Part shown: positions 1 through 64,000 of the stretch, one piece after another
How positions within the stretch are numbered: position 1 is the first letter of the stretch
How the letters are laid out: each line of letters opens with the position of its first letter
Source: Gaiellales bacterium
Lineage (GTDB): Bacteria > Actinomycetota > Thermoleophilia > Gaiellales > JAICJC01
Direction of reading: 5' to 3'
NCBI GenBank assembly: GCA_036403155.1
Contig: DASWRM010000079.1
Location: forward strand, 62,001-126,000
DNA length: 64,000 nt
Position numbers and translations under genes: made by a program
The notes under the pieces: model-generated
What the model saw: the letters and a program-made list of their open reading frames with translations, nothing else
Told to the model about the DNA's origin: nothing
Databases searched by the model: none

Positions 1-1
1 C

Positions 2-919
2 TCCGCGCGTCCCAGTACGGCGACGACGGTGCTCGGCGCAGCGATCAGCTCGCCCGTCGTGATCGCGCCGACCGCCATGCAGCGGCTCGCGCATCCCGAC
101 GGCGAGCTGGCGACCGCCCGCGCCGCGGCCGCCGCGGGCACGGTGATGACGCTCAGCACGGTCGCGACGGCGAGCATCGAGGCGGTGGCGGATGCCCGCC
201 GCGAGGTCGACGCCGATGCCCCCGCGTGGTTCCAGCTGTACCCGCAGCGCGATCGCGGGCTGACACGGGCGCTCGTCGAGCGCGCCCGGGCGGCCGGGTA
301 CGGCGCGATCGTGGTCACGGTGGACTCGCCCGTGTTCGGGTATCGCGAATCGGACGCGCGGGATCCGCTGCACCTTCCGGAGGGGCTGTCCCTCGAGAAC
401 TTCCGGGGGCTGCCGGGGTACGAGGAGCAGGCCGACATCGGCATCCTGCAGCGCTTCGTCGCCAACCAGGACGCCGGATACGGATGGGACGACGTCGCGG
501 AGCTGTGCGGTCAGTCCCCGCTGCCCGTGGTGCTGAAGGGGATCCTTCGCGGGGACGACGCCGGACGCGCCGCGGAGGTGGGGGCCCGCGGCGTCGTGGT
601 CTCGAACCACGGCGGCCGCCAGCTCGATCGCACGGTCGCGCCGGTCGACGCGCTGCGTGATGTGGTGGACGCGGTCGGTGGGCGGGTCGAGGTGCTGGTC
701 GACGGCGGCGTCCGCCGTGGTATCGACGTGCTGATTGCGCTGGCGCTCGGGGCGAGGGCGGTGATGGTCGGGCGGCCCATCCTCTGGGGGCTCGCCGTCG
801 ACGGCGAGGCCGGAGTGCGGGCAGTGCTGGAGCTGCTCACGCAGGAGCTCGAGCGAGCGATGACGCTCGCGGGGTGCCGGACGGTCGACGAGATCACGGC
901 CGACCTGCTGGCGATCTAG
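2..919 (+). CDS. FMN-dependent alpha-hydroxy-acid oxidase/dehydrogenase (5' truncated by the window edge)
   Basis: The frame is open from base 2 and reads STATTVLG...SSPVVIAPTAMQRLAHPDGE, the usual interior of the lactate/glycolate oxidase TIM-barrel family, so the true start lies before the window and the GTG at 29 is internal. The family oxidises L-2-hydroxy acids to 2-keto acids with FMN. Visible active-site elements are the flavin lysine in VLKGI, the catalytic histidine and arginine in SNHGGRQLD, and the phosphate-binding DGGVRRGIDV and GARAVMVGRP segments. The gene ends in TAG, which shares CTAG with the stop of the convergent gene at 916-1290. The exact substrate (lactate, glycolate or another hydroxy acid) cannot be told. 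Confidence 0.9.
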   Translation, partial: SARPSTATTVLGAAISSPVVIAPTAMQRLAHPDGELATARAAAAAGTVMTLSTVATASIEAVADARREVDADAPAWFQLYPQRDRGLTRALVERARAAGYGAIVVTVDSPVFGYRESDARDPLHLPEGLSLENFRGLPGYEEQADIGILQRFVANQDAGYGWDDVAELCGQSPLPVVLKGILRGDDAGRAAEVGARGVVVSNHGGRQLDRTVAPVDALRDVVDAVGGRVEVLVDGGVRRGIDVLIALALGARAVMVGRPILWGLAVDGEAGVRAVLELLTQELERAMTLAGCRTVDEITADLLAI

Positions 920-1290
920 GAGTACCAGGCCGGCGGGTCGCTTCCCGGGGCGGGCGGGTCGGCGCTCTGGCCTCCGCCGTACTCGGGGCGGCCGGTGGTG
1001 CGGCACCACACGGTTGCCCCCTCGAACCGCTCGGCCAGCAGGCGCGCGGTCACGTCCTGCATGGCGGCGTCGGTGGCCGAGGCCAGGCCGTCGGTCTCGA
1101 TCACGAGCAGGCCCTCGTCGCCGTCGGGGAAGTACGTCGCGCGCACGCCTGTGCCGGACAGGGGCTGCTTGCGCCAGTGGAAGCCGATGCCATCCAGCTC
1201 CGGGCCCCATTCGAAGCGGTAGCCGAGCGGCTCGAGGAAGGCCCGCATGGCCTCGACCGGCACGGCCCTGAACCGGGCGTCGAGCTGCAT
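916..1290 (-). CDS. Conserved-looking hypothetical protein, 124 aa
   Basis: I do not recognise a family. The 124-residue product is soluble, with an acidic tail rich in Gly and Pro (GGGQSADPPAPGSDPPAWYS), no signal peptide and no membrane segment. The ATG at 1290 lies 6 bases after a TAGACT hexamer on the minus strand (1297-1302) with no Shine-Dalgarno, which fits the leaderless pattern of this window and supports both the start and the gene being real. It converges on the hydroxy-acid oxidase, the two stops sharing the bases CTAG. Confidence 0.65.
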   Translation of the reverse strand: MQLDARFRAVPVEAMRAFLEPLGYRFEWGPELDGIGFHWRKQPLSGTGVRATYFPDGDEGLLVIETDGLASATDAAMQDVTARLLAERFEGATVWCRTTGRPEYGGGQSADPPAPGSDPPAWYS

Positions 1291-1384
1291 CGCCGCAGTC
1301 TAGGAGGAGCGGGGCGAGACGCGATGTGCAGTCCCGCATCACAGCGCCGTCACGACCGGCAACGAGTCTGCAGCGATCGCATGC

Positions 1385-1417
1385 GTGAAAAAAACGTGCC
1401 CGGCACCTTTTTTTCAC
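1385..1417. repeat. Palindromic hairpin element, copy A
   Basis: The left arm GTGAAAAAAACGTGCC is followed by a single base and an almost exact reverse complement (GGCACCTTTTTTTCAC). The GTGCC/GGCAC core flanked by an A-tract and a T-tract would fold into a strong stem on either strand. Reading frames across it yield peptides such as KKTCPAPFF or KNVPGTFF, which are artefacts of the repeat. Confidence 0.85.
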
Positions 1418-1492
1418 CGACCGCGGACGTCACGTCTGGTCGCGCATTACAGCGGCGGTACGACCCGCAACGATCCTGCAACGATCACATGC

Positions 1493-1525
1493 GTGAAAAA
1501 AACGTGCCCGGCACCTTTTTTTCAC
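1493..1525. repeat. Palindromic hairpin element, copy B
   Basis: This is identical to copy A and lies exactly 108 bases downstream within the tandem duplication. It sits about 40 bases before the probable -10 element (TATGCT, 1566-1571) of the following gene, so it is placed to affect upstream read-through or a regulator rather than to terminate that gene. Confidence 0.85.
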
Positions 1526-1578
1526 CGGCCGTGGTTTCGCGGCATGGCGCGCTTCCGCCGCTCGCTATGCTCGCCGAG

Positions 1579-2604
1579 ATGCACGCTGCCCGCACGATCA
1601 CCGTTGTCGGCTGCCATGCGGGCGGCGAGATCGGCAACGTCGTGGTGGGCGGCGTGCTGCCGCCGCCGGGCGCCACGGTGTTCGAGCAGATGGAGCACCT
1701 CCGCGACCACGGCGACGGCCTTCGCAAGCTGCTGCTTCAGGAGCCGCGTGGCAGCGTGGCCTGCCACGCCAACCTGATCGTGCCGCCGACGCGGGAGGAC
1801 TGCGACGCCGGCTTCATCATCATGGAGCCGACCGAGTACCCGCCCATGTCAGGGTCGAACACGATCTGCACGGCCACGGTCCTGCTCGAAACCGGCATGG
1901 TGCCGATGCGAGAGCCCGAGACGGTGCTGCGGCTCGAGGCCCCGGGCGGTGTGGTGGAGGTGCGGGCCGCCTGCCGCGACGGCCGCTGTGAGTCCGTCGA
2001 GCTCACGAACGTGCCCTGCTTCGCCGACCGCCTGGACGCGCCGCTCGACGTGGAGGGCGTCGGGCCGATCACGGTCGACGTCGCCTACGGTGGGATGTGG
2101 TATGCGATCGCGGACGCCACCGCGCTCGGGTTCGCGATCGAGCCGTCCGAGGCCCGCGACCTCTCCCGCGTCGGCGAGCGGATCCGCGCGGCGGCGCGCG
2201 AGCAGCTGCCCTGCAGCCATCCTGAGAACCCCGCAATCGCCGGTGTAAGCATCGTCCAGATCGCCGAGCCCTGGCAGGGCGTGGACCGGGTCAGCCGCAA
2301 CGCGGTCGTCGTCTCGCCCGGTCGCCTTGACCGGTCGGCGACGGGCACCGGGCTGTCGGCTCGGATGGCGGCGCTGCACGCCCGCGGCCTGATGCGCGTG
2401 GGGGACGGCATGACCCATGCCTCCGCGATCGGCTCCACGTTCGAGGGGCGCATCGCTGCCGAGACGACCGTGGGAGGCCGGCCGGCGATCGTGCCGGCGA
2501 TCCGCGGCAGCGCCTGGCTCACCGGCATCACCCAGCTGATGGTCGATCCCAGCGACCCGTTTCCCGAGGGCTACCTCCTGACGGACACGTGGGGGGTCGG
2601 GTAG
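1579..2604 (+). CDS. Proline racemase family protein, probable trans-3-hydroxy-L-proline dehydratase
   Basis: The 341-residue product has the length and fold signature of proline racemase, 4-hydroxyproline epimerase and 3-hydroxyproline dehydratase enzymes. The usual first catalytic Cys (MCGH motif) is Ser91 in PPMSGSNTIC, and the second Cys (SPCGTG) is Thr255 in DRSATGTGLSA. Replacement of the second Cys by Thr is typical of dehydratases that turn trans-3-hydroxy-L-proline into pyrroline-2-carboxylate and cannot racemise, so dehydration is the better call. I chose the ATG at 1579 because TATGCT (1566-1571) looks like its -10, seven bases upstream. The in-frame ATG at 1567 would lie inside that hexamer. 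Confidence 0.85.
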   Translation: MHAARTITVVGCHAGGEIGNVVVGGVLPPPGATVFEQMEHLRDHGDGLRKLLLQEPRGSVACHANLIVPPTREDCDAGFIIMEPTEYPPMSGSNTICTATVLLETGMVPMREPETVLRLEAPGGVVEVRAACRDGRCESVELTNVPCFADRLDAPLDVEGVGPITVDVAYGGMWYAIADATALGFAIEPSEARDLSRVGERIRAAAREQLPCSHPENPAIAGVSIVQIAEPWQGVDRVSRNAVVVSPGRLDRSATGTGLSARMAALHARGLMRVGDGMTHASAIGSTFEGRIAAETTVGGRPAIVPAIRGSAWLTGITQLMVDPSDPFPEGYLLTDTWGVG

Positions 2605-2607
2605 TCG

Positions 2608-3180
2608 CTAGCTCGAGCGCGGGACCACGACGGTGCCCGCCACCTTGTCGTGCAGCGCCTGCTTGCGAGCGGTCCAGATCACCATCAGGTAGCCGATGCC
2701 CAGCGTCAGCGAGTTGAGGATGCCTGCGAAGTACCGGCCGCTGGCCCGGGCGAAGGTGATGCGCCCGCCGGCCTGGTCGGTGACGACCAGACCGAGTGCC
2801 ATCTTCCCGACGGTCGCCTGGCGGGTCGAACTCTGCAGCAGCGCGGTATACAGCCACGACAGCACGACCGCTCCGAGAAGGATCCCGCCGAAGGTTCCCC
2901 AGTCGCCGGTCCAGTGGAGCGTCGACCTCCCCGCTGCGTCCGTCGTGGTCTTCACCTCCGGCTGGTGGTAGGGGATGAGAAGGCCGGTCACGACGTTGAA
3001 CGGGATGCCGACGATCAGCTGGTCGAGCAGCCATGCGCCGACGCGCTGCCAAAACCCGGCGTAGCGTGTGGCGGCGGGCGTCGCGGGCAGGGCGCCCACG
3101 GATCCGACCCACGAGCCGCAGCTCGGGCAGAAGCTGGCGTCGTCCGCGTGGGCGGCGCCGCAGTGCTGGCAGTAGGGCAC
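2608..3180 (-). CDS. RDD family membrane protein with N-terminal zinc ribbon
   Basis: The first 25 residues hold two CxxC pairs (CQHCG and CPSCG), a zinc-ribbon of the kind found at the front of many uncharacterised membrane proteins. An RDD domain follows, with three hydrophobic spans (around AWLLDQLIVGIPFNVVTGLLI, GGILLGAVVLSWLYTALL and ILNSLTLGIGYLMVIW). RDD proteins are thought to take part in membrane transport, but the substrate is unknown. The start is a GTG at 3180, seven bases after TAAGGT on the minus strand (3188-3193), so probably leaderless. It is 3 bases from the convergent upstream gene's end. Confidence 0.85.
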   Translation of the reverse strand: MPYCQHCGAAHADDASFCPSCGSWVGSVGALPATPAATRYAGFWQRVGAWLLDQLIVGIPFNVVTGLLIPYHQPEVKTTTDAAGRSTLHWTGDWGTFGGILLGAVVLSWLYTALLQSSTRQATVGKMALGLVVTDQAGGRITFARASGRYFAGILNSLTLGIGYLMVIWTARKQALHDKVAGTVVVPRSS

Positions 3181-3224
3181 GGGACCGACCTTAGCAACCG
3201 GGCGAGATGTGATAGGTGTAGAGG

Positions 3225-4124
3225 GTGGCCGAGACGCTGCCCAGCTCCGAAGGAACCATTCCGTTCTCCGGCGGAGAAACGTGGTACCGGATCGTCGGCG
3301 ACGACGAGAGGCCGGGCGCGCTTCCCGTCCTGCTGCTGCACGGCGGCCCCGGCGGCGCCCATGACTACCTGGAGCCGATGGGCGAGCTGGCGCGCACCGG
3401 GCGGCGCGCCATCTTCTACGACCAGCTCGGCTGCGGTCGATCGCCGCACCCGAGCGACCCGTCCAAGTGGACGGTCGAGCTGTTCGTCGAAGAGGTCGAC
3501 GCGGTGCGCGAGGCGCTCGGGCTCGACCGGGTGCACGTGGTCGGGCAGTCCTGGGGCGGAATGCTCGGCATGGAGTACGCGCTGACGAAGCCGGAGGGCC
3601 TCCAGAGCCTGGTCATCTGCGACTCGCCGTCCAGCATGGCGCTGTGGGTGCAGGAGGCAAACCGGCTGCGGGCGCTGCTCCCACCGGAGGTGAACGACAC
3701 GCTGGTGCGCCACGAAGAGGCGGGCACGACCGCCAGCGAGGAGTACGAGGCGGCGTGCGAGGTGTTCTATGCCCGCCATGTCTGCCGGGTGCAGCCGTAT
3801 CCCGACTACGTGCAGCGGTCCTTCGCGCAGATGCCGAACGAGGTCTACATGACGATGAACGGGCCCAGCGAGTTCCACTGCATCGGCACGCTGCGGACGT
3901 GGGACGTGACGCCGCGGTTGGGCGAGATCGACGTGCCGACGCTCGTCATCTCGGGACAGCACGACGAGGCGACGCCGCTGATCGCGCGGACCGTGCACCA
4001 TGCCATTCCGGGGTCGGAGTGGGTGCTGTTCGAGGACAGCTCCCACATGCCGCACGTCGAGGAGCCGGAACGGTTCCTGCAGGTCGTGGGCGACTGGCTG
4101 GAGCGCCACGATGCAGGCGCCTGA
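3225..4124 (+). CDS. pip: Proline iminopeptidase family alpha/beta hydrolase (peptidase S33)
   Basis: The product is a 299-residue alpha/beta hydrolase that would release N-terminal proline or other residues from small peptides in the cytoplasm. The oxyanion motif is HGGPGG, the nucleophile Ser is in GQSWGG, the acid is in SGQHDEATP and the catalytic His is in SSHMPHVEEPERF. The DQLGCGRSPHP segment and the lid following it match tricorn-interacting-factor/proline iminopeptidase enzymes rather than generic esterases. The start is a GTG (3225). The tmRNA gene begins 35 bases after the stop on the same strand. Confidence 0.88.
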   Translation: MAETLPSSEGTIPFSGGETWYRIVGDDERPGALPVLLLHGGPGGAHDYLEPMGELARTGRRAIFYDQLGCGRSPHPSDPSKWTVELFVEEVDAVREALGLDRVHVVGQSWGGMLGMEYALTKPEGLQSLVICDSPSSMALWVQEANRLRALLPPEVNDTLVRHEEAGTTASEEYEAACEVFYARHVCRVQPYPDYVQRSFAQMPNEVYMTMNGPSEFHCIGTLRTWDVTPRLGEIDVPTLVISGQHDEATPLIARTVHHAIPGSEWVLFEDSSHMPHVEEPERFLQVVGDWLERHDAGA

Positions 4125-4159
4125 GTTGTTCCGCGGGTAGAATAGGTGTGTACCTCCAT

Positions 4160-4514
4160 GGGGGCGACCTGGTTTCGACACGGTCGATCTTCGGGGAGGG
4201 CTGCAAGCCGAGGTTCCAGGTGGCCTCGTAAAATCCCTGGAAAACCGCAAGTGCGGAATCTGATCTCGCACTCGCTGCCTAACTGATTAGGTAGCGCATC
4301 GGCCCCTCCAGCCCGCGGGAGGGATCGCCGGTGTCATCCAGCGGGCTTGCCGGAAGGGGGAACGCCTCCGCCGCCGACCGGGACACCAAAGAGGGGCTAG
4401 CTCGCGCGGTGGCCTGTTCGGGGGCAGCCGCAGGGCGAAATTCAAACCCGGACTACGCTTGTAGACGCTCTTTTCGTGCGGTCGTGGACGCGGGTTCGAT
4501 TCCCGCCGCCTCCA
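4160..4514 (+). ncRNA. ssrA: tmRNA (transfer-messenger RNA)
   Basis: The 5' end GGGGGCGACCTGGTTTCGAC and the 3' end with GGTTCGATTCCCGCCGCCTCC are the two halves of the tRNA-like domain. The seven 5' bases pair with CGCCTCC at 4507-4513, with one G-U pair. The discriminator is A4514 and CCA is not encoded. The tag frame starts at GCA 4247 and reads ASAESDLALAA before TAA at 4280-4282. The RNA is about 355 nt and one-piece. It rescues stalled ribosomes and marks the product for proteolysis. No integrase or attachment-site repeat is visible at the 3' end. Confidence 0.95.
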
Positions 4515-4626
4515 TCATCATTTCGCAAGCGGGGATACGTCGCGCTGAACCGCGACTTCACCTTTCGAGAGGTGACTCCCGCGACAATCGTGGTCGACGA
4601 GGAGCGGCGACATCGCCCTCCGAACG

Positions 4627-5766
4627 CTAGCTTCGAGCCGCGCGGACGAGATGGCTGGCCAGATGCGGCGCCGCGATCTTGCCGCCCGGCCACCAGAGTG
4701 GCTCACTGCTGATGGTTGCCGATGCGCCGTGGCCGCCGGTCGGCTCGGCCTGGAGGTATTGCGGCTCTTCGCCGGTCAGCAGCAGGCCTTTCAGTGTAGG
4801 TGCGTAACGCGGCGGCTCATCGACCGGCGCACCCGCCTGGTGGGCGAGCAGCTGGGCGAGGTGGTCGGCCTGTTCGGCTGCGATGCCGCCCTGTTTGATC
4901 GGGCGGTTGGTCGCATCGCCGATCGCGTAGACGTCCGGCGCATCGCCCGCCCGGCCATAGGCGTCGACGGGGATGAATCCTTCGAAGTCGTGTGGCAGCC
5001 CAGGGATCGGAGTGCCCCGTGCGGCCGGCATGCAGACAACGCGGTCCGCGTCGAGCGTCCCCGGCGGGACGAGCACGAGCCTGCCGCCGGTCAGGCTGGC
5101 AGGATGGGTTCCCGTGTGCAGCTCGATGCCGCGTTCGTCGAGCAGGCGCTTGACGGTGGCGCTCGCCTCTCCACCGAACACCGCCAGTGGCTCGTGCTCT
5201 GGCGTCACGAACGAGATCGACACCGAGCTGCGAAACGGCTGCTTCGCGACGTGAGCGGAGGTCAGCAGTGCCAGCTCATAGAGGGGCAGCGGCCATGTCG
5301 CGCCGGCCGGGAGAGCAAAGGCGACGCGGTGGACATGTCTGCGGTCGATGTCGTCGAGCAGCAGCTCGATCTGCGGGATGTCCTCCTCGCCGCGGAACGT
5401 GATCGCCTCGTCCAGGACGGGCACTCGCCGAGCGCCGGTCGCAATGACCAGCGCGTCGTAGTCGAGCTCATCGCCATCCTCGAGGCGTGCTACTCGCCGC
5501 GCCGTGTCGACCGCGCTCACGCGTGAATGCCGGATCTCCGCACCAGCCGCGTCCGCGATGCCGGCGAGGGGATAGCGGAACACCTCCGCCTGGCCGAACG
5601 GCACCGCAACGGAGGCCGGCCGGTAGGAGAAGATTTCCTGCGGCGTGACGATCGTGCAGTGCAGCCGCTCCTCGGCGACCTTGTGAGCAGCCAGGACGAA
5701 CTCGAGGGCGGCGACGCCGCTCCCGACGACCAGCACGCGTACCTGTTGCTTGGCTTGCGCTCCCAT
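4627..5766 (-). CDS. NAD(P)/FAD-dependent oxidoreductase (sulfide:quinone reductase/NDH-2-like fold)
   Basis: The 379-residue flavoprotein has an N-terminal FAD Rossmann motif (VVGSGVAALE), the ATG segment LVIATGARRVP and the C-terminal FAD contact VYAIGDATN followed by KQGGIAAEQ. The layout matches the sulfide:quinone reductase/type II NADH dehydrogenase superfamily. The redox cysteines of true sulfide:quinone reductases are not evident, so the electron donor is unknown. The ATG at 5766 is preceded by a good Shine-Dalgarno (GGAGG, 7 bases upstream), which excludes longer upstream frames. It lies 122 bases downstream of a second flavoprotein gene on the same strand and may be cotranscribed with it. 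Confidence 0.8.
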   Translation of the reverse strand: MGAQAKQQVRVLVVGSGVAALEFVLAAHKVAEERLHCTIVTPQEIFSYRPASVAVPFGQAEVFRYPLAGIADAAGAEIRHSRVSAVDTARRVARLEDGDELDYDALVIATGARRVPVLDEAITFRGEEDIPQIELLLDDIDRRHVHRVAFALPAGATWPLPLYELALLTSAHVAKQPFRSSVSISFVTPEHEPLAVFGGEASATVKRLLDERGIELHTGTHPASLTGGRLVLVPPGTLDADRVVCMPAARGTPIPGLPHDFEGFIPVDAYGRAGDAPDVYAIGDATNRPIKQGGIAAEQADHLAQLLAHQAGAPVDEPPRYAPTLKGLLLTGEEPQYLQAEPTGGHGASATISSEPLWWPGGKIAAPHLASHLVRAARS

Positions 5767-5888
5767 CGGGAACCTCCACGCGTCGGATACCCGGATGATC
5801 CACCAAGCGTCCGCCGGCCGCTGCGGGGAAATTGCGGATCTGACGTTGGGCGTTCGTGCTGGGCGTGCTGTTCGCTGCGTAGCCGGCG

Positions 5889-7511
5889 CTACGTCGACAG
5901 CGGCCCTCGCCCCGCCTCGACGACCCGCCCGGCCGCCTCCGTGCGCCGCGCAACGCGGCCATGCACGAACTGGACCGCCATGGCGCCCTCCCCGACGGCG
6001 GTGGCGCAGCGCTTGGTCGAGCCGGAACGAGCGTCGCCGGCCGCGAACACGCCCGGTAGGCTCGTCTCCAGGATGCTGTCGGCACCGGCCGCCGAACCGG
6101 TCAGCACGAAGCCGTCGCCGTCGCGCTCGATTGCGCCGGACAGCCAGTCGGTGCAGGGCGATGCGCCCAGGAAGAGGAACAGGAACGACAGCGGCAGGCG
6201 TTCGCCGTCCTTGAGCGTAACGGCCTCGAGCCGTCCCTCCTTGCCGTGCAGCTGTGCGATCTCGCTGCGGTCGCGCACCGACACGCCGTAGCGTTCCAGC
6301 TCGCGGATCAGGTAGTCGGACATCGTCTCGCGCAGGTCGCCGCGCCGGTGAAGCAGCGTCACCAGCGCTCCGCCGCGTGCCAGCCAGACCGCCGCCTGTC
6401 CCGCCGAGTTGCCGCCTCCGACCACGCCCACCCGGGAGGCACCGCACAGCTGCCCCTCCGGAGGTCCGGCGGCGTAGAACACGCTCAGGCCCTCGTACTC
6501 GGCAAGGTCCTCGACCGGAAGCCGCCGGTACTCGGCGCCCGTCGCAAGCAGCACCGCCCCGGCGGTGATCTCGTTGCCCTCGTCCAGCCGCACCAGGTAG
6601 TTGCCGTCCAACGGCTCGAGCGACTCGGCACGGTACGGGGTGGCGGTGCGAGCACCGAACTTGCGCGCCTGGGTGACGGCGCGGCCGGTCAGGTCGACGC
6701 CGGAGATGCCCGCGGGAAATCCCAGGTAGTTCTCGATCCGCCGTGACGACCCGGCCTGCCCGCCGAGTGCGGTGCTTTCGATCACCAGCGTCGACAGACC
6801 TTCGGATGCGCCGTAGACCGCCGCGCCGAGTCCGGCCGGCCCGGCGCCGACGACCAGCAGATCGACCTGCTCCTGCGCGGCCAGCTCGAGACCGATTCCG
6901 AGCGCGCGTGACAGCTGACCGCCCGAGGGATTGTGCAGTTCCTGTCCGCCGGGCAGCCGCACGAGCGGCAGGCTCGAGGCGTCGATCCCCGCGATCAGCG
7001 CCGCTGCGTCGCCGTCGTGGTCGGGGTCCCGCCAGGTGAACGGAAACCGGCTGCGGCGGGCGAAGTCGAGCAGGCGCATCGTCGCTGGAGACGAGTGCGG
7101 GCCGATGATCTCGACGCCGATCCCGTGGATCCGCTGCAGCGACTCGCGGCGGGCGACGAATGCCGACAGCACCAGGTCGCTCAGTGACCCATCCTCGAAC
7201 AGCAGCGGCCGAAGCACCTCGCGATCGACCGCGATGTAGCGCAAGGGCGTGGTGGCGACGGCGGTGACGAACACCGTCTGCCCGGACAGGAAGCTCATCT
7301 CACCGAGGAATCCCGACGCCCCGTGCCGCGTCAGCTCGTTGCCGGCCGCGTCGTGGATCGCAACCTCGCCTTCGATGATCGCGACGAACGGGTAGCTGCG
7401 GTCGCCCACGCGGTAGAGCACGTCGCCCGCCGCGGCCGTGCGCTCCTCTCCGAGGCCGGCCAGCGCCGCCAGCTGCGACGCCGAAAGCGGGGGGCTCGAG
7501 GCGGCGATCAC
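5889..7511 (-). CDS. Cyclic-nucleotide-binding domain fused to a thioredoxin-reductase-like flavoprotein
   Basis: In order, this 540-residue protein has a cyclic-nucleotide-binding domain (about 1-125, ending near GEMSFLSGQTVFVTAVATTPLRYIAVD), a thioredoxin/glutaredoxin-like segment without cysteines (about 140-210, RFPFTWRDPDHDGD...GGQELHNPS), and a thioredoxin-reductase module with VVGAGPAGLGAAVY, VVGGGNSAGQAA and GVFAAGDAR. The redox CxxC has become CGAS (Cys codon at 6444-6446), so only one active-site Cys remains. The GTG start at 7511 lies seven bases after TACGCT on the minus strand (7519-7524) and is likely leaderless. A ligand-gated redox enzyme or sensor is my inference. Confidence 0.85.
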   Translation of the reverse strand: MIAASSPPLSASQLAALAGLGEERTAAAGDVLYRVGDRSYPFVAIIEGEVAIHDAAGNELTRHGASGFLGEMSFLSGQTVFVTAVATTPLRYIAVDREVLRPLLFEDGSLSDLVLSAFVARRESLQRIHGIGVEIIGPHSSPATMRLLDFARRSRFPFTWRDPDHDGDAAALIAGIDASSLPLVRLPGGQELHNPSGGQLSRALGIGLELAAQEQVDLLVVGAGPAGLGAAVYGASEGLSTLVIESTALGGQAGSSRRIENYLGFPAGISGVDLTGRAVTQARKFGARTATPYRAESLEPLDGNYLVRLDEGNEITAGAVLLATGAEYRRLPVEDLAEYEGLSVFYAAGPPEGQLCGASRVGVVGGGNSAGQAAVWLARGGALVTLLHRRGDLRETMSDYLIRELERYGVSVRDRSEIAQLHGKEGRLEAVTLKDGERLPLSFLFLFLGASPCTDWLSGAIERDGDGFVLTGSAAGADSILETSLPGVFAAGDARSGSTKRCATAVGEGAMAVQFVHGRVARRTEAAGRVVEAGRGPLST

Positions 7512-7568
7512 GGCCGGAAGCGTACTCGCTGGCTGGTCCGGCAGGTTGCTGCATGACAGACTCTCCGC

Positions 7569-10349
7569 ATGGTGGAGCCTGACGGGCTGATCGGCCGCGG
7601 GGATGAGCTGGCGCTCATCGAAGTGTTTCTCGATGAGCGAGGTCCCCGCGGCCTGCTCATCGAAGGAGAGCCGGGCATCGGCAAGTCGTCGCTGTGGGCC
7701 TCTGGCGTGGAGGCGTCGCGCGGCCGCGGCATGACCATCCTGGCGGCGCGTGCCACCGGCGCTGAGGTGCGCCTGTCGTACGCGGGGTTGTCGGACATGG
7801 TCGGGGACCTTCCGGCGTCCGCGTTCGCCTCGCTGCCCGAGCCGCAACAGCGGGCGCTCGACGCTGCGCTGCTGCGCGTCAACGCACCGCGCAACTCCGC
7901 CGGCGCGCGCGCGGTGGGCCAGGCGCTGCTCGGAGTGCTCCGCGCGGTCGCCGCGGAGTCGCCTGCCGTGGTGGCGGTCGACGACCTGCAATGGCTCGAT
8001 GCACCCTCGGGCCGCGCGCTCAACTTTGCCCTGCGCAGGCTGGTCGACGAGCCGGTCGCCCTACTTGCGACCGCGCGAACGGAGGCGTACGCGTCACCGC
8101 CGATCGGCCTTGACCGGGTGTTCATGGACGGCCGTCTGCGGCGGGTTCGGGTGTGTCCGCTGGGCGAGCGTGCCATCGAGCGGATCGTGCAGGCCCGGCT
8201 GGGGCCGACGCTGTCGCGCCGGGCCATCGCGCGTTTGCACGAGCGCGCCGGCGGCAATCCCTTCTTCGCCCTCGAGATGAGCCGTCTGCTCGAGGGCGGG
8301 CGGATCGAGGCGGCGGACGAGCTGCCCCTCCCGGAGTCGCTCCGGGAGCTCGTCCACGAACGCCTGGGTCGGCTGCCTGCAAGAACGCGCCGTGTACTGC
8401 TTGCCGCGGCGGCGATGTCCGAGCCGCGGGTGGAACTGCTCGGACGCACGGTCGCCGCGGATCTTCGACCAGCGCTCGAGGACAGCATCGTCCAGGTCGA
8501 CGGAGGCGTGATCCGCTTCGCGCATCCGCTGCTCGCGTTCGTCCCCTACGAGGAGGCGACCGATGCCGAGCGGCGCCGGCTGCACAGCCGCCTTGCTCGT
8601 GTCGTCTCCGACCCGGAGGAGCGTGCCCGCCATCTTGCGCTCGCCGCGTCCGGGCCGGACGAGCGGGTCGCCGCCGAGCTCGACCGTGCCGCCGGGCGGG
8701 CGCTCGCCCGCGGGGCGCCCGATGCTGCCGCCGAGCTCGCGCATCTTGCCCGGCGCTTGACGCCGGGCTGGGACGCCGAGCGCCTGCTGGCGGAAGCTGA
8801 ATACACCTTCGAGAGCGGGGACTCGGTGCGCGCCCGCGCGCTGATGGAGGAGGCGGTCGGCCGGCTCGAACCCGGTCCTCGCCGTGCACATGCGATCGCG
8901 CGCCCGGCCTGGTTCCGCGGAGGGTGGGGCGACGACCCGTACGGCGCGCTCGCCTTGCTGGACGGCGCCGTCGAGCAGGCGGGCGGCGACCTGGCTGTCG
9001 CGGCTGAGGTGTTCGAGTGCTTGACGTGGCAGTGCCAGCTGGTCGGCCGGCACGACGACGCTGCTCGCTACGCGCGTCGGGGGGCCGACGCTGCGGAGCG
9101 GCTGGGAGAGCCCAGGTGGACGTTGCTGCTCGCGCTGGCCACGGCGCTCGCCGAGGGGAAGCTCGGCCGTGCGCGAGCTGCCCGTGCCGCGGTCGCCCGC
9201 CTGGTGCAGCAGATCGGAGGAGTCGCCGACGTGCGGGCGATCAATGACCCGGCATGGCTGCGCGCGCTCTTCCACGCGTCCGACGGCGATCTCGAGAGTG
9301 CGCTCTCGCTGACGCGTCGGCTCCATGAGCGCGCGCTCGAGCTCGGCGACGAGAGCTCACTGCCCAACCTGCTGGAGCACCTGGGGCTGCTCGAGTTCCG
9401 TGCCGGCAACTGGCAGCGTGCAGACGAGCTGATCGACATGGCGCTTGAGGTCGCCCGACGTACCGATCAGCAGATCCAGTGCCTGGCGGTGCGGCCGTGG
9501 CGCGCCTTCATCGATGCGCATCTCGGCCGGATCGAGTCGGCGCGTGCCATCGCCGCGGACACGATCGCCGAGGCCCGCGAGCGGGGCCTGCCTGTCTACC
9601 AGGACGCAGCACACTGGGCGCTGGTGCGGCTCGAGCTCTCGAACGACGATCCTGGCGCTGCGCTGACGCACTTCCTCAGGCTGCAGAACGCCGGTCGCGG
9701 GATCGGCGAGCATTCGTTCTTTCGGCATTACGGGGACGCGTCGGAAGCCCTGGCGGCTGTCGGTGATCTCGACGCGGCGGCGACGATGGTGCGCCGATGG
9801 CGCGCTCACGCGACCGCGCTGGATCGAGCCATGGCCGGGCCTGGCGGCGATCGCTGCGGCGGCCTGATCGCCGTGGCGGGCGGTGACGTCGAGCGCGGTG
9901 TGCCGCTGCTCGAGCGGGCCGTCGCCCGGGGACGGCGGCTTGCCGAGCCATTCGAGCTCGCCCGCTCGCTGCTTGCGCTGGGGACGGCTCAGCGCCGCGC
10001 GCGGCGCAAGCGGATGGCGGCGACAACGCTTCGTGAGGCAATCGAGCTATTCGAGCAGCTGCCGGCGCCGCTGTGGGCGATGCGTGCGCGCTCGGAGCTC
10101 GCCCGGATAGGCGGCCGACGAGTGACGGACAGCGCGCTGACCGAGACGGAACGGCGGATCGTCGTGCTCGTTGCCGGGGGTCGCTCCAACGCCGAGGTCG
10201 GGCGCGAGCTATCGGTCAGCACCAAGACCGTCGAGTGGAATCTCTCGAAGGCCTACCGGAAGCTCGGAGTCCGCTCTCGCTCGGAGCTCGCCGCACGCGC
10301 AGCTGGGCAAATCGAGGGATTTCCCCGGTTGGTCGCGTCCCGGCGCTGA
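7569..10349 (+). CDS. LuxR-family transcriptional regulator with N-terminal ATPase (LAL/MalT-like)
   Basis: The 926-residue protein begins with a STAND/AAA-type ATPase: Walker A GEPGIGKSSL near residue 38, Walker B VVAVDDLQWLD near 138. It continues through a long helical-repeat region rich in Ala, Leu and Arg, and ends in a LuxR helix-turn-helix (LTETERRIVVLVAGGRSNAEVGRELSVSTKTVE...). Such regulators hydrolyse ATP and oligomerise on binding an inducer through the helical repeats, then activate transcription. Its target is not shown by the sequence. The ATG is divergent from the cyclic-nucleotide/flavoprotein gene with a 57-base gap, so that gene is one candidate. Confidence 0.9.
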   Translation: MVEPDGLIGRGDELALIEVFLDERGPRGLLIEGEPGIGKSSLWASGVEASRGRGMTILAARATGAEVRLSYAGLSDMVGDLPASAFASLPEPQQRALDAALLRVNAPRNSAGARAVGQALLGVLRAVAAESPAVVAVDDLQWLDAPSGRALNFALRRLVDEPVALLATARTEAYASPPIGLDRVFMDGRLRRVRVCPLGERAIERIVQARLGPTLSRRAIARLHERAGGNPFFALEMSRLLEGGRIEAADELPLPESLRELVHERLGRLPARTRRVLLAAAAMSEPRVELLGRTVAADLRPALEDSIVQVDGGVIRFAHPLLAFVPYEEATDAERRRLHSRLARVVSDPEERARHLALAASGPDERVAAELDRAAGRALARGAPDAAAELAHLARRLTPGWDAERLLAEAEYTFESGDSVRARALMEEAVGRLEPGPRRAHAIARPAWFRGGWGDDPYGALALLDGAVEQAGGDLAVAAEVFECLTWQCQLVGRHDDAARYARRGADAAERLGEPRWTLLLALATALAEGKLGRARAARAAVARLVQQIGGVADVRAINDPAWLRALFHASDGDLESALSLTRRLHERALELGDESSLPNLLEHLGLLEFRAGNWQRADELIDMALEVARRTDQQIQCLAVRPWRAFIDAHLGRIESARAIAADTIAEARERGLPVYQDAAHWALVRLELSNDDPGAALTHFLRLQNAGRGIGEHSFFRHYGDASEALAAVGDLDAAATMVRRWRAHATALDRAMAGPGGDRCGGLIAVAGGDVERGVPLLERAVARGRRLAEPFELARSLLALGTAQRRARRKRMAATTLREAIELFEQLPAPLWAMRARSELARIGGRRVTDSALTETERRIVVLVAGGRSNAEVGRELSVSTKTVEWNLSKAYRKLGVRSRSELAARAAGQIEGFPRLVASRR

Positions 10350-10363
10350 CGTACGGTCGCCAC

Positions 10364-11305
10364 ATGCCTGGTCTCGCAGCTCGCCGCGGTCGCATGCTCC
10401 TCCTGTCCACGCTCGCCTGCGTGCTCGCGCTGGCGGCGGCACAGCGCGCCACCGCCGAGTCAGGCAACGGCGGAGCCGTCGAGACGCAGCGTGCGACGGG
10501 AGTGATCGTGTTCGACACCAGCGAGGGCGGTGAGACGCCCCGCATCTACGTCGTGCGGCCGGACGGGAGCAACCTGCACCAACTGGCGGGAACCGGCGAG
10601 GGGGCGTTTCTCCCGCGCCTGTCACCCGACGGTCGGCGGGTGGCCTACGTTTCCGCGGCCACGGGCACCGAGGAGATCTACGTGATCGGCCTGGGTGGGA
10701 GGGGCAAGCGCCAGGTCACGCATGGCGAGGCCTTCAGCAATTTCGCTCCGAGCTTCTCGCCTGACGGCTCGAGGATCGCGTTCTCGCGCTGCTCGCACTT
10801 CCTCGGCACCTGCGACATCGCCGTAATCGGGGTCGATGGCCAGGGCCTCCACACGGTCGCCGGCGGGCACTGGCATCACAACGATCCGGTCTACTCGCCG
10901 GACGGCCGAAGCATCGCATTCGGGAGCGACCAGGGCGGGTTCGACGGCGTGGTCCGTATCGTGCCCGCCGCCGGCGGCGCGGCGCGGCCGGTCTCGCCGG
11001 TGCGCCTCGCGGGCGGCAGGCCCGACTGGTCGTCCGATGGGCGCTGGATCACCTACACCGGAAACCTGCGCCACGGCCAGACGTTTCGCAGCCACCCGGA
11101 CGGGTCGCACCTGCAGGTGATCAGCCAGGTCGGCGACGAGCTGATCTTCGCCGCCTTCTCGCCGGACGGGCGGATGCTCGTTGCGGAGAACGCGGGCGCG
11201 CCGCGACGCGGTCTGATGCTGATGAACGCCGACGGCAGCGGCAAGCGGCCGATCCCCCATCTCCCGGCGGGAGCCGGGTTCCCGGATTGGGGTGTGCTGC
11301 GATGA
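10364..11305 (+). CDS. Secreted TolB-like beta-propeller (PD40 repeat) protein
   Basis: The 313-residue product has a signal peptide (RMLLLSTLACVLALAAAQRATA) followed by repeated PD40/WD40-like blades: SPDGRRVAYVS, SPDGSRIAFSR, SPDGRSIAFGS, SSDGRWITYTG and SPDGRMLVAE. These make a beta-propeller like the C-terminal domain of TolB. No catalytic residues are apparent, so a binding or scaffold role outside the membrane is likely. The ATG at 10364 follows TACGGT by six bases, indicating a leaderless start. The stop overlaps the start of the next gene (ATGA), making a two-gene operon of related propellers. Confidence 0.85.
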   Translation: MPGLAARRGRMLLLSTLACVLALAAAQRATAESGNGGAVETQRATGVIVFDTSEGGETPRIYVVRPDGSNLHQLAGTGEGAFLPRLSPDGRRVAYVSAATGTEEIYVIGLGGRGKRQVTHGEAFSNFAPSFSPDGSRIAFSRCSHFLGTCDIAVIGVDGQGLHTVAGGHWHHNDPVYSPDGRSIAFGSDQGGFDGVVRIVPAAGGAARPVSPVRLAGGRPDWSSDGRWITYTGNLRHGQTFRSHPDGSHLQVISQVGDELIFAAFSPDGRMLVAENAGAPRRGLMLMNADGSGKRPIPHLPAGAGFPDWGVLR

Positions 11306-12465
11306 TCCGCGCCTGCAGCGCACTGGTCGCATGCGCCCTCCTGCTGGCCGCCGGATCGATCACGGCCGCCGCCGCGCCGTCGACGGCGGGCATGCCCCGG
11401 ACGCAGGCGGCAACCGCCCGTCACGATGGCCGCATCGCGTTCGACGCGTGCGGCGATACGGGTTGCGACATCTACACGGCGAACCCGGACGGGACCGCGG
11501 TGCGTCAGGTCACCGACAACGGCGTGAGCTTCATGCCCGACTGGTCTGCGGACGGTCGCTCGATCGCGTATGCGAGCGACGCGAGCGGCGCCACGGCGAT
11601 CTGGATCGTTCGTGCCAACGGCACGCATTCGCGGCAGCTGACTCCGAACGAGGCGGACGCGGCGAACGTGTGGCCGCGGTTCGCTGCCGACGGGCGGACG
11701 GTCTTCTACACCAACTGCTTCACCGACGAGTGCGACGGGGGCATCTCCTCCATCCGCACCGACGGCTCGCACCAGCGCGTCGTCACGCCCGACAGCGGCG
11801 ACTCGTACAACATCGGTACCCCGTCACCCGACGGCACGCGCATGGCGTTCATGCGCTGGCACGCTGGACGCGTGCTGATGCGGGTCTATCTCAAGCGCCT
11901 GTCCGGCTCGCGTCCCCGTCCCGAAATTCCGCTCACTCCACCGGCGCTCGAGGGCTGGGCACCCGACTGGTCGCCGTCAGGTGCCGACGTGATCTTCTCG
12001 AGCAACGTCTTCGCGAATCGACCCAATGGCGCGATCTACCGGGTCGCTGTCACGGACGGCGACCGCCCGGGCGCGCTCCGCAAGCTGACGCATCCGCGCT
12101 TCCCGCTCGATGACTGGTCTCCGGCATACGCTCCGCGCGGTGACCGGATCGTCTTCGTCTCCGACCGGCGGCACCCGCTCCGCGACGACAGCGACCTGTT
12201 CATCATGCGCAGCGGTGGCGGCGGTCTCCACCGGATGGCGCTTCCTCCCCGCTTGGACGGTCTCTACGTGGAGTGGCCCAGTTGGAGCACGGCGCCGCTC
12301 GAGGCGGCGGCCGGCTCCGGCAGGCGGTCTCGTCGTCGCGGTCGGTTGCGGGCCGGGCCGCGCTCTGCACAAGCATGCGGCGATACAGCGTCCTGGCTGC
12401 TGCGCTCCCGTCGCGCCGCCTCGGCTGCCGGCCTGCTCGGTAACGGTGCCGCACGGCGTCGCTGA
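11302..12465 (+). CDS. Secreted TolB-like beta-propeller (PD40 repeat) protein
   Basis: The 387-residue product is a paralogue of the preceding gene. It has a signal peptide (ALVACALLLAAGSITAAAA), then blades with SADGRSIAYAS, AADGRTVFYT, SPDGTRMAFMR and PRGDRIVFVSD. Cysteines occur in pairs (FDACGDTGCD, TNCFTDECD), consistent with disulfides in an exported protein. Beyond about residue 335 the tail is Arg- and Ala-rich and of low complexity. The ATG overlaps the TGA of the upstream gene by four bases, so translation is coupled. Confidence 0.85.
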   Translation: MIRACSALVACALLLAAGSITAAAAPSTAGMPRTQAATARHDGRIAFDACGDTGCDIYTANPDGTAVRQVTDNGVSFMPDWSADGRSIAYASDASGATAIWIVRANGTHSRQLTPNEADAANVWPRFAADGRTVFYTNCFTDECDGGISSIRTDGSHQRVVTPDSGDSYNIGTPSPDGTRMAFMRWHAGRVLMRVYLKRLSGSRPRPEIPLTPPALEGWAPDWSPSGADVIFSSNVFANRPNGAIYRVAVTDGDRPGALRKLTHPRFPLDDWSPAYAPRGDRIVFVSDRRHPLRDDSDLFIMRSGGGGLHRMALPPRLDGLYVEWPSWSTAPLEAAAGSGRRSRRRGRLRAGPRSAQACGDTASWLLRSRRAASAAGLLGNGAARRR

Positions 12466-12476
12466 TCAGCGCTCAC

Positions 12477-12920
12477 CTACACCGTGTGAGCGGCCGCGAG
12501 CCGTGCGGTGACCACCATCTCCGGCACGCCGCCGAGCGCCCGCGAGACCGGGCAGTCACGCTTCGCCTGATCGGCGAACTGCTCGAACTGCGCCTGGTCG
12601 ATCCCGGGTACGTCGCCGTCGGTCTCCAGATCGATGCGGGCAAGCGTCGGGGCGCCGTCGATCGGGCGCAGCTCCACCCTCGCGCGCGTTCGCACGCTCG
12701 ACGGTGCGTGACCCGCGGTGGCAAGGATGTTGGAGAGCGCCATGCTGAAGCAGGCGGCGTGCGCAGCCGCGATCAGCTCCTCGGGATTCGTCCCCTCGCC
12801 CTCCTCGAAGCGCGAACCGTACGAGTAGGCGCCCTCGAACACGCCGTCTCCGACGGTGAGGCGGCCCGTGCCGCCCTTCAGGTCTCCGCGCCACTCGGCG
12901 CTGCCGTTGCGAACTGCCAT
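12477..12920 (-). CDS. osmC: OsmC/Ohr family peroxiredoxin-like protein
   Basis: The 147-residue product matches OsmC in length and motifs. The first reactive cysteine is in [12 protein letters not shown] and the second in [10 protein letters not shown], with the [15 protein letters not shown] signature between domain halves. OsmC proteins form intertwined dimers in the cytoplasm and reduce organic hydroperoxides. The ATG at 12920 has a clear Shine-Dalgarno (GGGAGGACACC upstream). The gene is convergent with the beta-propeller operon, leaving only an 11-base gap. Confidence 0.92.
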
Positions 12921-12999
12921 GGTGTCCTCCCGATGTCGTGGTGCTCAGACAGGTATGCCCATGCATCCGTGCGTTACACCGCCTGCTAGCGTTGCCCGG

Positions 13000-13455
13000 A
13001 TGTCCGAGCGCCCCCCGTTTCCGCCCTTCACCGAGGAGACCGCGCGCCAGAAGGTGCTCGCCGCCGAGGCCGCCTGGAACACCCGCGACCCCGACCGCGT
13101 CGTGCTCGCCTACACCGAGGACACGGAGTGGCGGAACCGTGACGAGTTTCTCTCGGGGCGAGAGGAGGTGCACGCATTCCTGGTGCGCAAGTGGCAGAAG
13201 GAGCTCGACTACGTGCTGCGCAAGGATCTCTGGGCGTTCGCGGGGAACCGCATCGCCGTGCGTTTCCAGTACGAGTGGCACGATGCCGGCGGCCGGTGGT
13301 GGCGCTCCTACGGAAACGAGAACTGGGAGTTCGACGAGCGGGGTCTCATGCGCCGGCGTGAGGCGAGCATCAACGACGTGGCCATCCCAGAGCAGGACAG
13401 GCGCATCCACGCGCCTCGCTCTGAGGGCGACACGGCCGGCATCCCGCTGCGCTGA
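13000..13455 (+). CDS. SnoaL/NTF2-like protein (DUF1348 type)
   Basis: The 151-residue product reads [50 protein letters not shown]..., the pattern of the DUF1348 branch of the NTF2-like/SnoaL fold, a small cone-shaped barrel used for ligand binding or simple catalysis. No specific reaction can be assigned. The ATG at 13000 follows TAGCGT by seven bases with no Shine-Dalgarno, so it is probably leaderless. That also excludes the longer in-frame start upstream, which would run through the divergent osmC start. Confidence 0.85.
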
Positions 13456-13458
13456 CGC

Positions 13459-14394
13459 TCAGGCGGCCGCGAGCACGAGCAGATTGCCGGACGGGTCGCG
13501 CACGGACGGGCCGTCGGCGCTGTCCTCGACGGGGTGGCCCTCCCGGCGCAGCCGCTCCAGGAGCACGTCGCGCGCCGTCGCTCCGCGAAGCACGATGGTC
13601 GCGTGCCGCAGGGCAGCCATGCCGGGATCCGGCGGCGGTGCGCCCGCGCTCTCCCAGGTGTTCGCGCCGATGTGGTGGTGATAGCCGCCGGCAGCGAGAA
13701 ATGCCGCCCGGGAGCCGAGCTGGGCCATCAGATCGAAGCCGAGGGCGTCCCTGTAGAACCGAACCGTGGGCTCGATCTCGGCGACGCGCAGATGGACGTG
13801 CCCCATCACGGTTCCGCCGGCCAGCCCCGTGAAGGGTGCGGTGGCCGGGTCGTCGAGCTCCCCAAACAGGCTGTCGACGTCGAGCGCGACCGTGGTCATC
13901 CGCGCCGCGACCTGGCCCTCCCACACCGACCGCGGACGGTCGCAGTAGATCTCGATACCGTGGCCGTCGGGGTCGCTCAGGTAGATCGCTTCGCTGACGA
14001 AATGGTCGGAGAGGCCCACGAGCTGCACCCGGTCGCGCGCGGCATGCGCCAGCCAGGACGCGAGATCCGCGCGCTCCGGCACGAGCAGCGCGAAGTGGTA
14101 GAGCCCCGTCCGGCCGGATGCCGGCGTCGCACCGGGGTGCTCGACGAGGTGCAGCAGCTCCCGGCCGCCCGTGCCGAGCGACGCCTCGGCGCCGTCCTGC
14201 CCCTGCACCTCCAGGCCGATCGCGCGCCGGTAGTAGTCGAGCGAGCGCTCGAGATCCGCGACCGTCAGGTGCACCGCGCCAAGCTCGAGGTCGGGGGGCA
14301 GCGGCGCGCCGGAGGTCGCCGCGTTCGCCTCGAGCTCCTCCGGATCCGGTGGGGCCGCGCCCGCCTCGAGCGGTGGTACGTCGTCGCGGGGCAT
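13459..14394 (-). CDS. VOC family protein (two-domain extradiol-dioxygenase-like)
   Basis: The 311-residue product has two vicinal-oxygen-chelate modules. The first is around LELGAVHLTVADLERSLDYYRRAIGLEV and ends in SDPDGHGIEIYCDRP. The second is around GTVMGHVHLRVAEIEPTVRFYRDALGFDL with GGYHHHIGANTW. Metal-ligand candidates are the His of GHVHL, the His of YHHHIG and the Glu of GIEIYCD. The overall form resembles Bacillus CatE-type catechol 2,3-dioxygenase or glyoxalase-like proteins. The first 35 residues are a Pro- and Ala-rich extension. The start abuts the stop of the DUF2630 gene directly, so the two are an operon. Confidence 0.82.
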   Translation of the reverse strand: MPRDDVPPLEAGAAPPDPEELEANAATSGAPLPPDLELGAVHLTVADLERSLDYYRRAIGLEVQGQDGAEASLGTGGRELLHLVEHPGATPASGRTGLYHFALLVPERADLASWLAHAARDRVQLVGLSDHFVSEAIYLSDPDGHGIEIYCDRPRSVWEGQVAARMTTVALDVDSLFGELDDPATAPFTGLAGGTVMGHVHLRVAEIEPTVRFYRDALGFDLMAQLGSRAAFLAAGGYHHHIGANTWESAGAPPPDPGMAALRHATIVLRGATARDVLLERLRREGHPVEDSADGPSVRDPSGNLLVLAAA

Positions 14395-14637
14395 CTACTG
14401 CTCGTAGTTCTCGACGACGTCCGGGCGGCGCGGCTGCGCGCCGTCGTCGTCGAGGCCGAACTCGCGCAGCGCCCGGCGCTGGCGCAGCAGATCCCAGTAC
14501 TGGTCGAGCTGCACCTTGATGTCGTTCAGGCGCCGGCGGTCGGAGTCCGTCGACTCGCCGCGCGCCTCACGGTCCCAGAGCTCGTGCTCTTCCCGGACCA
14601 GACTCTCGATCATGCCCTGCACGTCGTTGTCGCTCAT
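14395..14637 (-). CDS. DUF2630 family protein
   Basis: The 80-residue product reads MSDNDVQGMIESLVREEHELW...STDSDRRRLNDIKVQLDQYWDLLRQRRALREFG, the typical sequence of the small, charged, helical DUF2630 family of unknown function. I chose the ATG at 14637 because it carries a Shine-Dalgarno (GGGAG about five bases upstream) and matches the family N-terminus. The longer frame to 14703 adds only low-complexity sequence. It lies directly upstream of the VOC gene with no gap. Confidence 0.85.
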   Translation of the reverse strand: MSDNDVQGMIESLVREEHELWDREARGESTDSDRRRLNDIKVQLDQYWDLLRQRRALREFGLDDDGAQPRRPDVVENYEQ

Positions 14638-14716
14638 CGTCGCTCCCTTCGGGTGTGCCGGAAGCGTACCCGCGGCATGTGCGGCGGCCGGCCGCGCGTG
14701 CATCGCGGCTGCGGCG

Positions 14717-16189
14717 TCATCGCTGGACGTTGAACCAGGTGCCGCCGGGCCCCAGGTAGCTGAAGCCCTCGCCCCAGACGGCGATCGACTTGCCGGCGCT
14801 GGTCACGCTCATCTCGCCGTAGTCGCCGTAGATCTCGTCGAAGCCGCGCGCGTTGACGTAGCCCGTCGCTCCGGCCGGGGCGTCGTCGATCTCCACCGGC
14901 GACGACCAGCTGCGGCCGCCGTTCTGGGAGCTGCGGTACCAGACGTTCCAGGACCCGGCGCCGTCGCCGCCGGACGTCTGCATGTACCAGATGCGCGCGT
15001 CGCCGCCGCTTCCCGACGATGCCAGCCGCGGGCCGGTGGCATTCTCGCCGTTGGCGGAGACCGCCTGGCCCGCGCTCCACGTGCGACCCTCGTCGGTCGA
15101 GACCGAGATGTACACTCGCTGCGGTCCCAGCGCGGCTCCAGGTCCCTCGTAGGCGAACACGAGGTCGCCCTGGCCGTCGGTGACGACCGACGTCTGGCCG
15201 GTGTAGAAGTCCGGGCCGCAGCCCTCCGATGTACAGGGCTCGCCGACCGGCACCTTCGCGACGACCACGTTCTGCCAGTTCGCCCCGTTGTCGCGCGAGA
15301 TGATCGCGTGGTGCCAGATCTCTCCGCCGACGACTTTTGAGCCTGAGTAGACGAGGCTGCTCTCGGAGAAGACGACCGTCCCGTCCTGCAGCACGCGGCC
15401 GTCGTAGGCGTAGTAGTAGCGCTTGTCGCTCGTCAGCTGCTGCTGCGTCCAGGTGGCGCCGGAGTCGTGCGACTGGCCGACGTAGAGGTCGCCGCCCTGT
15501 GGCCCGTTCCACGAGACGAACACATCCTTGCCGGTGGCGCTCATCGCAAGCTCCGGCTTGTCCGTCCAGGCGACGTTGCCATAGACGTGAACGGGCGTCG
15601 ACCACGTCCGCCCATGATCGGTCGACTTCATGAAGACCGCGGAAAAGGCGCTCGTGCGGTCGGCGTTCAGAAACGACGCGTAGACCGCTCCCGTGCCGGG
15701 GACGACTTCGATGGTCGGGTCGTATTGCGCCTTGGCGCCCTCGCAGATGCAGATCGGCGCTTCGGGGCTCCACGTGGAACCGCCGTCGGACGAGACGGTG
15801 AGCGCGAGGAACGGCGTGGGGCAGTGGCTCGAGCAGGTCTTCGGCTGGCCGTAGCGCGTGGTCAGCATGTAGACGTAGGGCGCCCGCGGGTCCGCGGCGA
15901 CGGCGGGCTCCCAGTCGTCCGTCGCAGCGTTCAGCAGCCGGGATCCGACCCAGCCAGAGGCGGGGGAGGTGGTAGAGGGGACGCCGCCACCGAAGCGGCC
16001 GTTGGTCTTCGCCGCGTTGAGCGCATCCAGCCGCCGGCCGGTGATGTTCGAGTCGGCATCTATCTCGTTGGAGCCGGCGCGGCCGGCGGCGGCGTGCGGG
16101 CCTTCGTTGCCGTCCCGAACGACGGCAACCGTCGCAAACGCTCCGGACACCAGCATCAGCACCACGAATACGATCCATGACCGGCGCAT
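14717..16189 (-). CDS. Secreted sialidase-fold (BNR/Asp-box) protein
   Basis: The 490-residue product starts with a signal peptide or anchor (WIVFVVLMLVSGAFATVAVV). It then shows at least six Asp-box motifs: SSDGGSTW, STDHGRTW, SHDSGATW, SRDNGANW, STDEGRTW and SQNGGRSW. Together these define a six-bladed sialidase-type propeller. Cysteine-rich stretches (CSSHC, CICEG, CTSEGC) suit an exported protein. The catalytic arginine triad of true neuraminidases is not obvious, so glycosidase activity is unproven and a binding role is possible. The gene stands alone, read away from the following hypothetical gene. Confidence 0.85.
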   Translation of the reverse strand: MRRSWIVFVVLMLVSGAFATVAVVRDGNEGPHAAAGRAGSNEIDADSNITGRRLDALNAAKTNGRFGGGVPSTTSPASGWVGSRLLNAATDDWEPAVAADPRAPYVYMLTTRYGQPKTCSSHCPTPFLALTVSSDGGSTWSPEAPICICEGAKAQYDPTIEVVPGTGAVYASFLNADRTSAFSAVFMKSTDHGRTWSTPVHVYGNVAWTDKPELAMSATGKDVFVSWNGPQGGDLYVGQSHDSGATWTQQQLTSDKRYYYAYDGRVLQDGTVVFSESSLVYSGSKVVGGEIWHHAIISRDNGANWQNVVVAKVPVGEPCTSEGCGPDFYTGQTSVVTDGQGDLVFAYEGPGAALGPQRVYISVSTDEGRTWSAGQAVSANGENATGPRLASSGSGGDARIWYMQTSGGDGAGSWNVWYRSSQNGGRSWSSPVEIDDAPAGATGYVNARGFDEIYGDYGEMSVTSAGKSIAVWGEGFSYLGPGGTWFNVQR

Positions 16190-16325
16190 CTGGACCCCCC
16201 TTCGTCAGACGCCGGTGGAAGCGTACGGCGCGTCCGGCGCGACTTCAAGTGCCGGGGGGGCAACGGCCCCAGCCGGCGCGCTCGGTGTGTGTGGAGTGGG
16301 AGTGATTCATCTAGCCTCCCGCTCG

Positions 16326-16748
16326 ATGCGACGAGCAGTGAGAGCCGCGGCCGCGGGGGCCACCGCCGCCGCCGTCTGGGTCGCCGTCGAGCCGGTCTGG
16401 CGCCGCGCCTTCCGAGGCCCGCACCGCGAGCTCCGTCTGGTGGGCCGCATGCTTGCGCCCGAGGCCGCCTGGAAGCCGGTCGGCCTGGCGGTGCACCTCA
16501 TGAACGGCGCGATGTTCGGCATCGCCTTCGATCGGCTCGGCGGCCGCGGCGTGCGGCAGGCCGTGATTGCGGCGCAGGCCGAGAATGCCGTGCTGTGGCC
16601 GACGATGCTGATCGTGGACCGGCTTCACCCCGATGTGCGAAGCGGCGACTGGCCACCCCTGGCGCGCAACCCGCGCGTCGCGGCGCAGGAGGTTGCCAGC
16701 CATACCGTGTTCGGCGTCGTGCTGGGCACGCTGCTGGCCGACGACTGA
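16326..16748 (+). CDS. Hypothetical membrane-associated protein, 140 aa
   Basis: I do not recognise a family. The 140-residue product has an Ala-rich hydrophobic N-terminus (RRAVRAAAAGATAAAVWVAVEPVW), a middle hydrophobic stretch (GLAVHLMNGAMFGIAFDRL) and a hydrophobic end (SHTVFGVVLGTLLADD), suggesting two or three short membrane segments. The ATG at 16326 lies eight bases after TAGCCT (16312-16317) with no Shine-Dalgarno. It converges on the next gene, with a palindromic hairpin lying between the two. Confidence 0.65.
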   Translation: MRRAVRAAAAGATAAAVWVAVEPVWRRAFRGPHRELRLVGRMLAPEAAWKPVGLAVHLMNGAMFGIAFDRLGGRGVRQAVIAAQAENAVLWPTMLIVDRLHPDVRSGDWPPLARNPRVAAQEVASHTVFGVVLGTLLADD

Positions 16749-16775
16749 CCCGGTCAGCCCGGTGGCCGTCGCGCC

Positions 16776-16810
16776 GGTGAAAAAAACGTGCCAGGCACGT
16801 TTTTTTCACC
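16776..16810. terminator. Palindromic hairpin element, copy C, probable bidirectional terminator
   Basis: GGTGAAAAAAACGTGCC, one base, then its exact reverse complement GGCACGTTTTTTTCACC form a perfect 17-bp stem with a run of seven T on each strand. It lies between convergent genes, as expected for a two-way intrinsic terminator, and the TGA stop of the minus-strand gene (16806-16808) lies inside its arm. It is the same element as the two copies near 1.4 kb, with one base change in the centre and one in the arm that makes it fully symmetric. Confidence 0.8.
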
Positions 16811-17525
16811 CACCCTCGGTCGACCGGATCCGGGAGCGCGCCTCGAGCAGGAATGCGGCCCCGTCCGCGCCGCCGATGATGCGGTCGTAGGTCAGCGCAG
16901 CGCCCTTGAAGCTCGGGTCGTCGAAGAACGGATCGATGCGACCGGCCCACGGCGATGCGTAGAGATACGGCTGGGGGTGGTGACGATCGCCGGGCGAGCC
17001 GCCGTACGTCCCGCGGTGGCCGGCGCCCTGGTCGCCGAGATCGACGGCCGCATCGAAGTGCTCGGGCCAGAGGCGCACAGGGGAGGCGTCGTCGGCCGGC
17101 TGCGCCTCCCGGCGCAGGCCCTCGAGCAGCTCGGTCGTGTAGGCGTACCAGGCGGCCAGCTCGGCCGCCGCGTCCGGATCGACCCGCAGCGGCTCGTCGA
17201 GGTCGCCGTGCGGCGGCACGTCGAACAGCTCCTGCTGCGCGACGTCCGGTTCGATGCCGACGAACGCCGCCATCGCGCGGAGCGAGGTGATCGACGTGCG
17301 CCGGGCGCGGCCGCCCCGCTCGTCCACCAGCGCGGTTCCGTCGACCCTGATCCCGCCGTTGCGGAGCAGCGTCGTGCCGAAGCCGCCCGGCGTCGCCTGC
17401 AGCACGATCTCGTTCCCGGTCGCGAGACGCTGGGCCGGCGACACGACGTACACGGCGAGCCGGTGCAGTGCGTCGCGGGTCGTCGCGAACGCGGGGGAGA
17501 GCGGTGCGGTCGGTGCGGACGCCAT
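16806..17525 (-). CDS. Hypothetical protein, 239 aa
   Basis: I do not recognise a family. The soluble, acidic 239-residue product contains a region reading LATGNEIVLQATPGGFGTTLL and a distinctive C-terminal part (YLYASPWAGRIDPFFDDPSFKGAALTYDRIIGG). No signal peptide or membrane segment is visible. The ATG at 17525 lies five bases after TACCGT on the minus strand, and the divergent dehydrogenase begins about 50 bases away. Its stop codon is provided by the hairpin element. Confidence 0.7.
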   Translation of the reverse strand: MASAPTAPLSPAFATTRDALHRLAVYVVSPAQRLATGNEIVLQATPGGFGTTLLRNGGIRVDGTALVDERGGRARRTSITSLRAMAAFVGIEPDVAQQELFDVPPHGDLDEPLRVDPDAAAELAAWYAYTTELLEGLRREAQPADDASPVRLWPEHFDAAVDLGDQGAGHRGTYGGSPGDRHHPQPYLYASPWAGRIDPFFDDPSFKGAALTYDRIIGGADGAAFLLEARSRIRSTEGG

Positions 17526-17575
17526 GGGAAACGGTACCCCGAGATTTCGCGCCGTTGCATCGGTACGGTGTGCCG

Positions 17576-18703
17576 ATGATCGCCCCCTTCGCGATGCAGC
17601 TGCCGGTTCGCGTCCGGTTCGGCGAGAATGCGGTCCGCGCGCTGCCGGAGATCGTCGCAGGCCGGCGCGCGCTTGTCGTCGGTGAGGCGCCCGTGCTATC
17701 GATCCCCGCGGTGGCCGGGGCGATCGAGGGCCTCCCCGTCTATGAGAAGTCACCGGGGGAACCGACCTTCGAGCTGGTCGCCGACGCCGCGGAGCGGGTG
17801 GCCGCACAGCGGCCCGACGTGCTCGTCGCCGTGGGCGGCGGCTCAGCGCTCGATCTCGCGAAGGCGGCACGGCTCGTGACCGAGACCGGCCGGCCGCTCC
17901 GCGCGTTCGTCGATGGTGCTCCGGTGCCGGCCCCCGTCATGGAGCTCGTCGCCGTGCCCACGACGTCGGGCACGGGCAGTGAGGTGTCGGGCGGAACGGT
18001 GGTCGTCGACCGGGATGAGGGTCGCAAGCGCGGGGTCGCACATCCCCTCATGCGCGCGCAGGATGCGCTGGTCGATCCGCTGCTGACGCTCGGGCTGCCG
18101 GCCGATGCCACGGCCCACACGGGCATCGACGCGCTCGCGCAGGCGATCGGCGGCGTGATCGTCTCAAACGGGAACCCGGCGTCGGTCGCCCTCGGCCTGG
18201 AGGCATGCCGCCACGTGGCCGCGGGGCTGGAGTCCGCGGTGCGGGACGGCGCCGACCGCGAGGCGCGATCCCGCATGAGCCTGGCCAGCCTTCTGGCGGG
18301 CCTGTCCATGAACCTGTCCGACTGCGGGGCCGACCATGCGCTCGGGCACTCGATCGGCTCGACGCTGGGACTGCCGCATGGACTGACCGTCGGCCTGGTG
18401 CTCGCGGAGACGCTGGAGGTCAACAGGCCCGCCTGTGCACCGCTGCTCGACCGGGTGGCCGACGCACTGGGCCAGCCGGACGACGGCAGCGGCGACGGCA
18501 GCCGCGCGATCGCGGCCGTGCGACGGCTCCTGGCCGCGGTCGGGTTTCCGACGATCCGGCAGGCGGGGGTGGAGGAGCGGCATGTCGAGCACCTCGTCGA
18601 GCTTTCGATGGCGGATTACTGCCTGACGGTGAATCCCCGCGTCTGGGACGCGGGCGACGTGCGGACGGCATACGACGCGGCCCTCGCGCTCGAGCATCGC
18701 TGA
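17576..18703 (+). CDS. Iron-containing alcohol dehydrogenase (group III)
   Basis: The 375-residue product shows the NAD(P) segment VLVAVGGGSALDLAKAARL, the family signature VPTTSGTGSEVSGGTVVVD and the metal-binding part with Asp and His residues (ADHALGHSIGSTLGLPHGLTVGLVL). These oxidise alcohols or reduce aldehydes using Fe2+ or Zn2+. Family members also act as glycerol dehydrogenases and maleylacetate reductases, and the sequence does not decide between them. Given the aromatic-catabolic region downstream, a maleylacetate-reductase-like role is possible. The ATG at 17576 follows TACGGT by six bases, a leaderless start. Confidence 0.88.
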   Translation: MIAPFAMQLPVRVRFGENAVRALPEIVAGRRALVVGEAPVLSIPAVAGAIEGLPVYEKSPGEPTFELVADAAERVAAQRPDVLVAVGGGSALDLAKAARLVTETGRPLRAFVDGAPVPAPVMELVAVPTTSGTGSEVSGGTVVVDRDEGRKRGVAHPLMRAQDALVDPLLTLGLPADATAHTGIDALAQAIGGVIVSNGNPASVALGLEACRHVAAGLESAVRDGADREARSRMSLASLLAGLSMNLSDCGADHALGHSIGSTLGLPHGLTVGLVLAETLEVNRPACAPLLDRVADALGQPDDGSGDGSRAIAAVRRLLAAVGFPTIRQAGVEERHVEHLVELSMADYCLTVNPRVWDAGDVRTAYDAALALEHR

Positions 18704-18733
18704 GGTGCCGGCGAACGCCGACGGCCCCCGGGG

Positions 18734-19042
18734 TCAGATCTCGATCTGGACCGCTCCGTCCGACTCGCGCGCCGGGTAGGTGGTCAGCGACTCGACAGCC
18801 GGCCCGACCAGCGCCTCGCCCGAGCGGATGTCGAAATAGGACCCGTGGCAGTAGCACTCGACCCGGTGCTCGACGAACTCCCCTTCCCACAGCGGGCACT
18901 CCTCGTGCGTGCAGTAGCCGTCGAACGCGAACAGCGCTCCGTCCCGGCGGGCCACCACCACCGGCTCGCCGCGAACGTCGACCTGCAGCATCTCGCCCTC
19001 CGGGACGTCTTCCGGCGTCCCGACCGTCGTCCACTCCGCCAT
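18734..19042 (-). CDS. Rieske [2Fe-2S] ferredoxin
   Basis: The 102-residue product carries CTHEECPLW and CYCHGSYFD, the CxH...CxxH ligands of a Rieske cluster, with no membrane anchor. Soluble Rieske ferredoxins usually deliver electrons to ring-hydroxylating oxygenases. Here it is the last gene of a ten-gene operon that contains a P450 and an HpaB-type oxygenase but no Rieske oxygenase, so its partner is open. The ATG at 19042 has GAGGG about five bases upstream, overlapping the end of the glutamine-synthetase-like gene. A slightly longer start at 19054 is less likely. Confidence 0.92.
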   Translation of the reverse strand: MAEWTTVGTPEDVPEGEMLQVDVRGEPVVVARRDGALFAFDGYCTHEECPLWEGEFVEHRVECYCHGSYFDIRSGEALVGPAVESLTTYPARESDGAVQIEI

Positions 19043-19050
19043 CACAACCC

Positions 19051-20376
19051 TCACAGGTGGTGCGTGTACTCGCGAAACTCCCAGTCGGTCACGTACTTCT
19101 TCGCGCGGTCGAGCTCGTTGCCCTTGATCGTGAGGAAGGTCGAGACCAGCTCCTCACCCATCGCGTCCTTGATCACGCTGTCCGCGTCGAGCGCCTCGAG
19201 CGCCGCGTCGAACGTGCGGGGCAGCGGCATGCACTCGCCGGCCCGCTCGTCCTCGTAGATCAGCCCGACGAACGGCTCCGGCGGCTCGAGCTCGCGCGCG
19301 ATCCCGTCCAGGCCGGCGAACAGCGCCGCCGCCGCCGCCAGGTACACGTTCGCGGCCCCGTCGCCCAGCCGCAGCTCGATGCGCGTGGCACCGCCGCGCT
19401 CGCGCGGCACCCGCGCGAGGCACAGGCGGTTGTCGTGCCCCCAGCTGACGAGCGTCGGCACCAGCGCCTCCTCGATGATGCGGCGGTAGGCATTCGTCGT
19501 CGGGTTGAAGAAGGCCATCAGCGCCGGCCCGTGCTCGAGCAGCCCGGCGAGGAAGTGGTGCGCGACGTCCGACAGGCCCTCGCCGCGGTCGCCGTTCAGC
19601 AGGTTCACCCCGCTGTCGTCCGACAGCGACAGGTGCAGATGAAAGCCCGACCCCTCGTCGTCGTTCCACGGCTTGCCGATGAACGTCGCCAGCAGGCCGT
19701 CCAGCACCGCCATCTCCTTGACCAGGTTCTTGAACAGGTACGCCCGGTCGGAGGCGTCCAGCGCCTCGGAGTGCCGCAGGTTGATCTCGTACTGTGCGCG
19801 TCCGAACTCGTGGTTGGCCGCGTAGGTGTCGAGGCGCATGTCTGAGGACGCGTGCAGCATCCGCCGCAGGAGGTTCTTCGGATCGGCCATCGCGCCGACG
19901 GTGTAGACGTGGCTGTCGTTGTCGACGTACCGGCGGTAGCCGTTCGGGGCAGTCGGGTCGGGCGTGCACAGGTAGAACTCGAGCTCTGGGCCGAGCACCG
20001 GCACGAGCCCGCGCTCGGTGTAGCCGGCGATCGCCCGCTTCAGCACGCCGCGGGAGTCGACCCCGTACGGCGAGCCGTCCATCCGCTCGAGGTCGGCCAG
20101 GCACACCGCCACCTCGGGGTCCCAGGGCACGCGGCGAAGCGTCGCCTCGTCGGGCCGCGCCACGATGTCCTGGAACCCGTGCTCGAACCCCGCGACCACG
20201 TTGTGGCGCAGGTCGACCGTCATGATCGCCTCGCAGTAGGCGGCGCCGTCCTCGATCAGGTGCTGGAAGTACCCGGCGGGGAACTCCTTTCCGCGCGCGA
20301 TGCCGTGCAGGTCGGGATAGCTCAGGCGCACCGTCGTGACGCCGTCCTTGACGAGCTGATCCAGCGTTTCGGCCAT
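19051..20376 (-). CDS. Glutamine-synthetase-like gamma-glutamyl ligase
   Basis: The 441-residue product has the glutamine synthetase core: metal-binding GPELEFYL, HEFGRAQYEIN and GSGFHLHLSL, the NPTTNAYRR segment, and ARVPRERGGATRIELRLGDGAANVYLAAAA. It lacks a recognisable adenylylation-site tail. In an operon with oxygenases and an aldehyde dehydrogenase, and with a PuuD-like hydrolase nearby, it is more likely to join glutamate to an amine (as PuuA does for putrescine or TdnQ for aniline) than to assimilate ammonia. The ATG is 35 bases after the P450 stop and has AAAGGGCGG upstream. Confidence 0.85.
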   Translation of the reverse strand: MAETLDQLVKDGVTTVRLSYPDLHGIARGKEFPAGYFQHLIEDGAAYCEAIMTVDLRHNVVAGFEHGFQDIVARPDEATLRRVPWDPEVAVCLADLERMDGSPYGVDSRGVLKRAIAGYTERGLVPVLGPELEFYLCTPDPTAPNGYRRYVDNDSHVYTVGAMADPKNLLRRMLHASSDMRLDTYAANHEFGRAQYEINLRHSEALDASDRAYLFKNLVKEMAVLDGLLATFIGKPWNDDEGSGFHLHLSLSDDSGVNLLNGDRGEGLSDVAHHFLAGLLEHGPALMAFFNPTTNAYRRIIEEALVPTLVSWGHDNRLCLARVPRERGGATRIELRLGDGAANVYLAAAAALFAGLDGIARELEPPEPFVGLIYEDERAGECMPLPRTFDAALEALDADSVIKDAMGEELVSTFLTIKGNELDRAKKYVTDWEFREYTHHL

Positions 20377-20411
20377 CTACCGCCCTTTCCGAGATGTCGG
20401 TCGTCGAGAGG

Positions 20412-21659
20412 CTACGCGGTCGTCACCCGGACGGGCATCGACTTGTACGCGTTGGTGAAGTTGGAGTGCAGCCGCCGCGCCGGCCCCCCCGGCTCGACCG
20501 CGGTGACGCGCGGGAGCAGCTCTTCGAACATGATCCGCGTCTCGAGCTTCGCGAGGTGCGCGCCCAGGCAGAAGTGCGGGCCGCCGCGTCCGAAGGTGAT
20601 GTGGTTGTTCGGCTTGCGTGTGACGTCGAAGCTGTGCGGGTCCGGGAACTGCCGCTCGTCGTAGTTGCCCGAGATCAGCCACACGACCACCTTATCGCCC
20701 TCGCGGATGCGCTCGCCGTGCAGCTCGACGTCGGCCGTCGCGGTGCGCCGAAAGTGGATGACCGGCGACGCCCAGCGCATGATCTCCTCCGTCGCGGTCG
20801 TCATCAGCTCCGGCTGCTCCCGCAGGCGCTGCATGACGTTCGGGTTCTCCATCAGCACCTGCATGCCGTGTGCGATCGACTGGCGGGTCGTCTCGTTGCC
20901 GGCCACGACCAGGAGCAGGAACATCGTGTCGAACTCCCGCTCGGTGAGGCGGTTGCCGTCCTCGTCCTCCCACATCACGAGCTTCGACACCAGGTCGTCG
21001 CGGGGATCCTTTCGCCGTTCGGACGCGATCCGGTGCCCGTAGTTGAACAGCTCCATCGCGAAGGGGCTGCGGAACGGGTACAGGCGGTACTTCGCGCTCT
21101 CCGGACTGGCCGGGTGGAGCCCGCCGAGGTCGGGGTCCGTGTTGCCGATCATCTTGTCGCCCCACTCGATCAGCTGCTCGTCGTCCTCGAGCGGCACGCC
21201 CAGGATGCGGCAGAGCACCTGGATCGGCAGCTCCTTTGCGACCTCCTCGACGAAGTCGAACTCACCCTTCGGCAGCGCGTCGTCGAGGATCTGCCTCGTC
21301 AGCGTGCGCAGCAGGTCCTCGTATGCGGCCACGGCTCGCGGAGTGAACCCCTTGTTCACGATCGCGCGCAGGCTCGAGTGCTTCGGCGGGTCCGTGTCGA
21401 GCATCGACTTGCGCGCCGCGAGCTGGTCGGGGTCGAGGTCCTCGAGCGCGGTCGCGCCCGTCTCCGAGGAGAACGTGCGCCAGTCCTTCATCACGGCGAC
21501 GACGTCGTCGTAGCGGGTGATGCACCAGAAGCCGTTGCCGTGCTCCCAGTCGTACCAGTGCACGGGCGACTCGTTGCGGAGCAGCTCGAACGTCTCGTGG
21601 GGGACGCGCTCGGCAAACGCGTCGTTGTCCAGGTAGACATCGGACAGCGTGATGCTCAT
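20412..21659 (-). CDS. Cytochrome P450
   Basis: The 415-residue soluble P450 shows the I-helix oxygen-activation motif VVAGNETTRQ, the ExxR pair in EEIMRW and the heme-thiolate loop FGRGGPHFCLGAHLA. The style of the K-helix to heme region resembles actinobacterial CYP124/125/142-type enzymes acting on hydrophobic substrates, but the substrate cannot be read. The ATG overlaps the stop of the aldehyde dehydrogenase (ATGA). No ferredoxin reductase is in the operon. The only iron-sulfur protein nearby is the Rieske ferredoxin two genes on. Confidence 0.93.
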   Translation of the reverse strand: MSITLSDVYLDNDAFAERVPHETFELLRNESPVHWYDWEHGNGFWCITRYDDVVAVMKDWRTFSSETGATALEDLDPDQLAARKSMLDTDPPKHSSLRAIVNKGFTPRAVAAYEDLLRTLTRQILDDALPKGEFDFVEEVAKELPIQVLCRILGVPLEDDEQLIEWGDKMIGNTDPDLGGLHPASPESAKYRLYPFRSPFAMELFNYGHRIASERRKDPRDDLVSKLVMWEDEDGNRLTEREFDTMFLLLVVAGNETTRQSIAHGMQVLMENPNVMQRLREQPELMTTATEEIMRWASPVIHFRRTATADVELHGERIREGDKVVVWLISGNYDERQFPDPHSFDVTRKPNNHITFGRGGPHFCLGAHLAKLETRIMFEELLPRVTAVEPGGPARRLHSNFTNAYKSMPVRVTTA

Positions 21660-23110
21660 CTCGTCGTCCCGTCCGAGATCTGGAGCGTCTTCAGATCCGA
21701 GTAGAAGTCGAGCGCGTAGTCGCCCCCCTCGCGGCCGATGCCGCTGATGCCGATGCCGCCGAACGGGGCCGTCAGGTCGCGGATCAGGAACGTGTTGACC
21801 CAGACGGTGCCCGCGCGCACGGCGCGCCCGACCCGCTCCGCACGCTCGTGCGACCCGGTGTAGACGATGCCGGACAGCCCGTAGCGGGTCGAGTTCGCGA
21901 GGGCGATGGCCTCGGTCTCGTCGTGGAAGGCCTGGAAGGTCAGCACGGGCCCGAACACCTCTCGCTGGACGACCTCGGAGTCGTTCGACCGCGGCTCGAT
22001 CAGCGTCGGCTCGTACCAGAGCCCGCCGATCTCGGCTCGGCGGCCGCCGCGAACGATCCGGTCGCCGGCCGCTCTGGCCCGCTCCACGAAGCCCTCGACC
22101 CGCGCCAGGTGGTCGGGGTGGATCAGCGGAGAAATGGTGGTGCGCTCATCGCGCGGGTCGCCCAGCACCTGGGCATCGACACCGGCATGGAACCGCGCGA
22201 GGAACGCGTCGCGCACCGATTCCTCGACCAGCAGCCGGGTGCCCGCCAGGCAGACCTGGCCGGCGTCGTCGTACTGGCCGGCAGCCTTCGCGGCGGCGGC
22301 GTCGAGGTCGGCGTCCGCGAACACGATCAGCGGCCCCTTGCCCCCGAGCTCTGCCGTGAACGGGACGAGGTTCGCCGCGGCCGAGAGGCCTATAGAGCGG
22401 CCGGTCTCCGGCGAGCCGGTGAAGCTGATGCGGCGGACGCCTTCGTCGGACACCAGCGCGGCGCCCGCCTCCTCTCCGATCCCCTGCAGCACGTTGAACA
22501 CGCCGGGCGGGAACCCCGCCTGCGCCGTCAGGTCGGCGAGCAGCGAGCAGGAGAGCGGCGCCCACTCGGGTGGCTTCAGGATCACCGTGCAGCCGGCTGC
22601 CAGCCCGGGCGCCGTCTTCCAGGTCGACAACATGAACGGGGCGTTCCACGGCGTGATCACGGCCGCCGGGCCGCTCGGCATGCGGATCACGCGGTTCTGG
22701 GTGCCGTTCGACTCCCACACGCGCTCCTGGTAGCCGGCCGCCAGGTCGGCGTAGGCGCGGAAGTTGCGCGCGCCGCGTGCGATCACCCGGGCCTTGAGCG
22801 AGCGCTCGAGCATGGCCATGTCGAGGCACTCGACCGTCGCGATGCGATCGATGTTCGCGTCGATCAGATCCGCAAGGCGGCGGAGCACCCGTCCGCGGCC
22901 TTCTGCTCCCATCGCCGCCCACTCGGGCCAGGCCGCCCGGGCCGCCTCGACCGCTGCGGCCGCCTCCCGCGCGCCCCCGCGGGCGACGTGCGCCAGCACC
23001 TGCGCGTCGATGGGCGAGATCACCTCGAAGCGGTCGTCGCTCCCGACCCGCTCGCCGCCGATGTAGTGGTCGGGCGAGACGTCGATGTCGACCTTCGCCG
23101 AGGCGCTCAC
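21656..23110 (-). CDS. Aldehyde dehydrogenase, 2-hydroxymuconic-semialdehyde (HpaE/DmpC-like) type
   Basis: The 484-residue NAD(P)-dependent enzyme has the general base Glu in TAELGGKGP and the nucleophile Cys in GQVCLAGTRL. The C-terminus RDLTAPFGGIGISGIGREGGDYALDFYSDLKTL is the pattern I associate with 2-hydroxymuconic-semialdehyde dehydrogenases, including HpaE, rather than betaine or succinate-semialdehyde dehydrogenases. It would oxidise the semialdehyde made by the extradiol dioxygenase of the same operon. The start is a GTG overlapping the SDR stop (GTGA), and its stop overlaps the P450 start. Confidence 0.9.
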   Translation of the reverse strand: MSASAKVDIDVSPDHYIGGERVGSDDRFEVISPIDAQVLAHVARGGAREAAAAVEAARAAWPEWAAMGAEGRGRVLRRLADLIDANIDRIATVECLDMAMLERSLKARVIARGARNFRAYADLAAGYQERVWESNGTQNRVIRMPSGPAAVITPWNAPFMLSTWKTAPGLAAGCTVILKPPEWAPLSCSLLADLTAQAGFPPGVFNVLQGIGEEAGAALVSDEGVRRISFTGSPETGRSIGLSAAANLVPFTAELGGKGPLIVFADADLDAAAAKAAGQYDDAGQVCLAGTRLLVEESVRDAFLARFHAGVDAQVLGDPRDERTTISPLIHPDHLARVEGFVERARAAGDRIVRGGRRAEIGGLWYEPTLIEPRSNDSEVVQREVFGPVLTFQAFHDETEAIALANSTRYGLSGIVYTGSHERAERVGRAVRAGTVWVNTFLIRDLTAPFGGIGISGIGREGGDYALDFYSDLKTLQISDGTTR

Positions 23111-23883
23111 GACTGAAACTCCATCAACCCGATCTCCACCGCGCTCATCCCGCCGTCGACCGTGATCACGCTGCCGTTCACATACGCGGCGGCCGGTGAC
23201 AGCAGCCAGGACACGAGTCCGGCCACCTCCTCGGGGTCGCCCGGCCGGCGGACGGGGGCGCGACGGGTCGCCAGTGCGTAGGCGCCCTCACGATCGGTGC
23301 CATGGATGGCTGCGAGGTCGTCCATGGAGCCGTCCGCCATGTCGGTGCGGATCCATCCGGGGCACACGGCGTTCGCCCGCACGCCGCGCGGGCCGAAGTC
23401 GACTGCGATCGACCGCACGGCCATGTTGAGGCCCGCCTTGCTCGTGCAGTAGGCGGCCGATCCGGCGCCCGCGCGCAGCCCGCCGACGGACGAGATCGCG
23501 ACGAGCGACCCGCGGCGGTCGACGAGGTGGGGGAGCGCCGCGCGCGCCGTCAGGTAGAAGCCGGTCAGGTTGACCCGCAGCACCTCGTCCCAGCCGGCCG
23601 GATCCTGTTCGACCACGTCGCCGCCGCCGGCGATCCCGGCGCACCACGCCAGCGCGTCGATGCCCCCGTGGGCGTCGACCGCCGCCTGGACGGCCGCCTC
23701 GGCCTGGACGCGGTCCCCACAGTCCGCCGTCACGGCCAGGCCGCCGATCTCGGCGGCCACCGCATCGAGCGGTGCTCGCCGGCGGCCCGCGACGACCACG
23801 TCGTAGCCGTCGGCCGCCAGCCGCCGGGCCACGGCCGAGCCGATGCCGCTTCCGCCGCCGGTGACCAGAGCGCAGCGGATCAC
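23107..23883 (-). CDS. Short-chain dehydrogenase/reductase
   Basis: The 258-residue classical SDR has TGGGSGIG for the cofactor, NLTGFYLTARAALPH, catalytic Ser in AISSVGG and the YxxxK pair in AAYCTSKAGLNMAV, then PGWIRTDMA. The residue after strand 2 (VAGRRR) is basic, favouring NADP(H), though this is a weak guide. In the operon it may oxidise an alcohol or a cis-diol-type intermediate. The start is a GTG that overlaps the upstream stop as GTGA, and it is coupled likewise to the aldehyde dehydrogenase. Confidence 0.9.
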   Translation of the reverse strand: MIRCALVTGGGSGIGSAVARRLAADGYDVVVAGRRRAPLDAVAAEIGGLAVTADCGDRVQAEAAVQAAVDAHGGIDALAWCAGIAGGGDVVEQDPAGWDEVLRVNLTGFYLTARAALPHLVDRRGSLVAISSVGGLRAGAGSAAYCTSKAGLNMAVRSIAVDFGPRGVRANAVCPGWIRTDMADGSMDDLAAIHGTDREGAYALATRRAPVRRPGDPEEVAGLVSWLLSPAAAYVNGSVITVDGGMSAVEIGLMEFQS

Positions 23884-24668
23884 GGCTCGACGGTCTCCAG
23901 GTCGTCCACCGTGTAGGCGAACTGGAAGCGGAACCCTTCGCCGACCCGCACCGGCGCGAGCGCGTCGTGCTCCTCCCCAGGTGCCGGATGCAGACGCAGC
24001 GTGGCCGGACCGACCCGGATCTCGGACGCCGAGCGGTCGCTCGACCGCGCGCGGACGAGCTCGTCGACGGCTGGGTCATTCCACCGGCCGGCGGCGAGGC
24101 GGGGGAAATGGCGCCGGTTCAGCAGCGGCGGGTCGTTGTGCGTCGGCCCAGACTGGCTGACGCGCTCGGGCGTGACGGTGCCCTCGGCGAGCAGCCGCCC
24201 GTGTGCCGTCAGCGTGCCGGCGAACGTCCGGCCCTCGGCCCTGCAGTCGAGGCCGAAGCTGCGCGTGATGTGGACGTCCCCGAGCTTCTTCGGGAACCCC
24301 TGGATCCATCCCCGGATCAGGGCGAAGTCCTTGTCGACCCAGATGTAGGGGCAGGTCGTGACGTGCTCGTCGCCGAGCATGGCGTTGACGACGATGAAGA
24401 ACTCCTTGTACTGCCCGCGCACGGGGTCGAGCAGCTCGGCGCCCGAGTCGGAGCACGACTGCCAGTCGACGAACAGGGCGGCGCAGCGGCCGGGGTCGTC
24501 CGGGTAGGGGGCAAGCCGCGGAGGGAGCACGGCGGCGACCGCGTCGGGCTCCGCCCAGTACTCGATCACCAGGAAGTCGCCGACGTAGTGCCAGGGCGGC
24601 GATGGGATGATCGACGCCATGCCACCGGGTGAGAGCGGCAGCGAGAAGCCCTTCGGGCCGCCGTTCAC
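23880..24668 (-). CDS. Acetoacetate decarboxylase family protein
   Basis: The 262-residue product reads YWAEPDAVAAVLPPRLAPYPDDPGRCAALFVDWQ...YKEFFIVVNAML...CPYIWVDKDFALIRGWIQGFPKKLGDVHITR. The FPKK segment is where the family keeps its Schiff-base lysine. Besides acetoacetate decarboxylases, the family includes aldolase-dehydratases that use pyruvate. In a meta-cleavage operon a pyruvate-handling lyase would fill a gap. The start is a GTG at 24668 overlapping the previous stop (GTGA). The longer open frame upstream is a shadow of neighbouring genes. Confidence 0.85.
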   Translation of the reverse strand: MNGGPKGFSLPLSPGGMASIIPSPPWHYVGDFLVIEYWAEPDAVAAVLPPRLAPYPDDPGRCAALFVDWQSCSDSGAELLDPVRGQYKEFFIVVNAMLGDEHVTTCPYIWVDKDFALIRGWIQGFPKKLGDVHITRSFGLDCRAEGRTFAGTLTAHGRLLAEGTVTPERVSQSGPTHNDPPLLNRRHFPRLAAGRWNDPAVDELVRARSSDRSASEIRVGPATLRLHPAPGEEHDALAPVRVGEGFRFQFAYTVDDLETVEP

Positions 24669-24949
24669 GGCCGCTCCAGCGAGCCGACCACTTCGTACAT
24701 GATCGCCTCGTCGGCCGGTGCCACGTCGATCCCCAGCCGCTCGCGTGCCGCCTCGATCTCCCGCATTGCGTCCTCGGCGGCCTCCGGATCGTCGAACACC
24801 GTGATCGAGACCGCGGAGCCGTCGGGCGCCATGCAGTGGTAGAGCGCGTGCACGCCCTCCACGCCGCGCAGCGACTCGATCACCCATTCCGACCGGTCGA
24901 GCCCGAGATCGTCGCGCCCGGCGGCGAACCGGGCCACGCGCACGATCAC
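24665..24949 (-). CDS. Small ABM-like (dimeric alpha/beta barrel) protein, 94 aa
   Basis: The 94-residue product (MIVRVARFAAGRDDLG...LRGVEGVHALYHCMAPDGSAVSITVFDDPEAAEDAMREIEAARERLGI) has the strand-helix pattern of the antibiotic-biosynthesis-monooxygenase/ferredoxin-like fold. Such small proteins can be cofactor-free monooxygenases or stability partners. The GTG start at 24949 overlaps the HpaB stop by four bases (GTGA), and its own stop overlaps the next GTG. This coupling is strong evidence that it is a real gene despite its size. It sits where many hpa clusters keep the flavin reductase HpaC, but it is not one. Confidence 0.78.
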   Translation of the reverse strand: MIVRVARFAAGRDDLGLDRSEWVIESLRGVEGVHALYHCMAPDGSAVSITVFDDPEAAEDAMREIEAARERLGIDVAPADEAIMYEVVGSLERP

Positions 24950-26424
24950 GAGGGCTGCTCCTGCAGGAACTGCTCGACCAGCGATTCGGCGAACGCCTTG
25001 TCCGCGATCTTGTAGGCCAGCGCGGTCATCCGCCACGAGTCGGAGAGGTAGAAGCGCTCGTACAGCTCGCCGCGGCCCCCCAGGTCGCTGCCGATGTAGT
25101 CCCAGGCCAGGCGGAACAGCCGGATCCTCCGCTCGGCGTCGGCACCCGCGGCCTGGTAGTACTTCTCGATCTGCTCGGCGAGCGGACCCTGGATGTCGGC
25201 GACCGACGGGGTCGCCATGAACCCGCCGCCCCCGATCAGCTGCAGCAGCTCGTTGACGTAGGGCAGCCACTTCGGCATCTCGCCGCGGAGCGCGAGGAAC
25301 GGGCGGTCGTCCGGATACCAGACGCCGCCCTCGTCGAGCGACGACCCGGCCTCCGCCGAGACCAGGCCGGAGCGCGTCAGCTCGACCATGTTCCAGATCT
25401 GCCCGAGCTTCTCCTGGATGTGGTCGAAGCGGACGACGCCGGTCGTGTTGGCGATCAGATGGCCGAGCCCGAGCGCGAACGAGAGCTTGACGTACGCGCG
25501 CGTGAACGCCTGATGCATGATGTGGCCGCGCCAGCCGGTGTCGCTGATCACCTCCGAGTAGCCCTCGGTATCACCGCAGAGGAACAACCGGTTCTTCGGC
25601 ACCTCGACGTCGTCGAAGATGACAACGGCGTCCATCTCGTCGAACCTGGACGACAGCGGGTAGTCGAACGTGCTGCGCTGCTTCGAGTAGCTGTCCCGGC
25701 AGATGAACTTCAGGCCCGGCGTCCCCATCGGGATGGCGAACGCAAGCGCGTAGTTGCCGTCCTGGGGGCGGATGTCCGACCCCGGGTAGATCGTGAGCTC
25801 GTCGGCGTACGGCGCCAGCGTCGCGAGCATCCGGGCGCCGCGCACGGTGATGTGGTTCTCGGTCTCGCCGACCTTGTGGAGCGCCACCTCGCCGGCCGCC
25901 TGCTCCGCCTCGGGCTTCGAGCGGTCGACCTGCGGGTTCATGATCGAGTGCGTGGTGGACAGGTCGCGGTCGCGCATCTCCTTCTGGTAGGCGACCACGT
26001 TCGCCGCGCCCTGCTCGTTGCCGCGCCGCGCCCACACGTCGGCGCGCCCGGCGAAGCATGCGAACGTCACGTTCAGGTAGTCGGGCGTGCGGCCCATCAT
26101 CCCGGCGGTGGCCGCCGCCGTCAGCTCGATCGCGCGCCGGCGCCGCTCGAGATCCCCCCTGCTGCGCGGGATCAGGTGCGTGACGTTCACGAGCCGGCCG
26201 TCGTCGGGCGACGGCGCGAGCATCTCGCCGGCGTGCTCGTGCTGGAGGTCGAAGACGCGCGCCATCGTCCGGGCGGCCTCCGCGAGCTGCGGGTGGTCGA
26301 GCGGATGCGTGATCTTCTCGCCGTTCAGCCAGATCTCGCGGGCGTCGCCTCGCAGCCCGTCGAGGAACTGCTGGCCCGTCCGCGCTGCGGTCGGTGTCTC
26401 CTGTGTCGTCTCGGCGGTCGCCAT
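24946..26424 (-). CDS. hpaB: HpaB-type 4-hydroxyphenylacetate 3-monooxygenase, oxygenase component
   Basis: The 492-residue product carries typical HpaB landmarks: RTGQQFLDGLRGDAREIWLNGEKI at the start, AGMMGRTPDYLNV, the flavin-site HSIMNPQVDRSK, WYPDD and GGGGFMATPS. The family uses free reduced FAD to ortho-hydroxylate phenols, making catechols such as homoprotocatechuate. No HpaC flavin reductase is found in the operon, so reduced flavin must come from elsewhere. The ATG at 26424 has AGGAGG four bases upstream and overlaps the stop of the dioxygenase gene. A second ATG at 26427 is too close to the Shine-Dalgarno. Confidence 0.92.
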   Translation of the reverse strand: MATAETTQETPTAARTGQQFLDGLRGDAREIWLNGEKITHPLDHPQLAEAARTMARVFDLQHEHAGEMLAPSPDDGRLVNVTHLIPRSRGDLERRRRAIELTAAATAGMMGRTPDYLNVTFACFAGRADVWARRGNEQGAANVVAYQKEMRDRDLSTTHSIMNPQVDRSKPEAEQAAGEVALHKVGETENHITVRGARMLATLAPYADELTIYPGSDIRPQDGNYALAFAIPMGTPGLKFICRDSYSKQRSTFDYPLSSRFDEMDAVVIFDDVEVPKNRLFLCGDTEGYSEVISDTGWRGHIMHQAFTRAYVKLSFALGLGHLIANTTGVVRFDHIQEKLGQIWNMVELTRSGLVSAEAGSSLDEGGVWYPDDRPFLALRGEMPKWLPYVNELLQLIGGGGFMATPSVADIQGPLAEQIEKYYQAAGADAERRIRLFRLAWDYIGSDLGGRGELYERFYLSDSWRMTALAYKIADKAFAESLVEQFLQEQPS

Positions 26425-27353
26425 CATGCCTCCTGGTGCGTCAGCGGTGGGAGCGGCTCTCCCTTCGCCAGCAGGCCCTCCCGCTCGTAGCGGACGGCCT
26501 CGGCGTCGAACCGGAAGTACGAGCGGGGCGGCAGGATCCCCCACGCGTTTGAGGAGTGGGGGGTGTCGTCCCAGTCGCGCGGCTCGTGGTCGGGCTCGAG
26601 CTGCTCCATGTCGCAGTAGCACTCGACCAGCATCTCCTCCTCCTGCAGGCGGACATACGCGCAGAGGTTTTGCGCGAGTGCGTGGCGCAGCGGGCCCCAG
26701 ACCAGCCAGCGGCCGTGCTGCGCGAGATGGTCGAACAGCACGCGCAGCTCGCCCCAGTCGACGTACTCCCACGCCAGATGGTGGAAATGCGCGTAGTCGA
26801 ACTGGACGAGCGCCATGGAGTGGTGGTCGGAGTTGATCGAGAACCAGTTCCCGGCACCGAGCAGCCGGTCGGAGATGCGCATGCCGAGCACGTCGGTGTA
26901 GAAGGCGGTCTGGGCATCGAGGTCGGTCGTCAGCAGGTTCACGTGGCCGAGCTTGCGCGGCCGCAGTCCCGGAAGCGTCGAGGTCTCGCGGGCAACCGGC
27001 GGGCGGCGGTCCTCCTCCTCCCGGTACGGCATCAGCTCGAGGCCGTTGCCGTCGAGGTCGGCAAGGTGCAGCGCGCCGTCGCGGTGCTCGTAGGGGATGC
27101 CGTGCGTGTCGAGATGCCGGGCGGCCTGCTCCAGCGAGCACCCGCGCCGAAGCTCCCAGCCGGTGTGGTCGTGGCCGGGGTCGCCGATGCCGATCAGCTC
27201 GAGCGAATACGGCTCGTAGCCGCAGCGCAGGTAGGCGTGATGGCCGACCCGCTCCACCTCGGTGAGACCGAACTGGATCGACCACCGGGCGGCGGCCTCG
27301 TCGACGTCCTCGACGCGGAGCGCAGCGTGATCGATGCGGCGGATCTCGATCAT
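26424..27353 (-). CDS. Extradiol ring-cleavage dioxygenase (VOC type I, homoprotocatechuate 2,3-dioxygenase-like)
   Basis: The 309-residue two-domain protein has the metal ligands in the C-terminal domain: His in KLGHVNL, His in FHHLAWEY and Glu in LVECYCD. The nearby motifs TTDLDAQTAFYTDVLGM and NSDHHSMALVQ also fit the Fe(II)/Mn(II) homoprotocatechuate 2,3-dioxygenase group. It would open the catechol made by the adjacent HpaB-type oxygenase. The ATG overlaps the FAH stop (ATGA), and its stop overlaps the hpaB start. Confidence 0.88.
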   Translation of the reverse strand: MIEIRRIDHAALRVEDVDEAAARWSIQFGLTEVERVGHHAYLRCGYEPYSLELIGIGDPGHDHTGWELRRGCSLEQAARHLDTHGIPYEHRDGALHLADLDGNGLELMPYREEEDRRPPVARETSTLPGLRPRKLGHVNLLTTDLDAQTAFYTDVLGMRISDRLLGAGNWFSINSDHHSMALVQFDYAHFHHLAWEYVDWGELRVLFDHLAQHGRWLVWGPLRHALAQNLCAYVRLQEEEMLVECYCDMEQLEPDHEPRDWDDTPHSSNAWGILPPRSYFRFDAEAVRYEREGLLAKGEPLPPLTHQEA

Positions 27354-28216
27354 GAGCGGTTCACCATCCCTTCTGCCACTGCCCGCTCGGCCTCGTCTTC
27401 AGGCATGGCGAGGGCGACGTGGAGCGTGTTGGCCGAGACCTGCAGCTGGTCGCCGGGGCCCGAGAGGTCGACGTCCCAGTCGACCACCGTGTTCGAGAGC
27501 CGGCCGAGACCGCTCACCTCGACCTCGACGACGTCGCCCGGCTCCATCGGGCGCGAGTGCGCGGGCGTGCCGGAGAGGATGACGTCGCCGGGCAGGAGCG
27601 TGATCGTCCGGCACAGGTCCGCGAGCAGGTACGAGATCGGCCAGATCAGATCCGCGGAGGTGCCCCGCTGGACCACCTCGCCGTTCAGGAAGGTGCGGAT
27701 CTCGAAGTCGGCCGGGTCGAACTCGCTCGCGGGCACGAGCTCGGGCCCGATCGGGCAGAAGCCGTCCTGACCCTTGACCCGCAGCATCGATCCTCGGTCG
27801 GCGTGGCGGAAATCGTGCAGTCCGACATCGTTCGCGCAGGCGTATCCGGCGACGTGCTCGAGCACCTGTGGCTCGGGCACCCCGTGCATGGGCCGGCCGA
27901 CGACCACGGCGACCTCGCCCTCGTAGTTCAGGAACCGCGCGCCGCGCGGACGGCGCAGCACGCCGCGGTGGCCGTTCAGCGTCGTCGGCGGCTTCATGAA
28001 GTACGACGGCTCGGGCGGCGTGCGGGCGGCGTACTCCTCGACCCGGCTGCGGTACGTCAGGTGCGTGGCGATGATCTTGGTGGGCTCGACCGGTGCGAGG
28101 AACTCCGCGTCCGCCTCGCGAACCGTGCCGCCGTCGTCGAGCACGACGTTCCCGCCGTCGAGCCGCCCCCACCGCGGGGACCCCTCGACCAGCACGCGGA
28201 CGCGACGCTCAGGCAC
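27350..28216 (-). CDS. Fumarylacetoacetate hydrolase family protein (operon first gene)
   Basis: The 288-residue product has the FAH fold landmarks SYFMKPPTTLNG, the metal-binding NYEGEVAVVVGRP, GYACANDVGLHDFRHAD and VILSGTPAHSRPMEPGDVVEVEVSGLGRLSNTV. In Hpa pathways FAH-family proteins act as decarboxylase/isomerase (HpaG) or hydratase (HpaH) on the meta-cleavage acids. I chose the GTG at 28216 because a TATTGT -10 lies eight bases upstream and the region between is an operator-like site. A TTG at 28228 is in frame but would overlap that promoter. It leads the ten-gene operon down to 18734. Confidence 0.87.
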   Translation of the reverse strand: MPERRVRVLVEGSPRWGRLDGGNVVLDDGGTVREADAEFLAPVEPTKIIATHLTYRSRVEEYAARTPPEPSYFMKPPTTLNGHRGVLRRPRGARFLNYEGEVAVVVGRPMHGVPEPQVLEHVAGYACANDVGLHDFRHADRGSMLRVKGQDGFCPIGPELVPASEFDPADFEIRTFLNGEVVQRGTSADLIWPISYLLADLCRTITLLPGDVILSGTPAHSRPMEPGDVVEVEVSGLGRLSNTVVDWDVDLSGPGDQLQVSANTLHVALAMPEDEAERAVAEGMVNRS

Positions 28217-28251
28217 GATTGGATACAATATGCGGTTTCCTGCGGAGGTGC
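28214..28251 (-). promoter_or_regulatory. Promoter and GntR-type operator of the FAH-to-Rieske operon
   Basis: On the minus strand TTGCAC (28246-28251), 17 bases and TATTGT (28223-28228) form a likely promoter. ATTGTATCCAATCG (28214-28227) overlaps its -10 and shares the 12-mer TGTATCCAATCG with the permease promoter at 32146-32157. The short palindrome TTGTAT-CCAA resembles sites of GntR/FCD regulators. Its position on the -10 suggests repression. Confidence 0.65.
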
Positions 28252-28330
28252 AAGGCCCGCGCGCGGGCCCCTCTGCGGCCCGGTGACTGCGGCGCTACAG
28301 TGCCCGGCGTTCAGCGAGCCAGGAGGAGCG

Positions 28331-28696
28331 ATGCAGCAGCAGACCGCACATGAGCGAGGCCTCGAGCGGCTGAAGCTGCTCGGCGACGAGCCGGGAGGCG
28401 ACGCCTTCATCGAGCGCATGGGCAGCCCGATGGGAGATTGGCTCGTGGACTGGGTGTTCGGCGAGGTGCACACCCGCGAGGGGCTCACGCCGCGCGAGCG
28501 CGAGCTGATCATCGTCGCCGTGCTGACGGCGATCGGAAGCTCCGACCCGCAGGTGGCGGCGCACATCCGCGCGCTCCGCGCGATCGACGTGCCCTGGGTG
28601 GAGATCGAGGAGACGATCCTCCAGACAGCGCCCTACGCGGGGATCCCGCGGGCCATCAACGCGCTCAAGGTGCTGCGCACGGAGCAGGGCCGATGA
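28331..28696 (+). CDS. Carboxymuconolactone decarboxylase (AhpD-like) family protein
   Basis: The 121-residue all-helical product (HERGLERLKLLGDEP...LVDWVFGEVHTREGLTPRERELIIVAVLTAIGSSDPQVAAHIRALRAIDVPWVEIEETILQ) is a CMD-family protein. It lacks the CxxC of AhpD peroxidase partners, so it sits with the decarboxylase/isomerase side. The ATG has an excellent Shine-Dalgarno (AGGAGGAGCG directly before). It is divergent from the FAH-led operon and is coupled to a second FAH gene by an ATGA overlap. Within the catabolic region it may act on a ring-cleavage acid. Confidence 0.9.
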   Translation: MQQQTAHERGLERLKLLGDEPGGDAFIERMGSPMGDWLVDWVFGEVHTREGLTPRERELIIVAVLTAIGSSDPQVAAHIRALRAIDVPWVEIEETILQTAPYAGIPRAINALKVLRTEQGR

Positions 28697-29523
28697 GGGC
28701 GGTGCGGTTCGTCGATCCCGGGGGCGAGGTGAAGCTCGGCCGGCTGGACGGAGACACGGTCGTCGAGGCCGGGCCGGCCGGCCCGCGCGGGTTCATCCCG
28801 GATCGGGACGGGTGGGAGCGGATCGCCAACGCGTCGGGTATCGGGCACCAGGTCGACGATGTGCGGCTGCTGCACCCGACGTCGCCCGGCAAGCTGATGG
28901 CGATTGGCCTGAACTACCGCGACCACGCGGAGGAGTCGGAGCTGGACATCCCGGCGGTGCCGGTGGTGTTCGCAAAATGGACGACGTCGCTGATCGGGCA
29001 CCGGGAGCCGATCGTCGTGCCTCGTGAGGAGACGCGCCCGGACTACGAGGGGGAGGTCGCGGTCGTGCTCGCGCACGACGTGTACCGCGCGAACGAGGAT
29101 CAGGCGCGGGCCGCCGTCGGCGGCATATCGGCGTTCCATGACGTTTCGGGCCGGCGCGCGCAGCTCGAGACCCCGCTGCGGCAGTTCACGCTGGGGAAGA
29201 GCTTCGATACCTTCGCGCCGATGGGCCCGAGCGTCGCAAGCGCGGACGGCCTCGATCTCGGGGACATCGACATCTCGACGTCGGTCAACGGCGAGGAGCG
29301 GCAGTCGTCGAACACGCGGAATCTGATCTTCTCGGTCGTCGACCTGATCGTCTACCTGTCGAAGGGGATGACGCTGCAAGCGGGCGACATCATCGCGACC
29401 GGCACACCCGGCGGAGTGGGGGACTCCCGGCAGCCGCCGGCGTACCTCGGCGAGGGTGACGTGGTCGAGGTGCGGGTGACCGGCGTGGGGACGCTGTCGA
29501 ACCCGGTGACGCTGGAGGGATGA
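28693..29523 (+). CDS. Fumarylacetoacetate hydrolase family protein
   Basis: The 276-residue product shows the C-terminal FAH catalytic domain: IGLNYRDHAEE, FAKWTTSLIGH, DYEGEVAVVLAHDVYR, HDVSGRRAQ and IIATGTPGGVGDSRQPPAYLGEGDVVEV. It is a second, diverged FAH protein beside the one starting at 28216. The pair could share the HpaG (decarboxylase) and HpaH (hydratase) steps. The ATG overlaps the CMD stop by four bases. Confidence 0.9.
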   Translation: MRAVRFVDPGGEVKLGRLDGDTVVEAGPAGPRGFIPDRDGWERIANASGIGHQVDDVRLLHPTSPGKLMAIGLNYRDHAEESELDIPAVPVVFAKWTTSLIGHREPIVVPREETRPDYEGEVAVVLAHDVYRANEDQARAAVGGISAFHDVSGRRAQLETPLRQFTLGKSFDTFAPMGPSVASADGLDLGDIDISTSVNGEERQSSNTRNLIFSVVDLIVYLSKGMTLQAGDIIATGTPGGVGDSRQPPAYLGEGDVVEVRVTGVGTLSNPVTLEG

Positions 29524-29530
29524 GCCTCCG

Positions 29531-29797
29531 GCGGGCCTGCCCCGGCAGGGGGCTGATCCGGCCGGCCGGCACCCGACGCTCGTGGTGGGGCTGCCGGGTC
29601 AGCCCCTGTGGGGCAGACCCGGGACTGATCGTGCGGGCCGGCCGGCACCCGACGCTTGTGGTGGGTCTGCCGGGTCAGCCCCTGTGGGGCAGACCCGGGG
29701 CTGATCGTGCGGGTCGGCACCCGGCGCTCGGGTCTGCCCCCGGAAGGGGGCTGACCCGGCCGGCCGGCACCCGACGCTCGTGATGGGTCTGCCCGCT
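29531..29797. repeat. Imperfect 76-bp tandem repeats with GC-rich hairpins between convergent genes
   Basis: Two near-identical 76-base units begin at 29561 and 29637 (GCCGGCCGGCACCCGACGCT). Shorter, rearranged partial units follow near 29709 and 29760. Each full unit contains GGGTCAGCCCC-TGT-GGGGCAGACCC, a stem with one mismatch (29596-29620 and 29672-29696). A third stem with the arms in opposite order is at 29730-29757. The array fills the gap between the plus-strand FAH gene and the minus-strand amidohydrolase, where a two-way terminator is expected. There are no unique spacers, so it is not a CRISPR array. Confidence 0.8.
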
Positions 29798-29804
29798 CAG
29801 CACG

Positions 29805-31400
29805 CTACGCCCGGTGCACGACCCGGCCGTCGACAACCGTCAGCAGCACCGGCAGCTGCGGTAGATCGTCCGCGTCGCATTCGACCGGATCTTCCGCGAA
29901 CGCCGTCAGATCCCCCCGGAAGCCTGGCGCGATTCGCCCTGCCAGCGCCTGGTCATCGACCGCCCGGGCCGCGTGGGTCGTGTAGCCCTCGAGGGCCTCG
30001 ATCCCCGTGAGCCGCTGCTGCGGCAGGTACGCATCCGCCGCGCGGTCGCCGGGATGGCGGCGCAGGCGCGCCCAGGCCATGCCGGCCCGCGGGTCGTACC
30101 CCGCGACCGGCCAATCAGAGCCAAGCGCCAGCACCGCTCCCGTCCGGCGGATCTCGCCGATCCGGAATGCGCGGCCCGCCCGGTCGCGACCGAGCGAGGT
30201 GCTCCACGGGTCGCTCATGTCGGGCCGCATCCACTGCAGGTGGATGGCCTGCTGGGACGCCACGACGCCCTCCGCGGCGAAGCGGGGAAGCTGGTCGTCC
30301 TGGAGCGTCTCGATGTGCTCGACCCGGTGGGGCCCCCGCGCCACGCGACCCGCCCGCCGGTACGCGTCGAGCGCACACCGCACGGCGCGGTCGCCGATCG
30401 CATGGGTGATGGAAGGAGCGCCCGCGCGCGCGAACCGCGCGATCGCCTCCGCGTACCGCTCGGGGTCGGGCCAGTTCGGCTCCGTGCCGCGGCCATGGGT
30501 GTCCGGCTGCTCGAGCCACGCGGTGCCTGACTCGACTACGCCGTCGATGAAGAACTTCGCCCAGCCCGACCGCCACAGCCGTCCACCCTGCGCGCCGGCC
30601 GCAATCGCCTCGTCGATCTCGTCGTCGGTCATCGCCGGCTGCACGGTGAACGGCACGACCTGGCGGACGGTGAGCCGGTCGGTGCGCTCGAGGTCACGGC
30701 ACTCGTCGGGCGTTGCGAGCGTCCCGTCCATCATGTGGCACGCGGTCAGCCCGACACGGTTCATCGCCGCGAGCGCATCCGCGATCAGCTCGAGGCGCTC
30801 GTCGCGGGTCGGCTCGGGCATCGCCACGGCGACCAGCTGGACGGCGTTCTCACGCAGCTCACCGGTCGGGCGCCCGTCGGGCCGGCACACGATCTCGGAG
30901 GCGTCGTCGAATGTGCGAGCGCCCGTGATCCCGGCCGCCGCCAGTGCGGGCGGGGTGGCGATCGCAGTATGGAAGTCGAAGAAGCTGAGCAGGGCCGGGT
31001 TACCGCCCACCGCCGCCTCGAACAGCTCGCCGCTCGCCTCGATCCCGTCGAATACCCGGTACTCGAGCGAATAGCCCGTGATCCATGCGCCCTCGCCGCA
31101 GCGGCGCCGCTCCTGGGCCAGCCGTTCGCGCACCTCGTCCACCGTAGCCGCGCCGGAGAGGTCGGCTCCGCGGGTCTCGAGCGCGCCCATGAACGGATGC
31201 ATGTGGCTGTCGGTAAGCCCGGGCACGATCGCCATCCCGGCGCCGTCGAGGTGCTCGGACCCTGCCGGAGCGGCACGGCGCACCTCATCGTCGTCACCGA
31301 CGGCAACGATGGTGCCCTCGGCGATGGCGAGAGCCGTTGCCTGGGGACGAGACGGGTCGAGCGTCCGCACCCGGGCGCCCGTGACGAGCAGATCGTGCAT
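29805..31400 (-). CDS. Amidohydrolase family protein (YtcJ-like)
   Basis: The 531-residue product has the amidohydrolase barrel of YtcJ type: the metal-binding DSHMHPF after VPGLT, ITHAIGDRAVR, HRVEHIETL and LGSDWPVAGYDPRAGMAWAR. These hydrolyse amide or imide bonds of unknown substrates in the cytoplasm. The ATG at 31400 follows TAGCGT on the minus strand by seven bases, so it may have its own leaderless promoter, although it also lies only 5 bases after the GntR gene. In this context it could cleave an N-acyl amine, which is a guess. Confidence 0.88.
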   Translation of the reverse strand: MHDLLVTGARVRTLDPSRPQATALAIAEGTIVAVGDDDEVRRAAPAGSEHLDGAGMAIVPGLTDSHMHPFMGALETRGADLSGAATVDEVRERLAQERRRCGEGAWITGYSLEYRVFDGIEASGELFEAAVGGNPALLSFFDFHTAIATPPALAAAGITGARTFDDASEIVCRPDGRPTGELRENAVQLVAVAMPEPTRDERLELIADALAAMNRVGLTACHMMDGTLATPDECRDLERTDRLTVRQVVPFTVQPAMTDDEIDEAIAAGAQGGRLWRSGWAKFFIDGVVESGTAWLEQPDTHGRGTEPNWPDPERYAEAIARFARAGAPSITHAIGDRAVRCALDAYRRAGRVARGPHRVEHIETLQDDQLPRFAAEGVVASQQAIHLQWMRPDMSDPWSTSLGRDRAGRAFRIGEIRRTGAVLALGSDWPVAGYDPRAGMAWARLRRHPGDRAADAYLPQQRLTGIEALEGYTTHAARAVDDQALAGRIAPGFRGDLTAFAEDPVECDADDLPQLPVLLTVVDGRVVHRA

Positions 31401-31405
31401 CGGCT

Positions 31406-32068
31406 CTACGCTACCGCAGGCGCAACGGGTGGGTGTGCCTCAATGTGGACGCGGGTGAGCCGCTCCGCCTCGTCGGCGTCGCCGATCTCGATCGCATCCG
31501 TGATCCGCTCGTGCTCCTCGGCCCACGCCTCCACGCCGGCCGGCTCGGCGGCCTGAGCCTGGTAGATCGGCACGCCGATCCGCGGCACCCAGAGCATCTC
31601 GGCGAAGCGGGTGAGGTGCGGGTTGCCGGACGCGGTGGCGAGGGCGATGTGGAACGCGCGGTTCGCGGCGAAGCTGCCGGCCTTGTCCTCCGCCGCGGCC
31701 CGCTGCTGGGCGATCGCGCCGCGCATGGCCGCGATCGCGCCGGCGTCCCGCCGCTCGGCGGCCAGTCGCGCGGCGCCCGGCTCGAGCGCGACCCGCGCCG
31801 ACCACGCGTGCCGCATGTCGCCGAAGTCGAGCTCGGACACGGTGGCTCCGCGATTGGGGGAGAACTCGACGAGGCCCTCGGTCGACAGCCGGCGCAGCGC
31901 CTCGCGGAGCGGCGTGCGCGACACGCCCAGCTCGTCGGCCAGCGACGCCTGCCGGAGCTTGGTGCCGCGCGGCAGATCGCCCGACAGGATGCGCTCGCGG
32001 AGCGCCGAATAGACGTGGTCGACGACGCTCTGGATCTGGAGCGGCCCGATGGCCGGCTGGACGCTCAT
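31406..32068 (-). CDS. GntR family (FCD subfamily) transcriptional regulator
   Basis: The 220-residue product has the N-terminal winged helix-turn-helix (DHVYSALRERILSGDLPRGTKLRQASLADELGVSRTPLREALRRLSTEGLVEF) and an all-helical FCD ligand domain with metal-binding His residues (FHIALATASGNPHLTRF and near the end HIEAH). It sits between the catabolic operon and a permease. Near-identical operator-like sites occur at its own promoter, the permease promoter and the FAH-operon promoter. I chose the ATG at 32068. The one at 32083 would overlap the -10. Confidence 0.9.
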   Translation of the reverse strand: MSVQPAIGPLQIQSVVDHVYSALRERILSGDLPRGTKLRQASLADELGVSRTPLREALRRLSTEGLVEFSPNRGATVSELDFGDMRHAWSARVALEPGAARLAAERRDAGAIAAMRGAIAQQRAAAEDKAGSFAANRAFHIALATASGNPHLTRFAEMLWVPRIGVPIYQAQAAEPAGVEAWAEEHERITDAIEIGDADEAERLTRVHIEAHPPVAPAVA

Positions 32069-32073
32069 GGTCT

Positions 32074-32107
32074 TTGCATACATTACGCCGTCGTCGTGCC
32101 CGGTCAA
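32074..32107 (-). promoter_or_regulatory. Promoter and autoregulatory operator of the GntR gene
   Basis: On the minus strand TTGACC (32102-32107), 16 bases and TAATGT (32080-32085) form a promoter. The -10 is part of AATGTATGCAA, which differs by one base from AATGTATCCAA at the divergent permease promoter. Overlap of operator and -10 suggests negative autoregulation. Confidence 0.6.
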
Positions 32108-32118
32108 GGCGGGAAGGC

Positions 32119-32157
32119 TTGACAGCCGTCCGCGTCGGATGCGAATGTATCCAATCG
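32119..32157 (+). promoter_or_regulatory. Promoter and operator of the APC permease gene
   Basis: TTGACA (32119-32124), 18 bases and GAATGT (32143-32148) form a promoter whose -10 lies in AATGTATCCAATCG (32144-32157). The 12-mer TGTATCCAATCG recurs in inverted orientation at 28214-28225 upstream of the hydrolase operon, 3.9 kb away. In this GC-rich sequence a chance match is unlikely. Confidence 0.65.
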
Positions 32158-32177
32158 AACCGACCGAGGAGGGAGTC

Positions 32178-33752
32178 ATGGCAGCAACGGCACCGTCGCC
32201 GACTCGTGGCGGTGAGTTGGGCGAGCGGCGGCTCGGGACGATCCACGCGGTCGCGCAGGCGCTCGCGATCGGGCCCATGTTCTCGGTCGCGCTCGTGTTG
32301 GGAGGGGTGTCCCGCCCCGATATCGGCGCCGGCTGGAACGCCGCGCTGGCGGTGCTGGTCGCCGGCGCGGGAGTGCTCGCCATCGCCTACTCGCTGTCGC
32401 TGTTCGCGCGGCAGTTCGCGGGTGCGGGAGCCGTCTATGAGTATCTCACCCACGGCGCGCACCCAAGTCTCGGCATCTTCACGGCCGGCATCTTCTTCGT
32501 CGGCACGCTGTTCCTCGGCGGCGGCGGCATCTACCTCGGGCTCGGCATCCTCGCCAACGGCTTCTGGGCCGCCCACATCGGCGATGCGAGCAACGCACCG
32601 GCCTGGTGGGTGCTCGGCGGCATCGCGCTCGCCATCGTGCTCGCCCTCAACTACCTCGGCGTTCGCATCGCGATCCGCGCCATGCTCACGTTCGCGGCCA
32701 TCTCGTTCATCCCCATGCTGCTCCTGGCACTGATCATCATCGTCAAGGACGGCGAGGGCGGAAACACGCTGACGATGTTCAACCCGGGCGAGACGTCGCT
32801 GTTCGGCGTCACGGGCGGCGGTGTGCTGGGCGGCGTGCTGCTCGGCATCCTGCTCTTCGTCGGCTTCGAGGCGGCCGCGTCGATCGGCGAGGAGAGCGCC
32901 GACCCGCATCGCTCGATCCCCCGGGCACTGCTCTGGACGGTCGGCGTCTCGAGCGTCTTCTTCGTGATCATGGCCTACGCGTTCTCGATCGGCTACGGCA
33001 AGGGCGCCGTCTCGCAGGGCGCGTGGGCGTTCTCGACCGGCCCCGTGGACGAGATGGCGACGAAGTACGTGGGCAGCTGGTACGCGACGATCCTGGACAT
33101 GGTGGTCATCCTGGACGCACTGGCGCTTGCGCTCGCCATCTGCGTGACGATCGGCCGCGGCTACTTCGCGCTCGCGCGCGACGGCCTCCTGCCCTCGGCG
33201 TTCGCGCGCACGTCCCGGCACAACACCCCGTGGGTGGGGAACCTGATGGTCGCCGTCGGCGGCATCGGCCTTGCCGTGCTGGTCAGCCTGATGAACTACG
33301 GCACCAAGTTCACGATCCCAACGCCCAAGGGCTCGGTGCCGCTGTTCCCGAACGACGAGTTTGCGACGTTCATCGTGTCGGCCACCGCGGGGTCGTTCGT
33401 GATCGAGCTGGTGTACCTGATCCTGGCCGTTGTGGCGGTTCGCCTGCTGGTGCGCAACCAGGCGGCGGCGTGGTGGCAGTACCTTGTGGTGCTGGTCGCG
33501 ATCGCGACCCCGATCCTGGGGTTCTACGGCGCGCTCAACCCCGATCCGCACGACCGCTCGAACTACAACTGGGAGGCCCTGTACTGGGGGCTGATCGTCG
33601 TGGTGCTCTCCGGCGTCTGGTTCGCCATCTGCCGGGCGATGTTCCCCGACCGCGTCCGCAACGCCGCGATGCACGCCGCCGACCACCAGGGCGTGCCGCC
33701 GCTCGACGAGAACGTCGACTTCACGCCGGCGCCTCCCGACAGCACGATCTGA
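32178..33752 (+). CDS. APC family amino acid/amine permease
   Basis: The 524-residue membrane protein has about twelve hydrophobic spans. It includes the APC signature region near the first helices (TIHAVAQALAIGPMFSVALVLGG) and the conserved GFEAAASIGEESADPHRSIPRAL of the sixth to seventh helix region. Substrates of the family are amino acids, polyamines and related amines. The ATG at 32178 has GAGGAGGGA upstream. It is divergent from the GntR gene and shares its operator motif, so its substrate is probably the inducer's source. Confidence 0.92.
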   Translation: MAATAPSPTRGGELGERRLGTIHAVAQALAIGPMFSVALVLGGVSRPDIGAGWNAALAVLVAGAGVLAIAYSLSLFARQFAGAGAVYEYLTHGAHPSLGIFTAGIFFVGTLFLGGGGIYLGLGILANGFWAAHIGDASNAPAWWVLGGIALAIVLALNYLGVRIAIRAMLTFAAISFIPMLLLALIIIVKDGEGGNTLTMFNPGETSLFGVTGGGVLGGVLLGILLFVGFEAAASIGEESADPHRSIPRALLWTVGVSSVFFVIMAYAFSIGYGKGAVSQGAWAFSTGPVDEMATKYVGSWYATILDMVVILDALALALAICVTIGRGYFALARDGLLPSAFARTSRHNTPWVGNLMVAVGGIGLAVLVSLMNYGTKFTIPTPKGSVPLFPNDEFATFIVSATAGSFVIELVYLILAVVAVRLLVRNQAAAWWQYLVVLVAIATPILGFYGALNPDPHDRSNYNWEALYWGLIVVVLSGVWFAICRAMFPDRVRNAAMHAADHQGVPPLDENVDFTPAPPDSTI

Positions 33753-33765
33753 CCTTCGAGCGCAT

Positions 33766-33800
33766 CGCCCCGGCGGCCGTCAGCCGACGCCGCCGGGGCG
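33766..33800. terminator. Bidirectional terminator-like hairpin
   Basis: CGCCCCGGCGG and CCGCCGGGGCG form a perfect 11-bp GC stem around a 13-base loop, between the convergent permease and aminotransferase genes. There is no T-tract, so termination on either strand is plausible but not certain. Confidence 0.55.
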
Positions 33801-33834
33801 TGGCCTCGATCTGCCCAGTGCGCGCTGCTGCCGC

Positions 33835-35094
33835 TCAGACGCGCGCGGGCGCCACGGCGGAGAGCGTCTCCGCGAACACGTCCGCGACGCGCGCGATCTC
33901 GTCCTCGTCGATCACGAACGCCGGCGACACCTGAAGCGAATGGCCGGCGAGCCCGCGGGTGAGAACGCCGCGGTCGCGGCACCCCCGGACGAGCCGCTCG
34001 ACGAGACCGGGGTCGGCCGCGCGCGCCTCGCCGTCGATCTCGACCGCGGCCAGCAGACCGACGCCGCTTCGCACCTCGTGCACCAGGGGCAGCTCCGCGA
34101 GCGGCTGCATGGCCTCGTGCAGCACCGGCTCCAGGCGCGACACGCGCTCGACCAGGCCCTCCCGCTCGATCACGTCGAGGTTGGCGAGCCCGGCCACGCA
34201 GACGCTCGGATGGCCGGAGTACGTGTAGCCGTGCCGGAACATCGCTCCGCCGGGCGCAGACCAGAACGGCTCCTGCACCCGCGGTGACGCGATCACGGCG
34301 CCGAGCGGCAGGTAGCCGGAGGTGATGCCCTTCGCGCACGTGATCATGTCGGGCGTGATGCCGAACCGGTGGCTGCCGAACCAGGTGCCCAGGCGGCCGA
34401 AGCCGCAGATCACCTCGTCGGCGATCAGCAGCACGTCGTGCCGGCGGCAGAGCTCCTGGACGCGATCCCAGTACCCGGGAGCGGGCGCGAACACGCCGCC
34501 GGCGCCGATCACCGGCTCGCCGATGAACGCTGCGATGCGGTCGCCCTGCTCGACGAACACCTGCTCGAGCGCGTCGGTGTCGTCACTGCCGACCGAGACC
34601 GTGTCCGGAATCAGCGCGCCGATGCCCTCGCGGTTGGCCGGGATGCCGGCCAGGCTGGTGCCATACGCGTTCATGCCGTGGTAGCTGCGCTCGCGGTGCA
34701 CGATCAACCGCTTCTCGGGCTTGTCGAGCGCCGACCAGTAGCGGAGCGCGAGCTTGCTCGCCGTGTCGACCGCGTCGGAGCCGCCGCTGGTGAAGAACAC
34801 GGCGCCGCCGGCCACGGGCGCCAGCGCAGCAACCCGCTCAGCCAGCTCGATCGCCGGGCGGTTCGCGGTGCTTCCGAAGACGTCGTATGCCTCGAGCTCA
34901 CGCATCTGCGCGGCCACGGCGTCGCTGATCTCGGCGCGGCCATGGCCGATCGCGCAGTACCAGAGACCGCCCTTCGCGTCGATGTACTCGCGACCCTGGT
35001 CGTCCCAGACGCGCGCGCCGCGCCCCTTCGCGATCACCAGCTCGTCGTCCTTGACGGCGGCCATATCGGCGAACGGATGCCAGAGGCTGCTCAT
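33835..35094 (-). CDS. Class III (omega) aminotransferase, PLP-dependent
   Basis: The 419-residue product has the class III pattern: GLWYCAIGHGRAEI, FFTSGGSDAVDTASKLA for the phosphate loop, ADEVICGFGRLGTWFG with the PLP Asp, and TCAKGITSGYLPLGAV with the Schiff-base Lys. It would move an amino group from a primary amine such as GABA or another omega-amine to a keto acid. The ATG overlaps the PuuD-like stop (ATGA). The permease-hydrolase-aminotransferase order resembles the lower half of Puu-type polyamine pathways. Confidence 0.92.
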   Translation of the reverse strand: MSSLWHPFADMAAVKDDELVIAKGRGARVWDDQGREYIDAKGGLWYCAIGHGRAEISDAVAAQMRELEAYDVFGSTANRPAIELAERVAALAPVAGGAVFFTSGGSDAVDTASKLALRYWSALDKPEKRLIVHRERSYHGMNAYGTSLAGIPANREGIGALIPDTVSVGSDDTDALEQVFVEQGDRIAAFIGEPVIGAGGVFAPAPGYWDRVQELCRRHDVLLIADEVICGFGRLGTWFGSHRFGITPDMITCAKGITSGYLPLGAVIASPRVQEPFWSAPGGAMFRHGYTYSGHPSVCVAGLANLDVIEREGLVERVSRLEPVLHEAMQPLAELPLVHEVRSGVGLLAAVEIDGEARAADPGLVERLVRGCRDRGVLTRGLAGHSLQVSPAFVIDEDEIARVADVFAETLSAVAPARV

Positions 35095-35804
35095 GCTGCG
35101 GACGATACCAGCGCCCGGAACAGGCTCGCGCCGCCGCCCTCGGCGTCGGCGTCGGGATGCCAGAGCACCCCCACGCAGAACCGCCGCGCGGGATCCTCGA
35201 GGCCCTCGGCGACGCCGTCTGGCACCGACGTCGCGCTGACCACCAGCCCCTCGCCGATACGGTCTGCGCCCTGGTGGTGGTGCGAGTGCACCGTGGCCCG
35301 CTCGCCGACGATCGAGCGGAGGCGTGAGCCATCCTCGGTAACGATCTCGTGGACGCCGTAGGTCGCGTCGTCCTCGCGGTGGGGGCGCTGGTCGAGGCGG
35401 TCGGCCAGGTGCTGCTCGAGCGTGCCGCCGCGCGCGACGTTCAGCACCTGGAATCCCCGGCAGATGGCAAGCACGGGCATGTCACGGTCGAGCGCGCGAC
35501 GCATCAGCGAGAGCTCCACCGCGTCGCGGCGCTCGTGGCGCGGACCGGTGCGCTCGTGGCGCTCGGCGCCGTACTCCTCCGGCGCCACGTCGTCGCCACC
35601 GACGAACACCATCCCATCGAGCAGGTCGAGCACGTCATCCGGATCGTCGACGAGGTGAGGATCGGCCGGGATCACCAGCGGACGCCCCCCGGCCAGGCGG
35701 GTGCCCTCGATGTAGCCGTGAAACGTCACCGCCGCGCGGGCGCGCCACGTGCCGACCTGGACATCGGTCCAGTAGCTGGTTATCCCGATCGTGGGGCGGT
35801 TCAA
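35091..35804 (-). CDS. Gamma-glutamyl-gamma-aminobutyrate hydrolase-like class I amidotransferase (PuuD/TdnT type)
   Basis: The 237-residue product is a stand-alone glutamine-amidotransferase-fold hydrolase. It shows IGITSYW at the start, the nucleophile Cys in VLAICRGFQVLNVARGGTLEQH, and the His in GVLWHPDAD, where the usual WHPE is WHPD. PuuD removes the glutamyl group from gamma-glutamyl-GABA. In aniline clusters the related TdnT works with a glutamine-synthetase-like ligase, and such a ligase is encoded at 19051. The start is TTG at 35804, overlapping the permease TGA as TTGA. No ATG or GTG fits the family N-terminus. Confidence 0.87.
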   Translation of the reverse strand: MNRPTIGITSYWTDVQVGTWRARAAVTFHGYIEGTRLAGGRPLVIPADPHLVDDPDDVLDLLDGMVFVGGDDVAPEEYGAERHERTGPRHERRDAVELSLMRRALDRDMPVLAICRGFQVLNVARGGTLEQHLADRLDQRPHREDDATYGVHEIVTEDGSRLRSIVGERATVHSHHHQGADRIGEGLVVSATSVPDGVAEGLEDPARRFCVGVLWHPDADAEGGGASLFRALVSSAA

Positions 35805-37339
35805 TCGCCTGCCGTCGCCGCCGTCGAGGCTGCCGCCGGCGAGAGCGGGATGTCGACGCTGCGCTGCCGAAGCCCGGTGCCGGCGATGTAGCCGATCAGC
35901 GCGAAGGCGATCACGAGCGCGAGCGTCCCCAGGGTGAACACCTCGAACCGCAGCCGCGAGACGCCCCAGTAATCCTTGAACCCGTAGTCGGCACCGAAGA
36001 GGTACTCCAGCGTGTCGGGGAAGATCGCCACCCAGGAGCCCATCAGCGTCCAGAAGGTGCAGATCCCTCCGACGATCCAGAGCCCCGCGTTTCCGCCGCT
36101 GACGAGGAACACCCGCGGTAGGTGCGGGTGCGAGTACCGCAGCTTGATCAGCGTGGGGAAGATCAGGATGTAGGACACCAGCGTTGTCGAGATGGCCATG
36201 TACAGCACGACGGCGAACGTGTCGGCCTCGCTGCTCGACAGCAGCTTCACGGCGAGCACCATGAAGATCGTCGACGTGACGCCGGAGAGCACGTTCACGC
36301 GGACGGGGGTGCCGAACCGCTCGTTGAACACGCCGAACCAGGGGAAGAAGGCGCCGTCGTAGGCGGCGACGGCCTGGATCCGGTCCGAGCCCATCATCCA
36401 GACGGCACCAGACGTGACGAGGGCGAAGATGAACCCGAGCGCCATCAGGTCGGTCAGGAAGTTCTGAGCTCCGCCGTAGACGCCGAACATCGTGTGCACC
36501 GCGTCCATGAAGCCGCCGATGCCCGTGATCTTGGACGACGGCAGCACCGCGACGATGCCGAAGATCGGAATCGCGTAGGCCACGGCCGAGATGACCGCGC
36601 TCTTGGCGACCGAGCGCGGCACGTCCCGCTGCGGGTCGACCATCTCCTCGGCCGCGCCGTTCTGCAGCTCGAAGCCGACGAAGCCGAAGATCAGCAGCGG
36701 GACGAGGCCGATGAAGGTACCGGCCGTCGGCTTGAAGTCGCCGGCGCCATAGCCGTGAATGCCGTGCTTGATCGCGTAGACGACCACGGTCACCGAGAAC
36801 AAGCCGAGCACGAGGAACCGGATGATCGCGCCGGCGTTGGGGATCCACTTGCCGCGGCGAAGCGACACGATGGCGACGCCGATGCTGATCCAGATGAAGA
36901 CGAACTTGAAGGCATAGTCGCCGACCGTGCCGTTCCCGACGCCGTGGATGTTCGAGCTCCACGCCTCGGTGGCGGTGAAGCACAGCGAGCCGCCGACCCA
37001 GAAGGGGTTGGTCACCCAGTACAGGACCGCGCCGATTCCCGCGGCGAGCCGGCCCCAGCAGAGCTTCATCCACTCGTACGGGCCGCCCTCCTGAGGAAAC
37101 GCCGTCCCCAGTTCGGCCATCAGCAGGGCGTACGGGAACATGAAGAAGACCACGAGGAAGACGACCCACGTGAAGGCCTGCGCGCCGTAGCTCGCCGCCT
37201 GCCCCAGCAGGTCGAGGCCGACGATCGCGCAGACGGTGAAGAACACCATGTCCAGATGGCGCAGGCTCTTGACCAGCTTCGCCCTCTCATGGAGCGCGAG
37301 CTCAGTGGTCTGCTCGACCGGCGCGTCGTACGTTGCCAT
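35801..37339 (-). CDS. APC family amino acid/amine permease
   Basis: The 512-residue product has about twelve membrane spans, with HLDMVFFTVCAIVGLDLLG in the first helix, FPQEGGPYEWMKLCWGRLAAG, and GFVGFELQNGAAEEMVDPQRDVPRSV as the family signature. It differs clearly from the permease at 32178. The ATG at 37339 is backed by GGGAGG eight bases upstream. The upstream frame to 37366 is not needed. It is the first gene of an operon with the PuuD-like hydrolase and the aminotransferase. Confidence 0.92.
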   Translation of the reverse strand: MATYDAPVEQTTELALHERAKLVKSLRHLDMVFFTVCAIVGLDLLGQAASYGAQAFTWVVFLVVFFMFPYALLMAELGTAFPQEGGPYEWMKLCWGRLAAGIGAVLYWVTNPFWVGGSLCFTATEAWSSNIHGVGNGTVGDYAFKFVFIWISIGVAIVSLRRGKWIPNAGAIIRFLVLGLFSVTVVVYAIKHGIHGYGAGDFKPTAGTFIGLVPLLIFGFVGFELQNGAAEEMVDPQRDVPRSVAKSAVISAVAYAIPIFGIVAVLPSSKITGIGGFMDAVHTMFGVYGGAQNFLTDLMALGFIFALVTSGAVWMMGSDRIQAVAAYDGAFFPWFGVFNERFGTPVRVNVLSGVTSTIFMVLAVKLLSSSEADTFAVVLYMAISTTLVSYILIFPTLIKLRYSHPHLPRVFLVSGGNAGLWIVGGICTFWTLMGSWVAIFPDTLEYLFGADYGFKDYWGVSRLRFEVFTLGTLALVIAFALIGYIAGTGLRQRSVDIPLSPAAASTAATAGD

Positions 37340-37428
37340 TGGTTCCTCCCGATCTGAGTTCGTCACGGCGACGGTACGCGACGATGTGGCGGCTGTCCAG
37401 GAAGGCCGGACACAGGCCGCCGCGCCGT

Positions 37429-37914
37429 TCAGAACGACGTGAGCGTGTTCAGCGTCGCGGTGCCGCGTTCGAGCGTCTGGCGCTCGATCTGGCGCATGCG
37501 CCGGCCCATCGAGCGCTCGAGCGCATGGCCGGCCGAGTCCGCCAGCGCGCGGCCCGCGTCGGTGAGCTGCGTGCGGCCGTGTGGGCCGGTGCGCTCGACG
37601 TAGCCCCGGGCGGCAAGGCGGAGTGCGATCTGCTTGGCCTGGCTGGGGCTGGCCGCGAGTTGCTCGGAGAGCGAGCGGGTGGTGAGCGCCTGCTGGTTCT
37701 CGGGGTCGCTGAGCAGCATCAGCGCGTAGAGCTCCATCGGGCGCAGGTTGACGTCCCGCGCCGTCTCGAGGACGGCGCGGTCGAGAGAGCGAAGCAGCCG
37801 CAACCCCGCCGGCACACCGGTGGGCGTCTCCGGTGTAGCGGGAGGGGGGGAAGGCACAAGCGCGAGCCGTACGGCGTTGCGGCTGTCGGGGTGGGTCACG
37901 CCCATGGCGGGCAT
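37429..37914 (-). CDS. MarR family transcriptional regulator
   Basis: The 161-residue product has a winged helix: LRPMELYALMLLSDPENQQALTTRSLSEQLAASPSQAKQIALRLAARGYVERTGPHGRTQLTDAGRALAD. A C-terminal helix for dimerisation follows. The first 30 residues are Pro-rich and low-complexity, and the ATG at 37905 is an alternative start. It lies 89 bases upstream of the permease-led operon on the same strand and may control it in response to a small aromatic or amine ligand, as is usual for this family. Confidence 0.85.
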   Translation of the reverse strand: MPAMGVTHPDSRNAVRLALVPSPPPATPETPTGVPAGLRLLRSLDRAVLETARDVNLRPMELYALMLLSDPENQQALTTRSLSEQLAASPSQAKQIALRLAARGYVERTGPHGRTQLTDAGRALADSAGHALERSMGRRMRQIERQTLERGTATLNTLTSF

Positions 37915-38077
37915 CTTGACCGACCCGCCCGCGGATTGCCCTCGCCGTTTTGCGGTATTTCGACGGAGGGGCTGGGGGGCGATCAGAGGCCGTCGCCGAC
38001 GCTCACACCGAGCGAAGGGAGCACGCCGCCGGCCACCATCCGCACCGATCGCGGCGGCCAGTCAAGCTGTCGCCGCG

Positions 38078-38221
38078 TCAGTGACGGCGGCGTCGATCGG
38101 TCGCGTCGTAGACGTGGCGTCCGCAATTTGGGCATGCCTTCGGCGGTGGAAATACCCCGAGCCGCTTGCCACAGTGCGGGCACTTCAGCCGCGGGGCGAA
38201 CCTGTGCCAGAACCCCTTCAC
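38078..38221 (-). CDS. Small zinc-ribbon protein, 47 aa
   Basis: From the GTG at 38221 the product reads VKGFWHRFAPRLKCPHCGKRLGVFPPPKACPNCGRHVYDATDRRRRH, with two CPxCG knuckles 15 residues apart forming a zinc ribbon and a basic tail. AGGTGG upstream of the GTG is a weak Shine-Dalgarno. A longer frame to 38323 adds residues without features. No function can be assigned, but the paired knuckles are unlikely by chance. Confidence 0.5.
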   Translation of the reverse strand: MKGFWHRFAPRLKCPHCGKRLGVFPPPKACPNCGRHVYDATDRRRRH

Positions 38222-38379
38222 GCCGGAACCACCTTCGGCTCGCTGGGCCATCGCCGGCGGCGCTGGCAACCTCGCTGGGCCGCGAGGTCCGCGCATGGTA
38301 CGCCCCGCCGAATTTGAGCGCAAGGGCGGCCACGGCCTTGGCCGGCGCTGCTACCGCATCGCCATGCGGGTTAGGGCTA

Positions 38380-38463
38380 TGCGGATGAGAGGACTTGAAC
38401 CTCCACGACCTTACGGCCACACGGACCTGAACCGTGCGCGTCTACCAATTCCGCCACATCCGC
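38380..38463 (-). tRNA. tRNA-Leu (CAG anticodon)
   Basis: On the minus strand GCGGATG (5' end at 38463) pairs with CATCCGC at 38381-38387. The D-arm has TGGCGGAATTGGTAGACGC, the anticodon stem-loop is CACGG-TTCAGGT-CCGTG, and a long variable arm is followed by the GGTTCAAGTCC T-arm. The anticodon is CAG, and the long variable arm confirms a class II tRNA. The discriminator is A and CCA is not encoded. No integrase or repeat is seen beside it. Confidence 0.95.
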
Positions 38464-38477
38464 GGGGAACGACGATT

Positions 38478-39671
38478 CTAGCGAGGGTTGCAGGCGCCTG
38501 CGAGCAGCTCCTCGACCTCCGCGCCCGAGTAGCCCAGCTCGCGCAGGACGTCTTCGCCATGCTCTCCGAGGCGAGGCGGCGGGAGCCTGCTGCCGGGCCG
38601 GTCGGCCCCGAACCGCATCGGCGAGCGCACAAGGCCGATCTCCCCGGCGCTTGGGTGCTCGACACGCTCGACCATGTGCGCCGCCGGGCCTGCGAACGCC
38701 TCCGGAATCGTCAGCACGGGCCCGCCGGGAACGTGCGCCCGCTCGAGCACCCTGTTCCATTCCTCGATCGTCCGCTCGGCGATCAGCTCGCGCAGCAGCG
38801 GGACGAGGATGTCCCGCCCCTGCACCCGCCCGGCGTTCGTCTGCCACCTCGGCTCGGTCGCCAGGTCTTCCCGCCCGGCCTCCGTGCAGAAGCGCCGGAA
38901 GTGGTCGTCCGTGCCGACCGCCAGGTTGATGTAGCCGTCGGCCGCCCGAAACGTCTCGTACGGGACGATCGACGGATGGGCGTTGCCGAGCCGCTCCGGG
39001 GTCATGCCGCTGATCAGCCAGTCGCCGGCTCTGTTTGCGAGCCAGGCAACCTGGGCGTCGAGCAGTGAGATCTCGCACGCCCGCCCCGTGCCCGTCCGTT
39101 CTCGCTCGCACAGCGCGGCGATCACCGCCGAGGACGCGAACAGTCCGGCAACGATGTCGGAAATGGCAACGGCCACCTTCATCGGTTCGCCGCGTGGCTC
39201 TCCGGTGATGCTCATGATGCCGCCGATGCCCTGCATCAAGAAGTCGTATCCCGGCTTGTCCGCGTCCGGCCCGTCCGATGGGTACCCCGAGATCGTGCAA
39301 TGGACGGCGCGCGGGTTGCGCGCGTGGATGGCGTCCGCGTCGACGCCGTAGCGGGTAGCCGCGGCGGGCAGGAAGTTGTGCAGCACCGCATCGCTGCGCT
39401 CGGCCAGCCTGCCGACCACCTCGCGGCCGCGCTCGTCGCGCAGGTCGACGGCGATCGAGCGCTTGTTGCGGTTCACCTGCATGAAGTAGGCGCTCTCGCC
39501 GCCCTCGAACGGCGGGCCCCACCGGCGGCTGCCGTCGCCGTCGCCCGGCCGCTCGACCTTGACGACGTCGGCGCCCAGGTCGCCGAGCATCATCGTGCAG
39601 AACGGCCCTGCCAGCACCTGCGTCAGGTCGAGGACGCGGAGGCCGGCCAGCGGCAGTGGCTGCCCGGTCAG
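38478..39671 (-). CDS. Family III CoA transferase (CaiB/BaiF type)
   Basis: The 397-residue product matches family III CoA transferases from the N-terminus LPLAGLRVLDLTQVLAGPFCTMMLGDLGADVVKVERPGDGD onward. It also has VNRNKRSIAVDL, PGYDFLMQG (with the catalytic Asp) and GRACEISLLDA. It moves CoA between carboxylic acids; the acids are unknown. The family N-terminus is reached only by starting at a CTG at 39671 that overlaps the bcp TGA (CTGA). The nearest other candidate is a GTG about 17 codons into bcp. The tRNA-Leu lies just downstream. Confidence 0.88.
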   Translation of the reverse strand: MTGQPLPLAGLRVLDLTQVLAGPFCTMMLGDLGADVVKVERPGDGDGSRRWGPPFEGGESAYFMQVNRNKRSIAVDLRDERGREVVGRLAERSDAVLHNFLPAAATRYGVDADAIHARNPRAVHCTISGYPSDGPDADKPGYDFLMQGIGGIMSITGEPRGEPMKVAVAISDIVAGLFASSAVIAALCERERTGTGRACEISLLDAQVAWLANRAGDWLISGMTPERLGNAHPSIVPYETFRAADGYINLAVGTDDHFRRFCTEAGREDLATEPRWQTNAGRVQGRDILVPLLRELIAERTIEEWNRVLERAHVPGGPVLTIPEAFAGPAAHMVERVEHPSAGEIGLVRSPMRFGADRPGSRLPPPRLGEHGEDVLRELGYSGAEVEELLAGACNPR

Positions 39672-40147
39672 CTCCGCGCCTCGGCGGTCATCTTCTCGAC
39701 CTCGCGGAGCGCCCACTCGGTGTGCTCGTCGGGCTTGACCCGGCGCTTGATGGCGGCGAGCTTGCCCTCGGCGTCGACGATGAACGTCGAGCGCTCGATG
39801 CCCATGTAGGTCTTGCCGTAGTTGGTCTTCTCGACCCAGACGCCGTAGTCCTCGGCCATCCGGTGCTCCGTGTCGGCGAGCAGCGGGAACGGAAGGTCGT
39901 ACTTCTGCTTGAACTTCACGTGCGACGCCCGGTCCTGCGGGCTGACGCCGATCACGGCGGCCCCGATCCGCTCGAACTCGCGCCAGCTGTCGCGGATGCT
40001 GCTCGCCTGCCGCGTGCATCCCGGCGTGTCGTCCTTCGGATAGAAGTAGATCACCGCCGGCCGGCCCTTCAGCGAGTCGAGGCTGACCGTCTCACCGGTG
40101 TCGGACTCGAGCGAGAACGGAGGTGCTGGCGTGCCGGGTTCGAGCAT
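39668..40147 (-). CDS. bcp: Peroxiredoxin, Bcp/thiol peroxidase type
   Basis: The 159-residue product reads PAPPFSLESDTGETVSLDSLKGRPAVIYFYPKDDTPGCTRQASSIRD, a Bcp/PrxQ peroxiredoxin that reduces hydroperoxides. The peroxidatic Cys is in PGCT. The resolving Cys that usually follows five residues later is Ser here (GCTRQASS), so it would act as a 1-Cys enzyme or use an outside thiol. The ATG at 40147 has CCAGGAG nine bases upstream. Its stop overlaps the proposed CTG start of the CoA transferase. Confidence 0.93.
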   Translation of the reverse strand: MLEPGTPAPPFSLESDTGETVSLDSLKGRPAVIYFYPKDDTPGCTRQASSIRDSWREFERIGAAVIGVSPQDRASHVKFKQKYDLPFPLLADTEHRMAEDYGVWVEKTNYGKTYMGIERSTFIVDAEGKLAAIKRRVKPDEHTEWALREVEKMTAEARS

Positions 40148-40195
40148 CGAAACTCCTGGGGCGGGCGCGGATGGCCGGTACTCTAGTTCGCAGCA

Positions 40196-40762
40196 ATGGA
40201 GCGACCGCAGCATGTGGATCCGCCCGACCCGCCGCTGACCGACGGCACGGTCGTGCTGCGGCCGATGCAGGAGTCTGACCTCATCGGCCTGTTGGAGGAA
40301 GGCGCCGACGAGACCACGCGCACGTGGGTGAACGTGCCGATCCCCTACACCGAGCAGCATGCCCGCGAGGAGCTGGCGCTGCTGACGCGCGGATGGGACG
40401 ACCCGTCTGCTCCGCTGGCCCTGACGATCACCGAGCCGGACAGCGACGCGTACCGCGGCGTGGTCATCATCCTCGCCAACCGGCCGCAGGGCATCGTCGA
40501 GCTGGCCTACGGGGTGCATCCGTCAGCGCGGCGCCGAGGGTACGCGTCGCGCGCCGCCCGGCTCGTCGCCCGCTGGGCTCTGACCGACCTTGGCGCGGCG
40601 CGGGTCGAGGCACGCGCCGACCCCGAGAACGTCGCATCGCTGGGCGTGCTGCGAAAGGCCGGCTTCACTCGCGAGGGGCTGGAGCGCCAGTCCCGGTCTC
40701 TGCAGGGCGTGCGCAAGGACATGGTCTGCTGGTCGATGATCCCGGCCGACCTCGACGGCTGA
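40196..40762 (+). CDS. GNAT family N-acetyltransferase (RimJ/RimL-like)
   Basis: The 188-residue product has the GNAT acetyl-CoA site ELAYGVHPSARRRGYASRAARLVARWAL and the C-terminal VEARADPENVASLGVLRKAGFTREGLERQ, the pattern of RimJ/RimL-like acetyltransferases that modify protein N-termini or small amines. The acceptor is unknown. The ATG at 40196 is divergent from bcp with a 48-base gap. A TACTCT hexamer lies 11 bases upstream and no Shine-Dalgarno is seen. Confidence 0.88.
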   Translation: MERPQHVDPPDPPLTDGTVVLRPMQESDLIGLLEEGADETTRTWVNVPIPYTEQHAREELALLTRGWDDPSAPLALTITEPDSDAYRGVVIILANRPQGIVELAYGVHPSARRRGYASRAARLVARWALTDLGAARVEARADPENVASLGVLRKAGFTREGLERQSRSLQGVRKDMVCWSMIPADLDG

Positions 40763-40799
40763 CGCTGCCCGTCCGGCGCGCGGTTGGTAGCGTGGCGGC

Positions 40800-41159
40800 A
40801 TGCCCGAGGTGCACATGGTCGTCGGCATCACGCTGATCGCCGCGAACGCGATCGCGGGCGTCTGGGGCCTGATCGCCTACCGGCGCGATTCGCCGCCGGG
40901 CCGGTTCTACGTGCAGGCGCTGGCGATCGCCCAGACGGCCGTGATCGCGCAGGCGACGCTCGGGCTGGTCCTGCTCTCCGAGGGGCATCGGCCCGGCGAC
41001 AAGCTGCATTTCGCCTACGGCCTGCTCCCGCTGCTCGCGATCGCGTACCCCTATGCTTTGCGGGGTGAGGACGGACGCAGGAACCTGTTCTACTTCGCGG
41101 TCGGATCGACCGTCGTCGCGGCGCTCGGCGTGCGGGCCTACATGACGGGGCCGTCATGA
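40800..41159 (+). CDS. Hypothetical membrane protein, 119 aa
   Basis: The 119-residue product has about four hydrophobic spans (MVVGITLIAANAIAGVWGLIAY, ALAIAQTAVIAQATLGLVLL, FAYGLLPLLAIAYPYAL and LFYFAVGSTVVAALGVRAYM). A histidine occurs in KLHFAYG. No family was recognised. The ATG follows TAGCGT by six bases, a leaderless start, and the stop overlaps the next gene as ATGA, so the two membrane proteins are coupled and may work as a pair. Confidence 0.8.
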   Translation: MPEVHMVVGITLIAANAIAGVWGLIAYRRDSPPGRFYVQALAIAQTAVIAQATLGLVLLSEGHRPGDKLHFAYGLLPLLAIAYPYALRGEDGRRNLFYFAVGSTVVAALGVRAYMTGPS

Positions 41160-41533
41160 ACAACGACACGCTGCGCGGCTTCGGCATCATCATCGCCATC
41201 GCGGCCGTGGCGACCGTGTTCTTCACCGCGTCGTCGGCGATCGCGCACGCCATCATCGGCGCGATCGGGCTGATCTTCATCTGCCTGCTCTGGTACTTCG
41301 GCTATGCGTGGTACCACCGCAACCGCATGGCCATCTCGCTGATGCCCGACAAGCAGCGGAACATCCTCTACGCCGGCCTCTGCGCGGTGACCGTCACGGC
41401 GGCGCTGTGGTCGCTCGAGCAGTTCAACCTGCTCGATCTGGGTATCTTCGGCGTGCCGGTCGTGGCGATCTTCCTGGGCGGGCTGTTCGCCATGTACTAC
41501 GCCTGGAACGAGTCCAAGCGGTACTACCTGTAG
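41156..41533 (+). CDS. Hypothetical membrane protein, 125 aa
   Basis: The 125-residue product has about four hydrophobic spans: GIIIAIAAVATVFFTASSAIAHAIIGAIGLIFICLLWYF forms two of them, then YAGLCAVTVTAALWSL and FGVPVVAIFLGGLFAMYYAW. A charged loop (YHRNRMAISLMPDKQRN) separates the halves. No family was recognised. The ATG overlaps the previous stop by four bases. Confidence 0.8.
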   Translation: MNNDTLRGFGIIIAIAAVATVFFTASSAIAHAIIGAIGLIFICLLWYFGYAWYHRNRMAISLMPDKQRNILYAGLCAVTVTAALWSLEQFNLLDLGIFGVPVVAIFLGGLFAMYYAWNESKRYYL

Positions 41534-41614
41534 GGCGGCGGCCGGCGGAGCCGCGGTGCACCGCGAGCCTCGGTCGTGATTCGACCCGCGACGCTCCGGG
41601 TACACGGAGCGCTC

Positions 41615-42460
41615 ATGACGATCACCGACAAGCTCGAGAACCTGGAGGCGGTCGACAGGATCTCCTCGCCGCTGCATGACCTGGTCAGCAAGGCGGTGCC
41701 GTCCGGCTCCCGGCTCAAGGACGCGCTCAGCGGCACATGGCTGCAGCACCCGGTGCACCCGCCGCTCACCGACGTCGTGATCGGCTCGTGGCTGAGCGGG
41801 CTCGCCCTCGACGTGCTCGGCGGCCGTGACGGCGCCGCTGCATCGCGGCGACTCGTGGGTCTCGGGATCCTCGCGGCGCTGCCAACCGCCGCGACGGGCG
41901 CGTCGGACTGGTCCGATCTGATCGGCAAGGACCGGCGCCTCGGCAGCATCCACGCAGTCGCGAACAGCACCGCCCTCGCCGCGCAGTCGCTCTCCTGGCT
42001 CCAGCGGCGACGCGGCCGTCGCGGCTCGGGCATCGCACTCTCCGTGGCAGCCGTCGGGGTCTCGTCGGCCGCCGCGTGGATCGGCGGGCATCTCTCGTAC
42101 GGCCGAGCGGTCGGCGTCAACCACACAGCCTTCGAGGACGGGCCGCAGGAGTGGACGCGCGCGCTCGACACCGCACAGCTCGCCGACGGCGAGCTCACCG
42201 GGGGATTGACGGGAGACGGCTTCCCGGTGCTCCTGCTGAAGCGCGGGCCGGTGGTGCACGCGATGGCCGACCGTTGCGCGCACATGGGGTGCGCGCTGCA
42301 CGAAGGAGAGCTGGACGGCGACATCGTCCGCTGCGGCTGCCATGGCAGCGAGTTCGCGCTGGACGGGAGCCTGGTGCACGGGCCCGCAACCAGCGGGCAG
42401 CCTCGGTTCGAGGCCCGCATCGCGGGCGACGTGGTCGAGATCCGCAAGGCGCGCAGCTAG
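41615..42460 (+). CDS. DUF2231-Rieske fusion protein
   Basis: The 281-residue product begins with a DUF2231 membrane domain (LQHPVHPPLTDVVIGSWLSGLALDVLGG, then further hydrophobic spans to about residue 165). It ends in a Rieske [2Fe-2S] domain with CAHMGCALHEGELDGD and CGCHGSEFALDGSLVHGPA, the CxH...CxxH ligands. A membrane-tethered electron carrier is likely; partners are unknown. I chose the ATG at 41615 with GGAG eight bases upstream. A GTG at 41576 is in frame but would add a segment without features. Confidence 0.88.
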   Translation: MTITDKLENLEAVDRISSPLHDLVSKAVPSGSRLKDALSGTWLQHPVHPPLTDVVIGSWLSGLALDVLGGRDGAAASRRLVGLGILAALPTAATGASDWSDLIGKDRRLGSIHAVANSTALAAQSLSWLQRRRGRRGSGIALSVAAVGVSSAAAWIGGHLSYGRAVGVNHTAFEDGPQEWTRALDTAQLADGELTGGLTGDGFPVLLLKRGPVVHAMADRCAHMGCALHEGELDGDIVRCGCHGSEFALDGSLVHGPATSGQPRFEARIAGDVVEIRKARS

Positions 42461-42490
42461 TCCGTCCGGAGCGCAACATACGGTGCCTGA

Positions 42491-42697
42491 ATGGACACCG
42501 TGGTGTGCGCCGTCTGTACGTCCCGCGAGCCCGACGCGTTCGCAGATCGCGAGGCGCTGCTCTGCGTGGAATGCGCCACGCGCTGGGCGGTCTGCCTGGA
42601 GTGCGACGAGCCGTTCGCGCTCGGTGAGTCGGCGACGGACGTGCGCTGCGACGCCTGCCTCTCTGTGCACCGTCTGCCTGCGCGGATCGCCGCGTAG
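42491..42697 (+). CDS. Small four-CxxC zinc-binding protein, 68 aa
   Basis: The 68-residue product has four evenly spread CxxC pairs (CAVC, CVEC, CLEC and CDAC), enough for two zinc sites in a treble-clef or ribbon arrangement, with an acidic middle. No family was recognised. It lies alone on the strand between the Rieske fusion and an alpha/beta hydrolase, 30 bases after the former. Confidence 0.65.
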   Translation: MDTVVCAVCTSREPDAFADREALLCVECATRWAVCLECDEPFALGESATDVRCDACLSVHRLPARIAA

Positions 42698-42720
42698 GCG
42701 GAACGTGATACATCTGGGTC

Positions 42721-43605
42721 GTGCAGGCCGCTGAACACCGCGTGACCACGCCGGACGGGCGGACGCTCGCCGTCCACGACACCGGGGACCCCGACGGCGC
42801 GTTCGTCTTCGCGATGCACGGGACGCCGGGCTGTGGCGAGGTGCTGCCGGCCGTCAGCGAGAGCGCGCGTGAGCTGGGCCTGCGGCTGCTCGCGCACGAC
42901 CGGCCCGGATACGGCGGGTCGACGCGGCAGCCGGGCCGGACGATCGCCGACGTGGCCGCGGATGTCGCCGCGATCGCCGACGAGTTCGGCGCTGACCGGT
43001 TCGGCGTCTGGGGCGCCTCCGGCGGCGGTCCGCACGCGCTTGCGTGCGCCGCGCTGCTGTCCGATCGGGTGGTCGGCGCGGCGGCGATCGCGTCGCCCGC
43101 ACCGTACGGTGCCGAGGGCCTCGACTATTTCGCGGGCATGGGTGAGCTGAATGTTATGGAGGTGGACATCATCGCCGAGGGGCCGGAGCGGCATATCGCG
43201 TGGCTCCAGGAGGAGGCGGACGGCATGCTCTCGGGCAGCCCGCAGGCTCTACGCGAGGGGCTGTCGACCCTGCTGTCCCCCGTCGACGCGGCCGCGCTCA
43301 CCGACGAGCTCGCGGCATTCCTCCACGACTCGTTCGTCTGCGCGGTTGCCAATGGCGTGGAGGGGTGGCACGACGAATCGGTTGCCGACCTTGGGGACTG
43401 GGGGTTCCGGGTCGACGCCGTCGGCGTGCCGGTGCAGGTGTGGCACGGCGGCGAGGACAGGTTCGTGCCGGGCGCCCACGGCCGGTGGCTCGCGGCTCAC
43501 ATCCCGGGCGCGGAGCTGCACTTCCACCCTGAGCTGGGGCACATCAGCCTGATCGAACGATGCGTGCCAGAGGTGCAGGCGTGGCTGGCCGCGCGCCTGG
43601 CGTGA
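42721..43605 (+). CDS. Alpha/beta hydrolase
   Basis: The 294-residue product has the hydrolase core: HGTPGCGEV for the oxyanion hole, the nucleophile elbow GASGGGPHALA, the acid in WHGGEDRFVPGAHGRWLA and the catalytic His in PELGHISLIE. The style is that of small esterase/epoxide-hydrolase-like proteins; the substrate is unknown. The start is a GTG (42721), and the stop overlaps the next gene's GTG (GTGA), so the two form a coupled pair. Confidence 0.88.
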   Translation: MQAAEHRVTTPDGRTLAVHDTGDPDGAFVFAMHGTPGCGEVLPAVSESARELGLRLLAHDRPGYGGSTRQPGRTIADVAADVAAIADEFGADRFGVWGASGGGPHALACAALLSDRVVGAAAIASPAPYGAEGLDYFAGMGELNVMEVDIIAEGPERHIAWLQEEADGMLSGSPQALREGLSTLLSPVDAAALTDELAAFLHDSFVCAVANGVEGWHDESVADLGDWGFRVDAVGVPVQVWHGGEDRFVPGAHGRWLAAHIPGAELHFHPELGHISLIERCVPEVQAWLAARLA

Positions 43606-44336
43606 CGGCGCACCGCATCGCGTACGTGGCGGAGGATTCAGAGCTCGACGACCTCGGGCCGGTCGCCCTTGGGACGTTCTCGGCGCACGTCGAGGACGGC
43701 GCCGATCTGGACGCTCCCTTCGAGCACATGGCGACCGCTGCTCCTCTTCCGGAGGCGGTGGCGTGGGCGCGAGGGCGCGCCGACAGAGTGATCGTCCGGC
43801 TGTGCGGGTTCGATGGGGAGTACAGCGCGGGCGCGGTGCCGGTCGAGGACGCGCCGCAGCTCCCCGAGGGGCTCGATCCCGCCCCCCGCCGGGCGGCCGG
43901 CTGGGAGTTCCTCGACCGTACGCCGGACGACGAGGAAATCGACTGGGACGTCGTGGTCGGTGCCGGGACCATCGGCCTGGCCGCGCTGCAGCGGCCGGGC
44001 GCACGTCCCACCTGGGCGGCCGTCCGTTCTGCGCTGGCAGCCGATGCCCGCGTCATCGCCGTCGCCGCGGCCGACATCGATCCGCCGGTCACCATCTCGC
44101 AAACGGGCTGGGCCGCATACGCGAACGTGCCCGTCGCAGTGCTGCGGGCGTCCGCCCCGACGGTCGGCGAGGCCGAGTCGGCGGCATGCCAGATCGTCGC
44201 GGAGATCGCGTTCGCGGTCGGAGTGCGAACGAGCGACGGCAGCCCGTTCGGCTGCATCGGCATCGGTGCGTATCCGACCGGCTCACGTGCCGCATCCGCC
44301 AACGCGCGCCTCGGCCACGAGGGGCTCGTGTGGTAG
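43602..44336 (+). CDS. Hypothetical protein, 244 aa
   Basis: I do not recognise a family. The GTG at 43602 overlaps the hydrolase stop as GTGA. The soluble product is Ala- and Asp-rich, with a C-terminal part (GSPFGCIGIGAYPTGSRAASANARLGHEGLVW) that looks like a packed alpha/beta domain. It is convergent with the heme gene. The tight coupling suggests a function linked to the hydrolase. Confidence 0.7.
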   Translation: MTAHRIAYVAEDSELDDLGPVALGTFSAHVEDGADLDAPFEHMATAAPLPEAVAWARGRADRVIVRLCGFDGEYSAGAVPVEDAPQLPEGLDPAPRRAAGWEFLDRTPDDEEIDWDVVVGAGTIGLAALQRPGARPTWAAVRSALAADARVIAVAAADIDPPVTISQTGWAAYANVPVAVLRASAPTVGEAESAACQIVAEIAFAVGVRTSDGSPFGCIGIGAYPTGSRAASANARLGHEGLVW

Positions 44337-44337
44337 G

Positions 44338-45090
44338 TCAGGCGTCGACCGGCGCGGCGACCGCCACCGCGCCGAGCGTGGCCAGCACGTCGCGGATCTC
44401 GCCCGAGCGGCAGGTGAAGATCGGCGTGTCCCGCTCGGTGTAGCGACTCGCCTCGGTCTCGCGCAGCGTCATCATGAGATCGAGGAAGTCGCCGACGAAG
44501 TCGGTCTCGAAGGCCACCACGAACTCCTGGTCGTCGATCCCGAACGAGTACGTCGTGTTGATCTTCACGGTCGGAAACTGATGCCCGGTGGCGATGTGCT
44601 CGTTCATGATCCCCTGGCGCGCCGGCTTGCTCAGCTGGTACCAGGCACGGGTCTTGACCATCGGGTAGATCAGCAGGTACTTCGAGTCCGGGTTCCACAT
44701 GATGCGCCCGCGCTTGTGCATCGAGCGCCCCTCGCCCTTCACGTACTGCGAGCGCCTGGTCATCGACAGGTACGCGTACGGCGTGTCGAGGTATGCGCCG
44801 AGCGCCGTCGCGTGCAGTGCGGTTGCGAACTCTTGGAAGTCCTCGAGCCGCTCCGACACCTTCCAGAGCATGATGTCGGCGTCCGCACGGACGCCCACCA
44901 TCGTGTACGACCGGATCGGAAACCGCTCCGCGTGCTCGTCGACGACCGCGGCGAACTCGGCCAGCGCCGCCTCGCGCTCGGCTTCGGGCAGCTGCCGGAA
45001 GGCGCGGTCGAGCTTGTAGAACGAGAAGTGCACGAACTGGCGCTCCTCGCCGGCTGAGTTGTTTGCAGGGACGCCGTTCTGCTCGCTCAT
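44338..45090 (-). CDS. chdC: Coproheme decarboxylase (HemQ/ChdC), chlorite-dismutase-like
   Basis: The 250-residue product has the chlorite-dismutase-like fold of HemQ. The key region LLIYPMVKTRAWYQL holds the substrate-side Tyr and Lys, and NEHIATGHQFPTVKINTTYSFGIDDQEFVVAFETD holds the proximal His. It makes heme b by peroxide-dependent double decarboxylation of coproheme, the last step of the coproporphyrin-dependent route used by Actinobacteria and Firmicutes. The ATG at 45090 follows TACCAT on the minus strand by seven bases, a leaderless start. No other heme gene is adjacent. Confidence 0.92.
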   Translation of the reverse strand: MSEQNGVPANNSAGEERQFVHFSFYKLDRAFRQLPEAEREAALAEFAAVVDEHAERFPIRSYTMVGVRADADIMLWKVSERLEDFQEFATALHATALGAYLDTPYAYLSMTRRSQYVKGEGRSMHKRGRIMWNPDSKYLLIYPMVKTRAWYQLSKPARQGIMNEHIATGHQFPTVKINTTYSFGIDDQEFVVAFETDFVGDFLDLMMTLRETEASRYTERDTPIFTCRSGEIRDVLATLGAVAVAAPVDA

Positions 45091-45188
45091 CGATTCGATG
45101 GTAGCAGCGGCCGTGTGACCGGTTTGGCACCGGATTGGGACGCCGGCGGTCTGGTTCCGTGACGGGGCCGCGCCCTAGCGTGAGCCGC

Positions 45189-45506
45189 ATGCAGCGAGGA
45201 CAGGCAAGCGTCGAGACGTCGATTCTGCTGCCGGCGCTGCTGATCGTCGGGCTGGCGTGCTGGCAGGCACTGCTCGTCGGCTGGACGTCGATCTCGGCAG
45301 AGCACGCGGCGCGCGCGGCCGCGCGTGCGAGACTCGTGGGAGACGACCCGCGCGCCGCCGCGTCCCGATCGCTTCCCGGCGCGATGCGGGACGGCCTTCG
45401 CGTCGTCGCCGGAGACGACACCGTCGTCGTCCGCGTGCGCGTCCCGGTGGTCGTCCCGGGGCTCGATCTCGAGCTCTCGGCCGATGCGCGACTGGCACGC
45501 CAGTGA
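45189..45506 (+). CDS. TadE-like pseudopilin, first gene of a pilus-type operon
   Basis: The 105-residue product begins MQRGQASVETSILLPALLIVGLACWQALLVGW, the GQ-x-S-VE cleavage-type leader and hydrophobic helix of TadE-like minor pilins, followed by an Ala-rich region and a strand-rich end (DTVVVRVRVPVVVPGLDLEL). The Tad system assembles Flp-type pili or secretion machinery. The ATG follows TAGCGT by seven bases (leaderless). Its stop overlaps the next gene as GTGA. Confidence 0.82.
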   Translation: MQRGQASVETSILLPALLIVGLACWQALLVGWTSISAEHAARAAARARLVGDDPRAAASRSLPGAMRDGLRVVAGDDTVVVRVRVPVVVPGLDLELSADARLARQ

Positions 45507-45799
45507 GGCGCGAGAACGGCCAGGCCAGCGTCGAGCTGGTTGCCTGCGCCGCCCTGCTGGCCCTCGTCGCCGTCGTGGCCGTGCAATGGCTTGCCGTTGT
45601 CCGCACCCGGATCGCGGCCGAACGGATCGCCGACCAGGCGGCCGTGCTCGCGGCCGAAGACCGGCCGATCCCAGCCGGGCTGCGTCGGGGCGCGCGGATC
45701 GAGCGCCACGGCGCTCGGCTCGTCGTCAGCGTCCGGCTGCCGTTTGCGCTTCCCGGTTTCCCTGCCGAGCAGGCGGCGAGCGCGGTGATGCCGCGGTGA
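45503..45799 (+). CDS. TadE-like pseudopilin, second gene
   Basis: The 98-residue product, from a GTG overlapping the previous stop, reads VRRENGQASVELVACAALLALVAVVAVQWLAVVRTRIAAERIADQAAVLAAED and again ends in a strand pair (GARLVVSVRLPFALPGF). It is a paralogue of the first gene with the same leader and overall plan. The stop overlaps the following GTG (GTGA), so all three genes are translationally coupled. Confidence 0.8.
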   Translation: MRRENGQASVELVACAALLALVAVVAVQWLAVVRTRIAAERIADQAAVLAAEDRPIPAGLRRGARIERHGARLVVSVRLPFALPGFPAEQAASAVMPR

Positions 45800-47613
45800 G
45801 GCAGCGAGGACAGGTCTCGGTGCCCGCGTGCGCGCTGCTCGTGGTGCTGATGCTGGCCGGCGCGCTGATCGGGTACCTGGGCGGTGTCGACCAGGCCGGC
45901 GCGAGCGTCCAGCGGGCGGCGGACATGGCGGCGCTTGCGGCCGGAAGGCGGCTGGCCGACGACCCCACGGCCTCTGCGGCCGATGTGCGGTCGGCCGCGG
46001 CCGGCTCGGCCGCTGCGAACGGCGCCCGGCTGGTCGCCGTCGACGTGATCGGCGATCCGGTGCCCGAAGCGGTCGAGGTGACCGTCGAGACCCGAGGGGG
46101 TGAGGCCGTGCGCGCACGCGCACGTGCCGCGGTGTCGTACGCGGCGACGCTGCCGAGCGGAACGTTCCGGCCGGTGGACCTGCATGGGCTGGGCGGGCGC
46201 GGAGCGGTGGTGGCCGCGGCCGCGGCGCAGGTGGGATGGCCGTATGTGTGGGGTGGCGAGAGCCGTGCCGACGGCGGGTTCGACTGCAGCGGTCTGGTCG
46301 ACTTCGCCTTCGGGGCGGCAGGGATGCCGCTGCCCGGCCGGCCGACCGCGGCCACGCTCTGGACGATGGCGCAGCCGATCGCCCCGGCCGAGCTCGAGCC
46401 GGGAGACCTCGTATTCGTCGGCGCGCCGTCCGGAGCGCCGCATCACGTCGGCATCTACGTCGGCGAGGGGACGGTGCTGTCTGCGCCGCACACCGGCGCG
46501 CGCGTTGGCTACTCGGCGCTTGCCGGCGGCGGATGGGACGGCTACGGCCGGCTGCTGCCCGCCGAGCCCGGCCTGCACGCCGACGTGGTCGACGCGGCTG
46601 CGCGGCGCGCCGGGGTCCCCGGGCACGTGGTAGCTGCCGAGCTGGCGCTGGGGCTTGCGGATGACCCGGCCGTGGCCGCGCGATCGCTGGCCGAGGCGAT
46701 GGCCGCCCATCCCGAGGGGCTGGAGGCGGCGGTGGCGGCCCAGCTGGGAGACCCGTCCGCAGCGGCACTCGTCCTGCGGCACGGCAGCGGGCCCGCGCTT
46801 CACCTCGAGGTGCATGTCCGTCTGGCTCCGACCGGCGCCGACTCCGAGGCCTCCGCCGCGGAGCGAGAGCCGCCGCGGGTTCCGGTCGGTGTCACCACGC
46901 CGAGGCGGCCGCAGGCCGGAGGATCCCTGCTCGACCATCTCAGCACGGCGATCAGCGTGGGCGAGCGCGCCGCGGAGGGGCTGGGCGAGCGAGGGCGGGC
47001 ATTCCCGCTGCAGGCGGTCGCCGGCATCAGCCATCTCTCTCGATTCGCCGTCACGGGGCTCGGGGCGCTGCTGCCGGATCCGGATTGGCGCGACGCGTTC
47101 AACCTCGCCGGCTCGGCGTGGGATGCGGTCAGCGCAGCAGCGGATCTCGCCGGCACCGCCGGAACCGCCGGGCTCGAGCTGGCCGGGGTCGGGCTGTGGG
47201 CGGCGCGCTTCAGCGCTGTCGGCGGGGCGCTGTCGGCCGGTCTGTTCGCGATGCAGGCGATCCATGCGCGACGCACCCGCGACCGGATCGGATACGGCAT
47301 GATGGCCGCCGGCAGCGTTGCGACCACCGCCGGGTTGGCGACCGCCGGCGGCTCGCTGATTGCGCTGGGCGCGACCGCGTCGGTCATCCCGCCCGTCGGG
47401 CTCGGGCTGATGGCGGCCGGGGCCGGCCTCTGTGTCGGCGGATATCTGGTTCGCCACCCCGAGTGGTGCCGTCGCGGGCTGCGCCTGGGCGGCGCGGTGC
47501 TCGACACGGCGTGGCGCGTGCAGACGGCTCCGGTGCGGGTCGCGGCCTCGGTCGGCGGCTCGGTCGTCGACGGCGCCCGATCGCTGGTGTCGTCGCTGCC
47601 GACGCCGTGGTAG
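45796..47613 (+). CDS. TadG-like pseudopilin fused to an NlpC/P60 peptidase and a hydrophobic C-terminal region
   Basis: The 605-residue product has three parts. Residues 1-120 begin MRQRGQVSVPACALLVVLMLAGALIGYLGG and resemble TadG/TadE-related pilins (AADMAALAAGRRLADD). Residues 135-255 are an NlpC/P60 endopeptidase with Cys164 (FDCSGLVDF), His217 (APHHVGIYVGEG) and His232 (APHTG), a complete peptidoglycan-cleaving triad. Residues 400-590 form long Gly- and Ala-rich hydrophobic helices (GYGMMAAGSVATTAGLATAGGSLIALG). The GTG start overlaps the upstream stop. A wall-opening enzyme carried on a pseudopilus is my inference. Confidence 0.85.
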   Translation: MRQRGQVSVPACALLVVLMLAGALIGYLGGVDQAGASVQRAADMAALAAGRRLADDPTASAADVRSAAAGSAAANGARLVAVDVIGDPVPEAVEVTVETRGGEAVRARARAAVSYAATLPSGTFRPVDLHGLGGRGAVVAAAAAQVGWPYVWGGESRADGGFDCSGLVDFAFGAAGMPLPGRPTAATLWTMAQPIAPAELEPGDLVFVGAPSGAPHHVGIYVGEGTVLSAPHTGARVGYSALAGGGWDGYGRLLPAEPGLHADVVDAAARRAGVPGHVVAAELALGLADDPAVAARSLAEAMAAHPEGLEAAVAAQLGDPSAAALVLRHGSGPALHLEVHVRLAPTGADSEASAAEREPPRVPVGVTTPRRPQAGGSLLDHLSTAISVGERAAEGLGERGRAFPLQAVAGISHLSRFAVTGLGALLPDPDWRDAFNLAGSAWDAVSAAADLAGTAGTAGLELAGVGLWAARFSAVGGALSAGLFAMQAIHARRTRDRIGYGMMAAGSVATTAGLATAGGSLIALGATASVIPPVGLGLMAAGAGLCVGGYLVRHPEWCRRGLRLGGAVLDTAWRVQTAPVRVAASVGGSVVDGARSLVSSLPTPW

Positions 47614-47655
47614 CGGAGACGGGAGGTCGCAGGGCGGTCGCTACGATCACACGGC

Positions 47656-49515
47656 ATGCCCACGCTTGCCCGCAACGAGACGCTGGAGGCCCAGCTCAAG
47701 GCCCTGCCCGACCGCCCGGGTGTCTACCTGTTCCACGGCCGGGACGGGGAGGTGCTGTACGTCGGCAAGGCCAAGTCGATCCGCAAGCGCGTGCAGTCGT
47801 ACTTTCGCCGCGAGGCGTATGCGACGGTCAAGACCGCCGAGCTCGTCGACCGGATCGAAGAGATCGAGTTCGTCGGCGCCGGCAGCGAGCATGAGGCGCT
47901 GCTGCTCGAGCAGAACCTGATCAAGCGGCACCGGCCTCCGTTCAACATCCGGCTGCGCGACGACAAGTCGTATCCCTACATCGCGGTCACGATCGGAGAC
48001 GAGTACCCGCGCGTCATGTTCACGCGCGAGCGCCACCGGCGCGGGGTGCTCTACTTCGGGCCGTACTCGAGCGCGAAGAAGGTGCGCGAGACGCTGGACG
48101 TGCTGAACCGGGTGTTCCCGTACCGGCCCTGCGAGGGCCCTCGCCCGGGCAGGCGCTCCGGGGTGCCCTGCCTCGACCACCACATCGGGCGTTGCGCCGC
48201 GCCCTGCGTCGGCCTGATCTCGAAGGACGAGTACGCGACGGTGATCGAGAACGTCGTCGAGTTCCTGAGCGGACGCGTGCGGCCGCTGGAGCGGCGGCTG
48301 GAGGAGCAGATGAAGGGTGCCGCGGCGGCGCACGAGTACGAGGAGGCGGCGCGCTACCGCAACCGCCTCACCGCGGTGCGGCACCTGGCCGAGCGGCAGG
48401 TGGCCGACCACGTCGGATCGCAGACCGGCGACGTGCTGGCGGTTGCCGTATCGGACACGACTGCGAACGTCCAGTTGTTCCAGCTGCGTGACGGGCGGCT
48501 GGCCGACCGGCGCAGCTTCTACCTGGACAACGCCGGGGGCGAGAGCGAGTCGGACGTCCTCTGGGGCTTCGCGGTCGAGTACTACGGCGGGCAGGTCGCG
48601 ATCCCACCGTCGGTGATCGTGCCCGGTGGCTTCGAGGACGCGGATCTGCTCGCCATGTTCCTGACCGAGCGGCGCGGCGCCACCGTCGAGGTGCGGGCCG
48701 CGCAGCGCGGCGAGAAGCGGCGGCTCGTGGAGCTGGCGCGGCGGAACGCCGAGATGGCGCTCGAGCATGACCGGCTGGTGGCGCAGCGGACGCGGGCGCG
48801 GCGGGTGGAGGCGCTGGAGGAGCTGCGCGAGCGGCTGAACCTGGAGTCGCTCCCCGTCCGGATCGAATGCTTCGATATCTCGAACCTGGGTGAGTCGAAC
48901 CCGGTCGCGTCGATGGTCGTATTCGAGGACGCGGTCGCGAAGCGGTCGGACTACCGCAAGTTCGGGATCCGCCACGACGGTGGACAGGACGACTTCGCGA
49001 GCATGGCCGAGGTGGTCGGCCGCCGCTTCGCACGGATGTCGAACCCGACGGCCAACGAGTTCGACGCGAGCTTCTCCACGTGCCCGAACCTCGTCGTGAT
49101 CGACGGCGGGAAGGGACAGCTCGGCGCAGCGCTCAAGGCGATGGCGGAGCACGACCTCCCGCGCGTCGCGGTGATCGCGCTGGCAAAGCAGGAGGAGGAG
49201 GTGTACCTGCCCGGGCGTGCCGAGCCGGTGATCCTCGAGCGGGGGTCGCCGGGCCTGCAGCTGCTGCAGCGGATCCGCGACGAGGCGCACCGGTTCGCGG
49301 TCGGCTTCCACCGCCAGCGGCGTGCGCGCTCGGCGGTCGACTCGATCTTCGACGGCCTGCCCGGAGTCGGCCCGGCACGGCGCAAGGTGCTGATGCAGCA
49401 CTTCCGGACGGCCGGGGCACTCACGTCGGCGTCCCGGGAGCAGCTGGAGGCGGTGCCGGGCCTGCCGCCGAAGGTCGGCCGCCAGATCCACGAGGCACTG
49501 CACAAGACGGGCTGA
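47656..49515 (+). CDS. uvrC: UvrABC excinuclease subunit C
   Basis: The 619-residue product has the full UvrC plan: the GIY-YIG nuclease (DRPGVYLFHGRDGEVLYVGKAKSIRKRVQSYF), a Cys-containing linker (YRPCEGPRPGRRSGVPCLDHHIGRCAAPC), the UVR motif (HEYEEAARYRNRL), the RNase-H-like nuclease (ECFDISNLGESNPVASMVVFEDAVAKRSDYRKF and VIDGGKGQLGAA) and C-terminal HhH motifs (LPGVGPARRKVLMQHF). It makes both incisions in nucleotide excision repair. The ATG follows TACGAT by eight bases. Confidence 0.97.
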   Translation: MPTLARNETLEAQLKALPDRPGVYLFHGRDGEVLYVGKAKSIRKRVQSYFRREAYATVKTAELVDRIEEIEFVGAGSEHEALLLEQNLIKRHRPPFNIRLRDDKSYPYIAVTIGDEYPRVMFTRERHRRGVLYFGPYSSAKKVRETLDVLNRVFPYRPCEGPRPGRRSGVPCLDHHIGRCAAPCVGLISKDEYATVIENVVEFLSGRVRPLERRLEEQMKGAAAAHEYEEAARYRNRLTAVRHLAERQVADHVGSQTGDVLAVAVSDTTANVQLFQLRDGRLADRRSFYLDNAGGESESDVLWGFAVEYYGGQVAIPPSVIVPGGFEDADLLAMFLTERRGATVEVRAAQRGEKRRLVELARRNAEMALEHDRLVAQRTRARRVEALEELRERLNLESLPVRIECFDISNLGESNPVASMVVFEDAVAKRSDYRKFGIRHDGGQDDFASMAEVVGRRFARMSNPTANEFDASFSTCPNLVVIDGGKGQLGAALKAMAEHDLPRVAVIALAKQEEEVYLPGRAEPVILERGSPGLQLLQRIRDEAHRFAVGFHRQRRARSAVDSIFDGLPGVGPARRKVLMQHFRTAGALTSASREQLEAVPGLPPKVGRQIHEALHKTG

Positions 49516-49516
49516 C

Positions 49517-49966
49517 GTGCGCGTGGAGCGCTGGATCGCCGCACCGCCGGAACGCCTCTACGAGGCGTTGCTCGACGCAGCTGCCGTGGCGGCGTGGCGG
49601 GTGCCGGAGGGCATGACCTCCGAGGTGCATGCATTCGAGCCGCGCGTCGGAGGCCGCGTCCGCGTCTCGCTCAGCTACGACGATCCGGCGCGAGTGGGGA
49701 AGAGCTCCCGGCGGACGGACACCTACGCCGGCCGGTTCACCGAGCTGGTGCCGAACCGGCGCGTGGTCGAGGTGGACGAGTTCGAGACGGACGACCCCGC
49801 GCTCCAGGGCGCCATGACGATGGCGTTCGAGCTGACGCCCGAGCGCGGCGGAACCCGTGTGACCGGCTCGCACGATGGGCTCCCGCCCGGGCTCTCCGAG
49901 GAGGACAACCGCGAGGGCTGGCGCTCGGCGCTCGACCGGCTCGCAGCCCTCCTCGAGGAAGCCTGA
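49517..49966 (+). CDS. SRPBCC (AHSA1-type) protein
   Basis: The 149-residue product reads VERWIAAPPERLYEALLDAAAVAAWRVPEGMTSEVHAFEPRVGGRVRVSLSYDDP and ends GSHDGLPPGLSEEDNREGWRSALDRLAALLEEA, the START-like AHSA1 pattern. These bind hydrophobic ligands; the role is unknown. The GTG start is 1 base after the uvrC stop. It occupies the place where rapZ is usually found between uvrC and yvcK in Gram-positive genomes. Confidence 0.87.
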   Translation: MRVERWIAAPPERLYEALLDAAAVAAWRVPEGMTSEVHAFEPRVGGRVRVSLSYDDPARVGKSSRRTDTYAGRFTELVPNRRVVEVDEFETDDPALQGAMTMAFELTPERGGTRVTGSHDGLPPGLSEEDNREGWRSALDRLAALLEEA

Positions 49967-50201
49967 GGACGACTGCGACGCTCGCGGTGGCGGCGGGTGT
50001 CACAGCGTCCGTGTCGCCCCGCCCCAATTATTGGAGACCACGTCGTTCCGCTGGGGTGTGGCCGTTTCGCCGCAGGATCGTGACGCTCGCTTCGCGGTCG
50101 CATGAGTCCCGCACCGCCCGTACGCGTTCGTCGATGCGCGACCACGGCGCCCCCGCCGGCGCGGTGTGACAGCGCCGCAGCCGCCCCGCTAACCTCGCCA
50201 G

Positions 50202-51179
50202 ATGCCGCTGATCCCCGATCAGCCACCGCAGCTCGACTTCGCGCCCGCATCCCGATCGCGCAACCGCGTCCGCGTCGTCTGCCTCGGTGGCGGCACCGGC
50301 CTCTCGATGATCCTGCGCGGCGTCAAGCGGCTCAGCAACGTCACCGCGGTGGTCACGACCACCGACGACGGTGGCAGCTCCGGCCGCCTGCGCCGGGACT
50401 TCGGCATGCCCGCGCCCGGCGACGTCCGCCACTGCCTGTCCGCGCTCGCCGAGGACGAGTCGCTGGTCGGCCAGCTCTTCGAGCACCGTTTCATCGCCGG
50501 CGAGCTGGCCGGCCATAGCTTCGGCAACCTCTTCCTGGCCGGGCTCACGGATCTGCTGGGCAGCTTCGATCAGGCCGTGCTCGAGTCCGCCCGGGTGCTC
50601 GCCGTCGTGGGCCGCGTGGTGCCGAGCACCACGGATGTCGTCGAGCTCGTCGCCGAGATGGAGGATGGGCGCACGGTGCGAGGCGAGACCGCCATCGCCG
50701 CCGACGGATCCTCCATCCGCACGGTGCGGCTCGATCCGCCCGACCCGCTCGCCCATCCGCGCGCGCTCCAGGCGATCGAGCGCGCCGACCTGATCGTCAT
50801 GGGCCCGGGCAGCCTCTTCACCAGCACGCTCCCCCCGCTGCTCGTCCCCGGCATCCGCGAGGCCGTTCGCGCCGCGAAGGTGCCGCGCATCTACGTCTGC
50901 AACCTGCTGCAGCAGCCCGGCGAGACCGAGGGCTACCGCGCCTCGGACCACGTCGCCCGCATCTTCGAGCACGTCGGTGACGACCTGGTCGACGCCGTCC
51001 TCGTCAGCCGCAACCGCGCCGAGCACGGCGTGCCCGTGCCGGTCGACCGCGGCGGGCTGCGCCGGCAGGGCGTCCGCGTGTTCGGCGGGCGGCTCGCCGG
51101 TGAGTGGCAGCACGATGCCGAGAAGCTCGCGCGCACGCTCGTCCGGCTGTCCCGGTGGAACCGCGATGAGCTTCAGTGA
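50202..51179 (+). CDS. yvcK: YvcK/CofD family gluconeogenesis factor
   Basis: The 325-residue product shows the CofD-like Rossmann fold with VRVVCLGGGTGLSMILRGVKRLSNVTAVVTTTDDGGSSGRLRRDFGMPAPGDVRHCL and LIVMGPGSLFTSTLPPLLVPGI, the marks of YvcK. YvcK binds UDP-sugars and is needed for gluconeogenic growth and cell-wall homeostasis in other bacteria. The ATG follows TAACCT (50190-50195) by six bases, with GTGACA at 50166-50171 as a possible -35. The end overlaps whiA by 14 bases. Confidence 0.93.
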   Translation: MPLIPDQPPQLDFAPASRSRNRVRVVCLGGGTGLSMILRGVKRLSNVTAVVTTTDDGGSSGRLRRDFGMPAPGDVRHCLSALAEDESLVGQLFEHRFIAGELAGHSFGNLFLAGLTDLLGSFDQAVLESARVLAVVGRVVPSTTDVVELVAEMEDGRTVRGETAIAADGSSIRTVRLDPPDPLAHPRALQAIERADLIVMGPGSLFTSTLPPLLVPGIREAVRAAKVPRIYVCNLLQQPGETEGYRASDHVARIFEHVGDDLVDAVLVSRNRAEHGVPVPVDRGGLRRQGVRVFGGRLAGEWQHDAEKLARTLVRLSRWNRDELQ

Positions 51180-52074
51180 GGACGTCCGCCGCGAGCTCGT
51201 CGCGAGGCCACCGGCGAAGCCGTGCTGCGGCCTCGCCTTCCTCTCCGGCCTGATCCGCCACTGCGGAGCGCTGCAGGTGCGTGCCGGCGGCGAGCTCGCC
51301 GTTGTGGCGGAGCTGGCCGACCCGGCGGCGGCCCGCCTTGCCTTCTCCCTGCTTCGCGACCGTGGCGGCGACTGCGAGATCCTGTCGTTCCGCGAGCACC
51401 GCTTCGAGCGCCGAAACCGTGTTCTGCTGCGCATCGCCGGCGGCGGCAGCCTGCAGCTCCTGCACGAGGCGGGGATCCTCTCCACGGGGCTGGCGCCGCT
51501 CGCGGACCCGCCCGAGCGGATCGTCCGCCGCACGTGCTGCCGGGGCGCCTACCTGCGCGGCGCCTTCGTTGCCTCTGGATCGGTCTCGGCGCCGCGCCGG
51601 CCGGCGCACCTTGAGCTGCGGACGCCAGAGCGGGAGGCTGCGGAGTCGCTCGCCGCCGTTGCCGCGCGGGAGGGCATCCCGATGCGCGCGGCCGTCCGCC
51701 GCGGCAACGCGCTCGCTTACCTGAAGTCGCGGGAAGGCGTGCGCGACCTGCTCGCCCTGATCGGGGCACACGACGCGGTGCTGTCATTCGAGGAGGCCGA
51801 GGTGATCAGCGCCACCCGTGAGGCGGCCAACCGGGCGACGAACTGCGACCGCGCGAACCTGGGCCGCGCGAGCGACGCTGCGCATCGTCAACGTGAGGCG
51901 ATCGCGGCGCTCGATCTCGACGATCTGGCTCCGGAATTGCGCCGCGTGGCGGAGCTTCGGCTCGCGCATCCGGACAGCTCGATGGCCGAGCTGGGCCAGC
52001 GGGCACGGCCGCCGATGACGAAGTCGACGGTCGCCCGTCGCATGAAAACCCTCATTTTCCTTACAAAAACCTAA
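51166..52074 (+). CDS. whiA: DNA-binding protein WhiA
   Basis: The 302-residue product begins SFSEDVRRELVARPPAKPCCGLAFLSGLIRHCGALQ (LAGLIDADG-like domain with the CCxxAFL motif) and ends with the helix-turn-helix (REAIAALDLDDLAPELRRVAELRLAHPDSSMAELGQRARPPMTKSTVARRMKTL). WhiA controls sporulation-associated division in Streptomyces and division in other Gram-positives. The C-terminus departs from the common -HRLRRL end. The ATG at 51166 overlaps the yvcK end. Confidence 0.93.
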   Translation: MSFSEDVRRELVARPPAKPCCGLAFLSGLIRHCGALQVRAGGELAVVAELADPAAARLAFSLLRDRGGDCEILSFREHRFERRNRVLLRIAGGGSLQLLHEAGILSTGLAPLADPPERIVRRTCCRGAYLRGAFVASGSVSAPRRPAHLELRTPEREAAESLAAVAAREGIPMRAAVRRGNALAYLKSREGVRDLLALIGAHDAVLSFEEAEVISATREAANRATNCDRANLGRASDAAHRQREAIAALDLDDLAPELRRVAELRLAHPDSSMAELGQRARPPMTKSTVARRMKTLIFLTKT

Positions 52075-54434
<2,360 letters not shown>

Positions 54435-54438
<4 letters not shown>

Positions 54439-55169
54439 GCGATCGCACGCCCTTCGTCGCAGGCAACTGGAAGATGCACAAGACCGCATCGGAGACGGGC
54501 GGCTTCGTCCGCGAGCTTGCCGCGCGGCTTCCGGACGGCGTCGAGGTGGCCGTCTGCGTGCCGTTCACGTCGCTGGCCGCTGCCGTGGATGCCGCCGCCG
54601 GGTCGCCGTTGCGCGTGTATGCCCAGAACATGCACCAGGCGGCGCAGGGAGCGTTCACCGGTGAGGTGTCCGCCGCCATGCTCGTCGACCTCGGCGTGGA
54701 AGGCGTGCTGCTCGGCCACTCGGAGCGGCGCCAGTACTTCGCCGAGACCGACGGCGCCCTTCTCGAGAAGCTCGCCGCGGCGCGGGACGCAGGCCTCGCG
54801 GCGATCCTCGCGGTCGGTGAGACAGCGTCCGAGCGGGAGGTCGGCGAGACGGAGCGCGTGCTGCAGCGGCAGGTCGCGGACTCCGGTGCCGCGGCATACG
54901 ACGGCGAGCTGACGGTGGCTTACGAGCCGGTGTGGGCGATCGGCACCGGCCACACCGCCACCCCGGAGATGGCCGAGGATGCTCACCGGTTCATCCGCAG
55001 CCTCTTCCCGGCTCCGCGGGCCGGCGCGCTCCGCATCCAGTACGGGGGCAGCATGAAGCCCGACAACGCGGCCGAGCTGCTGGCGCAGCCTGACATCGAC
55101 GGCGGGCTGATCGGCGGCGCCAGCCTCGAGCTGGACGCGTTCCTGTCGATCGTCGCCGCGGCGGCGTGA
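54435..55169 (+). CDS. tpiA: Triosephosphate isomerase
   Basis: The 244-residue product has the catalytic Lys in GNWKMHK, His in LLGHSERRQYF, Glu in AYEPVWAIGTG and the phosphate loop YGGSMKPDNAAELL with GLIGGASL. It interconverts dihydroxyacetone phosphate and glyceraldehyde 3-phosphate. The usual CVGE motif is AVGE here, a mild change outside the chemistry. The ATG overlaps the pgk stop. Confidence 0.97.
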
Positions 55170-56665
55170 ACGGCGCGCCCGTCTGCCTGGTCGTGCTCGA
55201 CGGGTGGGGGCTCGCGCCTCCCGGCCCGGGAAACGCCGTAGACCTCGCCTCGACCCCGGTCTTCGACCGTCTTTGGGCGGAGCACCCGCACACCACGCTG
55301 GCGGCATCCGGGCGGGCGGTGGGCCTGCCGGACGGACAGATGGGCAACTCGGAGGTCGGCCACCTCAACCTGGGCGCGGGCCGTGTGGTGCTCCAGGACC
55401 TCGTGCGGATCAGCGAGGACATCGCCGCCGGCGGTCTCGAGCGTAATCGCCCGGTGCTCGAGGCGCTCGACCGCGGGCGTGGCGCTGCACTGCATCTGGT
55501 CGGGCTCGTGTCGGACGGCGGCGTGCACAGCCACATCGACCATCTGCTGGCGCTGATCGACCTCGCGGGCGGCCACGGTGTGGAACGCCTGCACGTGCAC
55601 GCCTTCACCGACGGGCGCGACGTCTCGCCCACCAGCGGAGCCGGCTTCCTGGAGCGCGTGCCTCAGCTGGCAACAGTCTGCGGCCGGTACTACGGAATGG
55701 ACCGCGATCGCCGGTGGGACCGCACCAGGCGCGCGTACGACGCGATGGTGCATGGAGTGGGGGAGCGGTGCGACGACGCACCGGCCGCCGTGCGGGCGTC
55801 CTACGAGCGAGGCGTCACGGACGAGTTCATCGAGCCGCTCGTGATCGGCGACCCGGCCGCCGGGCGGGTGCGCGAGGGGGACGCCGTGCTGTTCTTCAAC
55901 TTTCGTCCCGACCGCTGCCGCCAGCTGTTCCGGGCCTTCCTCGACCCCTCGTTCGAGGAGTTCGACCGCGGTGCGGATCCCCCGCTTCCGGCCATGGTGC
56001 AGATGACCGAGTACTCGGAGGAGTTCGACGCACCGGTCGCCTATCCCTCGGAGAGCGTCACGTCGGTGCTCGCGCAGGTGCTGGCGGCGGCCGGGGTCGC
56101 GCAGCTGCATGTCGCCGAGACCGAGAAGTACCCGCACGTGACCTACTTCTTCGACGGCGGGAGCGAGCACCGCAGCGATGGCGAGGAGTGGCAGCTGGTC
56201 GACTCGCCGCGCGACGTGGCGACCTACGACCAGAAGCCTGCGATGAGCGCCCCCGGGGTGGCGGAGCTGTTCTGCGGCACCTTCGACGCCGGCTCCTACG
56301 GTTTCGGCCTTGTCAACTTCGCCAACGCGGACATGGTGGGCCACACGGGGGTGATCCCCGCGGTGATCGAGGCGGTCGAGACGGTCGACGCGTGTCTCGG
56401 GGAGGTGGTCGCCGCGGTGCGCTCCCGGGGCGGCGTCTGCCTGGTCACGGCCGACCACGGCAACGCCGAGCGGATGCTGGAGCAGGACGGCAGCCCGCAC
56501 ACGGCGCACACCACGAATCCCGTGCCGCTGATCGCCGCCGGATGGGACGGCGGCCTGCGCGACGGCGGGCGGCTCGCGGATATCGCACCCACCGTCCTCG
56601 AGCTGCTTCGAATCTCGCAGCCTGACGAGATGCAGGGCCACAGTCTCCTGGCCAGAATGGTGTAA
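55166..56665 (+). CDS. gpmI: 2,3-bisphosphoglycerate-independent phosphoglycerate mutase
   Basis: The 499-residue product has the alkaline-phosphatase-like metal sites: VVLDGWGLAPPGPGNAV, the phosphorylated Ser in DGQMGNSEVGHLNLGAG, DGGVHSHIDHLLALI, FNFRPDRCRQL, NFANADMVGHTG and TADHGNAERML. It interconverts 3- and 2-phosphoglycerate using two metal ions. The GTG start overlaps the tpiA stop (GTGA) and completes a four-gene glycolytic operon. Confidence 0.96.
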   Translation: MNGAPVCLVVLDGWGLAPPGPGNAVDLASTPVFDRLWAEHPHTTLAASGRAVGLPDGQMGNSEVGHLNLGAGRVVLQDLVRISEDIAAGGLERNRPVLEALDRGRGAALHLVGLVSDGGVHSHIDHLLALIDLAGGHGVERLHVHAFTDGRDVSPTSGAGFLERVPQLATVCGRYYGMDRDRRWDRTRRAYDAMVHGVGERCDDAPAAVRASYERGVTDEFIEPLVIGDPAAGRVREGDAVLFFNFRPDRCRQLFRAFLDPSFEEFDRGADPPLPAMVQMTEYSEEFDAPVAYPSESVTSVLAQVLAAAGVAQLHVAETEKYPHVTYFFDGGSEHRSDGEEWQLVDSPRDVATYDQKPAMSAPGVAELFCGTFDAGSYGFGLVNFANADMVGHTGVIPAVIEAVETVDACLGEVVAAVRSRGGVCLVTADHGNAERMLEQDGSPHTAHTTNPVPLIAAGWDGGLRDGGRLADIAPTVLELLRISQPDEMQGHSLLARMV

Positions 56666-56739
56666 GCACGCCGCCCGTGTACTACGTATCTGCCTGGTGT
56701 ACAGTTCCCCGCGGTTTTCGTACCGGATTCTGATACTTC

Positions 56740-57321
56740 GTGGCTCTCCCTCAGCCAGACCCCGACATCCTGAGGCTCGCCCGCCGCGGTGACGAGCGCG
56801 CGTTCGCGCTGATCGTCCGCCAGTACCAGGCTCCGCTGTTCAACTACATCACCCGGGTGCTGTGCGGCGACCGGGCGCTGGCCGAGGACATGTGCCAGGA
56901 GGTGTTCCTGCGCGTGTACCAGGCGCTCCCGGGGTTCGATGGGCGGTGCCAGTTCACGACGTGGATGTTCCAGGTGGCGAAGCACCGCGTGGTCGACGAG
57001 CTGCGCGCCCGCGAGCGTCGGGGCCGGCCGGCTCTGGGGCTGGACGTGGTCGCGCACCTGCACGTCGCCGCGGTCGAGACGGACGCGGTGGAGGAGATGG
57101 ATGCGGTGTGGCGGTCGATCGGCGCGCTGTCGCTCGACCTGAAGATGGCGCTGCTGCTCCGCGACGTCGTCGGGCTCAGCTACGGCGAGATCGCGGAGTC
57201 GCTCGAGACGACGCTTGCCACCGTCAAGTGGCGGATCTACAAGGCCCGGGAGGCGGTTGCCGCCGACCTGCTGCGCGAGGGGTACGGGCGGGCCACACGG
57301 CCCGGTCGGCGGACGGCGTAG
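56740..57321 (+). CDS. ECF-type RNA polymerase sigma factor
   Basis: The 193-residue product has region 2 (DERAFALIVRQYQAPLFNYITRVLCGDRALAEDMCQEVFLRVYQALPGF) and region 4 (LSLDLKMALLLRDVVGLSYGEIAESLETTLATVKWRIYKARE). It directs RNA polymerase to a specific promoter set. No anti-sigma factor gene is adjacent: the next gene converges and is a phosphoesterase. The start is taken as the GTG at 56740, 74 bases after gpmI. Confidence 0.93.
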   Translation: MALPQPDPDILRLARRGDERAFALIVRQYQAPLFNYITRVLCGDRALAEDMCQEVFLRVYQALPGFDGRCQFTTWMFQVAKHRVVDELRARERRGRPALGLDVVAHLHVAAVETDAVEEMDAVWRSIGALSLDLKMALLLRDVVGLSYGEIAESLETTLATVKWRIYKAREAVAADLLREGYGRATRPGRRTA

Positions 57322-57364
57322 CACCATGTCCCGCTAGGGACTGACCCGGGTCGACCGCGCGCGC

Positions 57365-58093
57365 TCAGCGTCCCTCCGCCAGCCGCCACGCGAGCGTGTT
57401 GGGCAGCCCCGCCTCGACGATGGCTCGCTGAGCCCGCTCGATGTCGTACTCCAACCGCCGCCATGTCGCCGTCCGGGCGGCCAGGTCGAGCACCATGTAC
57501 GCCGCGCGCGGGTCGCCGTCACGCGGCTGGCCGACGGAGCCGGGGTTCAGCAGCCACCGGCCCTGCTCGAGCTCGAGCGTCCCCGGCTCCGCATAGCCGC
57601 CCTCGGCGCGGCCCGCACCGCCGCGCGTATAGGCGAGCGGCACGTGGCTGTGTCCTATCAGGCAGATGTCATGGCGCAGGATCTCGAGACAGCTCTGCGC
57701 AGTCCGCTGGTCGATGACGTACTCCCAGATCGGGTCGCGCGGGCTCGCGTGGTGCAGCTCGACGTCGCGCCGCTCGCCGCTCGGCTCCAGTGTCCGGAGC
57801 GACGCCAGCGCATCGTCGCTCAGCACCTCCTGCGCCCACCGGGCGGCGATCGCCGCGTCGTGCGCGAAGACGCTGATGTCGACGGTGCCGTTGACCACGA
57901 GGTCGTGGTTACCGGCCAGGCAGATGTCGGCGAGCTCGACCATCGTCGTCGTGCAGGCCTCGGGGTCGGCGTTGTAGCCGACGAGGTCGCCGAGGCACCA
58001 CAGCTCGGACGCGTCCTCCCCCTCGACGGCCTCGAGCACCGCCTCCAGCGCCGGCAGGTTGCTGTGCACGTCTGAGAGGACGACGATCTTCAC
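57365..58093 (-). CDS. Metallophosphoesterase (YfcE/calcineurin-like)
   Basis: The 242-residue product has the dimetal motifs VVLSDVHSNLPALEAVL, LWCLGDLVGYNADP, CLAGNHDLVV, LIGHSHVPL and LLNPGSVGQPRDGDPRAAYMVL. These hydrolyse phosphodiesters or phosphomonoesters; the substrate is unknown. The GTG at 58093 matches the family N-terminus. The longer upstream frame is antisense to the M48 protease gene. Confidence 0.93.
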   Translation of the reverse strand: MKIVVLSDVHSNLPALEAVLEAVEGEDASELWCLGDLVGYNADPEACTTTMVELADICLAGNHDLVVNGTVDISVFAHDAAIAARWAQEVLSDDALASLRTLEPSGERRDVELHHASPRDPIWEYVIDQRTAQSCLEILRHDICLIGHSHVPLAYTRGGAGRAEGGYAEPGTLELEQGRWLLNPGSVGQPRDGDPRAAYMVLDLAARTATWRRLEYDIERAQRAIVEAGLPNTLAWRLAEGR

Positions 58094-58129
58094 GGCGCGC
58101 TGGGCGTCGGTGACGGCAGGCCGGGGGGC

Positions 58130-59323
58130 ATGCACCGGTACTCTATCGACGCCGTGCGCCGTGCTCTTCTGCTCGTCCTCCCGCTGGCCGCGCTGGGCAT
58201 CTGGCTGTGGACGTCGGCCCGCCTCCCGGGCCCCGTGCCGTCGCAGCCCGTCCGCAGCGCGTTCACGCAGGCTCAGATCGACCGCGCGCGCGATTACCGG
58301 GATCCCGGGTACGCGATCACGGGGGCGGGGATGGCGGTGCAGCTCGCCGCCGCCTGGCTGGTCGCCTGGCGCGGAAGGCGGATCGCCGCGCGCCTCCCCG
58401 CGGTGCTGGGGGTCGCGCTCGCGGTCCTGGTCGTCGAGCTCACCGGTCTGCCGTTCGGATACTGGTTGCACCGCCGCGCCGTCGACATCGGACCGGACGT
58501 TCAGAGCGATGGTGCCTGGATCGGCGACGCGCTGACGGGCGCAGCGCTTGTCACGCTGGCGATCGTGGGCGTCTACCTGATAGCGCGGCCGCTGTATCGC
58601 CGCTGGGGCGCGCTCCCGGTGGTCGTTGCGGTATGGGCGTCGGTTGCCGTCTTCGCGGTTCTGCAGCCGCTCGTCGTCGACCCCCTCTTCATGTCGACGA
58701 GCCGCCTGCCGGTAGGGCCCGCAGGGATCGTCACGGCACTCGAGCGCCGGATGGATGCGCACCCGAGCTCGGTTCGGGTGTCGGATGCGTCGAGTCGCAC
58801 CACGGCGGAGAACGCCGAGGTTGACGGCCTCGGCCCCACGGTGCGCGTTGTCATCGACGACACCGCACTGCACGAGCCGGCGCCGGCGTTTCGCGCGCTC
58901 GTGGCGCACGAGCTCGGCCACGTCCAGCGGCGTCATACGTTCGAGGGCGTCCTCTGGTTCGGCGTGATCGGCGTGCCGGCCCTGCTGATCGTGCTGTGGG
59001 CCGCGGGGCGGATCGCGCGCACCTCCGTGCTGGACGCATCGGCGGCGCCGGTGCTGGTCGCCTGCGCGCTCACGGCCGCAACCGTACTGCTGCCGGTCGA
59101 GAACCTGATCTCTCGGAGGATCGAGGCCGAGGCCGACTGGTCGGCGCTACGTGCCACGCGCGACGGGGGCGGGATGGTGCAGCTGCAGCGACGCCTCGCG
59201 CTGCGGAACCTCTCGAATCCTGCGCCGCCGGAGGCGGTGGTGTGGCTGCTCTTCGACCACCCCACCGTGATGCAGCGCATTGCGGTCGCTCGCGGCTACG
59301 GCGGTGCGTCCTCCTCGCCGTAG
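58130..59323 (+). CDS. M48 family (Ste24-like) membrane metalloprotease
   Basis: The 397-residue product has several membrane spans (ALLLVLPLAALGIWLW, GAGMAVQLAAAWLVAW, VLGVALAVLVVELTGL and others). The zinc motif VAHELGHVQRRH follows the substrate-groove segment DGLGPTVRVVIDDTAL, and the third ligand Glu is in RRIEAEADWSAL. The arrangement resembles Ste24/HtpX proteases that cleave membrane or misfolded proteins. The last 28 bases overlap the end of the convergent DUF3467 gene. Confidence 0.9.
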   Translation: MHRYSIDAVRRALLLVLPLAALGIWLWTSARLPGPVPSQPVRSAFTQAQIDRARDYRDPGYAITGAGMAVQLAAAWLVAWRGRRIAARLPAVLGVALAVLVVELTGLPFGYWLHRRAVDIGPDVQSDGAWIGDALTGAALVTLAIVGVYLIARPLYRRWGALPVVVAVWASVAVFAVLQPLVVDPLFMSTSRLPVGPAGIVTALERRMDAHPSSVRVSDASSRTTAENAEVDGLGPTVRVVIDDTALHEPAPAFRALVAHELGHVQRRHTFEGVLWFGVIGVPALLIVLWAAGRIARTSVLDASAAPVLVACALTAATVLLPVENLISRRIEAEADWSALRATRDGGGMVQLQRRLALRNLSNPAPPEAVVWLLFDHPTVMQRIAVARGYGGASSSP

Positions 59324-59625
59324 TCGTCGTCGCTCTCGCCGTCGAACTCCGGCAGGTTCTTGATCCCCTCGCGGGTGCGCCACTTCGAGTAGTTGTCCTC
59401 CATCGCCTCGATCAGCTCCTGCATGAAGCGAGCGGAGAGGTTGACCCGTGCGACGACGACACCCGGCACCTCCTCCTCCTCGACCTCGTGGTCGACGCGG
59501 GCGAAGGTGATCGTGAACTCGTAGGGCGAGTGGCTGACGTTGGCGAAGTTGGCGTAGACGCCGGCCATGATCTCCGGCGTGAAATGGATGTTCAGATGCC
59601 GTTCCGGAGTCGCGTCGTCCACCAC
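59296..59625 (-). CDS. DUF3467 family protein
   Basis: The 109-residue product reads HLNIHFTPEIMAGVYANFANVSHSPYEFTITFARVDH...VVVARVNLSARFMQELIEAMEDNYSKWRTREGIKNLPEF with an acidic tail, the pattern of DUF3467, small soluble proteins of unknown function. The start is a GTG (59625), divergent from argS with a 22-base gap. Its stop lies within the M48 gene on the other strand. Confidence 0.88.
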   Translation of the reverse strand: MVDDATPERHLNIHFTPEIMAGVYANFANVSHSPYEFTITFARVDHEVEEEEVPGVVVARVNLSARFMQELIEAMEDNYSKWRTREGIKNLPEFDGESDDDYGEEDAPP

Positions 59626-59647
59626 GCCACCCTACTACGATGGGTTG

Positions 59648-61231
59648 GTGAGCGGTAGCGTTCTGCAGGAGCTGGCGGGTCCGCTGGAGGCGGCCGTCGC
59701 GGCGGTGGGCGGGAACGGTGAGCCCGTGCGGCTCGACCGGCCGGCCGACGTTGCCCATGGAGACTACGCAAGCGCGGTGGCGCTGTCGCTGGCGAAGCCG
59801 CTGAGGTCGCCGCCCAGGCAGATCGCGGAGCGGATCGTCGAGGGCATCGACTCCCCGTGGATCAGCTCCGCCGAGATCGCCGGGCCCGGCTTCATCAACC
59901 TCCGGCTCCAGCCCGGCTGGTACGGGCACGTGGTCGAGCGCGTGCTCGAGGAGGGTGGGCGCTTCGGCGCTGGTGCGACGGCCGCACCGCGGGCGATCCA
60001 GGTCGAGTACGTGAGCGCCAACCCGGTCGGCCCGCTGACGGTGGGCAGCGCGCGGAACGCCGCGTATGGCGACTCCCTCGCTCGCCTGTTCGAGTTCGCC
60101 GGCCACAGGGTCAGCCGCGAGTACTACTTCAACGACGCCGGACGGCAGGTGGAGCTGTTCGGGGCGTCGCTGCGTGCCCGCGCGCTCGGCGAGGAGGCGC
60201 CGGACGACGGCTACCAGGGCGAGTACATCGGCGAGCTTGCGGCGCGCCTGGGGCTGCCGCATGACGCGCCGGTGGAGGAGTGGACGCGCGCGGGTACCGA
60301 GGCGATGATGGCGGAGATCCGCAGCACGCTGGACCGCTTCCGCGCCTCGTTCGACACCTGGTTCCTCGAGCGGTCGCTGTACGAGGATGGCTCCGTCGAC
60401 CGCGCGATCGAGCGGCTCCGCGAGGGCGGCTACACCTACGAGGAGGACGGCGCGCTGTGGATCAGGTCGTCGCAGCTCGGCGACGACAAGGACCGCGTCG
60501 TCGTGCGGTCGAATGGGCGCCCGGCCTACATCGCCGGCGACCTCGCGTACATCGTCTCGAAGCTGGAGCGCGGGATCGATGTTGCGGTGTACGTGCTCGG
60601 CGCCGACCACCACGGCTACGTGGGCCGGCTGAAGGCGTCCGCGCGCGCCCTCGGGTACGACCCCGACCGCATCGACGTCCAGATCTACCAGCTCGTGAAC
60701 CTCAAGGGCGGCAAGATGTCGAAACGGGCCGGGCACCTGGTCACACTGGACGACCTGATCGATGCCGTCGGGGTGGACGCGGCGCGGTTCGTGCTGGTGC
60801 AGCGGTCGCACGATCAGACGATCGAGCTCGACCTCGACCTGCTCGTCCAGCAGAACGCGGAGAATCCCGTCTACTACTGCCAGTACGCCCACGCGCGGAT
60901 CGCGGCCATCCTGCGCAACGCCGAGCGTCGTGCGAGCGACGCGCGGCCGGCGGCATCGTGGGAGCCGGAGCCGCCGGAGGTAGAGCTGGTGAAGTCGCTG
61001 GCTGGGTTCCCGGACCTCGTGGCGCAGGCGGCCGACCTCCGCGGACCGCACCGGGTCGTCTCATTCGCGCAGGACACGGCCAAGGAGTTCCACCAGTTCT
61101 ACAACCAGTGCCGCGTGATCGGTGCGCCGGAAGATGTGCAGCGCAGCCGGCTGGCGCTCTGCCGGGCGACCAAGCAGGTGCTTGCGACGGCGCTTGGACT
61201 CGTCGGCGTGGAGGCCCCCGAGCAGATGTAG
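59648..61231 (+). CDS. argS: Arginyl-tRNA synthetase
   Basis: The 527-residue product has the N-terminal additional domain, the catalytic core VEYVSANPVGPLTVGSARNAAYGDSLARLFEFAGHRVSREYYFNDAGRQVELF and GGKMSKRAGHLVTLDDLID (KMSKS-type loop). The C-terminal DALR anticodon domain begins YYCQYAHARIAAILRNAERR. The class I HIGH motif is Thr131-Val-Gly-Ser134, lacking both histidines. The GTG at 59648 follows TACGAT by six bases (leaderless), which fixes the start. Confidence 0.95.
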   Translation: MSGSVLQELAGPLEAAVAAVGGNGEPVRLDRPADVAHGDYASAVALSLAKPLRSPPRQIAERIVEGIDSPWISSAEIAGPGFINLRLQPGWYGHVVERVLEEGGRFGAGATAAPRAIQVEYVSANPVGPLTVGSARNAAYGDSLARLFEFAGHRVSREYYFNDAGRQVELFGASLRARALGEEAPDDGYQGEYIGELAARLGLPHDAPVEEWTRAGTEAMMAEIRSTLDRFRASFDTWFLERSLYEDGSVDRAIERLREGGYTYEEDGALWIRSSQLGDDKDRVVVRSNGRPAYIAGDLAYIVSKLERGIDVAVYVLGADHHGYVGRLKASARALGYDPDRIDVQIYQLVNLKGGKMSKRAGHLVTLDDLIDAVGVDAARFVLVQRSHDQTIELDLDLLVQQNAENPVYYCQYAHARIAAILRNAERRASDARPAASWEPEPPEVELVKSLAGFPDLVAQAADLRGPHRVVSFAQDTAKEFHQFYNQCRVIGAPEDVQRSRLALCRATKQVLATALGLVGVEAPEQM

Positions 61232-61262
61232 CGCGGGTGCCACTCGCTGCTACGCTGGCCGC

Positions 61263-61592
61263 ATGAGCGTTCCAGAAGCACCGGCCGTCTATGAGGTCGA
61301 CGAGCTCTCCGAGCTGCTTTCCGGTGATGCCGCCGACACGAACGACGGCGACTGGTATGCGATCCACACGGATCCCTGGCCATGCCCCGCGTGCGGAGAG
61401 GTGTTCGACTACATCACCGCGTGCCACCACGTCGTCGTCACCCCGGAGCGCGACGACCTGATCGACCATGCCGCCCGGGCGGCGCAGGTCGGCAGGAACC
61501 CCAAGATCGTGCGCTACGACGACTCGCTGCCGACCATCACCCTCTGGCAGTGGCGCGCGCTCGGGCGCCCCGTGCACGGCGTCAAGAGCTGA
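61263..61592 (+). CDS. Hypothetical protein with a CPxC/CHH motif, 109 aa
   Basis: The 109-residue product is acidic at the N-terminus and holds PWPCPACGEVFDYITACHHVVVTPERDD, a Cys- and His-rich cluster that could bind zinc, followed by TLWQWRALGRPVHGV. No family was recognised. The ATG follows TACGCT by six bases, a leaderless start, so it has its own promoter 31 bases after argS. Confidence 0.75.
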   Translation: MSVPEAPAVYEVDELSELLSGDAADTNDGDWYAIHTDPWPCPACGEVFDYITACHHVVVTPERDDLIDHAARAAQVGRNPKIVRYDDSLPTITLWQWRALGRPVHGVKS

Positions 61593-61605
61593 TTCGGTCG
61601 CGGCC

Positions 61606-62151
61606 GTGGTGCCCCGCCGCCAGCTCGGGATCGCTCTGATCTCGGTGGTGGCGGCGCTGGTCGTCCTGGTCGCGGTCGGCACTGCGCCGGCAGTCGACGG
61701 AGGCCGCGATCGTCCCCGTGTGCCGTTCGCCGTAGCGATCGGGCGGACGGAGCAGGGATTGCCGGTCACCCGCTACGCGAGCTGGGCGAACGCCAACGAC
61801 CGGTTCGCCGCCGCGGCCCGTGCCTTCGGCACGACGCTGGGCGGCTGCCGCATGCGCCTGGGCAGCTTTCATGCGTGTGCGCGGGCCGCGGCGGCCACGT
61901 TGGCCTACGAGGGGCACAATGCCGCCGGCGTGGCGGCGGCGTTCGACCGGCAGCCGGGACCCTGCGGCTCCGCGTTGCGCGGCTACAGGCTCCTGCTCGG
62001 CGACTACATGGCGAGCGCGCAGGCCTTCGCCGACCTGCCGCACGGGCATCCGATGAGCGCGATCGGCCGCATGCAACGCGCGCTTGCGCGCGAGCACGAG
62101 TCGTACGCGACCGCGGCACTGCGCGTTCGCGGCGCATGCCGCCCGGGCTGA
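61606..62151 (+). CDS. Hypothetical exported protein, 181 aa
   Basis: The product has an N-terminal hydrophobic helix (QLGIALISVVAALVVLVAVG) after a short basic stretch, so it is exported or membrane-anchored. Four cysteines (GGCRMRLGSFHACARA, GPCGSAL, RGACRPG) could form two disulfides. The rest is Ala-rich and helical. No family was recognised. I start at the GTG at 61606, 13 bases after the previous stop; the next codon is also GTG. Confidence 0.65.
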   Translation: MVPRRQLGIALISVVAALVVLVAVGTAPAVDGGRDRPRVPFAVAIGRTEQGLPVTRYASWANANDRFAAAARAFGTTLGGCRMRLGSFHACARAAAATLAYEGHNAAGVAAAFDRQPGPCGSALRGYRLLLGDYMASAQAFADLPHGHPMSAIGRMQRALAREHESYATAALRVRGACRPG

Positions 62152-62223
62152 GGTCCGTTTCCGGCTGTCGTGACGGGGGGAAGGAGCCTCCAGACCGTCG
62201 TCGAACTGGCCGATGGTTCCGAC

Positions 62224-62661
62224 ATGATCGAGCACACCGCCCACATCGACATGGACGCAGCCCCTGCCGACGTATACGCGGTGGCGGGAGCGCTCGACTG
62301 GTTCGGGCCGGACATCACCGTCGAGCGGCTATCCGGCGGCGAGGGCCTCGGCGGCACCTACGAGGTGCGCACGAGCGCGGTCGGCACGCGGTTCGCGTTC
62401 GTCGTGGTGGTCGACGCGGCCGACGAGCCGCGACGGCTCGGATTCAGCACGGTCGGGTCGAAGGAGTGCAGCTTCGAGGGCGAGTACGTGATCGAGCCGC
62501 GGACGCGCGGGTGCCATGTCAGCCTCCACGTCAGGGCGAAGCCGCACGGGCGCTTCCGCCTGATGAAGCCGGTGCTGGCGCCGGTGATGCATCACGCGAT
62601 GCACGACACGCTCGAGCGCCTTCGCGCTCGCGTCGAAGCGCGCCCTGCCCGCGCCGCCTAG
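62224..62661 (+). CDS. SRPBCC family protein
   Basis: From the ATG at 62224 the 145-residue product reads IEHTAHIDMDAAPADVYAVAGALDWFGPDITVERLSGGEGLGGTYEVRTS, the START-like polyketide-cyclase pattern, and ends with a long helix (PVLAPVMHHAMHDTLERLRARVEARPARAA). It would bind a hydrophobic ligand. A GTG at 62170 is in frame but adds residues outside the usual family start. Confidence 0.82.
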   Translation: MIEHTAHIDMDAAPADVYAVAGALDWFGPDITVERLSGGEGLGGTYEVRTSAVGTRFAFVVVVDAADEPRRLGFSTVGSKECSFEGEYVIEPRTRGCHVSLHVRAKPHGRFRLMKPVLAPVMHHAMHDTLERLRARVEARPARAA

Positions 62662-63159
62662 CGGTTCGATCGTTACAGCCGCCGCGCCCCGCGCGTCACA
62701 CCGGCGTGACGCTGCAACCCGTCACAGATCCGTCACGCGCCGGTCACACCCCGAGGTCGGGGCTTTGACTCCAATAATTGGCGACCGCCGACGGTCATCC
62801 GAACCAGGCGGTGCACCTGTCACAGACCCGTCACAGGCGCGTGTCACCCACCCGTCGGGGCTTTGACCCCGTCACGGGGGACGGCGCACGTCTGTCACCC
62901 TCTCGTGACACACATCGTCGTCACGGACGTGTCACGGGCAACGTGACGCATCCGTGCGGGGGTGACGCCGGCGACATCCCCCGCGGCGGACCTTGACACA
63001 TTTCGCACTTCCCGGCTACTACTCCGGCCGGGTCGAACGGCGAAAGGGGGGAGCGCCTCGAGGAACCAGCCCTGTTGTGCTGTGGGGATGCCCGGCGAGA
63101 CCGTGCGTCGAGCCGGCCGTCGTCGTCACGTAATCGTCTGACGAGGAGGGAAGCACGCC
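62662..63159 (+). promoter_or_regulatory. Repeat-rich regulatory region and leader of the secreted-protein gene
   Basis: No gene is seen in these 498 bases. GTCAC occurs at 62695, 62721, 62732, 62743, 62819, 62830, 62843, 62871, 62894, 62920 and 62931, and GTGAC at 62706, 62905, 62943 and 62962. Several runs are spaced exactly 11 bases apart. The 14-mer GTCGGGGCTTTGAC occurs twice (62756 and 62854). A promoter TTGACA (62993-62998) with TACTAC (63017-63022) follows, then a leader of roughly 130 bases. The layout suggests a regulator binding direct repeats on one helix face. Confidence 0.75.
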
Positions 63160-64000
63160 GTGAGAGCTGTGCGAACGATCAGGTACGTCGCCGTTGCGGC
63201 GGCCTGTGCGATCGTGGCCGGAGGTGCGGTGGGGTCGGCGTCGGCCGCCTCCCACGCGCACGGCGCCGCGAAGATCGGCCGGGCCACCATGCCGGCCGCG
63301 CACTGGTGTAACACCAACGGGGTGACGTGCACCGAGCCGTACCAGAACTGGGAGGACTTCTCCGCCTACAGCGCGCTGCGCAGGCAGGGAGTCAACCTCC
63401 AGGAGTACATCGGGCACGACGAGCCCCTGATGGAGTTCTATTCGAACCGTCCCGGGTCGGGCAACGACACCACCTACGTCGTCACCCTGCCGAAGGACCC
63501 GCCCGTCAAGCCGCAGCAGGACGGAAGCGGCGGCACCTGGAACTTCCAGCTGCGCCCCGCATTTTGGATGGGCATGAACGTGTGCGACGACCAGTCGGCG
63601 CCGAACCCTCACTACGCGGGCGCGCCGTATCCCACCAACCGCTGCAAGCCCGACAGCGACCAGAACATCTTCACCAGCCAGCGCGCGTCCAGCCCGAGGT
63701 ACATCGGCAAGGCACCGGGCGGAGCGTTCCTCGAGCTGCAGTTCTACCCGCCGGGCTGGGTGAAGTGGCCGGTCGGCAACAGCTGCGATGCCACCCGCTG
63801 GTGCTCGGCACTGAACATCGACTCGTTCAACCAGAACGAGAACACCGGTCAGTTCAACAACAACGACTGCCTGAACACCGTCGGGCCCGAGCCGGTCAAC
63901 TTCGCCTTCCTGACGAAGAACGGCCACTCGACGGAGCCGGCGAACCCGCTGGAGGCGACCGGCACCATCTCACCGTCGCGCGACTTCTTCATGCGCGGCG
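63160..64000 (+). CDS. Secreted protein of unknown function (3' truncated by the window edge)
   Basis: The frame opens at a GTG at 63160 with GAGGAGGG nine bases upstream and stays open to base 64000, giving at least 280 residues. It starts with a signal peptide (RTIRYVAVAAACAIVAGGAVGSASA, cleavage likely after ASA). It continues through a mature domain rich in Asn, Pro, Trp and Cys (AHWCNTNGVTCTEPYQNWEDF, WMGMNVCDDQSAPNPHYAG, NSCDATRWCSALNIDSFNQNENTGQFNNNDC), with about eight cysteines suggesting disulfides. I do not recognise the family. Its elaborate upstream region suggests strong conditional control. Confidence 0.85.
   Translation, partial: MRAVRTIRYVAVAAACAIVAGGAVGSASAASHAHGAAKIGRATMPAAHWCNTNGVTCTEPYQNWEDFSAYSALRRQGVNLQEYIGHDEPLMEFYSNRPGSGNDTTYVVTLPKDPPVKPQQDGSGGTWNFQLRPAFWMGMNVCDDQSAPNPHYAGAPYPTNRCKPDSDQNIFTSQRASSPRYIGKAPGGAFLELQFYPPGWVKWPVGNSCDATRWCSALNIDSFNQNENTGQFNNNDCLNTVGPEPVNFAFLTKNGHSTEPANPLEATGTISPSRDFFMRG

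Follow-up and report, generated by a model that had tools for sequence, protein, structure and literature searches.

The ten-gene operon described here, from a Gaiellales bacterium, would, together with its neighbouring genes, encode enzymes for the meta-cleavage of a glutamate-capped arylethylamine of the phenethylamine, tyramine or dopamine type, a reading whose steps are predicted from sequence and to which we assign a probability of roughly 0.6. The gene set in this soil-type actinobacterium, as in many relatives, is apparently undescribed, and a limited literature search, covering first-ranked titles and abstract openings, found no description of such a pathway. The initial annotation of the window (the whole stretch of 64,000 nucleotides that was analysed) had suggested a route for an aromatic amine; the neighbouring genes point to an arylethylamine that would be made by a PLP decarboxylase and leave as an intermediate of the Puu pathway, and do not point to aniline.

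Organization of the operon and its surroundings

The operon had been annotated as ten genes joined almost throughout by four-base overlaps. Open reading frames, codon pattern and family scans bear out ten co-directional genes on the minus strand, from 28216 down to 18734 (Table 1), in the 5' to 3' order FAH, extradiol dioxygenase (EDO), HpaB-like, ABM-like, ADC, SDR, aldehyde dehydrogenase (ALDH), P450, glutamine synthetase (GS)-like ligase and Rieske ferredoxin, with 4-bp overlaps at 7 or 8 of the 9 junctions. The GS/Rieske joint overlaps by 4 bp only with a GTG start at 19054 and otherwise has an 8-nt gap, and the P450 and GS genes are separated by 35 nt. A tRNA-Leu call at 26490-26580, within the EDO gene, was taken as a false positive. 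Family scans also recovered the neighbours as first described, namely a CMD-FAH pair, a PuuD-like hydrolase, an omega-aminotransferase and two APC permeases. Of the related loci, L009 alone showed the Amidohydro_3 gene, and the GntR/FCD protein is a candidate regulator of the gene set.

Table 1. Genes and operator-like motifs of the operon and its surroundings, with positions in the window
Feature	Position	Strand	Match or remark
Rieske-type ferredoxin, 106 aa	18734..19054, start 19054 or 19042	-	PF00355 77 bits
GS-like ligase	19051..20376	-	PF00120 319 bits
Cytochrome P450	20412..21659	-	PF00067
HpaE-like ALDH	21656..23110	-	TIGR02299 HpaE 495 bits
SDR oxidoreductase	23107..23883	-	PF13561, PF00106
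ADC-superfamily protein, MppR-like	23880..24668	-	PF06314 178 bits; TIGR04460 MppR 216 bits
Small ABM-like (ferredoxin-like fold) protein, 94 aa	24665..24949	-	weak model, fold matches
HpaB-like flavin-dependent aromatic hydroxylase, oxygenase part	24946..26427	-	TIGR02309 HpaB-1 427 bits
VOC-family EDO	26424..27353	-	TIGR03211 96 bits, TIGR02295 HpaD 92 bits
FAH1, HpaG-like, first operon gene	27350..28216, start 28216 or 28195	-	PF01557 192 bits
Operator-like motif ATTGTATCCAATC	28217..28229	-	directly before FAH1
CMD (carboxymuconolactone-decarboxylase-family) protein	28331..28696	+	PF02627; divergent to operon
FAH2, second FAH-family protein	28702..29523	+	PF01557 216 bits
Amidohydro_3-family protein	29805..31400	-	PF07969
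GntR/FCD-family regulator	31406..32083	-	PF00392, PF07729
Operator-like motif, second copy, one mismatch	32144..32156	+	before first APC permease
APC-family permease	32178..33752	+	PF13520; start codon, frame checked
Class-III aminotransferase	33835..35094	-	PF00202 277 bits
PuuD-like peptidase C26 family gamma-glutamyl hydrolase	35091..35804	-	PF07722 188 bits
Second APC-family permease	35801..37339	-	PF13520

The small 94-aa protein had no Pfam or NCBIfam match at E 0.001. An AlphaFold model computed from two sequences, with a mean pLDDT of 68, is similar to ABM proteins as well as to other ferredoxin-like folds, so that the label ABM-like is plausible but weak. Within the first set of related loci, counterparts were confined to L009 and L002, the latter a shorter copy of L009.

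The predicted pathway

In the proposed route, the GS-like ligase would join glutamate to the amine (gamma-glutamylation), after which the P450, with the Rieske ferredoxin as electron donor, would hydroxylate the capped amine and, here together with the HpaB-like hydroxylase, turn its ring into a catechol. The EDO would then open the ring, the HpaE-like ALDH would convert the ring-cleavage semialdehyde to an acid, and FAH1, perhaps with FAH2, would decarboxylate the oxidised product. The MppR-type ADC protein is predicted to hydrate and split the 2-oxo-alkenoate, through a Schiff-base lysine, into pyruvate and an aldehyde; given a two-carbon side chain, the carbon count indicates that this aldehyde would be gamma-glutamyl-4-aminobutanal, an intermediate of the Puu pathway. 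A PuuC-type ALDH, PuuD, which would remove the cap, and a class-III aminotransferase acting on the released omega-amino acid would finally give glutamate, GABA and succinic semialdehyde, and Puu-like downstream genes are indeed present in several clusters of the ligase clade. Since the window has no separate PuuC, the operon's HpaE-like ALDH might serve twice; a CHMS dehydrogenase that also accepts succinic semialdehyde is described in PMC12718150.

The idea of a temporary glutamyl cap, put forward in the initial annotation, fits known chemistry, and its substrate, the capping and the reactions are predictions. Uncapped phenethylamine cleavage products cyclise (PMC12311729), so that, if the pathway is true, the cap would be needed: a capped nitrogen cannot close onto the ring-cleavage aldehyde, and the cyclisation to a pyrroline seen with the free amine would be prevented. 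L-DOPA 2,3-dioxygenase of the lincomycin type likewise carries out extradiol cleavage of a dihydroxyphenyl-ethylamine skeleton, but in that case cyclisation of the free amine supplies a pyrroline for biosynthesis (PMC12311729), whereas the cap proposed here would serve catabolism.

The ligase is not of the GlnA type

The GS-like ligase scored below the cut-offs of the GlnA profile TIGR00653 (288 bits, cut-off 429), the PuuA equivalog (275 bits, cut-off 650) and type III GS. In a tree built without IpuC, TdnQ and AtdA1, it fell in a supported clade of its own, apart from GlnA and PuuA, in agreement with its annotation as an amine-capping enzyme. The residues D50, Y179 and E327, which we take to be the ammonium site in GlnA numbering, are replaced by C, V and L in the window ligase, and the metal and arginine residues are retained. 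Judged by tree and residues, the ligase was thus shown not to be of the GlnA type, and an identity as ammonia-assimilating GlnA was set aside. Two plasmid genes were considered and rejected as aniline-ligase references: the Acinetobacter glnT, which neighbours ammonium transporters and a glutamate-synthase-type gene with no aniline cluster, and a partial match on a Hydrogenophaga plasmid, with no aniline cluster within the stretch examined.

Recurrence of the gene set and origin of the amine

Other families of the phylum share the gene set, and variants of it are found on Streptomyces and Novosphingobium plasmids, a result in favour of the initial interpretation. Clade loci were picked by the GS ligase alone and neighbours were counted within 11 kb; the gene content of a second locus set was taken from tblastn. 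At least three of five core genes (P450, EDO, FAH, HpaE-like ALDH and ADC) were nearby in 18 of the 25 loci of the ligase clade, compared to 0 of 18 ligases outside it; the clade loci L059 and L102 had no core gene nearby. The ADC protein occurred in 48 of 396 genomes, 46 of which also carried the GS protein, against 99 of 396 overall (Fisher p 9e-30, not corrected for kinship), and 33 of the 48 ADC genes lay within 15 kb of a GS gene. Among 37 clade rows, the P450 was the gene found near the ligase most often (31 rows), and ADC was near it in 28. HpaB (9/37) is a dispensable, optional part of the set, and the EDO was swapped for the unrelated LigB family in 10 rows, with the other genes kept. 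PuuC-like genes (44% or more) were near the ligase in 6 rows. Hydrolases of the GATase/PuuD type do not discriminate, because they are equally common outside the clade (9/18); neither type was nearby in 5 of the 25 clade loci.

Two clusters carry a near-complete set. L104 combines a permease, PuuC-like ALDH, PLP decarboxylase, GATase, P450 and GS with an HpaE-like ALDH, FAH, ADC, LigB-type EDO and class-III aminotransferase, and S. lunaelactis plasmid pSLUN1 combines a permease, GS, ADC, PuuD and PuuC-like ALDH (554 of 850 bits) with an HpaE-like ALDH, HpaD_Fe-like EDO, FAH and a decarboxylase, with no P450 match in the cluster. We regard it as an even chance that these loci represent a widespread, undescribed pathway of Actinomycetota, and of at least one alphaproteobacterium, which mineralises arylethylamines derived from amino acids and in which glutamate-capped ring opening and an MppR-type hydratase-aldolase turn the tyramine or dopamine ring into pyruvate and GABA. 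If so, gamma-glutamyl amine protection and extradiol ring cleavage would be joined in one biogenic-amine route, and bacteria of soil and fresh water would be predicted to form GABA from aromatic amines.

A PLP amino-acid decarboxylase was found near the ligase in 12 of 25 clade loci and in 0 of 18 loci outside the clade, at a low identity threshold (30%); the other 13 clade loci had none within 11 kb. In the relatives, the linked enzyme probably forms the amine by decarboxylating an amino acid. The window had no match to two PLP decarboxylase queries, and the nearest relative in its genome lies on another contig (C33). When three decarboxylases were compared to solved structures, that of L064 and the window genome's own matched DOPA decarboxylase best, and the S. 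lunaelactis enzyme matched 5hsi, a 'putative decarboxylase' which we take to be a tyrosine decarboxylase, followed by a non-canonical aromatic amino acid decarboxylase. Against NCBIfam, five of six decarboxylases ranked diaminobutyrate decarboxylase first and the S. lunaelactis one ranked tyrosine decarboxylase first, with all scores far below the cut-off, a result that counts against the arylethylamine reading.

The same capped meta-cleavage logic could act on another amine, such as a benzylamine or an aryl-alkylamine whose chain differs, or on a cyclic amine that the P450 would open. The prominence of the P450 near the ligase speaks for this, and mycobacterial morpholine and piperidine operons also pair a P450 with a GS-like gene. 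Moreover, neither EDO nor ADC accompanies the P450 in the examined stretches of L103, L075 and L076; however, L103 and L076 end at contig ends, and L075 has an ADC gene at a distance of 27 kb from its ligase. A two-carbon side chain is the best fit to the linked decarboxylases, to the carbon count and to the PuuD, PuuC and aminotransferase genes that some clusters carry, and we consider a different amine unlikely.

Oxygenases and ring cleavage

The best solved matches of the P450 were CYP125MRCA chains, followed by CYP125, CYP268 and CYP124, of which CYP125 and CYP124 are known for lipid oxidation, a point against the arylethylamine reading; its C364 was nearly invariant in 31 aligned rows. 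The HpaB-like protein fell slightly short of its equivalog (427 bits, cut-off 480), with 2yyg as best solved relative (348 bits). The EDO was far below the HpaD cut-off (92 bits, cut-off 321) and likewise below that of TIGR03211, and the nearly invariant positions in 26 aligned rows included H137, H192 and E244, presumably the H-H-E metal site.

An aniline-type pathway (TdnQ/TdnT, AtdA1), in which the ligase caps a ring amine before an oxygenase makes the catechol for meta-cleavage, would equally bring together a GS-like ligase, an amidotransferase-type hydrolase and meta-cleavage genes. In aniline degradation, amine capping by a GS-like ligase precedes oxygenation and meta-cleavage of the ring, and the oxygenase is a Rieske dioxygenase. 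The ten operon proteins include no Rieske dioxygenase, only the 106-aa Rieske ferredoxin and the P450, and aniline was therefore set aside as substrate; nor would an aniline route explain why other clusters have genes for a decarboxylase, a PuuC-like enzyme and an aminotransferase. At the GlnA Y179 position the ligase clade has V, as does NpaA1, which acts on aromatic amines and has V201 where AtdA1 keeps the GS-conserved Y (PMC11335346), apparently at the same position; because PuuA also has V there, this residue does not single out ring amines. An aniline-type route seems improbable. The arylethylamine pathway would share with AtdA1/TdnQ/NpaA1 the capping of an amine by a GS-like ligase before oxygenation, and meta-cleavage (PMC11335346), but with P450 and HpaB-like oxygenases in place of the Rieske dioxygenase, and with an ADC protein and a Puu-like exit.

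The HpaB-HpaD-HpaE and FAH genes had been read as steps of homoprotocatechuate degradation. The Hpa-like matches stand, but all are below the NCBI equivalog cut-offs, including those of the HpaE-like ALDH (495 bits, cut-off 638) and of FAH1 (HpaG-C TIGR02303, 194 bits, cut-off 276; PRK12764, 248 bits, cut-off 444), so that a homoprotocatechuate pathway is not demonstrated. FAH2, possibly an isomerase or hydratase partner of FAH1, had six NCBIfam matches with E-values no higher than 1e-15, none reaching its cut-off. The reported absence of HpaC and HpaI applies to the scanned proteins of the operon and its neighbourhood, which also gave no match to the HpaF family, but not to the genome as a whole, which has flavin reductases at C33:65946 and at C74:6728 as well as, on other contigs, two genes of the HpcH/HpaI family above cut-off. 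A PF02962 search of the genome for HpaF (CHMI) gave no match, its control being equally silent.

An ordinary 4-hydroxyphenylacetate (homoprotocatechuate) operon that merely carries along an unrelated GS-like gene is very improbable and was set aside, even though HpaB-, HpaE- and HpaG-like proteins share one operon and the FAH-EDO-HpaB-ADC-SDR-ALDH core of L014 and L017 has neither GS nor P450 beside it in the stretch examined, since the HpaB, HpaD, HpaE and HpaG equivalog cut-offs were all missed, the set keeps its ligase and P450 from family to family but not its HpaB, and L017 shares its genome record type with G005, whose GS lies on another contig. The capped arylethylamine route would follow the chemical order of Hpa/Hpc meta-cleavage (hydroxylase, extradiol cleavage, semialdehyde dehydrogenase, FAH-type decarboxylase), differing by the added ADC, P450 and ligase and the lack of HpaF and HpaI among the scanned proteins.

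The ADC protein as likely aldolase

The ADC protein, which had been given no role, is the likely aldolase of the route, in which case HpaI would not be needed. It reached 216 bits with the MppR model (cut-off 380), and its best solved relatives were 4zbo and 4jm3. With the 4zbo chain, which we take to be Sbi00515, it shares 46% identity and the PKK motif; Sbi00515 reportedly has aldolase-dehydratase activity. The Schiff-base lysine motif G-[FY]-P-K-K-L-G was found in 34 of 34 aligned ADC rows, including the 4zbo fragment. For archaeal phenol meta-cleavage, MppR-type proteins have been proposed as the aldolase (PMC7820114). What sets the ADC protein apart from MppR and Sbi00515 is that its gene regularly belongs to a set for ring cleavage, and this suggests that it acts physiologically as an aldolase. 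If the pathway is true, the MppR-like ADC family would gain a general catabolic role, and a family of solved proteins a physiological one. Plasmids of Bradyrhizobium, Rhizobium, Tistrella and Aminobacter carry ADC relatives in other gene surroundings.

Puu-like genes and a shared operator-like motif

The class-III aminotransferase, the PuuD-like protein and the second APC permease form one operon on the minus strand (33835-37339), joined by 4-bp overlaps. The PuuD-like protein is 31% identical to E. coli PuuD (PRK11366, 92 bits, cut-off 266) and the aminotransferase 29% identical to E. coli PuuE, the best 25 of its 69 NCBIfam matches all being below cut-off; the best NCBIfam match of the second permease was a glutamine/GABA antiporter (121 bits, cut-off 650). 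E. coli PuuB gave no tblastn match at E 1e-6 in the window and the loci searched, and the sole PuuC match in the window was the operon's HpaE-like ALDH (39% identity over 475 aa), so that neither PuuB nor a separate PuuC accompanies the ligase here. The proposed route would thus have in common with the E. coli putrescine pathway (PuuA-PuuE) a glutamate-capped amine, a PuuD-like hydrolase, a class-III aminotransferase, an APC permease, in some clusters a PuuC-like ALDH, and a predicted exit product that is a Puu intermediate, but it has ring-opening enzymes instead of PuuB, and its ligase belongs to another clade, below the PuuA cut-off.

An operator-like motif occurs twice in the window (Table 1). 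With up to 2 mismatches, the 2 matches compare to 0.11 expected, a number reached in 0 of 100 shuffles, and a search for its 10-base core, allowing at most 1 mismatch, also gave 2 matches, compared to 0.22 expected and 1 of 100 shuffles with 2. Among the 123 loci examined, the strict motif was confined to L009, L014 and L017, where it precedes FAH1, and to L018, L025 and L026, where it lies in the gap between FAH and the permease.

Gene content of the operon and its surroundings

The initial annotation described a set of ten genes with its neighbors, and open reading frames and family scans bore this out. The genes and other features of the region are listed in the table. The operon genes overlap by 4 bp at seven of the nine junctions, the junction between the glutamine synthetase (GS)-like ligase and the Rieske ferredoxin being an eighth if the GTG at 19054 is the start, and a 35-nt gap lies at the P450/ligase junction. 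The P450 is nearest to CYP125/124. In the window, neither of two PLP decarboxylase queries had a match, and PuuC had none except the operon's own aldehyde dehydrogenase (ALDH).

Features of the window and their positions
Feature	Position	Strand
tmRNA gene (tag peptide AESDLALAA)	4160-4514	+
Operon, in order: FAH1, extradiol dioxygenase (EDO), HpaB-like oxygenase, small protein, ADC-family protein, SDR, HpaE-like ALDH, P450, GS-like ligase, Rieske ferredoxin	28216-18734	-
tRNA-Leu (caa), ARAGORN call inside the EDO gene, probably a false positive	26490-26580	-
ATTGTATCCAATC, immediately before FAH1	28217-28229	
CMD and second FAH gene (FAH2), divergent to FAH1		
ATTGTATCCAATC with one mismatch, before APC permease	32144-32156	
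Amidohydrolase, GntR-FCD regulator, APC permease, farther out		
Three-gene operon beyond the APC permease: class-III aminotransferase, PuuD-like hydrolase, APC permease		
tRNA-Leu (cag), just beyond the region	38380-38463	-

Family membership was judged against the NCBIfam curated cut-offs. Scores were 427 bits for the HpaB-like protein with the HpaB-1 model (cut-off 480), 92 for the EDO with HpaD (321), 495 for the ALDH with HpaE (638), 194 for FAH1 with HpaG-C (276), and 92 for the PuuD-like protein (266). The ligase reached 288 of 429 bits for GlnA, 307 of 470 for type III GS, and 275 of 650 for PuuA. All of these scores are under the cut-offs. The set has parts similar to those of the Hpa, Puu, and aniline pathways, but it cannot be assigned to any of them by the criteria tested.

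The ligase is distinct from GlnA

In a GS tree of 59 rows, the ligase falls inside a clade of 37 rows (support 99/97) that contains neither GlnA nor PuuA of E. coli; PuuA sits on a long branch, and its exact placement is unsure. Residues of the metal and glutamate sites of GlnA are kept (E129, E131, E212, E220, H269, E357, R321, R339, and R359), and D50, Y179, and E327, the ammonium site in GlnA numbering, are replaced by C, V, and L, respectively, in the window protein. Among the other 14 clade members shown, one has V at the D50 position and one has T at the E327 position. By its sequence, the window ligase is thus classed as not being a GlnA. In PMC11335346, the organic-amine ligase NpaA1 is likewise described as having lost conserved GS catalytic residues.

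Recurrence of the gene set and linkage to the ligase

The window lies on contig C79 of a 3.2-Mb draft genome, for which the HpaB-like protein points to Thermoleophilia drafts as the closest named relatives. Scanning the genome collection with this protein gave 19 loci, 18 from actinobacterial drafts (70-93% identity) and one from a sphingomonad (38%). FAH1, EDO, ADC, and ALDH recur among the 18 actinobacterial loci, several of which are on short contigs. GS and P450 were present in L009, L010, L011, L013, L015, L016, and L023, and were not found in L014 and L017, in a sample where several contigs are short; the GS of L012 and L026 is more distant (43% and 42%). A second P450 gene, absent from the window, lies between ligase and Rieske ferredoxin in L009 (17364-18548, Pfam-checked) and L010 (16417-17589). 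In L019 (2977-9905) and its counterparts L018, L020, L021, L025, and L026, FAH1 and HpaB are separated by genes for an APC permease, an acyl-CoA-dehydrogenase-like protein, a carbon-nitrogen hydrolase, and in some also an alpha/beta hydrolase; this form of the set may serve another substrate. The L018 record is titled Bifidobacterium breve MAG, a label that looks wrong, as its cluster matches the actinobacterial drafts L019-L021, L025, and L026.

A ligase match at E 1e-60 or better occurred in 99 of the 396 genomes of the phylum, with an identity gap between 17 places at 44% or more and all others at 41% or less. The set recurs in relatives: of the 16 such places fetched, i.e., all except the window, 14 have at least four of the five core genes (ADC, EDO, FAH, HpaE-like ALDH, and P450) in the vicinity; only P450 and ADC are near the ligase in L072, and none of the five in L059. 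No HpaB match was present within those 16 stretches, although in at least one of these genomes, that of L059, a different contig carries one. In the sets found on Streptomyces plasmids and one Novosphingobium plasmid, the EDO is of the LigB instead of the VOC type; the S. lunaelactis cluster gave no match to P450. In S. canus (L028) and S. lunaelactis (L079) the set lies on a plasmid, close to a transposase gene, and so may move between strains.

For linkage counts, only loci fetched for the ligase were used, so that none was selected by the genes being counted; these loci were picked from the top of the match list plus steps below, not at random. The 25 clade loci, with membership taken from the 59-row tree, comprise all 19 of the first ligase-based fetch and 6 of the 16 GS loci from the second, and the 18 outside-clade rows come from 11 loci (10 of the second GS fetch and one plasmid). 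Two rows located in clade loci were excluded from the outside rows, namely L075_14887 and L060_13538, the latter a positive had it been counted, and the S. canus plasmid, also ligase-found and carrying all five core genes, was left out. At least three core genes lay within 11 kb in 18/25 clade loci versus 0/18 outside rows, and a PLP decarboxylase (identity threshold 30% for one of the queries) was nearby in 12/25 versus 0/18. Kinship between genomes makes these counts non-independent, and the clade figure is lowered by short contigs. A GATase or PuuD gene was near 20 of the 25 clade ligases, yet also near 9 of the 18 outside the clade. The ADC protein is encoded in 48 of the 396 genomes, 46 of which encode the ligase as well (Fisher p 9e-30, without correction for kinship), and 33 of the 48 ADC genes, including that of the window, are within 15 kb of it.

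Decarboxylases and Puu-like parts in related clusters

Within 20 kb, L104 combines a permease, a seemingly frameshifted PuuC-like ALDH, a PLP decarboxylase, GATase, P450, ligase, HpaE-like ALDH (72%), FAH, ADC, HpaD_Fe-like EDO, and, truncated where the stretch ends, a class-III aminotransferase, among whose model matches a GABA transaminase comes third (312 of 507 bits). The S. lunaelactis plasmid pSLUN1 holds a permease, ligase, ADC, PuuD-family hydrolase, PuuC-like ALDH (554 bits, cut-off 850), HpaE-like ALDH, HpaD_Fe-like EDO, FAH, and a PLP decarboxylase. The best solved match of this decarboxylase is 5hsi, a 'putative decarboxylase' that we take to be tyrosine decarboxylase, and it is the only one of the six scanned with tyrosine decarboxylase as top NCBIfam model, also below cut-off. 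For the decarboxylases of L064 and of contig C33 of the window's genome, the best solved match is DOPA decarboxylase; the top NCBIfam model for these and for those of L104, L108, and L101 is diaminobutyrate decarboxylase, all far below cut-off. A flavin reductase gene about 0.9 kb from the C33 decarboxylase could encode a partner of the HpaB-like enzyme. The C33 stretch 52100-72000 contains two PLP decarboxylases, one sharing 53% identity with the L064 decarboxylase, with a LysR regulator, the flavin reductase, and a CoA-transferase gene.

Proposed route

The initial annotation suggested an undescribed route in which an aromatic amine is capped with glutamate. The comparisons support such a route well, and the proposal is narrowed here to arylethylamines (phenethylamine, tyramine, or dopamine type) that would leave through a Puu intermediate. 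The starting compound would be a glutamate-capped catechol with a two-carbon amine side chain. Its 2,3-cleavage would give a hydroxymuconic semialdehyde, oxidation and decarboxylation a 2-oxo-alk-3-enoate, and hydration and retro-aldol cleavage pyruvate and gamma-glutamyl-4-aminobutanal, the PuuC substrate. The steps would be those of homoprotocatechuate breakdown, the CH2-COOH group being exchanged for CH2-CH2-NH-Glu. No description of such a pathway was found in the open-access literature, searched at title and abstract level apart from the papers cited.

In archaeal phenol meta-cleavage, proteins of the MppR type have been put forward as the aldolase (PMC7820114). The window ADC protein shares 46% identity with the 4zbo chain, presumably Sbi00515, which reportedly condenses pyruvate with aldehydes, and it keeps the PKK motif present in 34/34 aligned rows. 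On Bradyrhizobium and Rhizobium plasmids (L078 and L082), ADC-superfamily genes stand in tandem, and the searched one shares 54-55% identity with the 4zbo fragment. Terminal oxidase genes and AraC or winged-helix regulators are close by, and no ring-cleavage gene is annotated in the stretches viewed. As a guess, P450 and HpaB may perform successive hydroxylations in the window, and P450 may act alone elsewhere.

According to PMC12311729, what L-DOPA 2,3-dioxygenase produces undergoes spontaneous ring closure with the side-chain amine, and pyrrolines arise from phenethylamine scaffolds; since uncapped cleavage products cyclise in this way, the cap would be needed for a linear chain. For the 4-hydroxyphenylacetate route, PMC12718150 reports that isomerisation of the hydroxymuconate can proceed without an enzyme, that the decarboxylase and the isomerase can be two different FAH proteins working jointly, and that succinic semialdehyde is a further substrate of the semialdehyde dehydrogenase. 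This agrees with FAH1 and FAH2 without HpaF, and with one ALDH for two steps.

A shared operator-like motif

Allowing up to two mismatches, ATTGTATCCAATC occurs at two places in the window versus a shuffle mean of 0.11, two never being reached in 100 shuffles; its 10-base core with one mismatch also occurs at two places, versus 0.22, with two reached in 1 of 100 shuffles. The motif suggests, from sequence, that the operon and the permease are tied together in regulation, with the adjoining GntR gene as the natural candidate regulator. The strict motif directly precedes FAH1, at the same site, in L009, L014, and L017; in L018, L025, and L026 it lies between FAH1 and the permease. It was absent from the other loci compared, including the near relatives L010 and L011. 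A looser pattern occurred with zero mismatches in 9 of 123 loci.

Follow-up and report, generated by a model that had tools for sequence, protein, structure and literature searches.

In the window, by which we mean the whole 64-kb stretch of DNA analyzed, the last gene of a coupled three-gene cluster (the triplet, 45189-47613) encodes a TadG-type pilin into which an NlpC/P60 domain is built, and this fusion probably serves as a terminal or tip pilin, opening or engaging peptidoglycan so that a pilus can pass the thick wall. Sequence comparisons further indicate that the fusion of a pilin to a hydrolase arose independently at least three times, TadG::NlpC twice and pilin::CHAP once.

Two 4-bp GTGA start/stop overlaps couple the three ORFs of the triplet, and the leader of each (G/QASVE, G/QASVE and G/QVSVP) is followed by one hydrophobic helix, as the earlier note had described from the letters alone. 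Its assignment of the leaders and helices to the TadE/TadG type was borne out by the match of PF07811 to gene 1 and of TIGR03816 to gene 3. The TadE-type first gene, with its class III leader (G/xxxxE), also matched NF041390 (TadE_Rv3655c) in the profile search at 1.2e-8, under the cut-off of that model. The second gene, which gave weak matches, occupies the same place in G001-G004, the four other genomes of the family. Glu+5 is absent from the leader of the fusion and likewise from all TadG::NlpC relatives aligned. The triplet comprises three co-encoded minor pilins, the biggest of which bears a distal domain, as in Kil/TadG tip complexes. It is flanked by hemQ on one side and uvrC on the other.

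Table 1. Positions of the triplet, its neighbors, the parts of the fusion protein and the pilin::CHAP fusions of a related family (window coordinates unless a locus is named; the slash in leaders follows the Gly).
Feature	Position	Strand	Description
HemQ-like gene	44338-45090	-	divergent to triplet; named from sequence
TadE-type minor pilin	45189..45506	+	105 aa, leader MQRG/QASVE; PF07811 2.6e-9, over cut-off
Second TadE-like minor pilin	45503..45799	+	98 aa, leader G/QASVE; weak matches: TIGR03816 2.8e-4, PF07811 0.04
Fusion protein	45796..47613	+	605 aa: TadG-type pilin, NlpC/P60, helical domain, helical C-terminus
Pilin domain, residues 1-118	45796..46149	+	predicted helix 9-55, helix 61-74 and three strands; TIGR03816 2e-10
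NlpC/P60 domain, residues 134-255	46195..46560	+	PF00877 1.8e-21; fold match to SagA NlpC
Cys164 codon	46285..46287	+	nucleophile; invariant in 52/52 NlpC sequences
His217 codon	46444..46446	+	second catalytic residue; invariant in 52/52 NlpC sequences
Ser229 codon	46480..46482	+	third triad position (His+12); S/S/V/A/V in five f1 fusions
Small helical domain, residues 262-345	46579..46830	+	predicted, ending in a strand; pLDDT 74-95 (AlphaFold2)
Helical C-terminal region, residues 404-575	47005..47520	+	predicted; one TM-like segment ~533-552
uvrC	47656-49515	+	beyond triplet; named from sequence
Pilin::CHAP fusions, family f2	L207:10394-11032, L209:3851-4495, L206:6826-7491, L208:7028-7693, L210:6506-7204		last tad operon gene

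Contig C79, to which the window belongs, is part of a 3.2 Mb assembly (G000), whose relatives in our collection are Thermoleophilia MAGs. Five genomes, G000-G004, were available for its family (f1), and in each of them the same triplet recurs in the interval from hemQ to uvrC; in three, a carbonic-anhydrase-like gene on the opposite strand precedes uvrC. The fusions of the family are 49-66% identical to that of the window. The dN/dS of the fusion is about 0.1-0.7 in every segment, highest in the linkers and lowest in the NlpC segment (about 0.1-0.16), which is the most constrained part of the protein. The triplet is under purifying selection in f1. A frame error or assembly artefact, feared in the earlier note should the fusion prove unique to one assembly, was rejected on the presence of the same protein in five genomes and on these ratios.

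The pilin domain of the fusion matched the Rv3654c family model TIGR03816 over nearly its full length (residues 3-111, profile positions 1-107 of 109, E 2e-10), with a score of 40.8 bits that lies under the curated cut-off of 50.95. PF13400 (TadG/TadE-like) did not match the window fusion and matched weakly in 2/5 f1 members (best 0.0026). In the AlphaFold2 model, built from 52 aligned rows (mean pLDDT 80; a five-sequence input had given a poor model), the pLDDT of this domain is 82-97 from residue 11 and 60 for residues 1-10. The NlpC_P60 profile (PF00877) covers residues 147-248 with 76.5 bits against a cut-off of 23 (E 1.8e-21), and the predicted domain superimposes on the NlpC domain of SagA (6b8c) with a TMt of 0.88 and an rmsd of 1.8. 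The approximately 350 residues that follow it gave no family match in the profile search. Residues 262-345 had no Pfam match above chance, and their interpretation as a degenerate transglycosylase was rejected for want of Pfam support. The C-terminus, described earlier as a long Gly-Ala-rich hydrophobic region, instead consists mostly of amphipathic helices with a single clearly membrane-like segment near 533-552. The structure prediction proposed for it showed a helical region, and a fold search of the PDB with the fusion model retrieved the NlpC domain only, with no convincing match for the C-terminus. Nor was this region convincingly matched to a known toxin or phage part.

The third residue of the NlpC triad lies at His+12, as in RipA (C383/H432/E444), RipB (C152/H201/E213) and RipC (C300/H348/H360) (PMC6628586, PMC12067865). 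The earlier note had proposed a complete enzyme with Cys164, His217 and His232. The domain, Cys164 and His217 stand, together with Tyr150 and the FDCSG motif, which are equally invariant; a Cys-His-His triad via His232 was rejected, since His232 lies three residues past the canonical position 229, which is a Ser. This position is H, E, N, Q or D in nearly all other sequences of the 52-sequence alignment. Because it is Ser in the window and Ser, Val or Ala across f1, peptidase activity of the window copy is doubtful. The f1 domain may act as a dyad enzyme, may use His232 as a substitute, or may only bind the wall. A secreted-looking NlpC paralogue, sister to the NlpC domain of the fusion, is present in f1 (L098:7311-8732 on G000:C42, and L106-L109) and also misses the third residue (V or A), which implies that the loss is older than the fusion or common to both proteins.

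As the earlier note had stated, there is no Tad ATPase or platform gene within the 64-kb window, and in the whole-genome search the T2SSE and T2SSF matches all lay on other contigs. Its suggestion that the machine might be encoded elsewhere is supported. Among four TadA loci in G000, a compact one (L095, C45 about 62.9-69.6 kb) encodes a response regulator, a histidine kinase, an unnamed protein, a SAF/RcpC-like and an Ssd-like protein, TadA, TadB, TadC and a Flp-like pilin, and contains no TadE or TadG. PF00437 and PF00482 scored over cut-off there (G000:C45:66935-69497) and at three further loci. Candidate Flp-like ORFs after TadC were recognized by leader and helix at L095:9555 (no Pfam match) and L102:10040, and a single prepilin peptidase was found (PF01478, G000:C67:63720). 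Every one of the five f1 genomes has a single TadA of the compact clade. The triplet and the tad machine of f1 are on different contigs, and the minor pilins are thus not in the machine locus. TadE- and TadG-like genes accompany the TadA genes of C10 and C56/C50, and a TadE-like gene that of C20. TIGR03819 did not separate the compact TadA from the CpaF-type TadAs, all scores being under cut-off, and was rejected as a marker. comEC was found in 11/12 fusion-bearing genomes; its presence is compatible with DNA uptake and too widespread to discriminate.

Several features of these loci were observed in passing. The three further Tad loci of G000 (L096, L097, L099, L100; C10, C20, C50, C56), each with a CpaF-type TadA and its own pilins, are an unusual number for 3.2 Mb, and C56 and C50 look like halves of one locus. 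In the compact loci, a protein of ~240-256 aa is encoded between the histidine kinase and the RcpC-like gene (L095:4532-5302, L101:4706-5470, L102:5120-5833, L104:3871-4593); where read, it has a CxxC...CxxC zinc-ribbon-like end, and it has no Pfam match. In L125 (G148), a similar protein is encoded divergently to a neighboring Rv3654c-like pilin.

The search for the fusion architecture in Actinomycetota, suggested in the earlier note, recovered pilin-hydrolase fusions inside tad operons. In two families outside the class of the window, f32 (six genomes) and f52 (one genome), these operons end in TadE followed by a TadG::NlpC of about 275-280 aa. The full operon, with TadZ, TadA, TadB, TadC and an A24 peptidase, was read at two loci, L164 and L165, and some of the others are truncated by contig ends; Flp is present in f32, with an unrelated opposite-strand gene between TadC and Flp. 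The f32 and f52 fusions (two tested) exceeded the cut-offs of both PF13400 and PF00877, and their Cys-His-His triad is intact. In f2, a family from the same order as the window, the orthologous compact tad operon ends in a pilin::CHAP fusion at all five loci read, with PF05257 over cut-off in each. The WCADF and TIEGN motifs of these proteins are invariant, and Glu+5 is kept, so a tip position is not required of them. The f2 fusions, like those of f32/f52, keep complete catalytic sites. Two enzyme families have been recruited to pilins independently.

In a further family, f4, the orthologous TadA-TadBC genes adjoin uvrC directly in L211 and lie one gene off in L212, so that uvrC is a neighbor both of the f4 machine and of the f1 triplet. 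The f1-compact, f2 and f4 sequences formed one clade of the TadA tree (0.99); co-evolution of the f1 TadA with that of f32/f52 was not seen, the two being in separate clades. In the NlpC tree, the f1 fusion and the f1 secreted paralogue formed one group (1.00) that lay outside the f32/f52 clade (0.98), so the f1 and f32/f52 TadG::NlpC fusions are independent. A class-wide search with TIGR03816 gave ordinary TadG-like proteins, and no fusions, at the other loci read. CHAP matches outside f2 were, where read, no pilin fusions, and a plasmid search gave generic NlpC enzymes only.

Among the CHAP-matching proteins, two are encoded beside flagellin (L222:1459-2064 and L225:1471-2082; same class, f10), as if each were a dedicated flagellar wall enzyme, and no flagellin was seen in the short stretch read around relatives in L217, L218, L221, L223 and L226. 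Near the f2 compact tad cluster we also noticed a small Flp-like pilin (L207:63-263, +) and a 235-aa protein with a GQATVE leader (L207:1020-1727, -), whose C-terminus has no assigned identity.

The best explanation, which we hold at slightly better than even, is that the triplet is a detached minor-pilin (tip) module of the compact Tad/Flp machine, with the NlpC domain opening or engaging the wall. The prepilin peptidase would cut after the Gly of each leader, and TadE, the TadE-like protein and TadG::NlpC would assemble at the membrane into the complex that initiates, or sits at the tip of, a short Flp (type IVc) pilus driven by TadA, TadB and TadC of the compact locus. The TadG subunit, without Glu+5, would cap the complex and place its NlpC domain against the peptidoglycan, so that the wall would be opened or engaged at the very point of pilus passage. 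We infer co-assembly with the C45 machine, the tip position, catalysis and wall passage from several lines. The pairing with C45 is suggested by the single-copy state of the compact TadA in all five genomes, by the absence of TadE/TadG from its locus, by orthology and by the uvrC neighborhood; it is tempered by the lack of linkage in f1 and by the three other TadA loci and other TadG-like ORFs of the genome. The missing Glu+5 points to a tip cap, since type 4 filament tip caps also lack it (PMC10191384), and this placement is weakened by the absence of TadE/F from sheared pili of Micrococcus luteus, for which a basal position was favored by the authors (PMC4322843). The catalytic part of the model is weakened by the loss of the third residue in five f1 fusions and in the secreted paralogue, given that replacement of Glu444 by Ala abolished the activity of RipA, in which all three triad residues are needed (PMC6628586).

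This loss is also what would favor a non-cutting NlpC domain in f1, one that binds peptidoglycan and anchors the base of the pilus or guides it through the wall; it would resemble mycobacterial RipD, an NlpC protein whose peptidase activity was lost (PMC12067865). We regard such a binding role as unlikely: Cys164, His217, Tyr150 and FDCSG are invariant, selection is strongest on the NlpC segment, and the catalytic sites of the f32/f52 and f2 fusions are complete. An inactive NlpC domain would be expected to lose the Cys and His too, as in RipD. Myxococcus Tad pili with TadG-like tips kill prey (PMC12075869), and the long helical C-terminus with its TM-like segment is found in f1 only, so that the fusion could be a contact-dependent weapon, i.e. 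a tip-borne wall enzyme, perhaps with a membrane-active C-terminus, turned by a Kil-like Tad pilus against neighbors. However, no candidate immunity gene was seen next to the triplet, the f32/f52 and f2 versions are without an extra toxin-like part, and the best toxin-family match of the C-terminus (E 0.02) was far under cut-off, which makes this a quite improbable reading.

It is very improbable that the TadG-like N-terminus is a mere membrane anchor for an ordinary wall-remodelling enzyme unrelated to a pilus. Although no tad machine is linked to the triplet in f1, and NlpC proteins are abundant in f1 genomes, two other minor pilins are coupled to the fusion in 5/5 genomes, the match to the Rv3654c type is full-length and the fusions of f32/f52 and f2 are encoded within tad operons. 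An ordinary anchor, which the earlier note had envisaged as fatal to its reading, is thus disfavored, and its proposal of an enzyme built into a Tad-type subunit, with the machine encoded elsewhere, is supported by the Rv3654c/TadG domain, the C45 locus and the in-operon fusions. The three independent pilin-hydrolase fusions argue for function, probably that of a terminal or tip pilin acting on the wall; DNA uptake, as in M. luteus, would be a plausible purpose.

The way in which a pilus gets past the thick monoderm wall has been described as unknown, and a pilus-associated peptidoglycan hydrolase has been suggested (PMC13192262). No description of a pilin fused to a peptidoglycan hydrolase was found in the literature searched, which took in few subscription journals, in line with the earlier remark that no such system was known. 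In the fusions described here, a Tad pilin and a hydrolase domain form a single covalent chain. At least three lineages arrived at this independently, with two enzyme families, which suggests that the recurrent fusion in several groups of soil-type Actinomycetota is a direct answer to how the pilus crosses the thick wall. The idea can be tested directly by point mutation in one gene, and it links wall passage to the Rv3654c/TadG-type protein, of uncertain role, that stands last in actinobacterial Tad loci. That the Tad pili of several Actinomycetota are wall-piercing filaments, joining hydrolysis and extrusion in one polypeptide and invented at least three times, is a more tentative view, to which we give somewhat less than an even chance.

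Among known systems, RipA, RipB and RipC share the fold and the Cys-His dyad of the window NlpC domain and, unlike it, are not fused to a pilin and keep the third triad residue that is lost across f1. EssH of the Staphylococcus T7SSb is likewise a dedicated CHAP wall hydrolase of a trans-wall machine in a monoderm (PMC13059805), but it is a separate protein of another machine. Closer in function is LytF of Streptococcus sanguinis, a CHAP cysteine peptidase that helps the competence pilus out of the thick-walled cell and whose active Cys is required for efficient transformation (PMC13192262); LytF, however, is a separate secreted enzyme of the Com pilus, whereas here the enzyme domain lies within a pilin. 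Kil/TadG tips also comprise three minor pilins, the largest of which (TadG/KilN) bears a variable distal C-terminal domain and is proposed as the tip (PMC12075869), but they belong to Gram-negative cells and have no reported peptidoglycan-hydrolase domain. The actinobacterial Tad/Flp loci resemble the present system in their Ssd/TadA/B/C/Flp content, the unlinked prepilin peptidase and comEC in the genome, and both Rv3654c-Rv3660c of M. tuberculosis and tad-1/tad-2 of M. luteus have TadE (Rv3655c-like) and then an Rv3654c-like protein as last genes. The window differs from them in the NlpC/P60 domain and long C-terminus of its Rv3654c-like protein and in the separation of the triplet from the machine, a split that has a precedent in M. 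luteus, where Flp exposure and DNA uptake depend on each of two distant tad loci (PMC4322843).
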